64,000 nt of DNA from Sistotremastrum niveocremeum HHB9708. Taxonomy: Eukaryota > Basidiomycota > Agaricomycetes > Sistotremastrales > Sistotremastraceae. A program made the position numbers and the translations under genes. The notes below the pieces were generated by a model. The model did no database searches and was not told the origin of the DNA. It saw only the letters and a program-made list of their open reading frames with translations. Positions 1-64,000 of this stretch are shown here, piece after piece (positions within the stretch are counted from its first letter, which is position 1; each line of letters starts with the position of its first letter). The DNA lies in the NCBI GenBank assembly GCA_001630475.1, contig KV419397.1, forward strand, positions 1,061,758 through 1,125,757. The letters are read 5' to 3'.

Positions 1-51
1 GAGTACGCTCTTCTACTCAATTATGTCGATATCTGATTGTTCTCTTTCCAG

Positions 52-716
52 GTCGGCGCAAAAGCGGCGTACGAAGATGTCGGTGTGATCACCATCACGA
101 TTAGGCCAGAATATAACCCGGGGAAGACGACAAGGGGTGAAGAAAATATCTCGGTTTTGCTCCCTCCCCAGTTTCGCTACAACCCTGAAGTCAAGGCTCT
201 GATCAAGACTTTTCGAACCGACCTGGCCCAGATCATCAGGCCTCATCTCACGTCGTTCCCCGCTCGCGCTCAATTCTCGGACGAATTTAAGGTGAGTAAC
301 GAATGTCTATGCTTCCTGGTCAATTCTGAACGCAATTTTAGAACTTTTGGCACATGGATTTAACTGACAAGAGGTCCAAGATCCGTACCTCCTTCCCCAA
401 CGGTCGCCTCCTCCTCGATCTCCCCAATCTCGCCGATTCGACCCCTGACGAAGAGTTCGACGAAACCTCTTCGCCGGTCAAGGGGGATGTCCCTCTCCCT
501 GCCGATGTCGCTCCCGTTCCCACTCCCGTCGTTCCCCCCGTCGCTACCGCTCCGTCCACTCCTCGTAGAGAGGCACGCGGTGTCGCACAGCCGCGTCATC
601 AGTCTCCCGTCCCGCCCTCGTCCGTTCCGTCGGTCTCGTCTTCGTCATCGTCCATACCTCGCACTCCTCAATCCCCTCGCGTTCGCGATGTGATGGACAT
701 CGCACGAAACCACTAG
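52..716 (+). CDS. 3' part of an unrecognised gene, two exons visible (partial)
   Basis: The window opens inside an intron whose acceptor (ctttccag) lies at 51. Coding runs 52-291, is interrupted by a 50-bp intron 292-341 (gtgagt...ttttag) and resumes 342-716, ending in TAG. Frame is kept across the junction, giving ...DEFKNFWHMDLTD.... The first part is a compact folded segment (TITIRPEYN, ISVLLPPQFR, DLAQIIRPHL); the last 100 residues are Pro/Ser/Val-rich and look disordered. I do not recognise the fold. From memory, proteins of this kind occur beside the acidic-tailed gene found downstream here in repeated mushroom elements, so it may be a passenger of a DNA transposon; that is inference. 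The 5' part lies outside the window. Confidence 0.6.
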
Positions 717-739
717 GGTTTTAAAGTCCGGTCACGACT

Positions 740-1230
740 GGACTTTTTCCGTTTTTGCCCATGACTGGCAACTGCCGGTCCGGTTGCCTGCCAAAATTTT
801 GGGCAACTGGCAACAGGACTGCAGTTGCGGTCCAGCAACCAGTTGCCAAAAAGACCAGTTGCCTGACCAGTCATGGCCACGACCTGAGGTCACAACTGGT
901 CTAAATCATTATTTTAATCAATTATATATTACTTTTAGGTCTTATTAGTGGTCATATAGTGGCTAGTAACACATAGGAACACTATATAATACAATATATG
1001 ATGAATATATGGCCATAAATACCCACTTGACACCCAAAATACCCAGGGTATGCCCTTTCCCAGGACCCCTAAGGGTCCTCAGTCACGACCACGGTTGCGA
1101 CTGGTCATGACTGCAGTTGCCAGTTGCCTGATTTTTAGAAATCCAGATGACCAGCAACTGCAGTCCAGTCACGACCCCACCACGACCTTCGGTTGCCCGC
1201 AGTCACGTGGACTGGACCTTCGAACTCTAG
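740..1230. repeat. Inverted CAGTTGC/GCAACTG motif block with AT-rich core
   Basis: Two GC-rich arms (about 740-905 and 1075-1220) are packed with short variants of CCAGTTGC, GCAACTGG, GGTCGTGACT and AGTCACGACC in both orientations. They flank an AT-rich core of about 170 bp (905-1050). Because the words and their reverse complements alternate, the arms can pair within and between themselves. Blocks like this are typical of subterminal or intergenic repeats of DNA transposons in mushroom genomes. No protein is encoded with any credibility. Confidence 0.7.
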
Positions 1231-1697
1231 AAACCACTTCCCCACTTCCCCTCCTCTCGCGCCCGTCTTCGTCCCTCGTCGAGGTCGTCGTGGCTATAAG
1301 ATGACTCAGACTCATACCGTTCTCTGGGTTTCCGGCTCTGAGGATGAAGACAATGCGGAACATGATGCTGAAGGCCAGCTCTGAGGTATTGGGTTATAGA
1401 GTAGGGTCGTTGAGTCCAAACCGCTGGCTCGTCTTGTTGTCTCCCGTCGTCTTGTCGCATTGCGTTGTTCTTGTTTTTTGTTGTTGAAGAGTTGTTGAAA
1501 TAGCTACTGGTAGCTATTCTAGTTAGTCTAATTGTTGTTTCCTGACTGTAGTCTGTAGTACTCTTGAAATGTAATGCAACTACAAGCTTTCGATGCGTGA
1601 GAATGAAAAACTTCAACATGCACGTGACTCATGCTTAGCGAATGTCAACATCTGCGCTTGTCACTCAGAGCAACGTGTCGTCTCACCTCTCAAACTC
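1231..1697. other. Spacer between repeat block and acidic-tailed gene
   Basis: A short open frame ends at 1383 with a Glu/Asp-rich tail (SEDEDNAEHDAEGQL). It could be a detached last exon of the gene upstream, separated from it by the inserted motif block. The remainder (1384-1697) is T-rich on the plus strand and shows no coding signal I trust; it probably holds the promoter and leader of the next gene. Confidence 0.3.
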
Positions 1698-3222
1698 ATG
1701 ACTGTCGCCGACATCACTGCAGCGTACCTCGCTCAAGTCCAAGCCAAGCAGCCCACCCGTCGATCCAAGCGTAGTGGTGGTGCCAACAACTTGAAGAAAG
1801 TCGATCGCAAAGCGCAAGCAGCTGCTCGTGCTGAAAAGTGGGAAAAAATCAAGGTCGACGTCGAAAAACTCCATATCGAACTTGACCAGAAGATTAGTGC
1901 TATGGCTCTCACTCACGGTCTCAAATTCAAGGCAATGCGATCTATCGTTCTACGACTCGGCGGTCACGTTTCGACAAGGCGCCGCTCAAATCGCTTCAAT
2001 GCTTTAAAGCATTGTCGTGCTCGAGTGATACCAGACGGTTTGTTCATTTTTTATCGTTTAATTTCACTGCTAACTATTCTAAAAGATCTCTCACCCGATG
2101 AGCGTGAACGTCAAGAGCGTCTCCAAGAAGTTGCATTGGATGCCGCCAACGCAAGCGAAGTGTCGAAAGAGGATATGGATCAGATGATCGTGCTTCTGAA
2201 TGAGCGGAGGGAGAACAAGATGAGGGGAAGTCGCTCAATTGAGAAGTGGCGGCACGCTGACGTTCGAGGGACTCTACGTCGAGTCGAAAGAGAGGTGAGT
2301 ACTTCAGTCTATCTCCGTCACTTACGATTAACTAAGTCGTTACAGCTGAACGCGATGGATCTACGTTGCGATTCGGCAACCATGATGATCAGCGTACGTA
2401 CGGGACTATCTCAACGTGGAGGGCCGGTCTACTACTGCCACGGTCGTATGAGGGACTATATCGAAACGGTCCTCGGTCTCAACTTTGAAGAGCTCTGTCT
2501 TCTGTTGGAAAACTGGTGCATATGTCAAGTCAAAGGTTCGTTCTCGTTTGTTATTGTACGCAGTTCACTAAGTTCTTATATTTTAGGTGTCGTCCAGAAT
2601 GCGAACGCTCGTAAAACGGCGCTCAAAGGTAAAATCACCTCCCTTGTTCGACAAGGTCTTAGTAAGTCATGCGGTCATTCATTCGATTTTTATCAATAAC
2701 GATTGAATAGGAGATATTACTAATGGAAAGTGTATGAGCATGGTATGGAAAGGGTACCGACAAAAGATGGAAGTCGAGAACGGAATAAGACTTGCAGGTT
2801 GGCCGTCCCACATCACTTTCAATCCCCACGACCTCTCCCCCTCCCAACTTCAACTCATCCACGACGGCCTCTCTGCCGATCCTCCCACTATCTACTGGGA
2901 GAAGATCTCACCGACTGAGATGGAGACCGCGGAGGCCGGCGTCAACGCGGATATCGCCTCGGGCAAGATCCCACCACGCAAGACTCGGGCGGACAAAGGA
3001 GTCGCACGTGGGCCTCGCAAGACGACGAAGCGTCGTAAGCTCGATGATGGGAAGGCGGCTAGTGGACGGGTTGAGGTGACTGGCAAGAAGAGGCGTCGTG
3101 AGGACGAGGACGACAGTGAGAGTGACGAGAGTGGAGAGGATGATGAGGACACGTCCGGGTCGTCGGATACGGAGTTGGAAGACACTGAGGCAGAGGATGA
3201 GGACGAGGAAGGGGATGAGTAG
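1698..3222 (+). CDS. Transposon-associated high-copy mushroom protein with acidic C-terminus
   Basis: Starts at MTVADITAAY (1698). Four short introns are visible, near 2039-2086, 2296-2345, 2535-2586 and 2660-2711; each has GT...AG ends and keeps frame. The protein begins with a basic, Ala/Lys-rich stretch, then a helical middle containing DLSPDERERQ, then a small module (GLSQRGGPVYY). It ends with a strongly basic KKRRR segment and a run of Asp/Glu. I know this arrangement as a very common repeated protein of Agaricomycetes, normally found in or beside DNA transposons; its biochemical role is unknown to me. A DNA-binding or chromatin role is plausible from the charge pattern only. The reading frame looks intact. 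Confidence 0.7.
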
Positions 3223-4653
3223 TCGTGGTCGTAGTCGTGGTATGTCGTCTGGTTCTGTCTCGTCTGTCCCACCATGTCTCTCCCCGTCCTTCCGTCGTCG
3301 TCGTCTTGCTGCGGCTGTTCGATCGCTCGTCCGCTCAAGGGGCGTTTTTTTTAATTCGTTGTTTCACGCGCTCTCGAGGTCTCTATTGTAGTAGTAGTAA
3401 GCTTGATAGTAGTTTACTACAATGCAATAGTCTTTTACTTATGTGAATAACACTGTGAAGTCAAGAAAGTAGCTAAGTGCGCTATACGACGAAACCGAAC
3501 GCAGATCACGTGCGCTTGTGGGTCCAATGTTTGATTCGGTCGATAGCGTATGTCAGCAGTAGCGTAGAATGAAAAACCAAACGGACCTCATAGCTCGATA
3601 GCGACGATCCGTAGCTACCCGGCAACCTATATATGTTGGGGGTTTGGTGAGGGGAGAGCGGGACGTCGTGCTCGTCGTCGCCGACGACGAGCACGCTAAG
3701 CGAACAATGGGCGGAAGCGGCGGGAAGTGGGCGGGAAGTGGAGCCGAGGGTCGAGAAGCGAGGGCGGCACGGTCTCGGCAGTGGCGCTAAAGGCGTCGAG
3801 GCATCAGGGTCCGATGGACTCAACGCCCGGCACGGAGTACAGCCGACGGCATGGAACGATGAGGTCGGTGACGTCGTTGAGGTCAGGAACAGGGACCGTA
3901 GAGGAAAAAGGAATATTATATTGAATATATCTAATGGATTTATCGAATTTTGAGGACTTAGAGGTTTTGAAATTTCATGGTATTCGCGGTATTAATCATG
4001 GTATAAGGTTACATACGCTATCCTATCTAATGTAGCCGAAAATCACGTCAGCTGATGGATCTTACTTCATAAGGGTACGTGGGTACAATAGGTGGTAAAC
4101 GCAGTTACAGTTACCTGACCAGCTCGCTGAGGCATGCGGTGAAGACGACAGTCTTTTGAGGGCTATGCAATCTTTCGTGTCAGACCATTTCCCCTGCGAA
4201 TGATACAGTTGATATCAAGTCTTTTAAGATAGAAACTGCTTCGACGAAGAGCGCAGATTGAGCTACGCTGCGAAGGACAGCCCAATACCCAGCACAGTGG
4301 AGGAGAAAAGGAGGTCGGGAGCTCCGGGTTCCGATCCCGATGGCTAGGCGTGATCGACAGGCGGGGAGGCGGGATTTGTTGATCGTTGTCCAATCTATTT
4401 ATTTACATGGCTACGAGACAAATCAGATTTGTATTCTTATAGGATGGCCATCGCGACTCTTGAAGAAAAGCTTTTGAAGTGCGATACATCGAAGGAGAAA
4501 AAATACAGATGATACAAGAGTAGCAGGAGGGCAGAAAATATTGGACCGGACACAAAATAGGACCTGACCAACGGTCGAGATGTGGAACAAAAAGCTACTT
4601 TTTCCAGAGCTTCATAATGAGTGTATCTCCGACTTCCGGATGAGAGTTGCGAT
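3223..4653. other. Gene-free stretch after the transposon-associated gene
   Basis: Begins with GT-rich simple sequence (tcgtggtcgtagtcgtgg, gtcgtcgtcgtct) and a GTA microrepeat near 3391, then unique sequence. Open frames here are short, overlap one another on both strands and lack splice-consistent partners. The right edge of the repeat-derived segment probably lies between 3,450 and 3,550, but I could not find its end repeats. Confidence 0.4.
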
Positions 4654-5419
4654 CTACTCGAAGAAGGTGACACTGCGACTTTCAGCGACTTCGGAGGGGT
4701 GAAGCTTCAGAAGACGCTCGAATTCGATTCGTCCAAGAATGCTGATAAGCCACGATTCGTTTTCAGAGACCCATTCGTAGTCTGGGAGTCCGACTTCCGT
4801 CCATCGGTTGGCTTGTCTCTTGGAATCATACCAGTGATCCTTTGATATGAGTACAAGGCCCGGACAGATGACCATCGTCAAGTAGATGAAATCTTGTATG
4901 GGACCAGAAGTAGTGCAAAATGAGGAGAAGGAGAATTGAGCAAACATGCTTCTCCATATCTCGCTGTTGGAGGTGTCGAGTAGGCCGGAGACGTCGTAGG
5001 GAATATAGATCTCGTCAGAGAAGCTGGACATCTCTCCAGTCTGGAATGACCGCATTGAATAATCCCTCCTCAAACACCGATGTTTTCCTGGCATCGGAGG
5101 CGGTACTTCGGAGGCCTGCCAGTGCCCGTCCCGTGAGAGTAGACGCCTGACGCAGTCCTCGTAGAACGGGATCGCCGACTGAAAGCGAACTCGCATGCGC
5201 TCAGGATTCGGCATTCCGCAAAATTTCCCACACCAGTACTGCAGATTTGACTCTAGCTGTGCAGGTCTAGTGAACAGCACTTCGTCACCCTGAGTCGCTG
5301 CCCTGAGATAATAGTGAGTCAATCGTCGGACAGTCAAACAAATCTGCCCTTACATATTCAATATGTATGCTGTGTGTCTTCTGAAGGGATGAGGACTGTG
5401 CTGTATGCAGGAGGCAGCT
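4654..5419 (-). CDS. CAPG-family orphan protein (copy 1)
   Basis: Reads leftward. Exon 5354-5419 joins exon 4654-5302 across a 51-bp intron (5303-5353, gtaagg...ctcag) with frame kept. The upstream start exon was not resolved (somewhere in 5420-5570). Family hallmarks appear in order: AYILNMAA, NPERMRVRFQSAIP, a hydrophobic IYIPYD strand, SGPIQDFIYLTMVICPG, then LPDYEWV and a helical end with HPSE. These line up with the copies at 10841, 46286, 53517 and 55094. No known domain, signal peptide or clear membrane span is seen; the central hydrophobic GPxQD...CPG segment is probably a buried helix. Function unknown. Confidence 0.6.
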
Positions 5420-5569
5420 CTGAGATATGGGCAGCTCTGAGTGGTGCAAATTCGATGACGGAGGCTCAAGGGGCGAAATAGGAATGGGGCGACGTGCGAG
5501 AGTCAGGAAGACGTCAATTAAACTCATGCCCTGCCGAGAAGTCTTATTACTGAACGTCGGTCTCAAGGT

Positions 5570-7489
5570 GGAGTTGACGATCTTGATTCCGATAACAGCC
5601 TCGTGTGCGTTATTCGCCGATCAGAACGCCTCGATAGACTGATAGATTTACAATCCGTTCCGGGTTACCCGATACCAAGCGAACAATAGAAAACACGCGT
5701 TTCAGGTCAGTCCCGTTGGCAGGGACATGGAAGTATCGGGTTGGATTTCTGGAGGAACGAGGGTACATACGTGGATTGTGCACGACTGGAGAAACAAGGC
5801 GAAAGCACTGTCACCGCCGACAATAACCTGGTTCACTTTCATGATCAGCGTTCGGCTCACCGGTGCGCTAGAGATACTAAATGGTTCACCCAGTGGCACG
5901 CATTTCTCTGATCTGGCAGGGGAAGGGTTCCTCTGCTTCGAGGGATAACCTCGGTCAACTCGTGGAACAATGAATCACCGGAACAAGGAGCTGTGAGAAC
6001 ATCGTTGGGTGAACGTGAAAGTAAGGGACGGGAGAGCGTGGGAGAATCGGTTTCCTCGGCGGGGTTTCCGATGTTCTGATTCGTATTGTTGGCGAAATTG
6101 AAATATTGTCACAGAAATATTACATTTTTTGAATCTCAAACTTAAAGAAAGAAATTGCTTTGGGTGCACCTCCACAGAATTTTTCACCAACGAGTCCATG
6201 ATGACAATGCCAGTCCTGCTGCTGCGCGAATATTGAAGTCTATATCAGAGAGGGCTGAAGGAGTCAGATGAAGTGCGAAAGACCAAGACTGCCCCAGAGA
6301 GTTGAGCTCATCTATGAGTAATAGTGAAGCAAGGATAGAGATAGGGATGAAATCGTCGGGGCCAGAAACGCATGTCGCACCCCCGCCTTCACCGAAGAGC
6401 CCCTGAAAATTCCGCTTTCTTCATCGGCGACGACAAGGCAGTGAAACATCATCCAGATCCAACGATAAACCATAAGCAAATGGATAAGAGTAACTGTAGT
6501 AATAACGATACCGTGTCGCGCAAAGCTGACCAGTCATCGATATTGAGGAGGGGTTCAGAGTTGGTCCGCATCAGATTTATAATCGCATCCCAGTCGAGCT
6601 AAGACGAAGAAGAGTCGGAATTAGATAGCAACACAATTTCGCCGCGAGTGATGCGCGAGTGGGAGAGGGCGTCCGAGAGCCTGGCTCTCGGCAGCTTCCT
6701 TGATGTCCGCTGTTCACCTGATTTGCTGTTGTTCCCTTGACGGAATAGGAGGCGAGCAAGTTAGTCAGGACTGAAGTTCTGGAGCACTGGAAGCCGTTTG
6801 GAAGATCGCCAGCATGGGATGTATATCCTCCAGACACCGTAAGTTTATTCTCTCGGGGTGGCTTCGCATGACGGGTTTTTTGAACGATACAAGATTTTGC
6901 TGGCAGGAAGGATTCGAGAAGTTTAGCAAGAAAGGAGACACAGAGGAGCGAAAAACACTTGGTCGATCATGTTCGAGACAAGTAAGTCAATGGCGCCTGT
7001 GTACGAAGTTGTTGAAGATCAAGAAAAAAATTCAGGTATACTCGTGTGGCGAACCTTGACTGTGGCACGAACCTTCAGGACTGAGAAGTCAGCGACGAGT
7101 CCACATCCTCCTCCCTCCCCACTGCGATTCGTGCATTCAGTGGATGTTGAGCATTCCCGCCGCAGCGCCACAGGCCAATCGAACTGCAGCCTTGGGCATG
7201 TCTTTCTGCATTCACGCGGGTCCACAAAGCCACCACCACCCATTCCTCTCTATACGCTGCCTTTCACGCATCCAGAGCAGCCACGATCGGTTCAATAGAC
7301 CGGAATCTGTATGTGTAAAGACATCCTCTGGGACAAAAGGTACATCCCATCCGGAATCTGCAGACGATTAGTATTCAACCGATCATCAGTCATCAAGATT
7401 ATCTCTTGCCCTAATACTAGTCTCTCGTGATCAGCTTTAAAAACATCAACTGTCGACATACGTTCGTCGGTGACGTCATATCACCAGAG
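5570..7489. other. Stretch with no supported gene
   Basis: Only short frames on both strands. An ATG at 6814 opens with MGCISS, which resembles a myristoylated G-alpha start, but nothing of the GTPase follows in any frame. Possible isolated splice signals occur near 6981-7035. I see no gene I would defend. Confidence 0.4.
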
Positions 7490-7697
7490 ATGGCCAGCGT
7501 AGAATGGATTCAGGACTATGAAGGTGAGGACTCGAGTATCGGGATATATAGAAGCAGCTAATCTGGCCCATAATGCAGATTTTGATCTGATCTTTATCCC
7601 AAAAGCGTTGATGCCTATCCGCAACCGCTCCATCCTACGATATCAAAGTACCGCCGTGTCCCGTTTCGCGACCAACGTATACCAAGTCAATTTATAG
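7490..7697 (+). pseudogene. Possible N-terminal remnant of the PK family
   Basis: A 34-bp exon (ATG at 7490, ending in phase 1 at 7523), a 55-bp intron (gtgagg...gcag) and a second exon to a stop at 7697 give a 51-residue frame containing EWIQDYED FDLIFIP. The short first exon ending in phase 1 and followed by a beta-strand-like segment is the same layout as the first junction of PK1-PK4. No kinase part follows. It may be a leftover 5' end of another copy, or chance. Confidence 0.25.
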
Positions 7698-7996
7698 GAG
7701 GACGAACAGCTTCAGACGGGAACGGCAGCTAAGTTGTGATGCATCGAAAGCGGCAAAAATCCTGAACCCACCGGATGTCTAGATTCAGTTCACTTGTCGT
7801 ATCTGTACATCGGCGAACTGACCAAGGTGATAGAAAGAGTATCCCATCCCGGGTATGATGACAAAGAAATGACCAGGTGTTCACCTAGATGAGTCGCCGG
7901 GAAAGGAGGGCGTTGCTTCAATAGACTACGCCGACTGAGGGGAAAAATGGGCCGCCTCGATGAATTGTCTAAGTCAATCAAAAGACTTCCCAGATA

Positions 7997-8392
7997 ATGA
8001 TGAAGGCTCACCTCATCCTCATTATCCTCTGCGGACCTCCATACGCCGCCATTAGAAGCTCTGGCACCATCCCGTCGATGACTCTCAGGTGCTACTACCC
8101 TTGCTCCTCGATAGCACCCTTCTCTGACGTGCTGAATACGCTTCGTAGGCCTAGTCCATTTGCTTGCCAGGTCATGGAAGAGGTGCGCGGCCCTTTCAAG
8201 CAGGAAGCCTTGCCGTTGCTTGTCGTCGTCAGAACAGGAGCAAGCAGGCAGATCGACTCAAGGGAGGGTGCAGCGTCCTTAGCCGTGGGGATTGATTTCA
8301 CGGTGAGGCCGGGGCACTTCCAAATTCTTCCAAATTCCATTTCTTGTCTCAGAGATCGATTAGTAGGTCAGAGCACATTGATGCAGGAATAA
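7997..8392 (+). CDS. Possible small secreted protein (hypothetical)
   Basis: An uninterrupted 131-codon frame opens with a classic signal-peptide shape: basic start (MMKAH), hydrophobic core (LILIILC) and a small-residue region (GPPYAA). The mature part has few cysteines (CYYPC, a FACQ site, one more near the end) and no domain I know. An antisense frame overlaps 8095-8340 and is less credible. Size and signal fit a small secreted protein, but composition alone cannot settle whether it is expressed. Confidence 0.3.
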   Translation: MMKAHLILIILCGPPYAAIRSSGTIPSMTLRCYYPCSSIAPFSDVLNTLRRPSPFACQVMEEVRGPFKQEALPLLVVVRTGASRQIDSREGAASLAVGIDFTVRPGHFQILPNSISCLRDRLVGQSTLMQE

Positions 8393-8701
8393 TGGGAGCG
8401 AAGACCGTCGACGCGCACTGCCATTTCCTGCCAGCAGGGGGCGGCTTCGGTTTCGGTTTCGGCTTTATCGACCGCTATCCGGGTATGCTTTTCCGACTCA
8501 ATGTGTCCATTTATTGACTGGTCTTGATTCCACAGGTGTTCATCCCGATAGAAGAGACTTTCCGGGGTTCAGATCAGGATCTTTATGAGTGAAAGTTGGC
8601 TAGCCTCGCGATTTCAGACTATCTTGAATCCTGGATTCGTAGCCGAACCCGAGCTCATATTTAAACCATTGCCGATGGAACCACTCGCTTCGTTTTCAGT
8701 C

Positions 8702-10444
8702 ATGCCCAAATTCACGCTGAACAGTCCGTCTCTGTTCAAGCCTAAATTTACTCAACACTCAACAATTTTACAGTTATCCAAGCCTTTTTTGACCTTCCTA
8801 CCCCTCCGCAAACAGTTCCTGACGAAATATCGCTCATCATAGTCATCGGTTTTGCGGGGGCCACTCCGGAAACGACAGTGCGACTCCCTCCAGCTCGTCT
8901 ACTGCCTACTTCCGATGGCACCCGATATGAAGCAGACTATGACAGAGAGTGCGGGCCACCACTGGAGCCCGCAGACCAGGTTGCGATCGTTATGTTTTGG
9001 ACGATAGACGGACAAGATTTTTATGAAGAGATGGTATATTTTGTTGCAGAACTGGTTGAGGAGGATGTGGGAGATTGTGAGCATCCTTTCCCCTCATGGA
9101 ACGTGAACTGGGATTGATTGGATCGAGGAGATGTCGACCTCATCTTCGAAAGCGAGACGAACGGTGCAATTCCGCCACTCATGCATGGACTCGGATTACA
9201 CAACGCAATAAGATCAGATTGGAGTCGCATCATGCTCAGAGTAGTTATGATGCCGTTCGAAGGTAGGATACTCCCTCCTGCAAGGACTTTGGCTGATCGC
9301 GCGATTGCTATAGAAGCGGATGATCTCACGGCGAAAATCAATTATAACCCGAACCCTCCGAATGACACACTGAGGCGATTGGGGACGTTCCAATTGGGAG
9401 AGGTACAGCAGCAGCCCGTACTTGTCAGGATCTTCTCTGCCGAACCTGTCACCGACCGGCATCGCAGAGTGGCGTTTAAAGACGTATGCTTTTACCTTCA
9501 CTCTTCGTGACCATTTCCGTTGATTGACCCACAACCGACAGAAAATTTCCACTCGAACAAGCACCTGGTTGAATATTGACCACCTGAATGTCTTGTCATA
9601 TGTGGGCTTCGCAATTGACCGACAAGTCCGGCTTTGTTACGGACTCACGGCGTCGGAACGGATGCCTTTGAGTAAATTTCTCGGTCAGGCCCGCACAATT
9701 CCTTTACCACTCAGCAGAGTACAACTTGTACGCCACCTCCCACTATTTCATGGAGATCTGAAAGCTTACTAGAAAGACAGGTTGAAGGCATCGCTCAGGG
9801 TTTGAAGCACCTCCATGATCACAACATCACACACGGCTCATTGCGAGAAGTGAGTTAACTCTTTATCTCTGTTACTGAATATGATTGATCTTATCTGCCT
9901 GCAGAACACTGTTCTGATTGACGAGTTTGGCATCCCGAAGTTATGTGATTACGACCTCGCCAGAGCTCTCCATCGCATCAGTGACACAGCTCACGGCCTT
10001 CAATGGACCAGATGGATGGCACCTGAGCTGCTTTACGATCTAAGAAGAAAGATGTGGAAAGTTGAACGTTCGGGAGAGCGAAATCCACTGAAGCGCCGAG
10101 TATTTGCTGTCTCAAAGGCCGGTGATATCTGGGCCCTCGGATGTATCGTATTCGTAAGTGATCCCAATGGTGACACTGTTCCCATACTCAGAGCTGAGCA
10201 ATTTCATTAGTTTATCTACTACGGGAAAAGGCCATATTATTCTATGAGGAACGCACAAGTGAGGGCCTCCTTAGAAAGCGGTGTCTTGCCCAGAGTTGAC
10301 GTGCCTGTGCGTTACCACGAAAGTATTGAGAGACTTATGGATATGTGCTGGAGTTTAAAGGTGTATCATCGACCTGATATCGACGAGGTTCTTGCCTGGG
10401 TCGAAGATGAACCCGACTCAGATGAGGAGTTGAGTGAGGAGTAG
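8702..10444 (+). CDS. PK1: pseudokinase with novel N-terminal domain, 468 aa
   Basis: Seven exons keep frame throughout: 8702-8723, 8774-9076, 9131-9483, 9542-9718, 9781-9849, 9905-10153, 10211-10444. A TGA in the genomic reading frame at 9115 falls inside intron 2. Residues 1 to about 220 form an unrecognised, probably beta-rich domain (MPKFTLNIIQAFF...). The kinase fold follows: LGTFQLGEV glycine-loop region, VLVRIF where VAIK is expected, DHLNVLSYVGF, LHDHNITHGS, CDYD at the DFG site, RWMAPE and GDIWALG. The HRD Asp is Ser, the catalytic-loop Lys is Arg and the beta-3 Lys is absent, so phosphotransfer is unlikely; a binding or scaffold role is inferred. It is flanked by CAPG genes and ends in an acidic tail (DEPDSDEELSEE). 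Confidence 0.8.
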
Positions 10445-10840
10445 CCGCGTCTATTACGCGTCAGCCGTGGGGCGTGCGCAGGGACGATTTTGTATGTGCC
10501 TTTGAGCTGTAGTTGTGTGAGTTGAACGTGTAACAGGCTAGTATTGATAGTAAGATGTATACGAGCGTCGTGAATGTACTAGGTAGTCCGAAAATTTCTC
10601 TCGCTGTTACAGTAATCGTTTGGATATATATACGAACACCAACTCGTGCGATGTCACAGATATTTATGCAAGAGATCGGCAGAATATCGCACATGAGTAC
10701 AGCGTCTCGACGAGTCATAGGTAAAATTCTGCAGAGTAGGAGTTGCTAGTGACTATTTACAAGGACGATTCCGGAACACGGACGTGAAGGAGAGCCAATG
10801 CCAAAGGCGTATCTGAACGGGCGGATTAAATTCTCCCACC
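10445..10840. other. Spacer between convergent PK1 and CAPG copy 2
   Basis: The two genes point toward each other, so this holds two 3' flanks. Nothing conserved with the 3' motif of PK2-PK4 was found apart from a weak ttttgtatgtgcc at about 10488. No gene seen. Confidence 0.4.
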
Positions 10841-11842
10841 TTAAGGAAGAGATCCAAAAGATAACAAGGATGAATCTTCTGCCCAAAACGGTTCCATATA
10901 GGACGAAGTCAAGGTGGGAATATAGAGTTGGACTTCTTGGCCGGCGAAGTCAAGGTCGGATACGGGCTGCATGATGGGAGGAAGATATAGCTGCACGGTA
11001 TGGCGCTTTGATTGACTCTCCGAAAGGAACTTCGCTCGTGTCTCGGGATTCTCCGCGTCCCAGAGATCTTTGATAATTTGTCCGACCGTACGAAGAGGAT
11101 ATACCTCCGTGCGTCGTTCACAGGATAGAGTAGAAGAGATTCTCGCCATTGGCGTGAACTGCTTCTGAAGTATGGGGGCCATTGCGGACTGATGATGATA
11201 AAGCCATACGCGGGGAGGGATACCCTCTTCGGAGACTTGTCGAAGAGACACTTCCCCTGGTGCTGAAGGGGGATAGTCGTATTCCCTGAGCGTAATCATA
11301 CCCGGAGCGCACGCCATGAAGATGCGCAGGATATCATGGATAGGAGTACGTCCAGATGTATAGTCCGAAAAGAATGACTGATTGAAGATGGCCTCGAGCT
11401 TTCTGAAAGCCGCTTTTCGAGAGATCTGTTGTCGGTAAATTTTGTAGAATATTGCTAGATCCCTGGGTAGGGAAAATATAACGAGCGAGTGCTCGTGACT
11501 GTCGTTGCCCGAGCTCTGGTCCAGACGCTCGATCGAGAAGAGGGCGTCCTTCGGGAGAGTGGCTGATCTCCTCCATCCGTATTGACCAACCAGACAGTCT
11601 ACGAGCGATAGGACGAATGGCGCAGCCCTATCCCAAGAAGGCTTTGCAAAAGCTGGGATAGAGCCAACTTTGCCAGCCCATTTCCGTGTATCGCTTTCGA
11701 AATAATACTGGCCTGAAAATGCTATCGATGCGGAAGGCCGAGGAGACCTGAGGGAGGAATGAGAGATGTGAAAACCAAAGTCCTAAGATACATACCGAGA
11801 GGTACTAGAGGTGCTGAAGCGTGGGCTGAATCGTGAAGACAT
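10841..11842 (-). CDS. CAPG-family orphan protein (copy 2), 317 aa
   Basis: ATG at 11842 opens a 47-bp exon (MSSRFSPRFSTSSTS). A 48-bp intron 11748-11795 (gtatgt...ccctcag) follows, then one long exon to a stop at 10841; frame is kept. Signature segments are HDILRIFMACAPG, EGIPPRVWLYHH and a helical tail, matching the other copies. This copy is longer than its relatives, with about 80 extra C-terminal residues containing VQLYLPP and VQLYIPT, a possible internal repeat. The N-terminus is Ser/Arg/Phe-rich and probably disordered. No catalytic motif is seen. Function unknown. Confidence 0.7.
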
Positions 11843-12578
11843 GGCAAGACCGCGGTGTGATGGCTTGTGAGATGGGAGAGATTGAGGTAGTGGGGAACCA
11901 ACGAGCCCAGATACAAAAATCAGGGCGGCCGTCGGAGGTCGTTGATAAGAACCGGGAGCCTGGTCTCTCCCACTGTCGCATCGCTTCCGGTCGATCGCAA
12001 ATTCCGTTGGGCCTCGAGTCTACAGATGGAAGGCTGATGATAAATTTGGTGGCTTTTGTCAAGTCGAGAATGCTGATAGGGAGAGAAAGGAGCGATGAGT
12101 GGGGAAGCTAATCCCAACCAAGGGCCATGTGCCTCAATTTCGGCCTCGTTAGAGATGATGACCCCTCTGATTGAATAGGTTTTATGGCGGAATGGATCAT
12201 CAGGTCAACATGAGGCATATCGTATGAACGTATCCGTATACTGAAGTGAAATGAATTACGTGGCGAGACGGATCTGTCAGAGCGGAAAAATGGGCGAGTG
12301 GGGTTGATATGGAGCTTGTCGAGTTTGGTTAATCGATGCATCGCGAGGACAAGATCGTGAAAGAAGACGCGGCGTCTGATGGTAGCGCGACAACGGAATT
12401 GTTGCGTGAGAGGGTGCAACTGAACCGGTGGCATGGCCCGGGGGCACGTCCGAGACTCGCGAATTGATTGATCAACTCCGATTCTTACAACACCCCTCAT
12501 CTTGCAACGTTTTCGCGCGTTCTGGACCTCGGTTTATCCCCACCTGTCTTTATCGAACGCCATACCATTTAGCGGCGA
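11843..12578. other. Spacer between CAPG copies 2 and 3
   Basis: Contains a 130-codon minus-strand frame (12108-12500) without homology to the surrounding families and without splice partners. The upstream region of copy 2 should lie here. I see no supported gene. Confidence 0.35.
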
Positions 12579-13020
12579 TCAAGAAAGGATCAGCGTGACG
12601 TCGCATGGTCCTGGTCGGCTGCTGACTGGAACTCGTAAGTCGAGAATAGAGATCCTGTCATCTTTACCAGCAGCGCACATAATACTGAAGCATAGAAATG
12701 GGTCGAGAACCAATCCCTCAGATGGGCAAAAAGCTCTGGCTGTCCGATAAACATTTTTTCTTCGGCAAGCGCTTCGGGTCGGATTGAAGACAAGACGCAT
12801 GTCCTGTGGAGATGAGGGTGACAATACATTCGTTATCCACGCGGATCACGGGAAGCGGAATTCCAGGTGTCATTTGGGACGGTGCCAGAACGGAGGGCAT
12901 TCGTAATGCGATACCGAAGTTTTCGAGGTAAGTCCTCGTGTTCTCATCGATAGGCGAGGCTGCAGATGACCCAATAGGCTGCGGCAGGGTTCGCAGAGGA
13001 AGATATATAAAGTGCTGCAT
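12579..13020 (-). pseudogene. CAPG-family copy 3, frameshifted
   Basis: The first frame, from ATG at 13020, carries family-like MQHFIYLPLRTL and later IRVDNECIVTLIS. After an A-rich run (six A on the minus strand, around 12750) the family signal continues in another frame: VYRTARAFCPSEG then LDPFLCFSIMCAAG, the counterpart of GPxQDLLYxLMxCAPG. The usual C-terminal PPRxW segment was not found. The copy is either a recent pseudogene with one frameshift at a homopolymer or carries an assembly error there. Confidence 0.5.
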
Positions 13021-13263
13021 TTACCGCGCCTTGATCTATCATCTCGCCCCTACGATGAGCTGTCAGCCCCATCACTCTTCGCATTTCTCTCGAGGATCTT
13101 ACCTTCATTGAACATCCTTGGTGCAGATCCTACGTTGCACAACTGTCCGTGACCTTGGTCTGTTTTTTCTTCAATCATTTGGGATGTATGTGGCTGATGA
13201 ATTGGACAGCGATTTATTATGCATGACATTATTTAGCGAGTGGCAAAGTCTTGAGGGAACGGC

Positions 13264-14183
13264 ATGCTTTTGAAGACGTTGCTGGCAACAGGTTCACTAT
13301 TCATATGCAGCATAACAGATGTCAGTCTTCCTGAAGATCTGGTGAGTATTATCAGTGCCGTCAGTAAATTATTCACTAGTACTCACGACGGGCTGTAGCT
13401 CAGGATCTCTAGTCTTTCGATGTAGTGCTCCTCGGTATTGGCCTGGGCCGGATACTGGTGAGTGGTCATCCTCCTACTGCTCGTGCACCGACTGTTCCAA
13501 TTAATCGAGTTCTCAGAATATTGTCGTCGTGGTCTGCCGAGCCGAGCCGAAACATATCGTAGTCTCGAAGATCATCGAGGGTGATACGTATGAAGGGTGC
13601 GAATCTCCCGTATGCCAAGCCAGTACCGAATTGACGGTTCATTATCTTCAGATACTCAAGAACCGCCGGCAATGTCAGGCTTTTCTATCTGGGTCACGAC
13701 CAACAAACTACAAGTAAGCTTCAACGTATAACTATTAGTAGTCGAGTATTGACGCACCTGAGAGTTCCGTAACGCCTCAGTCATCCCTTTTCCAGTCTCT
13801 CGAGTCTAGCTGCGTCCTTCAGCATATCCTCGCGGGCGCCAAATCCATTCTTCGCTGCGTCCTCTCTGTCCATCCTGAAATCGTACTTTTGCTGGATGAA
13901 CGGACGATAAAGGCGTTCATTTCCATCACGTCGAGCTGTGGTGAGTCTTTCATTTTAAGCCTCATCATTCATTCACTCATGATTCTGAGCCGTGGACGAC
14001 AGAGCGCGATGAAATCTTCAGAGCTTCAGTTTCCGCTGTAATCTCTAGACGAATGGTCTCACCTCGTGCGCTGTATAGATTAGGTATGTCCATGCATTAC
14101 GAAGTCTTCAAGTTGTTGACAGAGCGACAGTAGCGTTGCTTTCGTATCGCGCTATGTCCAGCCTCGACGCAAGCATCGGATGA
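13264..14183 (+). CDS. Orphan six-exon gene with signal-peptide-like start, 211 aa
   Basis: Exons 13264-13341, 13413-13457, 13517-13713, 13765-13940, 14003-14083 and 14125-14183 join with matching phases at all five junctions, and every intron has GT...AG ends. The first 20 residues (MLLKTLLATGSLFICS) look like a signal peptide or anchor. A second hydrophobic run (VVLLGIGLGRIL then NIVVVV) follows about residues 29-47 and could be a membrane span. The rest is helical and soluble-looking, with six or so cysteines (CESPVC, SSCVL, ILRCVL). I do not recognise it. The frame agreement over five introns is the main reason to believe it is real; the first intron is the least certain. Confidence 0.45.
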
Positions 14184-15770
14184 CCGGAAGATGCTTTCTC
14201 GGCATGGCTTCGGTCTCGGCTTCGGTCATCCAGTCCATCACTTTCGACACCGAGCTCTCAGTTGTGTCGGTAAGTCAGTTTGTTTGAATGAGCTTGATCA
14301 TGAACTGAAAGTCTCATATAGATATAGGAATGACTCGCAGCGGGCAACATTTATTTGTCCTGCCGCTGCTGGATATTTTAATTTTCCCCAGCCGTGAATC
14401 AATTTTGCGGGCCTGACCAAACCCGGGCCTCCATTGTTGATTTTCCCAAGCGGTCAATCAATCTTCTGAGCCTCAATAGGGCCTGATGGAGCCCTCAGAG
14501 TGATCTGTTCCGACGTGAGTCCGTAACAAAGCCGAATTTATTGCTCGGTCACGGTTGCGAACCCCACGTCCGAGAACAGATCTGCATGTTCCAACATCAG
14601 CCAGAGACTCGACACGCCCGATATTCTGTTTGTTCTTCTGCTCTTGGAAAAGTGATGGTGAGTCCTCTCGCACTTATATATATACAGGCTCCATGAATTC
14701 ACGCATTTTCCTAGTGTTCCGAAATGCTCAGTTGTAGTATTTTGGCGCTTGACATCCGTGCACGTGTAGTGTAGTGGATAATTTCCAGGGTGGGATTTAT
14801 TCTCGGTGTCTATACCCAGCACAGCCGACGACTTCGGGACGACGCAGATGATGCAGAGTTATCCGTCGTCGGACGCGTTCACTTTGTGTCATCTATAGAG
14901 TCTTGAGCATCGATGTGCTATTGTTTTTGTTTTGTTCTTTTTTGGCTTCGATACGTTGCATTGAGTTGATATCTCGGAGGAGGCGTCTCGGTTCATGGCA
15001 TTCGTACTGCCGACTCGACCGTTCCTTCTAGATTTTCAAAGTGAGATGTGGGTCATTCTGCCGTCAATCTCAGCTGGACTAGACTTGGTGTATTCCCTTG
15101 AATGAACGAAATTCGTTCTATGGCAATCCATCAATTCTGGTGGAGTATTCAGCGAGACGCGGGTATCCAAGAATAGACTAGACATGGGTATGTGCTCTCT
15201 TTTTTTAGAAAAAAATCTTTCATAACATCCCTTCTAGACTCGAGAACCTTAGCTCCTCGGTTCGCCAGTGCATTCGGCGTGGTTATAACACAGATCACTT
15301 ATGTGTGGGTCGACATGGATGATCGTGCAAATTACGACTCCTGCACCCAAACACACATAGGTCCTTGGATAATTGCGCCGATTCCTGCAAAGATCTCTCA
15401 AATATCTCATAGTTACCTATCGCTGGACTGCTGGCTGACGGAGGCACTGTCCATCGATGTGATAACGTGGAATTTGAGCTTGACGTGTTCAACGTGTTTA
15501 TTTCCATATTTCGCTAGGGCGATCGATTTCATGTCATAGAGAAATGTGATGCATACTTCATGTTCATCTTTGCCTGAGATCTTTCGCCTAGCAACGTATG
15601 ATGAATCTGTGGTTCTTGCCTTCTAGAGTAATTGAACGCTGATTATGTACATGTAATATCAAAAACACTCCATCGCAAGAACTCGATATTGGATTTGAAC
15701 GTCTTTGGGATTAGTACGTCATGCTCTTTAACATCAAACGCCTTCTGATTTTTCTCTTTGATATTTGTCA
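14184..15770. other. Stretch with no resolved gene
   Basis: Holds scattered splice-like signals (for example a donor near 15190 and an acceptor near 15237) and a 115-codon plus-strand frame at 15192-15539, without a consistent model. The sequence ttcggtctcggcttcggtc near 14210 echoes a TTCGG-rich tract near 8443. Nothing recognised. Confidence 0.35.
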
Positions 15771-15772
15771 GA

Positions 15773-16120
15773 GAGCTAGATTTCCTACTGGATTGTTGCG
15801 GGGATCAAACTTCGGAGTTCTCGGGCAATCGGGTAAGTCGGCCTTCTAACTTATTTATTTATTATGTTGAGCGTATGATCTCAAGACTCTCCTATATTAT
15901 TGCTTGACCCCGATAACACGTATCTGGTATCCCGTACACACGAAAGAACGGTCTACGCGGCACAGAAACTTTTCGAATGTGAGGTCATCTTCTCAACAAA
16001 CTTCAAAGAGCTAACTCGCTGATCCAGCCACATGACTGGCAGATCGTTGTTAGACTTATACAGATGTTTTTCGTCGAGAACTCACTGTCTCGGGGCGAGC
16101 GCATGGGATGTCAGCCTTGA
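15773..16120 (+). CDS. Tentative orphan gene fragment
   Basis: Three exon-like segments keep frame: one around 15773-15834 (ELDFLLDCCGDQ), one around 15888-15977 and one ending at a TGA at 16118-16120 (HDWQIVVRLIQMFF). They are separated by GT...AG introns of about 50 bp. The start was not found and no family is recognised. A polyadenylation-like AATAAA at 16627 lies well downstream and may belong to a longer version that includes the frame at 16108-16449. Confidence 0.22.
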
Positions 16121-16825
16121 GGTTATGTCACGAGTTGATGTCCTATACGCTGCTTGTTGCCTCTGAACAGTCCAGCTCTGACGGCCGTCACAGCGTTTTC
16201 TGGATGTTAGAATCATGTGTCCATGGACTCGAGGCTCAGGTTAGTTTTCTGTCTAGAACCCTCGATCCGATTCGAGTACTGACGGACATTTCACTCTCAT
16301 CGTCACAGAGCAGTCTCTTCGATTTTGCCAGAGTCGGATATTCGCGCTTCATATCAGCCGGCTTGGCTGATTGTCAACCATTAGCGAGCGGTGGTGGTTG
16401 GAAAATCCGATACCTCGCATGCCAATGGTCAACGTTAAGCCGAGGTTAATTTTTTTCCCCTTACATGTACATATGCGAATTGCGAGTCCCTATCGCGCGC
16501 CAATGAGGTAAAAACTGCTCTATGAGTCGTCAGAGTATATAAACGAGGGCAGCTAGGATTGAATGATGACAGTCTTGTGACCTTTCTTGTTGTAATGCCA
16601 TCGTACTGTACTTGGGTTCATGTGATAATAAAACTTGAATTTCGACATCCGCTGTTGGCGTATATACGTTCAGAAATTTCATGTCAACGCTTTCGCTTTT
16701 CAACAATCGTGTTCTGGATGTCAGATCGTACGAGATAGAGAACCGGAGTTATGAGCCATGAAGCCGACTCCTGAAGAAGGTCTAGGTAAATATGACCAAA
16801 CAGCTCGGCACCGGCACCAGACTCA

Positions 16826-19800
16826 ATGCCATCACCAGCGGATGCATTGCAAGAGCCAGTCGCCAACTCATCCACTGCACACGACCAGGAGACTGCACAG
16901 TCAACCGACGAAGATGCACTCCTAACTCAGCTATCATCTTTACTTACCGACCTTACCGCCAATCCACTTTCATTGCGACTGCATAAGGCTCATTTGAGTC
17001 TTTCAAAACAATTGGGCTTAGATTTGGATCAGGCGCGAGAGCTTTTGATTGAAAACCGCTCAGGACCGAGTGCATTATGGCTCGACAGCTTGCGCGAAAC
17101 GTACCGGTCCTTAGGTCCTGAGACCGACGATGAGGATGAGGACGACAATGACGAGAGCGAAGACGAAGGATGGAAAGACGTTGAGCGCGTCGAAGCTCTC
17201 TTTCAACAATTCGCACGAGCGCACGAAGATTATCTCTTCATTCCTATCCTCATACTTCACGCCAAGTCCCTACTTCGAGCATTCCGAGCCGGTGTACTCG
17301 ATGCGGAAGATATAAGAAGTCGAATGGAAGAGATCATGGAGAAGGCCAATAAATTCATCTCTGGAAGTCAGGAAGTTTGGTCGATCTGGCGGGCTTGGGA
17401 GATGGAGAGACTTGACTCCGTCGTCGAAGAGGGCGGTGACAAGTCAGTCTTTCATTTTTATTCTTATGCTTAGTCTGACGAACACTCAGGGAAATATTAG
17501 TGGCACATATCAATGATTTACACTTAAATCGCCTCCGAACTCCTCATGCTCAGCACTCCGAAACACTTGACTCATACTCACAATTCATCTCATCCACTCA
17601 TCCTCCATCGTCATATGAATCTTTGCTCGTCACGGCTTCAAAAATTAAAACTCATCCGGCGCGCATATATTCGAGGAGGGAGAATTTTGAGTTCGTACCT
17701 ACGGGAGCGACTGTGGATTGGGGGAGATATATTGGGTTCGAGAAGAAGAAAATTGATTTGCCGCTGGTTGTGGGCGTTTACGAACGCGCGGTAGATGATC
17801 TCGCGACGCGGATATGGAATGCTCTCCCTGACTCTCCACTGACGTCCGAGAAGGCAGACGAAGACTCCAATGTGAAGATGTTGGAAGACGAGTTAGCGAA
17901 GACGTGGCTGGGATATATTCAAGTTGTCCGCGATCACTCCCCGCCCGATTCGAAGAAGGCCGGAAACGATGACGAAGAAGCCCAGGAAGGAGACGATGAT
18001 GAGCCTTCCCCGACAGATCGAGAGCATCGATTATTCGCCCGCGCAGTGCGAAGCGCCCCATTCTCCGGGACGTTATGGGCCGCATATATCATCGCACTTG
18101 AAAGATCTTCACTCCCTACTCCTCCCTCCACCGATGCTCCTGATAGCGATGACGGCAACGAGGACGACGTCCAGATTCCAGACTACGTCGCTGTCCACCC
18201 CCAGATACTCCTCACATACTCCCGAGCACTGGCCGCTCTCACTTCATCCTCGGCGGGTGCCAAAGTTGATGACCTTATCGACGTAATCCTGGCGCGCTTC
18301 TCTTATGAGCGGAGAAGAATCGATTTCCTTGGCGGAGGACTCGACGAACTTGCTGTGCTACTCGAAGAAGCCATCGAGCAAATCCGAGCATTACCTCCTA
18401 CTGCAGGGGGGAAGAGCGGAGATTCGCGTTTGCGCGTCGAACGCGCGTATTCCAATTTCGTACGTTTCTCATTGTCTATCAATAGCGGAGGCTAATCCTG
18501 TAGGTTTAGTTGGCAAGTAATGAAGATGCCGATCTTGAGAAAATTCAGAAGCTATGGGAGGGGACAACCAAGCATTTCAACACCTCTTATTTCGCCTGGA
18601 TATCCTATGCTGAAGCCTTAACGTATGTTTCCTCTGCCTCGTTCCTCATGTTGGTCAATGACAGCTCGATCTTTAGAAAAGTGGGGGCGATCCAACAAGC
18701 AAGACAGGTTTACCAATCAACCCTACGAACCCGTTCTTTATCACTCGATTATCCTGAACCCCTCTTCGACGCATACCGGACGTTTGAGGCGCTATATGGG
18801 AGTGTCAAAGACGAAGAAGAGGGGAAAGTTGTCCTTGCGAAGGCATCGGAGGGAGTTGCGCGAAAGAGAGAGAAGGAAGCACGGATAGCTTATGAGAAGG
18901 CGGAGAAGGAGCGGCAAGACTATTGGAAGGCTTATGCGGAGGCTGCTGCGTCTACTAATGGGGCTGCCGTGAAGGATGCAGGATATACCGAAGATGCCGA
19001 GGGTGAGGCGGAGAAGTTAATTGGAAGTGCACTGTCTATGGATGTTGATACCTCGATCAACGGAACGGCGAAGAAGCGGAAGGCGGATGATTTGGATGAC
19101 GAAGGTTCGCAAGCGGGTGGAGGGTATAAGAAGGCGAAAACAGGTACGTCTCCCCCTTGCGTAGAGGTATCCGGTGCTGATGGGTTGAATAGAAAAGGAG
19201 GTCGTTCTCAAACGGTAAGCCCCGTTGTAACTCTACAGGTTCACCAATCGACTGATGATGTGTTTGATGTCAGAGATCGCGAGAACTGTACGGTCTTCGT
19301 ATCAGACCTTCCAGAGTCTGCTTCCGACGGCGATCTCGAGAAATTATTCAAGGATGTCCGTATCCGTTCTGCTTCACTTGGATGACAGTACTGATGACAT
19401 GGTGTACAGTGTGGCCCGATCCGAGAAGTGAAGATTACGAGGCTGGAAGGGAAAGATGGCGCAGATGTTGTAGCTACAGTGGAATTCATGTCTCGTGTAC
19501 GTCCTCCCTAAACTTCTTCCTCTTCAACCCCGCTGACGTAGTTGCAGGACTCGATACCTCCCGCCCTCACCAAAGACAAGAAACGTCTCCCTCCTCACGA
19601 AAACGAGTTGAACGTGCACCCGGCTTGGCAGTCAACTCTCTATATCACCAATTTCCCTCCGTCGGCGAATGATGAGCAGATACGAGAGATGTTTGCTGCG
19701 TATGGGCCGTTGTTTGATGTGAGGTGGCCTAGTAAGAAGTGGAAGGGAACTCGGAGGTTCTGCTACGTCCAGTTTGTCAAAAGGGTGAGTGTCCTTTCAT

Positions 19801-21194
19801 TGCCTTTGCTACGTTGCTTCCCAATTTTCTTCCCTTCGTTGCATTTATCTCATGCTCCTCCCTCATTTCTTCGTCTTCGTCTTGGCACTTTCGTGAGATG
19901 ATGCTGATATACAACGCAGGAAAGTGCGCGGGCGTCTCTAGCTCTCCATGGGACCGAAATGGAGCCCGGAATGAAACTATCTGTCTTGATCTCGAATCCC
20001 GAGCGGAAGAAAGAAAGGAGTGATAAAGATGCTGATAGGCGAGAAGTATACGTTGCCGGTCTTGCTCGATCCACTACCGAAGATGATCTCCGCGGCATCT
20101 TCGATGCCTTTGGAGCGATCAAGGAAATCAGGATCGCTAGCGATGAGAAGGGATGTAAAGGATTCGCATTCGTCGAATTTGAATCCGAGGTTCGTAACTC
20201 GAGCTCTATTCTCTGCTGTCATTTATTAACGTCATTTCTTGAAATCTAGGAGGGAGCGGAAGCTGCGCTGGGTGCTAATAACGTGGAATTGAAGAAGCGA
20301 AGAATAGCCGTCACTCTCGCCGACTCTCGAGTACAAGCCAAACCAAAGTACGTCTTCTCCCATTTACTCCCCTTCCTTCTCGAACATTCCGTATCTCTCT
20401 TTCTCTTCTTGATCCCGAGCCTCCCTTCTATCCGACAGCCGGCGTCGACGCTGATTTCGTCTTAGACGTCTTCCAACTGCAACGGGCTTAGGCAAGAAAG
20501 CCGAAGTACGATCTAAGTCAGTCCGGATCAAAGGATTGCCGGAGGCTGCGGAGGAGGGATTGCTGCAGCAGGCTGTTGAGAAGGCTATCGGAGGGCCGGT
20601 GAAGCGGGTTGAGGTGTTTCGCGATCTCAGGGAGGGCGTGGTGGAACTCGAGACCCTCGCTGTATGTCGTCTCCTCAGGTCTTATTGCGATGAGATCATT
20701 CTAATCACGTATCATAGGACGCGGGGAAGATTGTGCTCCTGCCTTCCCCGGTCGTATTCCAAGGACACGAACTTCAAATTGTCGAAGAGAGCGTTAAGCC
20801 TCCAAATCGCAAGGAGAGGAGGAGCGCTGCTGCACGCGGCGGAAGCGTTAGTGTCGGGAGTGTGGACGGAACACCCGAACCAGGTGCTACGGCATCTGGA
20901 TCGACTGCTGCGACAGCTAGTGGGGGAGGTGGCATGTTCGTTCCTAGGGCTGCAGGGAAGCCGAAAGCGAAACTCGGATTAGGAGCTCCTCGTGCTGCCG
21001 CCGGCAGCGCTGCTCCCAAACGAGTTGGTTTCGTAGCTGCAACTTCAAGTACGGCTGGTCATGGAGTTGAGGACCATCCTGAAATTTCGAGTGGTATTGC
21101 GGTTCCTTCGACTACTGCTCCTGCGCATAGCGGAACGCAAGGAGAGTCGAAGAAGGGGCAGGATGCCTTCAGGGCGATGTTGGCGGGGAAGTGA
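16826..21194 (+). CDS. PRP24: SART3/Prp24-type U4/U6 snRNA annealing factor
   Basis: A large multi-exon gene starting MPSPADALQEP. The first half has the helical HAT-repeat pattern typical of SART3-like proteins (for example LFARAVRSAPFSGTLWAAYI), broken by acidic loops. An acidic/basic linker with a nuclear-localisation-like KKRKADD follows. At least three RNA-recognition motifs come next: NCTVFVSDLPES; TLYITNFPPSAN with CYVQF; EVYVAGLARST with KGFAFVEFES. A fourth, weaker RRM-like unit follows (VRIKGLPEAAEE). The C-terminus GQDAFRAMLAGK matches the Lsm-interaction motif. In other fungi this protein re-anneals U4 and U6 snRNA to recycle the tri-snRNP in the nucleus. About ten introns of 45-120 bp, some approximate; roughly 1,100 residues. 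A housekeeping gene between two accessory regions, with no sign of decay. Confidence 0.9.
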
Positions 21195-23602
21195 GGATAT
21201 GGTTGTTCCGGTTTCTTTCTCGTAGTGACCTCGTTGTAGTGCGCCTCTCGGGGATGTATCGATAGTCCTCTGGCGTATAATTAGGCTCCCGGTCAACATT
21301 GACCTGACCTCGAGAACGTCACGCGTTCCCGTCAATAGTCATCAAGTGATATTCACTCGCGTAGAAATATTGCGGTCGTGTTGGGTGGCATGGTCCAATA
21401 TTTCGAGGCACTGGTAGTTGGATCTATGTGACGAGTTCGTATAGGATGGTCCTAAGGACAAGAGAGACGATACTAGTAGCATGGATGGGTAGCTACGGTT
21501 GCAGGCTATTTCCTAGGAATTGGCATCAGTTGATTGATAGATAGAGATATGCTCAATAGATACATACAGGCTACCAGTGGGGACTTCAGGTTGAATCATA
21601 CCCTTGCGGTCAGCATATTGCCCTCGAAAACGCGCCGTACTGTAGACCAAATAATGTGGCTGAGACTTATAAGAATGCTTCTATGGGAGCTCTGGTGTGT
21701 CGTATCCGTTGGCATTGGAATGTGAGACATTGAAATGGAAGGACCGGCGTTTTCGGAGCGGGGTTGGAGTTGAACGTTGAACGTTGAACAGGACCTCTCG
21801 CGCATGATTCCTCTGCATCCAATAGCCCACTCTGACGATCCGATATTCGACGACCTCAAAACCTGATCATCCAAATTTCAAAGAAGAGAAGGATAGATGA
21901 GAAGTCAATATTTCTTTTCACCTCGACGCGAGTACCGCAAACTCGCTTTCGAGCTGGCTCCAAGTTAATTTCCTACCAATCGTGAGCCCAGAAACCCCTC
22001 ATATCTAGACAAGTATTGAAAATAGGCGAAGCAGTTGGAAGATCGAAATTTGGGTTCAAGTGGGGAAAGCGGGTGACGACGGAGGCGCGAATCCAGTGGT
22101 AGCTGGTGGCCTTCGAATTGCCGATGGATGACTATATGGCTGAGTTCAGGATATTGTGAGTCTTGATTGGCATGCATAAAATGGGAAGTCTAACCTCTTA
22201 GATAAAAGCCTAATGCCTCTCTGTCCGCGGCCACAGTTTGGTACGGCGATTGTATGATTCGAATATTTCTCCGCAACCTGAGCTTTGCCTTATTGTTCGG
22301 TATAAGGTCTTCCCAGTCAAGAGAGTGTCTGTCTACATCCGAAAGCATAATATTGCTGGAGACCGGGACCGACGGTAGAGACACTGGTAAGGTGGTTCAT
22401 GTTCAACCATCGATGTTGAAGGTCGTGGCCCTTCATCATCTCAGAGAAACAGGATCAATATAGACTCTGCGCATCCGAATGCGTGTGAAGGGGCAAGACT
22501 ATCATTCCATGATAATAAGTCACGTAAGAGGCTCATTCGGTTGCCCCGAACACCAAGATTTGATCTACGATGGCGTTTCAGTACTTCATCGACGATCGCA
22601 TAAAACTAGAACACATCCTAGGCTCACCTGAGCGTTCCATTGACCTTATTCCAAGGCGATGTGTGGTATGCAAGCCTCCGCTTATCCCCCAGAATATTCT
22701 AACTTGTATCCTTTCATCAAGTTCGTCCGCCGAACATTCCGCCTCCTCCTGTTGTCCATCATCGGATAGACTTGGCCGTATCTCCAATACCATCAGCCTC
22801 ATATCTCGAACAAAGGTTCAGGATTGAAAGACTTTCCCATGGTCGCGCGTGCCGTCATAACCACTGACACAGGATAAACCAGAATGCTTTGGGCCGTGAA
22901 TGGCTTTGAGACACAAAATGAGCACTGTTGAGAAAGTTCATCTCTTAATTACCCTCACGTCGCAGGATGCGCATTGCGCAGCGTACAATCTATATCAAGG
23001 CGTCCGAGAAAGGATTTTGGAATGTAAACAGCCTTATAGCAGGTTGGACCGTGACTGATGACGATTACCGCTAATTAGAAAGTATCCGGTACGTGATTTT
23101 CAGATGAACTGCTCTCACCATGATTCACCTTCTGCTACTATTACCAGATCTCCGGAGGAAGCAAATTTTCGTCGTGGCTAAAGCAGGTTGATTGCCGGAC
23201 CTATGGTCATCGCCGAAGAAACTCTTCAACGACCGGGAAGTTATCCAGCCCGGCCTAATGATGATACGGGCCATATACTTGTCAAGGTCCTCGGTGTCGC
23301 TGCAGAGGCCGAGCTCGAGCTCAGTTAGCCGAAAACCCTGATGCCGATCACAAGAGCCCGTCGCGTTGATTTCGCGTCGGCGGAACACGGAAGGTTTTCA
23401 CAGTGGCAGTACTGATTTTCACTATCCTTCGCAATCCTTCGAGTTGAACAGAAATTCACTGCTTCTACGACAATTTTCGTCTTATTTTCACATTTAATCG
23501 CGAAGATCTCAATATTCTACGGATTTTCGGCTCTAGAGGGATTCTCGCCTTATATTCTGCGGAACTTGAATATCCCACTTCCTCTCCCTAGTGCACTTCG
23601 AG
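21195..23602. other. 2.4-kb stretch with no supported gene
   Basis: Only short frames. A frame at 22570-22827 starts MAFQYFIDDRIKLEH and a short segment near 22973 reads DAHCAAYNLYQGVRER after an acceptor-like cag, but I could not connect them. The last 150 bp should contain the PK2 promoter (ccttatattc near 23545). Confidence 0.4.
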
Positions 23603-25400
23603 ATGGAATCCGTTAAAATCTACGGTAAGCAACTTCAACTCGACAGATAACGTTTTCTAACGTCTACTTTATCAGTTCTTTCGCTTTCTACTGCTATAAA
23701 AGACGCTCCATCTATCATACCGAATGGCCGCTTCGAAATAGTGGTGGAATGGAATTGCGGTGTTCATACCCTCAAACTCAGCACTAGTACCCAATTTATC
23801 AGACACTATGATCGCGGTATCGACCAAGCTTCCGTATATCGAGGTGTAGAAGGAGAAGGAAGACTTAATAGGCCCTCTGTCGTACATGCTAAGGTTATTG
23901 ACTTGGAGTCGAGGGAGACGATGTTCAGTGGGCAACATGCCGTCGATGCTTTCTCCGCCTTCAAAAACACCTCTTGTACGTTGCTTGATATATACTCATC
24001 TATTCTGTGCACTCAAATCGTATTCGTATTGACAGGGGAGCTGATTAAGTTGTACGCCACTGTGAAGGATGGAATATCGACCGATGTTAGGCAGGGGTCT
24101 GCGGTGCTGGATTTGAAGATCAAGGTTGGGCGGGTTCACCATATGATAAACTTGAACATAGTGTCTGCGAGTTAGTGTTCCACCCCACTCCTCCTTCGAT
24201 GATTGAGCTGACGGCAGCTTGAAGACGACTTTGTCCAGGCGCCAGATCTCACCACTCGTATCGAGCGGTTCCCATTCAACCAGGATGTGTGGGTAATGAT
24301 AGATGGTCCGCACGAGTGGACAGAACGTAGGCGGTTGGAGGATGGAATGGTAGAAGTGAGGTCATTTGACTGCAATCGAGAGATTGCAGACATCATAGAA
24401 AACGGAAGTTCGGTCAGTGGGGGTGGCTATCGGAAGCCCGAGATACTCATTTTCGCACTAGGAGATCAACAGGGTCATCGGAAAGTGGAGACGAACGCTA
24501 CACGCAAACGTAGTCACGCCAATCGGATATTCGCTGCATGATTGCATCAGCATAGTCTACCCATTGCTCAGACGCGGACAGGAGAACGTGGACATACTCT
24601 CGTATATCAGGGAATTTGGAGCGACCACACTGCAAAGGGAGAGAATGGTACGCTCTAACCGACTTTTTACCTCATAAGCGTGCTGATCAGCCGTCGAACG
24701 AAGATCCGTGATGTCGCTGAAGGGCTTAATTTCTTGCATGCTATGGGAATAGTGCATGGTAACATGAGAGGGGTACGTACCTTCACCTTGAATCCTCGGC
24801 TTCTCATCCTTAATTATCGCAAGGCAAATATCCTCATTGCGGGTGATGGTCGGGCTGTAGTGACCGGATATGGGCTGAACGATATTCTCCGTCATACATC
24901 CGATGCACAAGTGGGAATGTCAGATTTGCGCTGGAATAGCCCTGAGACTGTTCGAACGAGTCCTGTGAGAGCTGTGCTTTCTGGTCTTATCCGACGAGCT
25001 AACGATTTGGATGCTAGGGTGACATCAGGGGTCTGGCAACAAAGAAAAGCGACATATGGGGCTTCGGATGTACCGTTTACGTGAGAACATGCATCGCCGC
25101 ACAGAATGATGAGACTTACGTGTTTCGCAGGAGATATACTCGCTCAAGCTTCCGTACAGCGTGTTGAGGAGCGAAGTCAAAATTGAAGCTTGCATCATCG
25201 GCGGGATCAAGCCTTGGTATGAAGGAGATATCAATGCTTATGGCAAGATCTTGCAAGGTTTCAGCGAGGAGATGCAAGAACTAGTCAAGCGATGCTGTCG
25301 ATATAACAAAGAAAGGCGGCCAACGGCAGAAATGATCGCGCGGGACTTGGAAGCCATGGTTGCTCGAAATGAGGGGGATGAACCCGTGGAGGCTGCGTGA
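23603..25400 (+). CDS. PK2: pseudokinase with novel N-terminal domain, 448 aa
   Basis: Nine exons keep frame: 23603-23624, 23676-23975, 24036-24160, 24218-24509, 24556-24647, 24704-24772, 24824-24964, 25045-25080, 25131-25400. The 22-bp first exon (MESVKIY) ends in phase 1 as in its paralogues. The N-terminal domain alternates hydrophobic strands (FEIVVEWNCG, VVHAKVIDL, AVLDLKIKVG). In the kinase half: EILIFAL at the beta-3 site with no Lys, NFLHAMGIVHGNMRG with HRD Asp changed to Asn and Lys to Arg, TGYG instead of DFG, RWNSPE, SDIWGFG and a normal C-lobe end with RRPTAEM. Catalysis is not expected. The 3' flank carries the shared GTATTCGTG motif. Confidence 0.8.
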
Positions 25401-25958
25401 TGAGCTTATGTATGAAAATACACGGCGAAGGATTCGAATGCTGGATACTCCATGATGCAAGATACGATCGGTTCGAGACTCAGGATCAAAGCCCTTGTAA
25501 TGAGCCCTTGTCTCAATGTTGTTTTGCTTTGTTGATAGTGTACAAAAATATTCCGGCGTTGTATTCGTGAGAAAATGTAGCTCTAGAAAATGTAAGTTGG
25601 TACAAACACAGAACAATGCGTGCCGCCAAATCAACCCTGCACGAATTTTGGCAATTTCTGTACCCGGAAAATATTAATATGGTGATTGAAAGTGGCTTTC
25701 TACGTGCGGCGTTCTAAAATTGACCGGAATATCATGATAAGCTTCGCTTCGAGCTTACGTGAGGATCGAAGACATCGGAACTCCATGAGAATTGCACAAA
25801 ACAACTACAGCGAAGAGGACCTTCAGTAGGTTCTTCGTTTCAGTTAAGTGAATCAATAGTGTGTCCGGAGCGCTGCTTTGGCGGCCGTACATCGAAAAGC
25901 TTTACGACAATATACAGTACAAGTCAAATCGTGGAATCAATTCTAATCATGTCACAAA
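25401..25958. other. Shared 3' spacer of PK2 and the HNH-family gene
   Basis: The genes converge here. Apart from the GTATTCGTGAGAAAAT motif at 25561 it shows no recognisable feature; a decayed extension of either gene is possible. Confidence 0.35.
25559..25576 (+). promoter_or_regulatory. 3' flank motif GTATTCGTGnGAAAAT after PK2
   Basis: The word gtattcgtgagaaaat, about 160 bp past the PK2 stop, recurs with one or two changes after PK3 (32211) and PK4 (38493). Its position suggests a shared transcript-end element or simply inherited flank. Confidence 0.45.
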
Positions 25959-27507
25959 TCACGAACTGCCGACCAGCCAGAAGTCCAATGCAGGTATGAG
26001 ATCCGGATCAGTAAAATGTGGTATCAAATCCTCCCTGACAGTCCAATCCCAGATCATTTTGTTGCCATGAACGGTGGGTTCAACGTCGGATTCGACGTCA
26101 GAGTCAACGTCAGAGTCAACCTGGTCTGCCTGAGATCGTTCCCGTTGAGTTCCAGTCCACATGCCTGGAGGGAAGTAAAGTGCCGGTGAATGTTCTGTGA
26201 CATTGCGCGCTACAGGTTCAAACAGATCAAGGTTCAGATCTCTTGGGACGTCTCCCAGTTCCTCACAATATCCCAGAAGTTGTTGTGCCACGTAGGCTTC
26301 AAGGACGGTCTTTCCGGGCTCTCGGGCCCAGCAGAGATGGTCGCTCGGAGCTTCACAATTCTGAATATTGAACGCGAGCTTACTGGCGATGATGTATTCT
26401 CGATGTGCTTGAGGATCATGGAGGCCCCAACGAATGAGAGCTTGATGGAAGTGGGCACGAAGAAGGGCATCGGATGGTCGGGAGTTGGTTTCCTGCCAAC
26501 TGTCGATAAGAAGTTTGCTATCCGCCGGTAAATGCCATTGATCACAGGGTAAAAATTGAACAATGCGATAGTCATCCTGACGGGCTGTCGTCACTCGAGG
26601 GTCGCTATTGACAAATACGTACTCACATCAACATCGATAGAATACCAGTGGTGGTTGAAGGCTTCGGATGCCATATACGCACACACGAATGCATTGGAAG
26701 GGGACATCATGGCTTGTGTGAGCGATTCATGGGATTCAGCAAGGCCCCCGAAGATTTCTTGAACATCTGAATTCGACCACTGAAAATGTTGTGTTAAATG
26801 CAGTAAGTCATTTACCTGAAAACCGATGTCATACCTCGGATGGGGCTACGAAAGGAAATATTTTGGCGCAAACTATACTGGAGAACACTCCCAATTCCTT
26901 TGGATAGATCATGCACTCCATTCCGGTGATGAGACACTTCTTGTCACGGACAGCAACTTTATGAAAGAGTTCGTCATCCTGGGAGGACGAAGGTCTTAGA
27001 TGAATACTAAGTTGTCGTATCGTCGACTCACTGTCCTAGTCGATTTACGATTATCATTGACAAGACAGCGGTATCTGTAAAAAGTCGACTTGGGTACGGG
27101 TGATAAAATATATTGAGCTGGGGGAGAATAATCATGAGTTACTGAATGACCAGGGGTCTCAATGCTGTTTGAATACCTTGATCGACCAAGTGGAATGATC
27201 CCACTGGAAAGGGCGAGTCGGTTTGAGGTAGAACGGGTCTTCCTTCGCTACGAAAATGGATGAACCAGTTTTCGGATTGGGGCAAATGGAAAAGGATTGC
27301 GAGCCAGTTATAAACATTGATGATGGTATAATACCCGCGCTGCTGCAGACCAGCTATGATGGATCCCTCTCTGTTGTATATCAGAATATTCCTCCGCGCA
27401 TAATATCGATCTACACTCGGATCGAAATCCGAATAATTTTCTTCTTCGCTCAAATCAGAGCCATCATGGAGCCGAGTCGTATAGGCATCGTCACGCGTCG
27501 TAGTCAT
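25959..27507 (-). CDS. HNH-family protein with eroded nuclease residues
   Basis: Reads leftward from ATG at 27507 through five exons that join in frame; introns lie around 27113-27171, 26980-27032, 26784-26837 and 26577-26623. Order of features: an N-terminal domain (MTTTRDDAYTTRLHD), a spacer ending KSTFYRYRC, an HNH-like core with CLITGMEC and CAKIFPF, then SPSNAF and FNHHWYSID, and a C-terminal PSDALLRAHFHQAL segment. PSDALLR plus CxxTG is the mark of a large Agaricomycete family related to HNH_2 nucleases. The usual AHIFP His is Lys here and the later LH pair is replaced, so cutting activity is doubtful. Near the end is an Asp/Ser/Val repeat (DSDVDSDVESDVE). The frame is intact. Confidence 0.75.
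26082..26125 (-). repeat. In-frame short repeat coding DSDV units
   Basis: Near-identical copies of gtcagagtcaac/gacgtcagagtc encode an acidic tandem stretch in the C-terminal part of the HNH-family gene. Likely to vary in copy number between strains. Confidence 0.5.
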
Positions 27508-27806
27508 GATATTTCACCGAGTCTGAGTCGCGGACGAGAACTCGGACGGGAAAAGACTAGTTGATGGCCACGTGGCAGAATCCGAGGAGGGAGTCGCACG
27601 CGGAAGCTTTGCGGTTCACCAGCCCGGGATCCCCGTCTTCGATCCGTCAAAGGCAGAGTTTACCATGACAGGCTATAACTGGTAGCATTTCTATTCAATC
27701 CGAATGTATTTTTGAGCAGACAAATTCAGGATCCTATGGGCTAGTATTTCGAACGCAACTAATAAGGCCTTAATAAGGTGCCGAGGACGAATGAATTGAC
27801 TAAAGA
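27508..27806. other. Upstream region of the HNH-family gene
   Basis: Promoter side of the leftward gene; no motif stands out and no gene is seen. Confidence 0.3.
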
Positions 27807-27860
27807 ATGGACCAAAATATTACTATGCTGGGGTTTGACGCGTTGCGATGGAAAAGTTCT
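27807..27860 (+). pseudogene. PK-family activation-segment fragment
   Basis: A short piece reads LGFDALRWKSSP and is followed at once by gtgaggg. PK2 has LRWNSPETVRTSP followed by gtgagag at the equivalent place, so coding similarity and intron donor position both match. No complete kinase surrounds it. A longer frame runs on to 28301 but resembles nothing. Probably a relic of a further PK copy. Confidence 0.4.
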
Positions 27861-30298
27861 CCAGTGAGGGCAATAATGGCAGATTGGAAATCTAATGGCA
27901 GTAGAACACCAAGTAGAACCGACGCAGTTTATGATAGACACCCCGACCGGTCTCTTGTCGTGCGTCGAGAATATAAACGACCGGCTATGAATCGAGCGGA
28001 GAGCTTTGAAGTCGCATTCAGGGTAATGGAAGCACTGACTTGGTTCTTTGGGATGGTGGAATCACTGGGATTGAGGCTCATTGAATCGCACGAAGAAACC
28101 CGAATGGACGTGGCAAAGAGAATTCAGGTCGTGGCATGGGTTCATTCTTTTGCTGGTTGCCCGTTAGCAACTTGCTTCATGTTCAAACCAGTGGCACACG
28201 TACCTATTCTTCCTACAGCAGCAATATCCAACAGCTGGGACATTATCAGAACGAAGAGAGTTGGTGCAAAGCGGCGTTCTCGGAACGGAGTTGAAAGTTG
28301 AACATTCCAAATTCGGGCAGGTTCCCCATCCCGTATTCATCGATGCCCTCGTTTCACCTGCTGAAGTCTCAGCATTTTCTTCGTCTCATGTCAAGAAACC
28401 CCACATTTTAGAAGGAAGCGATGAGACCACCTCGCTGCCCATATATTCGCCACCGATGTTGATGGTGTAGTCAAAGCCAGGACCGATCTTGTGGAACATG
28501 GGACCAACAATCTCGATCCAAGCCATTTCCTCAGACATACAGGAGATGGGAATGCACGATGGGGATGGGTGGACTCGGATGCGGTATATAAACCGCGTAA
28601 GACTTTTGAAGGATGATAGTTGAGTGGATGTTGGAATGGCGGAAGTCTGGTACGGAAGCATATTCTGTGAGTATTGCTCCTGGTGATCCTTCATTTCACA
28701 AGTCTCATGCCGTACGCACCGGTCTAAGCTCGACGAAGACCCACTAGTCTCGAACAGAGCTGCGCCGAAGTGACCGAGATACTGTCGTGAACGTCTCGAT
28801 TCAACTTCACTATCTATGGTCAACCCTCATAGCCCATATTGTAATCCAGGTTGGACGTCGGCGCCGTCCTCTTCTTCGTAGCACGACGTTCTGCGGCCAC
28901 CATCGATTATACTTGTCCCGCCAGCCATAATTCAAATACTAGGACACACGTACTGCGCTGGATATTCAAGGTACCTGTCCGCACTGCCAACGACATCCGG
29001 ATGTGAGTCTAAGTCCAACGTGGCTCAGTTGCTGGTTTCATGAAAGAAGATAGTTCTCACCGGGATTCCTGAAGAGCTCTGTGATCAAAGAACGCGGACG
29101 ACGCATGTTGCGGTTCTCATTCTTCGGTATCAGATCAGCAATAAAGCTCTCTCATGCAGAGCCGTTCTACTCCAACTCGGCTTCTTGGTTTCTTGAAATA
29201 ACGGGGCCACGGTCCAAGGTTAAATACAAAGATGGTTTGCTACACCCTAGTGAGTCAATGGACAAGTGGAAACGTACAATGAAACGCTGACGTGTGAGCA
29301 GAATGGAATTGGATGCTCCAAATGTGAGATAATATTCCCGCGATATCTCTCTCGTTGATGGAGCGACTGAACCACATCATCCAGGTGAGCCGTTCCAAAA
29401 ACTCATAAAGTTTCTATATATAGTGCCGAAATCACCATATACACCAGTCTCTGACCTTTCCGTGGCTCTCCCGCAGATAATTTGACGATACTTCCGTGTG
29501 ATGTCGAATAGCAGTTGAGGTATCGGAAATTGGCCTCCGACCTGTTCTGGGAACGAAGCCGACGACTATTTTTGCAAAAGAGTTCATTTTTGGTCCTCTC
29601 ATAGCTCATACATAGGAGAAGGATACCGCAGCGCGTTCAGGAGACGTGTTAGCTGCTGTTGCCTCTAGTCTAGTTGGCCCTGAGAGCTTGGAGTATTGGA
29701 GCAAGTGAGTCGATGCCTTCTTTGACGGAAAACGCAGGCTGACCTTGGATACAGACCTTAGTATCGACCAGACTTCCACTGTGACCAGTCGAGTGCGACC
29801 GTCTTCCGGTTGGGATCGTTGTCCAAGTTGATTGGTTGCTACTGTCGCAAAACTCCATTTTCAGCGGATACGTCGTGGAAGATGGCAAGAATGAGTCTGC
29901 AATCCTCACAATCATATCCTTCATCTCAATTGATACTTCGCCAAAGTAATGAACGGACAATATTGAAGGATGTGCTAAGGCCGAGCACGCCGATAGCCTC
30001 ATAGGTTGTTGACAGTTGGTTGACGCGTCATCGACCCTGGGAATTTTCAAGGATCGCCGCTGGATATTGGCTTCTGAATTCTCCCAAAAATGAACTTCCA
30101 GAGTAATTCGGTCTTTGTGGAAGTGTAGATGACTCGCTCAATGTAAGTCAACATGTCGGATTTTTTTCGTTTTTTATGAACTCATTTTTGCCCAAGGATG
30201 ACCGTTTTTTCTCGTCACCGCAACCACTCGCGTGTTCCCCTCACTCACGGATACCTTTCGGCGTAGGCCGACTGTTGTCCCATATCCTCTCTCCCACT
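27861..30298. other. Debris region, possible leftward PK N-domain remnants
   Basis: On the minus strand, 28386-28560 encodes MAWIEIVGPMFHKIG then FDYTINIGGEYMG, and 29670-30050 encodes ILSVHYFGEV then MIVRIADSF. Both have the strand-turn-strand pattern of the PK N-terminal domain but lack complete genes. I read this 2.4 kb as a graveyard of rearranged copies. Confidence in each piece is low, and no intact gene was found. Confidence 0.3.
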
Positions 30299-32077
30299 AT
30301 GGCTGTAGCAAAAAGCGCTAAATTCGCAATCCACAGTCAGTGCACCCCTCATTCCTCCTAAATTCGACTTAATAACATATGTTCTAGTCCTCTATCTGTC
30401 TTATCCGACCGCGGATGGCGGTCCTGAACTAACCAGCGACTATTCTGTTACTTTGAAATGGAGTGATGGGGGTTTTATCAGTAACCATCATCGCTACACT
30501 GTCAAATTCCTTCCCTTGTTGGCCGATCCTCAAGCACGAGTCAGCATCTATCGCACAATGATGGTCAAAGCTGATGTTTCGAGTGATATTACGATGGAGT
30601 TGATTGTTCAAGACGTCGCGGACGAACGAAAGCGGTGGACTTGGTCGAAGAGCTTACAGGGAGCTGCATTGCTGGGGGCGAATCGCCGTGAGTTGTTGTA
30701 TCCTATGCAAAAGGCTACAATTAGACGGATTGCAGAACATTTTGATGAAGTTGTGCCTGCCACGCCGCCGTTCGGTGGGCGACACGAAGAAATTGCGCCA
30801 GTTATAACCTTCCGATGCTCAGTTGAGAGGGTTCATCCTCGAAACCCATACAGGATTCCGTTGAGTGAAGGCGAGTTTGATGTTTGATGGGAGCGAATAC
30901 GGCGTCTCATGATATTAGTAGACGTCATTGAGCCCGTGCGGATGCCGAATGAGATATTCCAGCGCTATTGGCTCGCGCGAACCTCTGACTATGTCATCAA
31001 CGAAGGAATCCACGGCGCTCTGAACGTCCTGCGCATGACTCTCAAAGAAGGCACCGATCAGCCGATGGAGAATGTGCTTGAAGCGAGTGGGGTAGGTTCG
31101 AGTATCGCAGCAGACCCTCGTGATGATTGACGATCTCGTTCCAGGAGCGCTTTTTGAGGTCCTTACGCAGGGCGAGAAACTTGAGACATGAGAACATCAT
31201 GCCGCTATTGGGATACACTTGTGATGAAGTTTCCTTCTCTCTTGTTATCCGCGACGACGGGGAACAATTCGTTACCTTGGATAATCTGCCAATGTGGAGA
31301 GTCCCGTGGGGTATAAAAATGGGATTCGTGAGCCGATATTGACTGAACCAGATCGCAAACACTGAGCGTTTACCATGACAGATTATTGGGGTCGCGAAGG
31401 CTGTAGAGTTTCTTCATTTCGAGGGAATTGTTCACGGATGTATACGCCCGGTATTTCCTCTTCTGTTGTACCTGTCGAGCTGAAGTTGATGACTCTTGAA
31501 ATTAGGGTAATGTTCTTGTCGGCCTTGATAATCGCCCTTTGCTCTTTGACATGGGCGCTCTCGGGGAGCTGCAATACACGTCCGATTCGAGGCTCATAGA
31601 TCAGCACAACCGCTGGATGAGTCCCCAGATCGTGCAAGTCCGTCAAGGGAACGGATACCACTGGATGAGGACGCAGAAATCTGATGATATCTGGGCGCTT
31701 GCGTGCCTTATCACGGTAAGGAAATCTCGAAATTAATCTGGACGTAATCAGATTCATCGATAACTGGGCAGATGATTTTCTCGAATCACATACCATATCA
31801 TGCGCAGACGTCCGGCAAGGTTCATAAAGCGATGCTGAGTGGAATGCGTCCCTATGAGTTGGATCAGCCTGAGGTGTCTCAATTTGCGAGTGTATTGGGA
31901 ACGTTCTCCACCATCTTTCCTGAGCTTTGGGGAACTTGTCTAGGGTGCTGGGGCTTTGATCCTCGTGGAAGACCCACCGCGATGGATGTCGCGAAAGAAA
32001 CAGTGGCTGCAGCTCACATGCGTGAACTGCTCATGAGATTGTTTCCAGAGGAGGCCAGGGCAGGCACTCTTGAGTAG
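30299..32077 (+). CDS. PK3: pseudokinase with novel N-terminal domain, 475 aa
   Basis: Seven exons keep frame: 30299-30335, 30388-30864, 30919-31091, 31145-31300, 31382-31450, 31506-31715, 31772-32077. An apparent stop at 30885 lies in intron 2, so the N-domain and kinase are one protein. N-domain: AIHILYLSYP, YSVTLKWSDG, YTVKFLPLL, ITMELIVQDV, VITFRCSVERV. Kinase part: ALNVLRMT with Asn in place of the beta-3 Lys, RNLRHENIMPLLGYT, GIVHGC with HRD Asp changed to Cys, GNVLV, LFDMG (Asp kept), RWMSPQ and DDIWALA. A pseudokinase by residue loss. The intron before the 69-bp exon uses gtcccg, a weak but workable donor. The 3' flank resembles that of PK4. Confidence 0.8.
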
Positions 32078-35000
32078 CCACGACTACGGGGGATTTCAAT
32101 TGTACGACAAAGCGGATTGGATGGATGCAGAACAGTGGAGTGTAGACATAAAACGGTAGGTCTGTATCGTAGCGATGTGTTGGCAATGTTTGTGTTTGTG
32201 TACCTTTTTTGTATTCGTGGGAAAATTGCGGTCAATTTACATTTTTTGATCCGCTGACGTAACTCTGCTAAGCCTCTTTGTCTTGCAAACGAATGCTGCC
32301 CTTCTACTTCCTGTTTTTCTGCGCCAATGATATTGCGTACGGTGCTCTCAAACTCTGAAAGTCATGCATTCTGGATAGTACGGGCTCTGGAATCGCTGTT
32401 CGGCATCTGAATCTGGGCGAAAAGCGCAAAACATGACTCATCCTGGTTCCCAACACGTCACCAGAGCACTCATTATATCTCGCTGAGTGGATATATCAGT
32501 ATTAGCTGCCATTATGCTCATCATCTCATCGTAATTTTTCTACAGTTTTTCATTGTGTGTCCACGTCGATTTTGAAACCAGCAAGGGTATGTCAGATCGC
32601 CAATTGGCCTTGGACCACATTGAAGGCCCACAATAACCAGATATGCATCGTCATGTCTGCCACATATTACGTTCGTGGAATATCATTCGAGGCGCAATCG
32701 CATCTGTTCGTGCCAACTTTCGTTCCCACCGGCGGCCTGTACTAGCAAAGTCATGGTTTCTTTGGAGCTCGGGGGGACAGTCCCGAGTCATTTCGACTCG
32801 GAAAGGATTCACCTTCTTCACGAACATACTTGCAACATAGAAGGTATCAATGTTGAGGATAGGCTGATCCCTGTGAGTCCTGATTCTTTCATGTCGAAGC
32901 TTTGCATCAACCTAATCATGCTACTCTCAGACGCCACGAAATAGCATGCCACAGCTACCTCAAATCTGCTGCCTAGGTCCTTCTTCCACGATGTTGGCCA
33001 TGAGACTCGTTCCAGGCATTGCGTCACTGCCGAATCTTCACCTCGCAATCTGGACTGTCGCACTTTCGTTAAACGTTCGGACTAGCTGCGTGGTATGGTT
33101 AGAGTGAGCTTGCGGGCTTTGCGATGGTCTACCGATGCTCGCGGACTGCAATCCGAAGTGTCACAATCAGCGAGTACCGGATACCTCGGAAGAGGTCGGG
33201 CTGATTCGATACTACAGAAGATGCCCTTCGCATCACCTGGCATCAAGGAAGTACGACTTGGATGTGCCTCTCATGGTGCTACTTCCGCTGCGTTGATCCC
33301 CAAACTGTACGCGTTCCGCTTCGTCAACCCTCGCTTATTGAGACGGCGATCAGACCGCTATGCCCTGGCCTATGAATTGGAAGCCAAAGACCGCTCATTT
33401 AGTCGTGAACGCGATACAACAATCTATGTTGTGATACTCCAACTCTTTCAAGACGAGTCGTGCTTGAAAAACCACGAGAGTATTCTGACCTTGCTCGAGA
33501 CGAATACACGGAATATGCGAAGTTCTGATCTGAATCATCCGGTTCAAAAGGTGTCGGAGCTTTATATTAATCGCTTCGTGCTGCAATGGTAGTGCTCCGG
33601 GTGCTCAGCATGCTAAAATCAATGCTGCTTCGCCGTACTACATGGATCTGCTTCCGTCGTTCTTCTCAAGCTATGCCAATGACTCCCCTTCGAGGGTCCA
33701 TAATTCTCGCCCATCTATGACATGTCTGGTGTTACGCAGCTTTTTCTATCTCCTCCGTCCTATATCATGGAATGGTGACGATCCGGACTCGCGAACGTGG
33801 TTTCTCCTTCAGCTGATTCTCAGGGTTTCTGGGGACTCTTTATGTCTCTTGTACCGGCGCTGTATCAATAGAATCACTTAGTGCACGGAAGTCCTCAGAT
33901 ATACCGGGAAACTGATCGTGATGGATGTTCATTAATGCCTGAGCCTGAGCTGGCTACCCCTGTTAGTTTGGGCGCTTGTTCTCCTGGCGACTCATGAGAC
34001 CTCTCGATTCTTCCTTCTTTTCCTGGTATACTCTTGATCACATTTGGCGCATGTAACGCCATCTCAGGAGTTTCTGTTTCGCTTCAGTCTCGTCAAATTC
34101 TTGGATGCTTCGTAGGTGAAGGCAGGCATTCATCCGATTATGTAAGCAACATTTTCGGGCAGTTTCTTCCAACTCTTCAAATCAATTGCTTCGATCCGAT
34201 AACTCCTACCGACGCTACGGGATCTTCTCCTGTGATATAATGACTCGAAGATGCAACTACTTCCATATCACAAAATGTGATGTACCAGTAAACAGAGCTT
34301 TTCGTACGATGGACATCCAGAGCCGTCAAGTAATAATAGCATCCCTTCTCAAATGATATTGAAAGCATGGAAGAGCTCTTGTAGCTGTGGCCTTTATATC
34401 GCGATCAACTTTCCACTCATGCATGAAGACGAGCGCGGAAGCAAGAAACTGTGTTGGGCGTTACAGTGAGGATATCAACCTGGGGCCTAAATTGTATATC
34501 TATTTTTATGGATGGGAAATCGCAACTTTGAAGTATAATATGAGCTATCAGTTTATGAGGAAAGTGAAATGAACCATACATGTACAACATACGAATTACT
34601 ATACACTGCTCTGACACGGACGGTTCGTGCCGAAAACTCCGAGTTGACTTTCTTGTTTCTCCTTTCCCCCGACGACGACGAGGCCCATACATCGATAGAC
34701 TCTTCTATAAGTCATCCTACGGTTATATGGCACATTCATCTCCCTGGTCACACAGTTCAGCAATATTCTGGAGGCGATATCTGGATATAAACGACTGAAC
34801 TCGAGAAAAACCTAAGCCACCGAAAGTGCCACGTCGTAGATGGACGCGTTCTGATCTTCCCATCATCAACGCAGACTGGAAGGGCGTCACAGAGTAGAGT
34901 ACCCGATCCACATCGGATTGTGGGCGCGTGAAGGATCGAAGGACGAAGCTCAGGATGGGAACGGACGCATAGTCGAGTGGGAGTTGAAAGGTCGCGCACT

Positions 35001-36532
35001 GCTGTGCTGCAGTGAGACGATTGAGAGAAACTCTGCGCGCTCCTGAGCTGATATACGCGCTGCTTTGCGGTGATCGATGAACAGGGTGAGAGAATGGTTA
35101 CTCTCTCCGAGCTGGCCGGGAGAGCACCGAATACGTAGGGTAAGTTCCCCATGAATTCTGAAGCCATTGAGAATGCTTATGAGGACACAGATATCTGGTC
35201 ACATTGCGTATGCTCGGTCGTGGACCAGCACGAGAGGATAAACATAACCTTGCACCGTGTTGGACGAAGAATATATGCTCGACCGCGGGAGAGGGCCGCC
35301 TCGAAGGTACCGGTTCGCTCTTCCTGCTCTTATTCTATGATGATGATGAATTTATGAGCACAGATATGCCGCGATGACATACTATACATCCCATATGACA
35401 AAGCTTCAGGTCCGATAAATCGAGCAGCGCTGGGAGTGCAGCCATGGTTATTGGCGTGTCGGATCAATCTCTCCTTCAATTTGCATGCATTTAAGGAGGA
35501 TTCAGCACTATAATGAACGCGGAGGTTATCTAGACGACTATAGATTGAAGCCTTTAAGTCGAACAGTCTGAAACGTCGGTGCTCACCGGTCTTCTCAACA
35601 TTCCAGGGCCGGCGGGCAGACTCCCGGACGAATCCATACTCCAAACCTGTCATGATTATCCCAAACGGCCCAAATGCGCTGCTTAATCGCCAATTCCACG
35701 ATGCTCACGATAATAAAGCTCACATATCATTTCAGGCTGGCTCCATCTATCGGAAAGCCTCCTTTCGGTCTCCTCGGGGTTGTGAAGAAGGTAGTTGTGC
35801 GTCATAAATACCACGGTGCCTTCTATGGACTGATCAACATTGTAGATCTAGGAGCCTGTCATTCAGTCAACTTACCAGTACATCGTTAATGATGACGGAT
35901 GAAGCGCCATCCTCACTCCTCAGTCCTGATGGCGTCCTACGATCGCGAGATGGCAACGGCTCTACGCGATGGTTGAAGAACATGGCGAAGATCTCCGGAT
36001 CAAAGAATACAATTCAATGAATTGCTGGGATGGACATCGCTGAAGATCAAGACGTCCCTCAACGTCCCTCAAGTAAATCTTTGTGAAGTTTTTGGCCTCC
36101 AACCACTGACCGTATCTGCAGGTCATCTGGCAGCTATCAGGTGAGCGCAAGCCAGATACGACCTGGTACTATGATTGACGAATATTTCGACCAGGTGCTA
36201 AAGCTGCGGTCTTCGGGGCTCTCTCCGCCGACGCGTCGTTGACTCGGGAAAATTTTGAAGAAAAAGGGTCCACCAGTCGCGTGGTTCAACGCATGTCTAA
36301 TGATGCAGGGATGCTCTCGCATTCGACATGTCGCTTTCTCGAGTTTCAGGTCTTCAGCACAACCACACCTGGCCCAATTTTTCTTAGGATTTTTTTATCG
36401 ACGAGTGAGCGAGAAAATCACTAGTTTGTTTTCTTCGGCAAGTGATCGGACTTTCTTCCACCACTATCCATACCCGAGTGAGCCGATGTGCCCCGGGTTT
36501 CTTACCACTCACAACTGAACTTCGTGCACGAC
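32078..36532. other. 4.4-kb stretch between PK3 and PK4 without an intact gene
   Basis: After the PK3 3' flank come unrelated short frames. The largest (33095-33592, plus) is helical and basic (LLRRRSDRYALAYELE) and not recognised. At 35151-35220 a plus-strand piece reads YEDTDIWSHC followed by a gtatgc donor, like the SDIWGFG/GDVWSFA alpha-F segment of the PK genes, so at least one kinase relic may lie here. No convincing complete gene was found. Confidence 0.35.
32205..32227 (+). promoter_or_regulatory. 3' flank motif TTTTTTGTATTCGTGGGAAAATT after PK3
   Basis: About 130 bp past the PK3 stop. The T-run plus gtattcgtggga is also found after PK4, followed in both by a gctgacgtaa word and a gcctc word. 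Confidence 0.5.
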
Positions 36533-38332
36533 ATGGAACATCCAAGGCCCTTCAAGATCTACAGTTCGTACACTTTTTCTAATGTCTGAAGATCATATTT
36601 AACATATTTTCTAGTCCTAGACGTCTTTTATCCCGAGAAAACCGAAGAAACAGGCATTCCAGGCTTAACCAGCCAGTACCGCCTTCAAGCGTACTGGTGC
36701 AAGGACGGGCAATGGATGGGCGATATCAACTTCACTTTCGAATTCCTGACTACAGCCGTGGACCGCGTACACCGTGCCGATCTTCATCGCGTGCTACAAA
36801 CCAAGTTCTTGCGTTGCGAAACTTTCAAGCTCGCCATCAGTCTTTGCGATGTGAGGGATCAGGAGAAGCAGTGGGGCTGGGAATGGGAAGCAGATGTTGA
36901 TGCGATGTTTCGGTGCTGTAAATGTAAGTTGTGCTATACCACTGTGTGCGACATATGAACTGACTTGTCCAGTTACCTTCCCCATAACGTTGTATCCCTT
37001 GGATTTTGCCTCTGAAAGTAGCAAAGCTCCGCGTCCGCCAGTATATCTTAGGATGCAGTTCGAGTGGGAGGATGACCGTGATCGAGACCTTCTCGGTCTA
37101 CACGAGCGTCAGTGGAAGTTTGATTGGATTGGTTGTATCATGTGGCTCACGATGTGGCACAGCGGCTCTTGACTTAGATGGAGATAGGACTCAGCAATAC
37201 TCGCTCGATCGGAGATTTCGCGCTTGGGACAAAGGGGATGGGACGTGCCGGCAAGGATTCCTCTTCTTGGACGAGAGGGATTACATGCACCAGCCATCAA
37301 AAGTTAAAGGAGCACATGTCGTGCGCATCACCCCCAAAATCGTCAACTATACCTTCGCGGATGTATGGCATCGGGTCGACTTTGAAGAGCAAAGGGTGGG
37401 TCGTCTACTGATGACAGCCTGATACATTATTGATTTGACATTTGCTAGTTCGAACTTCTGAAGAAAATAAGGGTTGCGAGAAGAGTGCGACATAAACACG
37501 TCTTACGGCATATGGGGTTTTGCATGGATGGAGCCGGACTTTCGATCCTTATTCTCCAGGTTCACAAGAGAGCACCTGACATGGAGAGCTATTTGAAAAC
37601 GTTCCCTGGACCATCTATCAAGAAGAAATTGGTAAATGAACCGATGGCTGCGAACTCAATGAGTTTCTCAACTTTCTGAACAGGTTGTTGGACTCGCGAG
37701 TGGACTTGCATATTTGCATTTGTATGGTTTTCGTCCGATGGTTTTACGTGCGGTATGTCGATCTACATTCTTCGTTTACGTCAGTTGAGCTGGTTTGTGG
37801 TTCATCCAGGAAAATGTCTTCATCCGCGGAGACGATCAAGCCATGCTATGTGACGGCGGACCGGTAAATTACATTCGAGAGATGTCGGGGAATGTGGCGA
37901 TCCAGGATGTTGATCTGCGTTGGATAAGCCCGGAGTTGAGGCATATAGGGCATATCGGGATCGTTGGGAGTCCCCCTCCGACCTTATATCACGACGGCGA
38001 CGTGTGGTCGTTTGCGTGTCTCATTGCGGTACAGTTGGTTTGGTTATACCTCGGATAATACGGTACTGACTGTAACACAGAGGACGTTTTCGAACAGAAA
38101 GCCGTACAATGAGATGTCTGATCAGGAGATGCAAGTACTCAGATCTCCTCGCCGCGACCCGAAGAGGAAACCATATGATACTGATTTTGAGGGGCAATCG
38201 TGCCCGGCATGGGTTCAGGCGTTCCCGCGTCTCGTGAGAATGTGCGAGGCTTGCTGGAGCTTGGAACAATGGACCAGGCCTAAGTCGGCTTGGATTGCGG
38301 ACAACATCGCCGCTGCGATTCCACTGTTTTGA
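36533..38332 (+). CDS. PK4: pseudokinase with novel N-terminal domain, 479 aa
   Basis: Eight exons keep frame: 36533-36563, 36615-36923, 36973-37131, 37178-37395, 37449-37631, 37684-37752, 37810-38028, 38081-38332. The first exon (MEHPRPFKIY) ends in phase 1. N-domain: ILDVFYPEK, YRLQAYWCKDGQW, INFTFEFL, YLRMQFEWED. Kinase part: HVVRIT at beta-3, LKKIRVARRVRHKHVLRHMGF, ASGLAYLH, then RPMVLRAEN where HRDxKxxN is expected, LCDGG for DFG, RWISPE and GDVWSFA. This is the most eroded catalytic loop of the four: the HRD His-Arg-Asp is gone, with only the Asn kept. The intron at 37132 has an unusual donor (gttgta), the least sure junction. Confidence 0.78.
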
Positions 38333-38834
38333 GCAGGAATAATGGAGGGGCAGCGTTTTGAAGCAGGCAAGTGAAACTGGAGTATTGTAGGATATGGGAT
38401 GGCGAGCGAAGTCGTGAGGTCGTTCAAGCAGGATGAGGGTGAAGAGATCGTAGGGTAGATCGTGCCAGTGTTGTCGGTTGTGTGCGTTTTTTGTATTCGT
38501 GGGAATTTCATGGTATAGTAAGAAAATGGCTGACGTAAGCTTAGCCCTGCCTCCCTTCATTTCAAACGCAACAAAATCAAAGATCTCGTCGCCGTCCAGT
38601 CTTAACTTCGTGCGGTATGTCTGGGACTATCGCTAATCTTTCGAATATTCAATTCACACTATTCAATCAGACTCTTTTTGTTCGAGAGCTTGTCAAGGAG
38701 CGGGCATCGTGCCTCACCACTGGTACTCGTCTTCTCAGACGCTGCTAGTCCAACGAACTTGATAGTGTAAAGTCTTCTTTCTATTATGATATGCAGACGC
38801 TTATACTTTGATGCGGAGCCAGGTCATAGAAGTC
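38333..38834. other. PK4 3' flank and HIR1 upstream region
   Basis: The first 230 bp resemble the PK3 3' flank. The rest is the leader and promoter side of HIR1. No gene seen. Confidence 0.4.
38487..38505 (+). promoter_or_regulatory. 3' flank motif TTTTTTGTATTCGTGGGAA after PK4
   Basis: About 155 bp past the PK4 stop, matching the element after PK3. Downstream gctgacgtaa and gcctc words are also shared, which extends the similarity to roughly 100 bp. Confidence 0.5.
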
Positions 38835-41800
38835 ATGCGATTCACGAAACCAGCATGGGTGGCACACACCGATTCCTCTGCGCCCGAGGGATCTTCAACA
38901 GCAGCCAAAGTCCTGACGATGTTCTCACTACACGTTCATCCCGATAACTCACGTATCGCGACTGGCGGTCTCGATGCGAAAGTCCGAATTTGGGCTACAG
39001 CTCCCATACTTTCCAAGGACGTTGAAGAGTCGGGCAAAATTCCCAAGAGTCTCGCAACACTTACGATGCATACTGGACCCGTGTTAGCTGTTAGATGGGC
39101 ACATTCTGGGAGATGGCTGGCTAGTGGAAGTGATGATAGTGTCATTCTGATCTGGGATCTGGATCCGTGAGTCATTGCAAGCCACCCCTTCTTGAATTTG
39201 GGCTCACATTCGGATTGCTGCCTCATTATAGGGCTGGGAGCGGGAAGGTTTGGGGATCAGATGATGTCAATGTGGAGGGTTGGAAGGCATTGAAGAGACT
39301 GCCTGGTCATGAGAGTGATGTGACTGGCTTGGCTTGGTCGCCGGGGGACCGATACCTTGCGTCTGTCGGCGCAGACTCAATGGTTATCATATGGGATGGA
39401 TACACACTCGGTCCGTAGCAAGTTGTGGCTCATAATGATTCTGTGGTTGACGAACATCTTAGAACGCATGAAGAAGCTCGACCTGCATCAAGGATTCGTC
39501 AAAGGTGTCTGTTGGGATCCCGTCGGCGAATTCCTCGCTACATGTGTGAGAACTGTTGTCTAGTACCTCCTATTATCTTTTCTGACATCTGTATCAAAGG
39601 CCGATGACAAAAGTGTCAAGTTCTGGAGGGTGACGGATTGGGGACTAGAAGCCACAATATCCAAGCCCTTCGAAGATTCGCCAGGCAACACTTTCTTCCG
39701 CAGACTCTCGTTCGTCTTCTACACATACTATTGCACCTTCAACCTTACTGAATGTGCTTTGAAGATGGTCTCCCGATGGTGCTCACATAACCGTAGCGAA
39801 CGCCTGTAACGGAAAGGGCATGGTCTTCGTCGCTGCAGTCATAGCAAGGTCGACTTGGACCAGTGAGATCAGTCTGGTTGGACACGAGCATACCGTTCAA
39901 GCTGTGGTACGTCAATCCGCTAGTCGCCTCCAGAGCCCCGATTGATGCTAATTGCCACATCAGGCGTACAACCCACACATGTTTCTTCGAGATGTCAATC
40001 AACCTATTCAGACTCAAAATCTATGCTCTGTCGTGGCATTGGGAGGAGATGATTGCTCTGTATCGGTTTGGCAGACGAAGAGCGCTCGACCGATGATCGT
40101 GGCACGGGACGCCTTCGCCAGAGGGATATTGGATCTCAGCTGGTACGTTCCACTTGCGCCTCTTTATGCAACTGTCTTCTTACATCCATTATCGTTCATA
40201 GGTCGTGGGATGGTCTCACCCTCTACGCCTGCTCATCCGACGGAACACTCGCTGCCTTCGCTTTCACTCCCGAAGAGATGGAAGGCATCCTCCCCGTATC
40301 CGCCCAAGAAAAGTACCTCCAAAAATTCGGCTTCAAAGATCCCCGAATCAGAGCTGTAAACGTTCCGCCTCCAGCTGATGTCGAGATGGCCCACGTACCG
40401 CAAGCGAGCACAGGTTTCGGGAGTCAGACGATCAAGCAGGAGGTCGTTACGACTCTCGTGGCGAGGAAAGGGAAGGCGAAGAAGAGAGTGACGTTAGATA
40501 ATATCCCTTCGGCGGGCGTCACGACGAACGGATTTGGCCATCATGGGCTCAGTGCGCCCAATAGTGCCATTGGAATGGCACCTCCCCCTATATCACCTGC
40601 GATGATGGGTGGCATCAACATGGGTATCCCATCACAACTCCCTCCTGCACCTTCACCTTCCATGACATCCCACATTCCGCCCCATTCGAACAACGTTACA
40701 CCAGCGTTCGGTTCAATGTCTTCTCAAGGTCTCCTTCATTCACAAAATGTCACTCCGTCACTCGGAGGACAACAACAACCATTCCCGTGGTCTTCCCAAC
40801 ATACCCCTCGTGGCGAAATCATCGATCTCACAGCTTACGGTGAACCTGCCGATCCGACCGTTGCTGGAGGCGGTACAGATGCGCCTATGGTTGATTCGCT
40901 GGATACACCGACAACGCCTGTAAGAGGGAAGAACAAAGGATCCGCAGGGGTCGATGCGAATGGCAAAGCTCCTAAGCCGCGAACGTTGGGCGGTGATAAG
41001 GTTCGAGAGGATCTGGGACCTGTGAGGGTATTGAGACCTGCTGGAGGTGTAGATGTTAATGAATGGCGGGCGGCTGCTCATGCCGCTGGTGGAGGGCACG
41101 AAGGAGTGAGATTGTTGGCTGCTCCTGATTTGAAGAGTCTTGTTGTTGCGAAGATTGAGGGGACGGATGAGGTTTTGGAAGGGTCGAATGATGATGCTAC
41201 TAGTGAGTCTTTTCCGTCTTCGTCTTGTCCCTCAGCGCTGGGTGCTAATGCGATGTTGGGTTCTAGAACCGTCGGAGGTTACGTTGTCGTATGGGAAGCA
41301 AGTGCAGTGGCTGGATTACCTGCCAAGCAGGATCCTTCTGCTGACTCTCACGCCGTTCTTCTGCGCTGTTGCGTTGGAGGATTCCAGTATTACGGTCTAT
41401 TCGCCGACAGGACGAAGGTACGTGATTGTTGATCGCCTTTAAGAAGAAGCGATTAATAACAGATTCTATTAGGATTATGCCAACCATGAGCCTCAGCTCG
41501 CAATGCGCTATCTTTGAAGGTTCGAAGAATCACCTTATGGCCATTACTGTCCAAGGGCAGATGCACATCTGGTACGGGAACCTCTTTTACGCATGGCTAC
41601 CTTCCTCTGATTTTGACCTCAGGAACGTCCGCACTCAACGCACCCTCTTCCCACCCGTCTCAGTATCCTCCCTCCTCACTACGCCGAACTCATCAATCCT
41701 CTCCGCCACCCTCCGTCCAAACGGTTCACCTCTGATACACCTTTCATCGGGGACATCACATTCCTATGACGCAAATCTTCAATCTTTCATCCGCATCTCC

Positions 41801-42548
41801 GACTCATGGTGGGCCACGGGCTCCGATGCATGGACTACACGTCAACGAACTTCGACTACCGGCGTAGGACCTGTTCAACAGATGGAATCAGTCATCTCGG
41901 AATTGCGCATGAACGCAGCTGCTGCAGCTGCGGCGGCCAGCGCTGCGAGTGCCGCTCATTCTCGCGAAGGTTCCGCCGAAAGTAGTGCAGGTGCAGGCGG
42001 AGAAAGTAAAGGAGCATCTTCAACAGTCGGAACAGGAGGTCTCGTACTTATGGGAGGAGATGAAACTGAGAGACCTCCTTGGTGGAGTGCAGCGATGACG
42101 TTAGGTCATTTAGAGACGAGGATGCATGCTGCGAGAGTATTGGAGAGTCCGACAGAGTTCAAGCAGGCGTTATTGGTTTATTCGAAGAAGATCGCCGATG
42201 AAGCTTTCCGAGGAAAGGCGGAGGAGCTCATCAAGGAGCTCTGTGGACCTGTTTATTGGTACGTTTTGTCAATGTGTAATGCGTCGGGCTCGGGGTTTGA
42301 CTGACTCACGTTGCGTATGCGTAGGCGGCCCGGACGAGAGGAAAGTTGGACGCCGACTGTTTGTGGGCTTGCGAAGAGGGATCTTCTGAAAGATATTCTG
42401 TCTATATTTGGTTCGTTCTTCGACACTACGATCTTTGATAGATTGCTCACCCTCGTTTCCTATTTTTGCAGCACGAAGTAAAACACTGACGAAGCTCGCT
42501 CAAGATTGGCAAGAAACGCTACGACGAGCAGCTGCCGAAGATCTGTGA
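38835..42548 (+). CDS. HIR1: HIR1/HIRA-type histone H3-H4 chaperone subunit
   Basis: Starts MRFTKPAWVAHTD, the usual short lead into the first WD blade. WD40 repeats follow: HPDNSRIATGGLDAKVRIW, HSGRWLASGSDDSVILIWD, SPGDRYLASVGADSMVIIWD, then blades ending SVSVWQT and the CSSDGTLAAFAF blade. The middle is Pro/Ser/Gly-rich and low in structure. Next comes a second folded half with FYAWLPSSDFDLRNVRTQRTLFPP, the Hira C-terminal domain. The end SKTLTKLAQDWQETLRRAAAEDL closes at 42548. Introns are short, and some boundaries in 39.1-40.2 kb are approximate. In fungi the HIR complex deposits H3-H4 independently of replication and represses histone genes. About 1,000 residues, the size of the family. 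No decay seen. Confidence 0.9.
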
Positions 42549-43404
42549 ATATACCTTCTATCGTTGTGCTTAATGTGTACCATCATCCTATTTCTTCAAT
42601 CTGTGTAATAGCATCGATCCTCGGGCAAGCTTTCGGGCACGAGTTGAGGCCTAAGCTGTGCCTGAGGGCAGAGGGTTAGATTGAGCGCTCGGCTCCGGAG
42701 AAAAGGAAGACTCGGGCTAAATTGCCGGCGTCTCATGATAATCCCACGGGCAGCGATTGGTGGGCAGTGTGCCGGCATCCGGGATCTTCTCTTTCATCCG
42801 CCGACTCGGCTGAGCTGCGCGAAACGTAAATTCGATCGCACGTTCAAACAAAAACATGGCATGAGCCCGTCGGTAGGACGATTATCAATTCGCCAAGATA
42901 TTGGGCCCGAGAGCGTACATGAGCCTAGCATGAGGCTGCAATTCAATTATTGAAACACGAAATTTTCTCGAAGGCGGAACCAAACAGGGAATACACGCTG
43001 TTCGTTCCCGCTGCGGAAGTATTTGACAGATCGGGCACATGTATGCTAAAACTCAACGGACAAAACTCTCACCACTCGCAGGCATCGGACTCGGAAATTT
43101 GCTCGGGCGCCTTCCATATATGGATTAGGATCGCTCAAGCGCCCGGGAAAACGGGCGGCACGGATGCCGAGGGTCGGTCTCGAGCGGTTTTGAGGCTCGA
43201 TCTTCCTGAGTTTCCCGGCAGAATGTTCCTATTTCTGTCCCGTTCTATCCGCCGTGCACCTTCCTTTTGCCTTCCACATTCCGCCCCTGTCTTAGCTTTT
43301 CCCTACCGACCAGCATCTGCGTGTTGCCTCCTTGTCTTTGTCGACGAGCTTCAAGCCTGCTTGTCCTGAACATTCTCTTGTTTGTTTCTGGATCCACTTG
43401 AAAC
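42549..43404. other. Spacer between HIR1 and the DUF4336 gene
   Basis: Contains two short plus-strand frames (42681-42953, 42950-43369) without splice partners or recognisable domains. The last 200 bp should be promoter and leader of the next gene (C/T-rich near 43250-43400). Confidence 0.4.
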
Positions 43405-44478
43405 ATGGCTGACATCGTTATTCGTGAGGTACGAGAATTTCGTTGGCGCCGTATGGACGACCTGCAGCTCAATCTTATGCTTTTGTCATTGAGGTTACGA
43501 GCAACATCTGGACATTCTCTAGGTAGAAATTCGATGAGTGCTCGAAGCTTATAACGCTTGTCCTCATTTCTGTCCGCTCAGACCATTCGCACGGTTTGGT
43601 TTGGTACCAATTGGCGGACGTTCGACTGCGATCAAGCTGAAAGGTGGTGAAGTCTGGGTCATCTGTTCCACCCCTTTGAGCGAAGAGACGAAGACGGCCG
43701 TCAATAATCTCGGCCCTGTCAAGTGAGCTATGTTTCATTCTGGTTCATATGTACTATACTGACCATCTCATGTCCAAAGATACTTAGTCGCTCCTAACAT
43801 CGTTCACAACATCTTCCTCACCGAATGGAAAGGCCAGTATCCCGAAGCGAGCGTCATCGGCGTTGCCGGCCTTCCCAAGAAGAAACCCGGCCTCAAATTT
43901 GACGGCGGTATGCCTACTCGCCCTTCGTCAAATTAATAGCACTCTTACTCGATGTTTCAGTATACGGCGAATCTCCATCCGACACTCTATTCGGGTACGA
44001 ATCCGAGATTAAAGCCTGCTACTTCCCCGGCCACGCGAACCACGACACCGCATTCTTCCACGTCGAATCACGTACCCTCCTCGAAGCTGATCTTCTGCTC
44101 AACCTTCCTGCGAAGGAACAATATTCGAAATCTAAAACATCAAGCAAAGTTCCTTTGTTCGGGACTCTCAATCCTTTCGATGGAATTCACAAACGGTTCG
44201 TCAATCAGCTCGGGAAAGATAAAAAGTACGTCTTCGTTCGTTTCGGGGTTGCAGCGTGTTGATTGAAATTTTGTGATCTAGCGCAATGAAGAGGGATTCA
44301 ACGACCGTTGCTGGATGGGACTTCGATCGTATCATTCCATGTCACGGTGTACGTTCCTTTTCTCTCTTCCTCCGTTCCTGAATATCCCTTTTGGGAAATA
44401 CTGAGAACACGTACATAGGATGTGATCGAGACGGACGGGAAGAAAGCCTGGGAAACGCTCTATGCGAATTTCCTGTAG
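43405..44478 (+). CDS. DUF4336 family protein
   Basis: Starts MADIVIRE, with several small exons: junctions at about 43429, 43479-43507, 43567, 43724-43781, 43907-43961, 44226-44282, 44349 and 44419. The joined protein reads TSNIWTFSRPFARFGLVPIGGRSTAIKL..., with YLVAPNIVHNIFLTEWK, YFPGHANHDTAFFHV and a final AGWDFDRIIPCHG. This order (VAPNxxHH-like site, later CHGD) is the DUF4336 pattern, related in fold to metallo-beta-lactamases; in this copy the second His of the metal-type motif is Asn. Its cellular role is unknown in fungi. About 270 residues, normal for the family, and intact. Confidence 0.8.
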
Positions 44479-44970
44479 ATCCGACTTCAGGCAATATCGA
44501 TGAGATCTTCTGTTCTGTTGTTCAATTAGGTCCCGTTTAGTCTCTTTCTTGGGTTTCTTGAGTTTCTAGGGTTCTTTGGATCTTTGGATTTACGAGGGTA
44601 ATGGGTTTTCTTTCTTGGGTTTAGGGTTCTTTTGGTTTCACGGGTTCACGGGTTTGATGTGGACGATTTCGGCCTGCGTGTTCGCCTCGTTTGTCGCTGT
44701 GTGTGATTACTTTTCTTGGGTTTGAGACCACGGAGGGCGTGGTATAGACTTTTCATTTCACTGATCTTGGGCTTGATATAATGTGGTTATTACGAGATAT
44801 ACATGAGTGTTTGCTCGGTTGATTGAGGTTACAACAAAAATCAGACAAAACTTTTGCAATTAACGAGAAAAAGGCACGCTTACTCAATGTACAAGGAAGG
44901 AAACTCGCGGAGTGAGATAGCCAGGCACGATTCAAGCCGATAGAGTCAGGCCGCGAGGATGCAAAAGAAA
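44479..44970. other. GGGTTT/TTTCTTGGG-rich low-complexity tract and spacer
   Basis: From about 44545 to 44660 the plus strand repeats variants of gggtttcttgg, ggttctttgg and gggtttagggttc. It is a degenerate purine/pyrimidine-skewed tract in the 3' flank of the DUF4336 gene. No gene seen. Confidence 0.45.
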
Positions 44971-45053
44971 CGACGAAGACAGGATTCGAACCTGTGCCCT
45001 CAAAGAGGAATAGATTTCTAATCTATCTCATTAGACCACTCTGACACTTCGCC
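44971..45053 (-). tRNA. tRNA-Ser, anticodon AGA
   Basis: Read on the minus strand, the acceptor stem GGCGAAG pairs with CTTCGTC and G is the discriminator. The anticodon arm is ATAGA-TTAGAAA-TCTAT, placing AGA in the anticodon (decodes TCT serine). A long variable arm (CCTCTTTGAGG) is present, as expected of serine tRNAs. The T-arm is ACAGG-TTCGAAT-CCTGT. 83 nt, no intron, no encoded CCA. Confidence 0.93.
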
Positions 45054-45748
45054 TATATCACCTGCTACCCACAAATACAATATGACCTGATGAGTTTCAG
45101 CGGAGATATCCCGATAGATCGCCGAGTGCGCTGGCAGACATCCTGAGGCTCCTGAGGCGGACCCACAATAAGAGCGGAAGTTACCGATGGCTTTTGTTGA
45201 ACGTGATTGTTGGACAAAGCAATGGCTTGAAGGAGTATATAATGGTGCACATGGTCTGTGGAGTAGAGAGGGAGGTTGTTCTCGTACTACCATGAACTAC
45301 CTCGCGAGTCGCAATCCTACCCCCTCTCCCTTCTCCCTCTCAGGGTGGTCTCTTTCCCCAAGCCTCACCGTCATCTCCCTGCTCATGCAGTATCAACGTC
45401 TTAGTCGTCTTGAACCTAGAGTGTCCATCTATTCACTTCATATATGCGCTTGAGGACCTTGGACTCACCATTATCGAATCTATGAGTACCTATCTAAACT
45501 ATGTTGCCTCCGACTGCGTAAGTCTTCCTCCCGGTCATCGATTCAGAGTTCGCTAACATCTAATGAGCATAGACTTCCTTGGTCTCCTTCTCTGACGGGG
45601 GGTGGTCATTAACTCGTCTCCGAGGATCGTCGTCATCTTCGGGTCTTTGAACCGCTCGATCCCCCGATCTAGTCAGATAACGTAAGTAGTCTCCCATGAT
45701 TGTTCGTCATCGACGCTCACTTTATCAAGTGCTCATCCTTCACTCACT
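45054..45748. other. Spacer with splice-like signals
   Basis: Several GTAAGT donors (45522, 45680) and AG acceptors occur, suggesting upstream exons of the small gene that follows or an older gene in decay. I could not build a frame through them. A plus-strand frame at 45187-45453 runs through a C/T-rich stretch and is not credible. Confidence 0.3.
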
Positions 45749-46094
45749 ATGAGTGTCCAGACGAGTTTCTATGCTTGCTGTCGAAGTGTAAGTAACACCC
45801 ATCCATATGTCGTCACTATTTTACTGACAGTCAACAAAGCAAACGCCGATCAGAGACACTGGCGAGAGGTTTATTCACTCCATCTGTGACCCGACGGAAC
45901 CTTGTTTTGTTCTCCCGGATGCGTTTACTGATAGTGAGTCTCTTTCTATACTGAGGGATTGTATGCCTCAGCTTACGATCCCACTCAAGTTTGTCGGTCT
46001 ATTGTCTCTGGAAGCCGTCGCGGATGAAACGAATCAATTCTCTCTCGTCGATGTCGTGGTCTGGGTGCGAAGTATACGTTCCTCATGGTTCTAG
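45749..46094 (+). CDS. Small orphan gene, two exons, 100 aa
   Basis: Exon 45749-45787 (MSVQTSFYACCRS) joins exon 45831-46094 across a 43-bp intron (gtaagt...ctgacag) in frame. The second exon is an 88-codon frame reading TPIRDTGERFIHSICD..., PCFVLPDAFTDSE and LTIPLKFVGLLSLEAVAD. The composition looks like a folded domain. No family recognised. Upstream exons are possible because further GTAAGT sites precede it, so the start is uncertain. Confidence 0.4.
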
Positions 46095-46285
46095 ACGGCA
46101 AGGTTAGTCTAGTCGTGTCTTTTCTTGACGAATGTCGCTGATGTCAGGTCCGCTATAGTATTACTTCTGATTGAAACAATATTGAACACAATCCGAAAGA
46201 TCCCAGGTAAGCATATAAATATGATAAGGATACGAAACATTTATGACGCTTAGACTACAGGACTACTACAAGAAGACACGGATGG

Positions 46286-47025
46286 CTAGTCGAATCGCTC
46301 TCGCAAAATATACCGCTCACTCCACGGCAGTTCACATAAAATTTGGTACGGTCCACGACCCAAGATATATCTAACCCAGCGTTCGTGAGCGCGGACCCAT
46401 GGTTGGGGAGGGATGAAGATGACGAGATCGATTTCTCGATCTGGGAAGGGCGACTCCATCCGGAAACACATCGACAGAAGACCGGGGGCGCAGATCATGA
46501 GGCTGTAGAGAAGATCCTGGAGAGGACCGGGGGTATAGCACGCTTCGCGATATATGGATTGACGGAGTATGGCGGGATTGGAAAGGACCTGGGTGATGCC
46601 GGCGGGATTTTGGGGGAAGATAATTTGCTTCGCGAAGCTCTTCATCTGCCCATCCGGTAAGATCTCCACCCAATGCGAACTCATCCGCCATCTGATCTTC
46701 TTCTGATACCACTCCGCGACTTCGCCGGTCTCGTTCATCCTGTAACCCTCCCGGAGAAAGACATGACGAAGAGCCTCCCAGCGTTCCAACGAGCAACTCA
46801 TTCGCCAACCCATGAGCTCGACAGTGTTGTCGATTTCTAGTAGGTTTCCGAGTCGCTCGGCGTGGCCGTCTACTCCTCCGTAGACTTCGACCCTTGTGAT
46901 CGGGTCTCTGGGATCGTCATCACCATTTCGAGATCTACCATGGAGTCAGTTAACGGCATTATAGAGAGATAGGGGATAACTGACTTCATGATGGGGTTGA
47001 GGACGACTTGAGGGAAAATGGCCAT
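46286..47025 (-). CDS. CAPG-family orphan protein (copy 4), 229 aa
   Basis: Exon 46985-47025 (MAIFPQVVLNPIM) joins exon 46286-46934 across a 50-bp intron, frame kept. The family core is clear: QIIFPQ, SIYREACYTPGPLQDLLYSLM followed by ICAPG, then IPPQPWVRAHERW and ELPWSE. It lacks the NPERVRxRY segment of its relatives and instead has ITRVEVYGGVDG and an Arg/Trp-rich stretch, so either the N-terminus is divergent or more exons exist upstream. Minus-strand TATA-like sequence lies near 47248-47255. Function unknown. Confidence 0.6.
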
Positions 47026-47256
47026 GGGTAAGGTAAGGCGGCGTATGGGGACGGGATTGGTGCGGGGATAGATGGAGGTCGGATGAGATGAGAGAATGAT
47101 GGAAGTTGTCGTAAAGGTAGGCGAAGGGGAGAAGGTGTGATACGCTGATGGTAGGGACGCGAAGGGGGTGAAGGGAGAAGACGCTGAGAGGGAGGGAGAA
47201 GGAGGATGGATGGAGGGATGCTTGTCTGTTCGACTCTCGTTCGACGTTATATATCA

Positions 47257-48085
47257 TTATTCGCCTTGTATCGACTTTGGAATAGTATCACGATCCGCTG
47301 GAAATCCGTGTGAGAGAGAATTTCGGTTCGGCTGTCCATCTTCGACTTCAGGGTTTCGCAGTTCTGGACTCTCAAAATGCCACACGTTCAGCAGAAGTCG
47401 ACTGTGACGATCAGCGAAGAACAGTCCTCGATCTCCAGCGATGAAGCTAGATGATGAGACGACTGAAAGAAAGACTGAGCGCATTTCAAAGGCCGGAAAA
47501 TGCGTAGCACTCGTAAAGAGAGAGCGAGAGGACGGCGGCTGGTCGTCCAAGTCGAGCTGAAGAACGACGCGTTGCAATACACGAGGCGTGATCGATCAAA
47601 GAGCTGTTCAGGACAAGCGATACCCGTGGAAACCTCCACTCAACAGATGACTCAGGCTCCGTCAACGCCTTCGTCGTCCGAGTTCCAGAATTCGAAGTTC
47701 TGCGAATCGGTCCCGTCGATGAGGCTAGGACTGTACGAAGAGGTGGCTCGTGAGGTTTGTTTGCAGAATGTCTTTGTTGGAGGTGGCACGGGGGACGGTC
47801 GCAGCTGCAAATTCGGAAATTGAGGTCCGCTCTTCCGACATCCCCAACGTCGACAACGCAGGGACGCGCCTTCTTCTTCTGCCTCATGGCTCGAAATGAG
47901 ATCAGAGGTGCTGGCATCATGTTCGGCCGACGCCACGATGCTCTAGACTGCTGATCTACCAGAAGGAATATTCTTAACGGGGAATAAGGCAGCGCGGAAC
48001 ATATGCAATGTGTCGTGAACGTGCCTAGTATTATCATGTCAGTGTCTTGAGGAAGTTCTGGAGAACAAGAACTTACTGCGGTCAT
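47257..48085 (-). CDS. Tentative multi-exon gene, unrecognised
   Basis: Two good-looking frames follow one another on the minus strand: 47936-47652, reading PPTKTFCKQTSRATSS then SQNFEFWNSDDEG, and 47580-47257, reading VVLQLDLDDQPPSS, SFIAGDRGLFFADRHS and LLLNVWHFESPE. The second has the alternating-strand look of a beta-propeller blade from the C-terminal part of an F-box protein. I could not fix the junction between them. Exon limits are therefore unproved, and the gene may be partial. Confidence 0.3.
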
Positions 48086-51000
48086 CGTTAGGATTGGAGA
48101 GAAAAAAATTGAAGCGTCTAGGCTGAGTTTCTGCTTCGAACGTCCAGGGTCGCCGAACGACGAGAGATTATCCTCAAAAGGAATCTCCTAGGAGATGATA
48201 TTGTGCGCAGCCTTGTTCTCCTGCCTTACTGGAGTTCTACGCCATCGATTTTCTCGCTTCGAAAAACGGCGACGCTGACAGGGTCCATCTCGCTGGCGAA
48301 CGAGCACGCTTTCTGACACGACTGCGACCCTGCATCATGATATACTGGTCCACGCGGTCACGTCGAACGTCTAGAGCAACGGACTGCTTGTCGTTATTTT
48401 TCTTTGATGCGTCGGATGCTGGAGGGAAGAATTCGCCAAGTCGAGGTCATCGGTACGGTGAGCTGATGTGACAGGATCATCCTTCACGCTTACAAGGCCC
48501 CGCTGCATGTCGCAGCGTGCTTTACGTAGGAAGGAAAGGCATGACCACGCGTGTCAGAGGACGAAATGGCGGATCATATTCCTGCAGGATAAGCGCCCAC
48601 ACGGTGAGCGATTTTGATCCAATAATGTTGGATTGGTGGACTGATTTTTCGGTGTAGAGAAAGATTCATTAGCTTCTTTCATGTTCCGCGTTTTATAGCA
48701 CCACGAAATCGATACGAGGACATCCGCCAATTTTGGTAGATATCGGTTTCTGCGCGTCGCAAGATCAGCCTGAGAATGATCTATAAGACAGAAGACCCGA
48801 ACTTACAAGGGCAACACCAGAGACCCATCCTCATCAACCGCATGTCACAAAGTCTCAGTATCCGTCTATACTGTGACGAGTCGGCGAGACCTGCTGTAGT
48901 CGGAGACCCGGGTCCGTGCGATGATCAGGCTGCGTCACAATTGTGCTCTCAGTTGCATGGATCAGCGTGGATGTATATCTCGTATCTCATCTAATAACAT
49001 GGTTCAGCTGGACCGACTAACTTCGAATAAGTGATAGAACGAACCTCTTGGCCCGAAGCAAGTCGAGGTGTCCAGTGGAAGACGTTGCGATAAGGCTTGT
49101 AAATTCAAAGGCGACCAGGTGAGTTATTGCGCCCCATGCTATTATTTCTGATATTCATTTGATGACTGCATGATGGTTGAGCGATAGATTCACTAGATGG
49201 CAATGTGGTAGCACTGTAGCAGAAGAAAGCCCGTTATGAATTTGAAGCTCCGAGCACTGGTCCGTCTTCTCTACCTTTCCTACTTCCGCTCTCTAAATAA
49301 TCTCGTCTTCATTAAGCTTCATTTCAGTTTCTAGATACCTCCACCTAACATCAACGCTGTCTCTCTGAGCCAGAGCATCCTCGTTTGTCGCAGAAATCAC
49401 CTCAATCGTCTCCTTCTCCGACTGTGCGATAACGAAGGGATATTTCTGTATCATGGCCTCGAGTCAGTTCAAGCCATTCTGTGGAAAGGTAGACATGACT
49501 GATCAGTAGACTAGACTACAAGGTATGTGCCTAAAGTTCTCTCTCTCTTTACAGTCGATAATTGAGTCAGCATTGTTAGGCGGAAAGCAACAATTTTATC
49601 GATAAATCGAAAGGCAAAGCGCTCCGGGGTATGTCTTCATCATCTTCCATCGCTCTTGTGTATCATACCGCTGATTGATTCGTCAATTGTTCTGCAGGTA
49701 TGACCGTGCGCTGCTTATCGCAAAGGCGAAAGTAAAGAAGCCGTAATCGAAGCTTGTCTGCTATCCGCTCAGGACGATTCGTCAACGCGTTGGATATCAA
49801 TCATGGAAGGGTCGAGATGCAAGCAGCGCATAGAGGAAGCCTTTATACTTTCGCCGTTGGTGCGTTTTTGACTAGATTGCTTCCTGACTTATCGAGCTAA
49901 GGCATCTCTCAGATAACCGAATTTCTCCCATTCGGGAGATAAGCACTAATTTCAAGCTATGGTGTTTGTCCTGAACATAGCGTGGTGCCGCTGATCTCAG
50001 TCTCCTTCTACTTCTGCACTTCGACGACATCCAATCTAGGGCCACGCGTCACTCACCTACTAGACGAATATCACTGAACTGACTCGCTACTGCATACTTT
50101 CGCAACATGTTGATGATACTTTGGCGATCTGCAAATGTAGTGCTGCTTTCTGACGAACCACCTCACCAGAACATCCTCTATCGCGCATGGTACGCCGAAC
50201 GGCCTTTAATCCCTTTAATCCCTTCAAGCCGGTCTTCACTCAGATTATGCCTTTCTGTCCGAGCCTGTCGTTCATCATGTCTCTAATGCTTCTCAGGTGA
50301 ACTCACCCCTACTCTACCCAGGATTTAGCGGGTGACTAGCGTTCGTCCGGACCAAAGACAGCCCTCAATCTATGTTCGGGTTGCTCGGCCGAGGATTCCT
50401 CCAGCGCAATCAATGTTATATCGTCTTCCTTGACTGGCAACTTGCACCTTCTCGGTTTTCTAGTTTGCTAATCACCCTTCAAACATGTAACGTCTCTTCT
50501 TGTGTCAGTCTGGACTATGAAAACCGTGTTACTTTCGGCCCACGAGATGAGAAGAGCTGGGAATCTCGAGAATGGCTGAGGGAATAGGCAGAAAGCTCCA
50601 TGGAAGGTCTTGAATGCGCGAGTAAAGCGATAAGTGAAGATGTTTGAGCCAGCCAGCTAGACGATGATGGAGGTGAGAAAGAGACGTAGGGGAAAGGTCC
50701 GAATACACGCACGACATGTCCCCGCTTCTCCACCACCTCTACGCGCGCTCTGATAGCATGAATATGCGTTCTCATCGCCATTCGAGTGCAAAGCGTTATG
50801 GCTGGATCCCGAGAAGACCGAGAGTGCCCAACGATAGTAACGGGAGTTCGTCAATAGAATTTGATTAGATATCATCACAAATAGTGATAGAGCGACATGC
50901 GTAGCGACCCTTGGAATGAGTACATGCAATCAAAGCTAAACTGGCCCGGTTTTCAGTCGATACGACGCCGGGTGCATCCTCAGAGAAAGTGATGCTGGGC

Positions 51001-51313
51001 CTTGACGAATAGCGTATGTGATAATCCAATACGAGCTGTGAACGTCTAACCCCGAAATGTCTTGATTCCTTCGTGGGCAGTTCTCGAGCGTAGCTAATGA
51101 GGAAATGTTGCCTGGATGGTTCGAGCGTTCTTGGTCTTGTCTATCGAGAGCAACTCTCTGCTTTATGGCTACTCAAGATCCTGTCAGATAGAATGATAAA
51201 CATGCAAGCTACATCCTTATCTCACCCAGAGCATCGAGCTGTCGAACCGAGGGTAAAAGCTTGGTGACCGCTCGTGAATAGAGACGGCTTATTCGCTCTG
51301 ATTCTCTTGAAGG
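48086..51313. other. 3.2-kb stretch with no supported gene
   Basis: Short frames only (for example 48776-48994, 50372-50587 and minus 50515-50781), none with a family signature or consistent splicing. Many isolated splice-like sites between 49,250 and 50,500 may mark a decayed gene. Confidence 0.4.
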
Positions 51314-51850
51314 TTGACCAGAGTAACGCCATCGCTGGGAGCGGGGGCGGTTTTCACATTGCTCCCAACGTCGTCAGATTCAGGACTACAAGAAATAAAG
51401 CAGGAGAAGGGCATAGCGAGAGAGGAAGAGAGTAGCGCTTATGTAACGGCACCATCTTGTTTCGTACCTTCATCGCGACGTACGCCGTTCAATCTAAGTG
51501 AGCTCTCAGATGTCTCCAGATTCACTGAATATAAGACCTACCTGAAATATTATTTCAGTTTATTCCTACAGCCGAATCTGCGTCGGCTCAATCTCTTTCA
51601 ACGGACCAATTTATCTTTTCTTGAATTTTCTGGGGCTATGTCTCACCAGTCAGTTGTCTTCCTGTACGTCGCTAATGTGTCTACAAGACTCACTTAACAT
51701 CTCATCTTCTCTCTTAGGATCATGAAGACGCATCTCACCGAGTCCGACGAGCTTTGCCTCATTATCATGCACCAACTCCCATCTCTGCGTCGACATCGCT
51801 TCCACACCCTCCGGTCGTTCTTGAGCTGGGAGAGGGGAGAACCGGAATAA
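51314..51850 (+). pseudogene. F-box/LRR-like C-terminal fragment
   Basis: An in-frame join of two exons (intron about 51652-51719, gtcagt...cttag) gives PNLRRLNLFQRTNLSFLEF, SGAMSHQIMKTHLTES and HQLPSLRRHRFHTLRSF, stopping at 51850. The LRR-like spacing and the LSFLEF...LxxLPSLRR layout fit the repeat part of mushroom F-box proteins, but no F-box precedes it. It differs from the trio at 58-64 kb. Most likely a truncated relic. Confidence 0.4.
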
Positions 51851-53516
51851 TCAAGGGCGACATGTACCCATGTCGGGCCTGTTTATTTTCGGCAGACTCT
51901 TCCCCTCTCCTGGAACATATGGAAGGCGATTGACAGATGCCTCTGACCTTGTTCTCAAGACCTGCCTGGAACTGGGAATATTCTGCATCGCGGAAGCATA
52001 CTCGGGGCGTACCTCAATATTGGAAGGCTGATGCGAAGAACAAGCAGCTTTGTCTCTACATTGACGTCATATCCGTATTTCATCTTTATTGGACAGCAGC
52101 TGGCTCGAAGTTGGCGGATAACCCTGGTACTGTATTATTCTCCTCTTCAGATCACGGCGGAAGAGATTGGATTAATTGTCAACTTTATGCCAGGCTCGGT
52201 GCAAATGCCTGTGCATGGCAAGGTCCAGGAGCTCCTTTCTCTGTGACTCAGGAGGTCGAATTCGCGTCTCAGTCGTCAAGCGCTTGGAAAGTCGGTCAAA
52301 GATGAAGGTCGAATATGTTGTTCAACAAATATCCCCAGCAGGCGTAAGTGCCGAAGAGTGCTTGTGTGCTGGACAGTGTAGTCTTGGTCGATCGGCAAGG
52401 CTTGGCCTTTGATAATGTTGGAATATCTGATATTCTGCGAAGCAATTTTCATGGTGAATATCTCAATTCAGCCTCGCAAACATTCCCCACTCACCGATGT
52501 TCGGTTCGAAGGGCCTCTGACTGATCCTTAGCCGCCGAAAGTCGCTCCGACGAATTGGCAAGGTTACGATTGGTGGCCAATGCTCTGGAATGAAATGCAA
52601 GCTTAGGCGGCGATTGTTAGAGCTCCAGTAGGTTTGTCTTGTATTCCGCATTTGCGTCACGGCTGAACTGATGGAAGGTGTGGTGTTCGTCGCTTCTGTA
52701 GGATCTCTCTGATGCTGAAGAAGAACTGGCCTTCAGCTTCGGGGATATCAAATTTCTGCGGATTTCTATCGCCAGAGCAATCGGAAACAAGACATTCGTT
52801 GAGAAAAATCGGTTCGGTCGGAGAAATTCATTTCGCAAAGAAGCGAGACTGATGATGCGGGTGTTCGGGTCTGGCGCAACTCTCACGGCCCTACGTCTTT
52901 TCTGAGTCGCTGGAGGGAGAAATCTGCCACCTCTCAATTCCTTTTGCATCGCGGAAATGCAGGACAGCATGCGCATAGTCCCCAGGCTGTCTTTTACTTT
53001 CCGTGCCTCGTCTACGTCAGGAACCCGCTGGTAAGTGCCACTCCTTTAACCGATAAACCCGTGAGTTACTAATGCGATTCTTATCGATCGTGCCTCAATC
53101 AGGTTCAATTCAAACGAACCCTCTGCCCTCCGTCGTCTCCACGATTTTCTCAGGCTTCCCGCACCGCCTACCGACCTCGCATACGCGTCCTCCTCTCCCT
53201 CACGACGACTCAAACTCTCTTATTCTCCAACTCTGGCACAAGACCATACAACAGCACCTCGACACAGCAGGGGGGCTCTCCCCGAAGTCAAGCGACGGGA
53301 AGCTAAAAACCTTGTTAGCAGTTTAGGCTCGAGTCCCTTGATCGAAGGGAAGAAGACCGGTGATTGCGCTGCGTCACGAGGTCAACTACTGCATGGAGCT
53401 CCATAAGCATTCTATGCAGAATGTTGGATTTATATATCTCTCTCGTCCCCGTCTCGAGGTGATAGGACGCACCCCTTCGTCGCCTTACCGTCCGCTCTCT
53501 GCCATCGCTCCCACCC
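51851..53516. other. Possible continuation of the decayed LRR-like locus, then spacer
   Basis: Plus-strand pieces RSWRITLVLYYSP (near 52110) and, after an acceptor at about 52699, DAEEELAFSFGDIKFLRISI (to a stop near 52904) look protein-like and may belong to the same broken gene. No single model joins them. The end of the interval holds the promoter of CAPG copy 5. Confidence 0.3.
53431..53437 (+). promoter_or_regulatory. TATA-like box of CAPG copy 5
   Basis: Sequence tatatat, 80 bp before the ATG at 53517, in a position typical of a core promoter. Confidence 0.4.
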
Positions 53517-54393
53517 ATGTCCTGCTCCAGTATTGAAGCTGCGAGGCGTTCTCTTTCCTCGAATAGTCAGAGAGAGGCGGAGGAATCACGGGAGGAATTT
53601 ATTTACCAGGCGACACGCGACATGCACTTTGCCTTCCACAAACTATTCACAGGCTACGATGAGTGCGTATATCTTTCTTCTCGTCGTGACTTCCCTCACA
53701 TATTTGTGAAGAGTTGTTCAAGCCTCTCCCCCTCAATATGTCTTCATATCGTCTCCCGGCGATCTGGAGGATAACATGCATTTGTGGTCATCCAAATCCG
53801 GCCTCCTCGTCGACGAGACCGATGTCTCCAGACGTTACTCCCGCGCCCTCCCTCACCTCGAACGGCTGATCAGCCTCATTTTCGAAGAGTTAGAGGCTGA
53901 TGACGCCTCTGAGAAACTCTATCCATCGTTATCCTCTCGTGACATTATCTTCCCGGAGTACGAGGACGGTATAATCAGAACGACGTACTTTAGGCAGGGA
54001 GACCAAGTCAACGAGTATATCTGCCTCCCCCGTTCCAGCGACGTGCTTCTAGGCGAGAAACATTGGAGTTGGTGGAACTACATGTTCCGCCGACAGCCCT
54101 TGATATTCGAGCGTTGTCATGCGCCGGGACCTGTACAGGACTTACTGTTCTGTCTGATGTTATGTGCGCCGGGGTGGTTGGAGATTCGGTATACGCCACC
54201 GTACCCGAGTAAAAGGTACGGGATCATCTGTGAAGGCATGCCACCCCGGGCGTGGTTGAAAGAGCGGAGAAGCAGCATTCTTGAGTTTTTGACTAAGCAG
54301 GAATATAAGCTGTTGTTGAGGAATGTGACGAGCGAAGAGAGGGTTGAGTATCTTGTAGTGAATTCAAAGTCCAGAGTCGCTGTTCGTTGTTGA
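53517..54393 (+). CDS. CAPG-family orphan protein (copy 5), 275 aa
   Basis: Exon 53517-53662 (MSCSSIEAARRSL...) joins exon 53712-54393 across a 49-bp intron (gtgcgt...gtgaag), frame kept. Family segments in order: PPQYVFISSPGDLED, TDVSRRYSRALPHLERL, IIFPEYEDG, HAPGPVQDLLFCLMLCAPG, MPPRAWLKERRSSI, LLLRNVTSEE. This is the best-preserved copy together with the next one and a good query for the family. Length about 275 residues, no signal peptide and no known domain. A TATA-like box lies 80 bp upstream of the start. The two neighbouring copies are in the same orientation. Confidence 0.72.
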
Positions 54394-55093
54394 AGTTGTA
54401 TGACGTATTTGGAAAAGTGATCCCTGGCTAGTGTAGTCCAATATTGACGATGCTTCTTGTCTATGATTTTAGAGTGTCGAAGTGTTCGTCATCCTAAATA
54501 ATTGACACGTTTCGTGGTGGCTTCGTGCATTCATCGGCATCAGGAACGATCGGGGATTAGCAAGTAAGAGTCTGAAACGGAATGGCCTTTTGTTCCCGGG
54601 TCGATTAAGATCCCGCCTGCCAACACTTTGCTTTGTTGACATTCTCCAGACAAGGGATACACGCGTACACGCTCAAGGTGTCGTTATATTGATATTTCGC
54701 AGAAAACGATTTGGAGCTCGTCACTCAACAAAGGGCTCCGACAACGCTTGACAACGTCAACAACAATGAATACTCGAACGAAACGGTCAAGGCTTTTGTT
54801 GAACAATGGGCAGTAATTGACTTACGCTGGCTGTGGCATTTGATGTTGTCAAATTAAAATGATTCATCACAAATACCGTGGATCTGGGACCACCGTTCAC
54901 TTGCCAACCTTCATAACCGTCGAAGAAAATCGGACGGGCTGATTGGGAACAAGAGCAGTAAAATATTCAAGAAATGAAAAGCAAGATTTATAAGGCAAAT
55001 GGAGCTCGATATATAAAGGGTGCGAGTCTACGACTCGACTGACATTTGATCCTTCCCACCATTGACCCTCGTCTACTATTTCGTCTCCAAGTC
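54394..55093. other. Spacer between CAPG copies 5 and 6
   Basis: Apart from the core promoter of copy 6 near its right end, nothing recognisable. Confidence 0.45.
55010..55017 (+). promoter_or_regulatory. TATA box of CAPG copy 6
   Basis: Perfect tatataaa in the context cgatatataaaggg, 77 bp before the ATG at 55094. A C/T-rich leader (ccttcccacc...ctcgtctac) follows, as expected of a fungal transcription start. Confidence 0.6.
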
Positions 55094-56015
55094 ATGAATA
55101 TTTCAGCGAATTTTGAAACAGTGGCGCTGCCCGTGCATTCTCCGGGAGAGCCCCTCGATGCGTAAGCACCTTCATATCTGGTTTCCTAGTTTCAAAGACG
55201 TTGCTGAATCCTCATATAGAGAAGGATGGCCAACCCCACACATCTATGTACTCCTCATCGCTGCTGTCGACATTGCCAGTACATGGGTTTCGAACTGTTG
55301 GGGCATCCCAGTCAATCCAGAACGTGTCCGTGAACGTTATGCAAGGGCTATCCCAAGGCTCTCCGAGCTTTGTCAACAGCTGGTCACACACTTCTCTTGG
55401 GTCTCCCTCGATTGCGATCCTCATCATTATATTGCTCATCTAAGATCACCCGCATCCTCCGGCGAACTCGTTCTACCACTCGACGGAGGCATATTCTGTG
55501 GCACCAACGAATACACGGGGTTTTATGATAGAATGCTCGGTCAACGTCTGTTCATCAACGACGCACTCTATCAGTACCCTCCGTTGATAAACATCATTTA
55601 TACATTGATGTTATGTCATCCGGGTGGATTCCTGATTGGCAACCACATTTCTGCAACCCCGGCCGAAGTGCATACCGTCGACTGGAGAATTCTTCCTCCC
55701 TATCGGTGGTATATAGAAAACCGCAAACATGCACGGGTATTTATGAGTCAGGACGAGCTCGAAATGATGAAGATGGCGTACGATGAGGGAGATGACATCG
55801 AACGACAAACCTATAGCTGTTTCAATGATCCTCATGATCCCTACGACACAGACGAGGTCTATAGCCCCATGTCATACGCAAGCGGTTGGTCCTATCGGAG
55901 CCGAAGTCGAAGTCGGGGGCCTATGTCTACCAGTAGCCGGAGCGGTAGTGTGGTATCTTTGGGAGGCATGACTTCTGTTGATGGCGCAGACGATATGGAA
56001 GAAGACGAAGAGTGA
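55094..56015 (+). CDS. CAPG-family orphan protein (copy 6) with RS/acidic tail, 287 aa
   Basis: Exon 55094-55161 (MNISANFETVALPVHS...) joins exon 55220-56015 over a 58-bp intron (gtaagc...catatag), frame kept. A shorter 28-bp intron is also frame-compatible but too small. Family segments: WPTPHIYVLLIAA, NPERVRERYARAIPRL, NIIYTLMLCHPGG (GPxQD replaced by PPLIN), LPPYRWYIENR. Unlike the others it carries a tail of about 60 residues: YDTDEVYSPM, then SYRSRSRSRG, then an acidic DDMEEDEE end. The RS stretch could bind RNA or splicing partners; that is speculation. Confidence 0.7.
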
Positions 56016-57999
56016 CAGTCACCTTTGTAGTCAATCATCCCTCACGTTTAATCCTCACCCCCTTCCACAACCACCGCCCTTCTTCGACTCTGAAGCGCCG
56101 ATCGTTGCGTTGGTGGGTCCAGCCGATTTCGATCAAAATTGCAGGACACCACGATTGAGCTGGACCGAAGTAGTCAATCGTCATGGCTGGGGAGATTCAG
56201 GGTGCAGGAGGCATGCTATTTGTAGTTGTAAGGTACTCCGAGAGTCGGCTTTAGTTTTTGTTCGTAACCATTGTTGTCCGAACCTGCGTTTCGTGAGAAG
56301 TCGAATACGCATCCCAATATGAAGATAAAGCACAAACCTCACAGTCGCGCGAGGGCAAGCGAACTGATTTGCCTGCTTCTGTCTTTGCTCAACAAATGAG
56401 CTTAGGCACGTCTGGGTGAGCGCTCAACTGATCACGGGCGCTTATCCCTGCGACGAATAGACGCCAATCGTACTGTCTAGCAAAGGTCTGAGGAATGATG
56501 ATATTAGCAAGATGAAGGATTAGGAATGTCCACTAGACTTCACATACTTTAAGCAGTCGCCTCATGGGATTTCATTCGGCGTCGGCGATTAGCAATGGGG
56601 GGAACCATCGATCGCCGGTTCATGGATCAATCACGTGGATCGAACAAACTGAGGCGCAGCCAAGACGATACGACGACCAGGGGCGCTAAATATGGTTGTG
56701 AGATAGATGCTTCTACTGGAATGAAGACATCAATACCTTGAGCTGATTGAGTGATCCCGCATGATTGGAGTCATTCAAACGATGGTACGACAAGGACCAC
56801 AATCCGGCCAAGAATCGCACGGAGAGGGCAGTGCATGGAAATCAGAAGAGAAGCGGTGTTATACCGTGGCTTCTCATGAGCTTTGTGTGGCGTATCAATT
56901 GGCAGGGCTATATGAAGTCAGAGGGGAAGGGAAAGCGAAGAAATTGGAATGTCCGTAGCTCAGGATCACGTACTTCAGGTACAGCCCGACATCTCCACGA
57001 GCTCACGAAGGAAAAGCTCCTGGAAGGATGATGTTGACGAGTTCCATGGCGTGAGCCACATCCACAAGTATATGTTCTCTAATCGTCCCTCAGCCTGGAC
57101 GAACGAAGACAATGAGGTTTTTTGAGATCATTGAAGGAGTATCGCAGTGTCCGGATTCGACCATGTTTAGCCGGGAGGCATCAAGGTGGTCTTACGATGG
57201 TGCATCACTGGGTGGTCGAAGCACGTATTGTCGCGCTAAGGGGACAATGCAAGACGGTCAAACTGATGATCATATACAGCATAAGAAAATGATTCACTCA
57301 CTTCGATGCGCTGGCAACTCAAACAACCCCTCAAGGTAGACTTGTCAGCGATTTGTGCGGCAATGGGCCATCTCTATCGTTATCGCGGATTACGTCCGGA
57401 CGTCCGGGAGTACTGGATTGATTAAAATTTCAAGAAATCTAAGGCGGAATGAATGTGACGAAAATGCTGTATATCTTGAGCACCTACGACAGAGCCATCC
57501 AAGGTAAAATAATTGGGCCAGAACGAAGTCAATCGTACCGATACTAGTAGTTGCATTATGGTGACGGGCCAGTCGCTATTCTCGAGTCGACTCGTTCGAA
57601 AAGGCTCGGTTTCGATGAAACTCGAGGGTTGGCAGGAGGTCTTGCGTGGAGGCATCAATCTTCTGAGAACTATGCTCAAAGGTCAGGATTTGAGCTAGAT
57701 GTCCTGGATATCATGATTGGATTGTCTGGGCGAGGAGATAAGAGCGGTTGCTTATGTAACGATATCCCCTCAGTGAAGACTGTACAGTGGATTCAAACAC
57801 CAAATTCAACCTCCAGAACCTTGATACATTCATGACCAATTGGAAACATCAAAAGCATGATCAAGTCATTGATGAGTCCATCGTCTGTGACGGTGACGAA
57901 AAACGCCTCGGAAATGCCAAAAAAAAATGTTGAAACTCCGATAACCGACAGTTTCTGGATGTCATCTCCTCGTCGCCTCATATATCAATTGTTGAGACA
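56016..57999. other. 2-kb stretch before the F-box trio
   Basis: Short overlapping frames (for example 56761-57031) without support. The last 75 bp hold the promoter element shared by the F-box genes. Confidence 0.4.
57930..57946 (+). promoter_or_regulatory. F-box trio upstream element TTGAAACTCCGATAACC
   Basis: Identical 17-bp word upstream of all three F-box paralogues, here 54 bp before the ATG at 58000. Surrounding bases (atgccaaaaa... before it, catctcctcgtcgcctca after it) are also shared with the third copy. Confidence 0.55.
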
Positions 58000-60064
58000 A
58001 TGTCATCTCTAATTCCTGTCGGACTCTCCGAGCTCATTGAAGAGGCAACTGCTGAAGCCGACAGACAAGTGGACGCGTTCGTCCGAGGAGCTTTGAAGAA
58101 CGTCGACATCTCTAAGGGGCCATGGTCATCACGTCTGGTGGACATTCGACGCGATACTCGAGAGTCGGCCGCGAGAAAAGCCAGGTGCGTGATATTCTAT
58201 TATAAGGGGAAATGAGTTGAGATCATGCCATCAGAGTGCTAGCAGCTCTCAATGCGTTGAACAAGGCGGAAAGCGTCGACGAGAGCCGCATGTCGGTGAC
58301 AGAGTTAAGAACGTATCTGGATGCCACTCATGCCAAATTATCGGAAGGGGTTGTTCTTGACGATATCCTCTGCTCAAAAGAACCCGGGAGTATCATGCTC
58401 AGGAAAGAGATGAATCGACAACTGTCTATTATTCGCATGCCCGTGGAAATTTTGAGCATGATATCCCAGGAGTATGTTGCGGATCTATGGGACGAGTCTG
58501 ATCTATATAGTACTTCGTACCATTATCGATATGCCTCGTGTCCGGTCCAAGAGAAGTCTGGGTACCTGAAGGCTTGCAGGATCTCATACATGTACGCCTC
58601 ACATAAGCCTTTTCTATCGAAACGATTAAACTGAGCCCTTCCAGATGTTCGGATTGGCGAGATTTATCTCTTGCAACTGGGTCCCTTTGGTCACGCTTGT
58701 CTCTCCGATGGCCTCAAGAAGCCATGCGCGAGTTCCTTGCGCGTTCTGCAGGTTCGCCATTGGAAATTCTCGCCAGAACACAGGATCTCTTCAGGGATCC
58801 CATTGACCAGGGAATGTTTGGAAACATGACTTCATTGATCATGGAGCGCACTCACTTGATCAAGAACCTCTCTATGACGCTTCCATCGCGAACAGACGAC
58901 GATACGGTCCCAATTGCCACCGGGGTTTCTCGGTTATGGAAGTCGCCATTCTCAAAGTTGAGAGTTCTGGACCTGTCATTCCAGGACTCGTATTACCACG
59001 ACACCGAGGACAAGTACCCCTGTGTTGGAGACCTGCTACTTACGAGTTCACCAAACCTTCAAAAGATATTGCTGAAACGGTTAACACTTCCAAAGATGGA
59101 TGGCTTCGGTCCCCTTCCCTACCTCACCTCATTATCCATGTATGAAGTGGGATCACTTGATGGCGCATTCAGATTCTCTGACCTTGTCGCCTTTCTATCT
59201 CGAATGCCAAACCTCGAAGACTTAACACTCGTGCATATGTCGATCGGGGTGTCAGGGTCATCGAGCGAATCAGGCTTCGCGCAAACCGAATTAATACGGT
59301 GCAAGAAGATCGAGCTACGATTATCCTCTTCTTTCGCTCCGAAGCAATTCCTTTCTGCCATCGTGTGTCCTAACGTTGAGAACCTCGAATTCCAATGCTT
59401 TCCGATGGATAAAAACCTCCTTCTCTCATCCTATCATGCTCTCCCTCGATACATTGTGGATCTCATCACGCAATGTCGCTATCTATGTCTGAAGCCAGAT
59501 GGTATATGTCGAGGTTTGAAAATGACGTACTTCACGAGCGAAGGCACCAACCTCGCGAAGGATACCCCGAATTTCACATTCTCTGAACGATCCGATGGGA
59601 ACTATCAACTAGGAGCAGATACTTCTCAGGTGATACACCCGGTGATTGCATCCATCACGAAATTGCCTCTGTCTGGTCTCACAGTGTTATACATCGACCG
59701 CCTCATCGACCATCAGCCCGGCCACCTCATTCCTTCCGTCGGAAATTGGCGGCTTTTCTTCAGCGCACTTCCATCTCTTAACCGGCTCGAGATGTGGCGC
59801 ATGAAGAAGATGGTCACAGTCAACCTGTGCAAAGCTTTGAGCGATGCTTTATCGTGTCCCGATCTTGAAACGCTGACCATCGATTATAAAAGTTTCAATT
59901 TGAAAGAAGTCAAAAAATGTCTTTCGCAACGGAAGATATTCAAAGTCGGGCTGAAGACTCTGAATATCAAGTCCGATCCGGGGATTTCTACGATGCGAAG
60001 TATTCCTTGCAGTTATTATCTCGTGGAGTGTTTCACTGATTGCGGGGACATCGAGAATATATGA
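58000..60064 (+). CDS. F-box/LRR-like protein A, 653 aa
   Basis: Exons 58000-58184, 58235-58591 and 58645-60064 join in frame (introns of 50 and 53 bp). N-terminal helical region (SELIEEATAEADRQVDAF), a coiled region (TYLDATHAKLSEG), then an F-box core IIRMPVEILSMISQEYV continuing after the intron as CSDWRDLSLATGSLWSRL. The rest has irregular leucine-rich repeats (LRVLDLSFQD, LPYLTSLSMYE, MPNLEDLTLVHMS, LNRLEMWRMKKM). F-box proteins link Skp1-cullin-1 ubiquitin ligases to targets; the LRR part would choose the target, here unknown. Exactly the same length and intron positions as paralogue B. Confidence 0.8.
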
Positions 60065-60521
60065 GTTCCGTGTCGTTCTGTGTTACCCGTCGGGTTATTC
60101 CTTATAGGTATGCGCGTCTGTAATGGACAGTGACGACATAATGGTGTTTTCTAAATCTATCACTCGTGCTATATCGATGCCCAAATCACATTAGATACTC
60201 TCTGGTACATTAATTCGTATAATAGTCTTGAATCTATATCTCAGTCATAAAGGACTTTCGTCTCGTGCAACAGCGAGGGCGTGAAGATTATCGAGGGCGA
60301 ATTAGAACCACAAGCATTATACGAATTTATGTACAATTAGTGTACCCGCAATACACTCTCCGATGTGATTCGGGTCGAAATGGAATTATGGAAGATAAGG
60401 CGTATATGAGGCACAGTTATGATAGAATCGGAAAAACTGCAATGGCATCGCAACTCCATACCGTCTCGGACAATGCCATTATAAGGGATAAGCCCTCGGG
60501 TAAGACAGATCCAGACCGAAC
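60065..60521. other. Spacer between convergent F-box genes A and B
   Basis: Two 3' flanks meeting end to end. No gene or motif stands out. Confidence 0.45.
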
Positions 60522-62585
60522 TCAAAGTTTCGTTATTTCCTCACAATTGGTGAAACACTCCACAACACGATAGCTGCAAGGAATGCTTTTCATTGGGGAG
60601 GTCCGATCTGAGGATTTGATATTCAAAGTCTGAAGCGCGACTTTGAATCCCTTCCGCTGCGAAAGACACCTTTTGACTTCTTTCAGGTTGAAGCTCTTAT
60701 TATCGATCGTCAGCGTCGTAAGCTCCGGGCAAGATAAAGCATTGCCTAAAGCTTTGCAAAGGTGAATCGTGATGATCTTCTTCATATGCCATATTTCAAG
60801 CTGTTTCAGAGAGGAGAGCGCACTGAACAAGCATCGCCAGTTTTCAGCCTTAGGGATGAGATGGCCAGTCTCATGAGCGATCAAGCGGTCCATATACAGC
60901 ACCGTCAGACGATCTAAAGGCAATTTGACCACGGATGCGATCACCGGATGTATCCTTTGAGTGCGATCGGCACCCAGTAAAACATGGGTGGCGTAGGAGC
61001 GCTCGGTGAAGGTATACTGAGGCATATCCTTCACGAAGTCAGCGTCTTTGTTCATGTAATAATAAGCTCCTAAATCCCGCTCCACAGGGTCTGGTTTGAG
61101 ACATAGACACCGACACTGCGTGACAAGATCGATTATATATTGAGGTAAGGCGTGAAAGGATGAAAGCGCGAGCTTATCATCGGCAGGTGGGCATTCGATC
61201 TCCAAGTTTTCAAGCTTGGGACAGAATATAGCGGAGAGTAGTACTTCTAGAGGGAACTGGGAAGACAATTGGAGTTCGAAATCCCTGCATTGTGACAACT
61301 CTGCGCGTGGTCCATGATCTAGGTTGGATGACGCGGATTTCTCGAAGTCGAGTCGTTTTAGTTTAAGCGTTTCGAGATTCGGCATCCGACACAGACTCGT
61401 AACAAGGTCAGGAAGCTGCAGGTCACCATTCGATGACTCCATCTGATCCATGGTCAATGAGGTGAGATGGACGAGGGGAGCGTCGCCATCCATCGTTGGG
61501 AGCTCAAACCTCTGCAGAGAAAGTTCCTGGAGATTCGGCGCACTCGATAGTAGGCCGGAACCGATAGAGGGATATATGACTTCGGCCCAATGTTGTGATG
61601 TAAGGCTCAAGCTTTTTAGATTCGGAAACGAAGATTCCCACAATTGGGCGAACGCGGCGTTCACAGATTCGGTAATCGAGTACGAGTCAGCAGTCGTCGA
61701 TAGATCCAAGGCTATTTTCTTGATTAGTCGGCTGCGCTTCATAATGAGCGAACTCATATCGCCGAAGACTCCATCATCGATGGATCCTCTCAATTCCGAA
61801 GATCCTGAGAAAACCTCTAACGATGAACCTCGGGAACGCGCAATGAAGGTGCGCAGAACAGCTCGGGGCCATCGGAGAGACAAACGCGACCACAAAGGTC
61901 CTGTCTTGAGAGCCACATTACGCCAATCAGAGCATCTGGAGAATGGAGACAATCAGAGGGTTTCTCGAGGGTGCTGGATAGGTGCCTACACATGACCAAT
62001 TGAACACACATCCTTGTATCCATGCTTCTCGAGGGCGGATGGGGGCAGATTTATGTACGAGTACCGCCAATTCTCTACTTCATAGCGTTCGTCCCAGAAT
62101 CCAGAGGCGGCGTACTCTTCGAATATCATGCTCAGGATCTCTACTGGCATCCGGATGATCGTTAACTGTCGATTCATTTCTCTCCTTAGGATGACGCTCC
62201 CTGGCTCAGTAGACTTGATGATATGGTCAATAGCCACCCCCTCAGATAATTTTGTATGAGTCGCATGCAGATACGCCTTCAGTGCCGACATCGACGTCTT
62301 GCTCTCACGAACGATCTCCGCCTTATTCAGAGTATTGAGGGCGGCTATCACCCTGCACACAGCGTCAAGGCATCTCAGTCGATGTTTAGATATCACGCAC
62401 CTGGCTTTTCTGATAGCTGATGTCCGAGTATCTCGTCGAATGCCCTTCAGGCGGAAATCCCAAGTGTCCAACGAGATGTCGACGTTCTTCAGAGCCGTTT
62501 GGATGAATGCGTCCACTTGCTTGTCGGCTTCAGCAATTGCCTCTTCAATGATAACAGAGAGTGCGATAGGAGTAAAAGATGACAT
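60522..62585 (-). CDS. F-box/LRR-like protein B, 653 aa
   Basis: Reads leftward: exons 62401-62585, 61990-62352 and 60522-61935. Intron 1 is 48 bp, divisible by three and without stops, so retention would still give an open frame with 16 extra residues. Intron 2 is 54 bp. F-box MPVEILSMIFEEYA then CSDWRNVALKTGPLWSRL; LRR-like segments LKSLSLTSQHW, LQELSLQRFELP, LETLKLKRLDF, LKQLEIWHMKKI. It is inverted relative to A and C and shares intron phases, length and the 17-bp upstream element, so the three arose by duplication with inversion. Confidence 0.8.
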
Positions 62586-62652
62586 TCTCTTGATAACTAG
62601 CTTGTGAGTCAATGAGGAGACGCCTTTCAGAAAGTGGGACCGGGACGAGGTT

Positions 62653-62669
62653 GGTTATCGGAGTTTCAA
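62653..62669 (-). promoter_or_regulatory. F-box trio upstream element (copy B, minus strand)
   Basis: Reverse complement of TTGAAACTCCGATAACC, 68 bp before the ATG of gene B. Preceded on the minus strand by gccagaaagagca, like gccagaaaaaatg of copy C. Confidence 0.55.
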
Positions 62670-62691
62670 TGCTCTTTCTGGCATCGCGCGT

Positions 62692-62704
62692 CTATATATA
62701 TATA
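62692..62704 (-). promoter_or_regulatory. TATA-run upstream of F-box gene B
   Basis: An alternating (TA)n run, tatatatatatat, about 107 bp before the ATG of gene B and just upstream of the shared element. Confidence 0.35.
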
Positions 62705-63038
62705 CTCAATCAAGCTCTCAATGGATTACTTATCATCGTGCGATAAATCCTTCTTGATCTCAGTCGACGGCATGAAAACTATACACTATTTCTAGAATGA
62801 TATCGAGAAGAATCAGTCCACGACAAGTCTTTCTCCATCGCGGCGATGGCATCGCCTTCCAAGTTCCAAATATTGTGTACAGTCGGAACCTTGTATTGAC
62901 GAGATCATAAGTGTTGCCATAGTTAAGATTCATAACATTGCTGCGTTGATAGCCAAAGGAAAGATTGATATTAGGATTAAGTCCTTGTCGATGCCTTCAG
63001 CAGAGACTCGGGATCAGAGAGCGATGCCAGAAAAAATG
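62705..63038. other. Divergent promoter region between F-box genes B and C
   Basis: B and C start back to back 540 bp apart with one shared element on each side. The central part has no gene and no other repeated word that I noticed. Confidence 0.4.
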
Positions 63039-63055
63039 TTGAAACTCCGATAACC
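63039..63055 (+). promoter_or_regulatory. F-box trio upstream element (copy C)
   Basis: TTGAAACTCCGATAACC, 73 bp before the ATG at 63128, followed as in copy A by catctcctcgtcgcctca. Confidence 0.55.
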
Positions 63056-63127
63056 GCCCACTGGCACATCTCGGTCTCAGTTTTGAATGGCATCTCCTCG
63101 TCGCCTCACAGATTAATTATTGACACA

Positions 63128-64000
63128 ATGTCATCTCTTATTCCTGTCGGACTCTCTGAGCTCATCGAAGAGGCAACTGCTGAAGCCGACAGGCATGTGG
63201 ACGCCTTCATCCAAGTGGCTCTGAAAAATGTCGACATCTCGTTGGACGCTTGGGATTACCGTCTGAGGGGTATTCGACGCGATACTCGGACATCAGCCAT
63301 CAGAAAAGCCAGGTGCGTTATATTTAAACCTCGATGGGATGTCTTGACACTGTATGCAGGGTGATAGCCGCCCTCAATGCTCTGAACAAGGCAGAGATCG
63401 TTCGTGAGAGCAAGACGTCGATGTCGGAATTAAAGGCATATTTGGATGCTACTCACGCCAAATTATCTGAGGGGGTGGCTCTTGACCATATCGTCAACTC
63501 AACTGAGCCCGGGAGTGTCATCCTTCGGAGAGAAATGAATCGACAGCTGCCGATCATCCGGATGCCAGTAGAGATTTTAAGCATGATATTCGAAGAGTAC
63601 GCCGCTGGACCGTGGGATGAACGTTCCGAAGACGAGAACTGGCGGTACTCGTACATCTACCTTCCGCCCGCCGCCCACGAGAAGGATGGATACAAGGATG
63701 TGTGTACAATCGGTTATGTGTAAGCGCTTATTCAGTATCCTTGAGAAATCCTCTGATTGTCTTCAACCTCCAGATGCTCTGACTGGCGTACTGTATCTCT
63801 CAAGACAGGATCTTTGTGGTCACGTCTGTCTCTCCGATGGCCCCGGGATGTTCTGTGTGCTTTCATTTCGCGTTCCGGAGGTTCGCCTTTGGAAGTTTTC
63901 TCAGGGTCTCCAAGATTGAGAGGTTCCATCGATGACGGAGTCTTTGGCGACATGACTTCGCTCATTATGGGGCGCCATCAACTCATCAAGAAGATATCGT
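63128..64000 (+). CDS. F-box/LRR-like protein C (cut by window end)
   Basis: Exons 63128-63312 and 63360-63719, and a third from 63774 beyond the window edge; junctions and phases equal those of A and B. Starts MSSLIPVGLSELIEEA like A, while the rest of exons 1-2 is closer to B (KNVDISLDAWDYRL, EIVRESKTSMSELKAYLDAT, RMPVEILSMIFEEYA). F-box continuation CSDWRTVSLKTGSLWSRL. The mix suggests conversion or stepwise duplication among the three. The LRR part is mostly outside the window. Confidence 0.75.

What the first reader, a model, noticed from the sequence alone, without database searches (positions are those of the whole stretch)
8702..38332. Four maintained pseudokinases with an undescribed N-terminal domain
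PK1 (8702), PK2 (23603), PK3 (30299) and PK4 (36533) each yield an uninterrupted 448-479-residue protein once hand-placed introns are removed, yet all lack the HRD Asp (HGS, HGN, HGC, PMV), have Arg for the catalytic-loop Lys and lack the beta-3 Lys. APE-like and alpha-F (DIW) motifs and C-lobe ends remain. Different substitutions in each copy argue for an old non-catalytic family kept for binding or signalling, and not for four recent accidents. The fused N-terminal domain (about 220 residues, strand-rich) matches nothing I know. This is the best candidate for a new system in the window.
Basis: partly seen in the sequence, partly recalled or inferred. Interest (0 to 1): 0.88.

Follow-up and report, generated by a model that had tools for sequence, protein, structure and literature searches.

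The report
Four C2-like fungal pseudokinase genes
This stretch of probable fungal DNA carries four old, intact sister genes for kinase-like proteins that have lost the key catalytic residue, each with a front part that may be a membrane-binding C2-type domain, so they probably act as switches or docking platforms and not as enzymes.

Summary
PK1-PK4 can be modelled as spliced genes of 454, 450, 468 and 476 aa. Every one scores above Pfam's cut-offs for a kinase domain. All four have lost the HRD Asp (HGS, HGN, HGC, PMV); no beta-3 Lys is recognisable. In 40 shuffles per locus no forced gene model scored as high. Exon layout is shared, including a 69-nt catalytic-loop exon. Four-fold sites are saturated between copies (23 of 116 identical) while the kinase parts remain clearly alike, so the family is old and its fold was kept.

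The 'undescribed N-terminal domain' is only partly supported. It is about 150 residues, not 220. No Pfam family matches it. AlphaFold models of the PK3 and PK2 versions are all-beta, low confidence, and give mainly C2 domains in Foldseek (9 and 8 of the top 10). By sequence only PK3 and PK4 share it significantly.

Best reading: divergent C2-like/TKL pseudokinases acting as membrane-docked scaffolds or switches. TKL pseudokinases are already reported as predominant in plants and fungi, and C2 domains as N-terminal parts of basidiomycete NLRs, so this is a new variant of a known kind. Mechanism is inferred; the species is unknown.

The parts
8702..10444 (+). PK1 gene: exons 8702-8723, 8774-9076, 9131-9262, 9314-9483, 9542-9727, 9781-9849, 9905-10153, 10211-10444; 454 aa; HGS, DYD, APE, DIW
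   Evidence: model; PF07714 E 7.2e-25; SYK/Eph kinases best in PDB; shuffle control
23603..25400 (+). PK2 gene: exons 23603-23624, 23676-23975, 24036-24170, 24246-24412, 24462-24647, 24704-24772, 24824-24964, 25018-25080, 25131-25400; 450 aa; HGN, GYG, SPE, DIW. The third intron is ambiguous (alternative 24161-24217 gives 456 aa)
   Evidence: PF00069 E 9.8e-25; B-Raf best in PDB
30299..32077 (+). PK3 gene: exons 30299-30335, 30388-30687, 30736-30864, 30919-31091, 31145-31327, 31382-31450, 31506-31715, 31772-32077; 468 aa; HGC, DMG, SPQ, DIW
   Evidence: PF00069 E 9e-15; RIPK1 best in PDB, 1.1e-10
36533..38332 (+). PK4 gene: exons 36533-36563, 36615-36923, 36973-37107, 37163-37395, 37449-37631, 37684-37752, 37810-38028, 38081-38332; 476 aa; PMV at HRD, DGG, SPE, DVW
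   Evidence: PF07714 E 9e-13; RIPK1 best in PDB, 1.6e-06
30299..30864 (+). PK3 N-terminal domain (exons 1-3, about 155 aa), predicted all-beta, C2-like
   Evidence: eight strands of five or more residues and a short one, mean pLDDT 54.5, pTM 0.58; residues 106-147 and 160-175 under 50; Foldseek, 9 of top 10 C2, E 2.0e-3 to 6.5e-3
36533..37107 (+). PK4 N-terminal domain (exons 1-3, about 158 aa), homologous to that of PK3
   Evidence: PK3-PK4 z 11.8, 36 of 123 identical
23603..24170 (+). PK2 N-terminal domain (exons 1-3), predicted all-beta, C2-like; not significantly like PK3/PK4 by sequence
   Evidence: mean pLDDT 45.1, pTM 0.46; Foldseek, 8 of top 10 C2-containing, best E 4.0e-4
8702..9262 (+). 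PK1 N-terminal domain (exons 1-3); assigned by exon layout only, fold not modelled
   Evidence: no sequence significance; exon lengths 22, 303, 132
25559..25573 (+). 3' flank element TTGTATTCGTGAGAA, 159 nt after the PK2 stop
32209..32223 (+). 3' flank element TTGTATTCGTGGGAA, 132 nt after the PK3 stop
38491..38505 (+). 3' flank element TTGTATTCGTGGGAA, 159 nt after the PK4 stop
14436..14741 (-). decayed relic of a PK1-type copy, in-frame stops in the matched stretch; matched by PK1 only
   Evidence: tblastn 33% over 106 aa, E 7.3e-07 in the window; 77% over 77 nt

Best explanation
PK1-PK4 are an old, dispersed tandem family of tyrosine-kinase-like (TKL) pseudokinases, each fused to a divergent N-terminal beta domain that is probably C2-like. 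Most likely mechanism: the C2-like part docks the protein on a membrane phospholipid or a partner (inferred), and the kinase fold, unable to transfer phosphate because the HRD Asp is gone (shown by sequence) and no beta-3 Lys is recognisable (register uncertain), acts as a scaffold or conformational switch that binds an active kinase of the same expanded group or its substrate (inferred). The copies have diverged strongly, so each probably serves a different partner (inferred).
For: Kinase domain in 4 of 4. HRD Asp lost in 4 of 4, seen against SYK, B-Raf and RIPK1 in the PDB alignments. Core structural motifs kept: APE-like, D[IV]W, RP near the end, catalytic-loop Asn. Frames open in four genes where composition alone would give 22-25 stops each (introns were placed to keep frames open, which the shuffles allow for). 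No shuffle of 40 per locus reached the real model score. Old divergence with protein constraint: four-fold sites 23 of 116 identical, kinase z 14-28 in 6 of 6 pairs (both on models). A decayed copy nearby suggests that unneeded copies do rot here. C2-like fold for PK3 and PK2 N-domains. C2 domains occur as N-terminal effector domains of basidiomycete NLRs and are lipid-binding (PMC4986451, passages). A 15-nt 3' element shared by PK2-4.
Against: Both fold models are low confidence (mean pLDDT 54.5 and 45.1; the tool warns that such models can give meaningless matches), made from the same three rows and from readings that keep short intron stretches and lack exon 1. The top-10 Foldseek E-values are 4e-4 to 6.5e-3, with query-normalised TM 0.32-0.47; for multidomain chains such as SHIP1 the listing does not show which domain aligned. 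No C2 match by sequence. N-domain similarity is not significant in 5 of 6 pairs, and profile comparison of PK3+PK4 with PK2 and PK1 fails. The kinase N-lobe front is not covered by the Pfam matches. No orthologue, no RNA data, no genome, so splicing, expression and present-day selection are untested; codon-position identity mostly does not exceed codon shuffles. Several splice choices were made by comparing copies, so their agreement is not independent proof. Membrane binding, partners and lack of activity are inferred.
Confidence: 0.5

Rival explanations
1. Left-over copies of a large expansion of active TKL-type kinases that lost activity and are now drifting; intact frames only because loss is fairly recent in each.
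For: FslK kinases expand in Agaricomycetes, and the authors suggest that some truncated members reflect degradation after duplication (PMC3937382, sections 4 part 1 and 9). A decayed relic lies at 14436-14741. The N-domains diverge strongly. Different residue at the lost Asp in each copy. Codon-position identity mostly within codon shuffles.
Against: Four of four frames are open over 450-476 codons. HRD Asp and alpha-C Glu are gone and beta-3 Lys is not recognisable while fold motifs remain, which fits long non-catalytic life better than four separate recent losses. A conserved 3' element in three copies.
Confidence: 0.22
2. Self/non-self or immune role: the C2-like part is a membrane-acting effector restrained by the pseudokinase, as the four-helix bundle is in MLKL, or the proteins are decoys guarded by NLRs, as ZED1 is in plants.
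For: PK3 and PK4 are closest in PDB sequences to RIPK1. Some fungal HELL domains are part of proteins with kinase/pseudokinase domains (PMC12881547, passage). C2 is an N-terminal domain of basidiomycete NLRs (PMC4986451, passage). Clustered, strongly diverged copies. ZED1: PMC6634424, search listing only.
Against: No NLR gene was recognised by Pfam among the 10 neighbour proteins that I scanned, which are not all that lie here. The modelled N-domains are not helical bundles, and the most hydrophobic 19-residue stretch of each whole protein averages only 1.1-1.7. RIPK1 similarity is general TKL similarity. No polymorphism data.
Confidence: 0.15
3. Unorthodox but active kinases that use other residues.
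For: DFG Asp kept in 3 of 4 and catalytic-loop Asn in 4 of 4, so Mg-nucleotide binding is not excluded in PK1, PK3 and PK4. PK1 keeps a glycine-loop remnant.
Against: HRD Asp absent in all four; no beta-3 Lys recognised; the alpha-C Glu place holds R in PK1, V in PK2, R or S in PK3 and K in PK4 in the PDB alignments; no glycine loop recognised in PK2-PK4 (by eye).
Confidence: 0.06

Closest known systems
Fungal TKL kinases and pseudokinases (TKL expansion of Laccaria bicolor, PMC2838846; TKL pseudokinases in plants and fungi, PMC10211241)
   Same: Kinase domain matched by PF07714/PF00069; best PDB matches SYK, B-Raf, RIPK1; catalytic residues lost; several copies
   Different: N-terminal C2-like domain; the passages that I saw of either paper do not describe this architecture
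FslK, fungi-specific lineage related to tyrosine kinases (PMC3937382)
   Same: Expanded in Agaricomycetes; Pro in the G-x-x-P place in PK1-PK3 (GVLP, GIKP, GMRP; by eye)
   Different: Most FslK members keep catalytic residues and only 16 of 241 have extra domains; phylogeny not tested here; PK4 lacks the G-x-x-P pattern
C2 domains (NEDD4, dysferlin C2A, CAR4, SHIP1 C2, cPLA2)
   Same: Beta-sandwich in the models; top Foldseek matches
   Different: No sequence match; calcium-binding aspartates not evident by eye; low-confidence models
MLKL and fungal HELL-kinase proteins (PMC12881547, PMC10211241)
   Same: N-terminal domain with possible membrane action joined to a TKL-type pseudokinase
   Different: N-domain is beta in the models, not a four-helix bundle; no evidence of killing
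Pm4 of wheat, kinase fused to C2 and a multitransmembrane region (PMC10260397, passage)
   Same: Kinase plus C2 in one protein
   Different: Plant resistance gene with a further transmembrane region

Membership tests
Protein kinase superfamily, TK/TKL-like | Pfam kinase profile above gathering score | tested here: met
   4 of 4; matches start at profile positions 41-57, so the N-lobe front is not covered
Pseudokinase | HRD catalytic Asp absent | tested here: met
   S, N, C, V in the four (alignments)
Pseudokinase | beta-3 Lys absent | tested here: inconclusive
   no Lys recognised; by eye Arg in 4 of 4, but HMMER puts Glu there in PK1 against SYK; the shown PDB alignments of PK2-PK4 begin after it
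Pseudokinase | DFG Asp absent | tested here: not met
   absent in 1 of 4 (PK2); kept in PK1, PK3, PK4. Not required for the class
C2 domain | Sequence match to a C2 profile | tested here: not met
   none at E up to 10 for four N-domains, though HMMER's filters drop most weak matches, nor in PDB by profile
C2 domain | Eight-strand C2 beta-sandwich fold | tested here: inconclusive
   models of PK3 and PK2 give mainly C2 hits but confidence is low; PK1 and PK4 not modelled
C2 domain | Phospholipid or calcium binding | not testable with these tools
   needs assay
FunK1 (PF17667, number recalled) | Match to the fungal kinase profile | tested here: not met
   not among the families listed for any of the four at E up to 10
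FslK | Conserved catalytic residues | tested here: not met
   HRD Asp lost in 4 of 4; the paper says most members keep them (PMC3937382, section 9)
FslK | Position in the FslK clade of a kinase tree | not testable with these tools
   no fungal reference sequences available
MLKL-like | N-terminal four-helix bundle | tested here: not met
   models of PK3 and PK2 are all-beta with one short helix (low confidence)

The most novel reading that the evidence does not exclude
A family of fungal C2-pseudokinases that works as a membrane-acting switch in self/non-self recognition or cell death: the pseudokinase restrains a C2-type membrane domain until a partner kinase or receptor releases it, with copies diversified to recognise different partners and three of them tied together by a shared 3' element.
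Probability: 0.08. Interest if true: 0.75.

Novelty: new variant of a known kind. Interest (0 to 1): 0.42.

Why it matters
TKL pseudokinases are reported as predominant in plants and fungi, and the role of the TKL pseudokinase expansion as unclear (PMC10211241, passage). A C2-like domain on such proteins gives a concrete, testable guess: they dock on membranes or partners. It would also link two separate observations, fungal TKL expansion and C2 domains on basidiomycete NLRs. If the fold is wrong, the N-domain would be an unassigned beta domain and still worth naming.

Tried and rejected
Own-genome search: none held. First hand-placed models had broken frames in PK1, PK2 and PK3 and were dropped; an unforced gene finder fused or split the genes. 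Viral contigs scan with the PK2: one pattern match, no relative. No scan of genome contigs was made, since that collection holds bacteria and archaea only. Pfam and PDB profile searches with the N-domains gave nothing usable. hhalign of PK3+PK4 against PK2 and PK1 N-domains: probability 1.0% and 0.2%. A six-row alignment of N-domain fragments was poor and not used. Foldseek against viral structures gave no coherent family. NCBIfam, given PK1 and PK4 only, listed general kinase models below cut-off for PK1 and nothing for PK4. Codon-position identity exceeded all 100 codon shuffles in 3 of 18 values only, so it does not itself prove selection; I use only the saturation of four-fold sites. FunK1 membership rejected (not listed). 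Models rejected where the other copies argue otherwise: PK1 without intron 3; PK2 with two extra introns inside exon 4, a different intron 4 acceptor and no intron 6; PK3 without intron 2 and with an intron inside exon 3; PK4 intron 7; these are comparative choices, not independent ones. The 1e-10 figure printed for shared phases is not used, because phases guided some choices. Paper searches; two searches returned none; two searches returned only PMC4986451; for the others I saw listings of up to 20 papers. PMC10197012 was looked at in passages and adds nothing beyond PMC12881547. Absence from print is claimed for these searches of open-licence papers only.
Full report
What is there. The window looks like nuclear DNA of a filamentous basidiomycete: short introns, a WD40/HIR1-type gene, a gene with HAT repeats and an RRM, and repeated genes that look F-box-like to me by eye. 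The assignment to Agaricomycetes is my inference, since no genome or fungal database was at hand. I rebuilt the four genes with a small splice-aware gene finder trained on the window, forced it from the stated ATG to the stated stop, and refined it by comparing copies. The final models are 454, 450, 468 and 476 aa with one stop each. On 40 dinucleotide shuffles of each locus, no forced model reached the real score or length (0 of 40 in each of four loci; 8-13 of 40 gave no model). The codon table used there had been trained with these loci included. With the loci left out the chosen frame still scores best, 23-25 against -14 to 2 in the other forward frames, though one reverse frame reaches 9-19.

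Gene structure. Exon lengths are 22/22/37/31, 303/300/300/309, 132/135/129/135, 170/167/173/233, 186/186/183/183 and 69/69/69/69 for exons 1-6 of PK1/2/3/4. Before comparison, the forced models already gave a first exon ending in phase 1 in 4 of 4, a 300-309-nt second exon in 3 of 4, a 183-186-nt exon in 3 of 4 and the 69-nt exon in 3 of 4. The remaining agreement was partly used to choose splice sites (listed under Tried and rejected) and is not independent.

Kinase part. Pfam finds a kinase domain in 4 of 4. By sequence the closest solved structures are SYK and Eph receptors for PK1, B-Raf and Raf-1 for PK2, and RIPK1 for PK3 and PK4: TK/TKL-type folds. HRD reads HGS, HGN, HGC and PMV. The catalytic-loop Lys is Arg in all four, which tyrosine kinases tolerate (PMC3937382, figure legend). 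DFG reads DYD, GYG, DMG and DGG. The catalytic-loop Asn is kept in all four. APE-like and D[IV]W motifs are kept. The front of the N-lobe is not covered by the Pfam matches. By eye an Arg fits the beta-3 Lys place in each copy, but in PK1 the HMMER alignment with SYK puts a Glu there and also shows a glycine-loop remnant; no copy shows a Lys. Searches used the models; there PK2 and PK4 differ from the final ones by 6 and 4 residues in length.

Age and constraint. Kinase parts are alike in 6 of 6 pairs (z 14-28 against 300 shuffles). At A, G, P, T and V residues conserved in a pair, the third base agrees in 23 of 116 cases summed over six pairs, about what chance gives. Synonymous change is therefore saturated and the duplications are old. 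Formal dN/dS cannot be had from such distances. Position-wise codon identity exceeds all 100 codon shuffles in only 3 of 18 values, so I do not use it. A relic of a PK1-like copy, with stops, lies at 14436-14741 on the minus strand.

N-terminal domain. Exons 1-3 code for about 150 residues. Only PK3 and PK4 are significantly alike there (z 11.8, 36 of 123 identical; the other five pairs z -0.2 to 1.3; on exon 2 alone PK1-PK3 reaches z 2.5). Profile comparison with PK2 and PK1 also fails. There is no Pfam match up to E 10 except one chance-level hit, and no usable PDB sequence match (best E 0.41). I had noted a C2-like fold as a guess before any fold search. AlphaFold of a contiguous reading of PK3 (three-row alignment) gave an all-beta model, mean pLDDT 54.5, pTM 0.58, with its last two strands below or near 50; its ten best Foldseek matches hold nine C2 domains (six so named in their titles, three CAR4 entries known to me as C2) and one peroxidase, E 2.0e-3 to 6.5e-3, none below 0.001. 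PK2 as first sequence gave a weaker model, mean pLDDT 45.1, pTM 0.46, and again mostly C2-containing chains: 8 of the top 10, two of these by my own knowledge, the two others from a ciliary complex; best E 4.0e-4, six matches at E 0.001 or less. The two alignments hold the same three sequences, so the models are not independent. The viral library gave no coherent answer. I take C2-like as the likely fold, not as proven. PK1 and PK4 were not modelled.

Flanks. TTGTATTCGTG[AG]GAA occurs without mismatch 159, 132 and 159 nt after the stops of PK2, PK3 and PK4; with up to 2 mismatches the window holds 4 sites against 0.31 expected. PK1 lacks it. It contains a GTGRGAA core that resembles CSL transcription-factor sites (recalled; one search was a listing only). 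Its role, UTR signal or promoter of the next gene, is open.

How it may work. Most likely a C2-like docking module plus a non-catalytic TKL fold that binds partners or switches shape. Shown: kinase fold by profile, loss of the HRD Asp, open frames, old divergence. Inferred: C2 fold, membrane or partner docking, scaffold or switch role, different partners for different copies. MLKL is a well understood precedent for a membrane domain controlled by a pseudokinase (PMC10211241, passages). C2 domains serve as N-terminal domains of basidiomycete NLRs (PMC4986451, passages), and some fungal HELL domains are joined to kinase or pseudokinase domains (PMC12881547, passages). These are analogies, not membership.

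Novelty. TKL pseudokinases in fungi, a TKL expansion in Laccaria bicolor and an FslK expansion in Agaricomycetes are known (PMC10211241 passage; PMC2838846 passages; PMC3937382 sections 4 part 1 and 9). I found no description of a C2-pseudokinase architecture in my searches, which cover open-licence papers only and of which I saw listings and the passages named. New variant of a known kind; interest moderate.

Noticed in passing
25559-25573, 32209-32223, 38491-38505 (+): A 15-nt element TTGTATTCGTG[AG]GAA lies 132-159 nt downstream of the stops of PK2, PK3 and PK4 and not of PK1; 4 sites with up to 2 mismatches in the window against 0.31 expected.
   Followed up: partly
4654-5214 (-), 10841-11842 (-), 46286-47025 (-), 53622-54393 (+), 55158-56015 (+): A second clustered family of five genes with a PGPLQDLLYSLMICAPG-like motif; tblastn cross-matches 2e-11 to 5e-4; the three members scanned have no Pfam match at E up to 0.1.
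   Followed up: partly
14436-14741 (-): Decayed relic of a PK1-type kinase gene with in-frame stops.
   Followed up: partly
57914-63996: Cluster of repeated genes, F-box-like by eye, on both strands, DNA 68-83% identical between copies; the one protein scanned has no Pfam match at E up to 0.1.
   Followed up: no
3667-3695: Near-perfect 29-nt palindrome.
   Followed up: no
25959-27507 (-): Gene of 415 or 440 aa, by model, facing PK2 tail to tail, no Pfam match at E up to 0.1.
   Followed up: no
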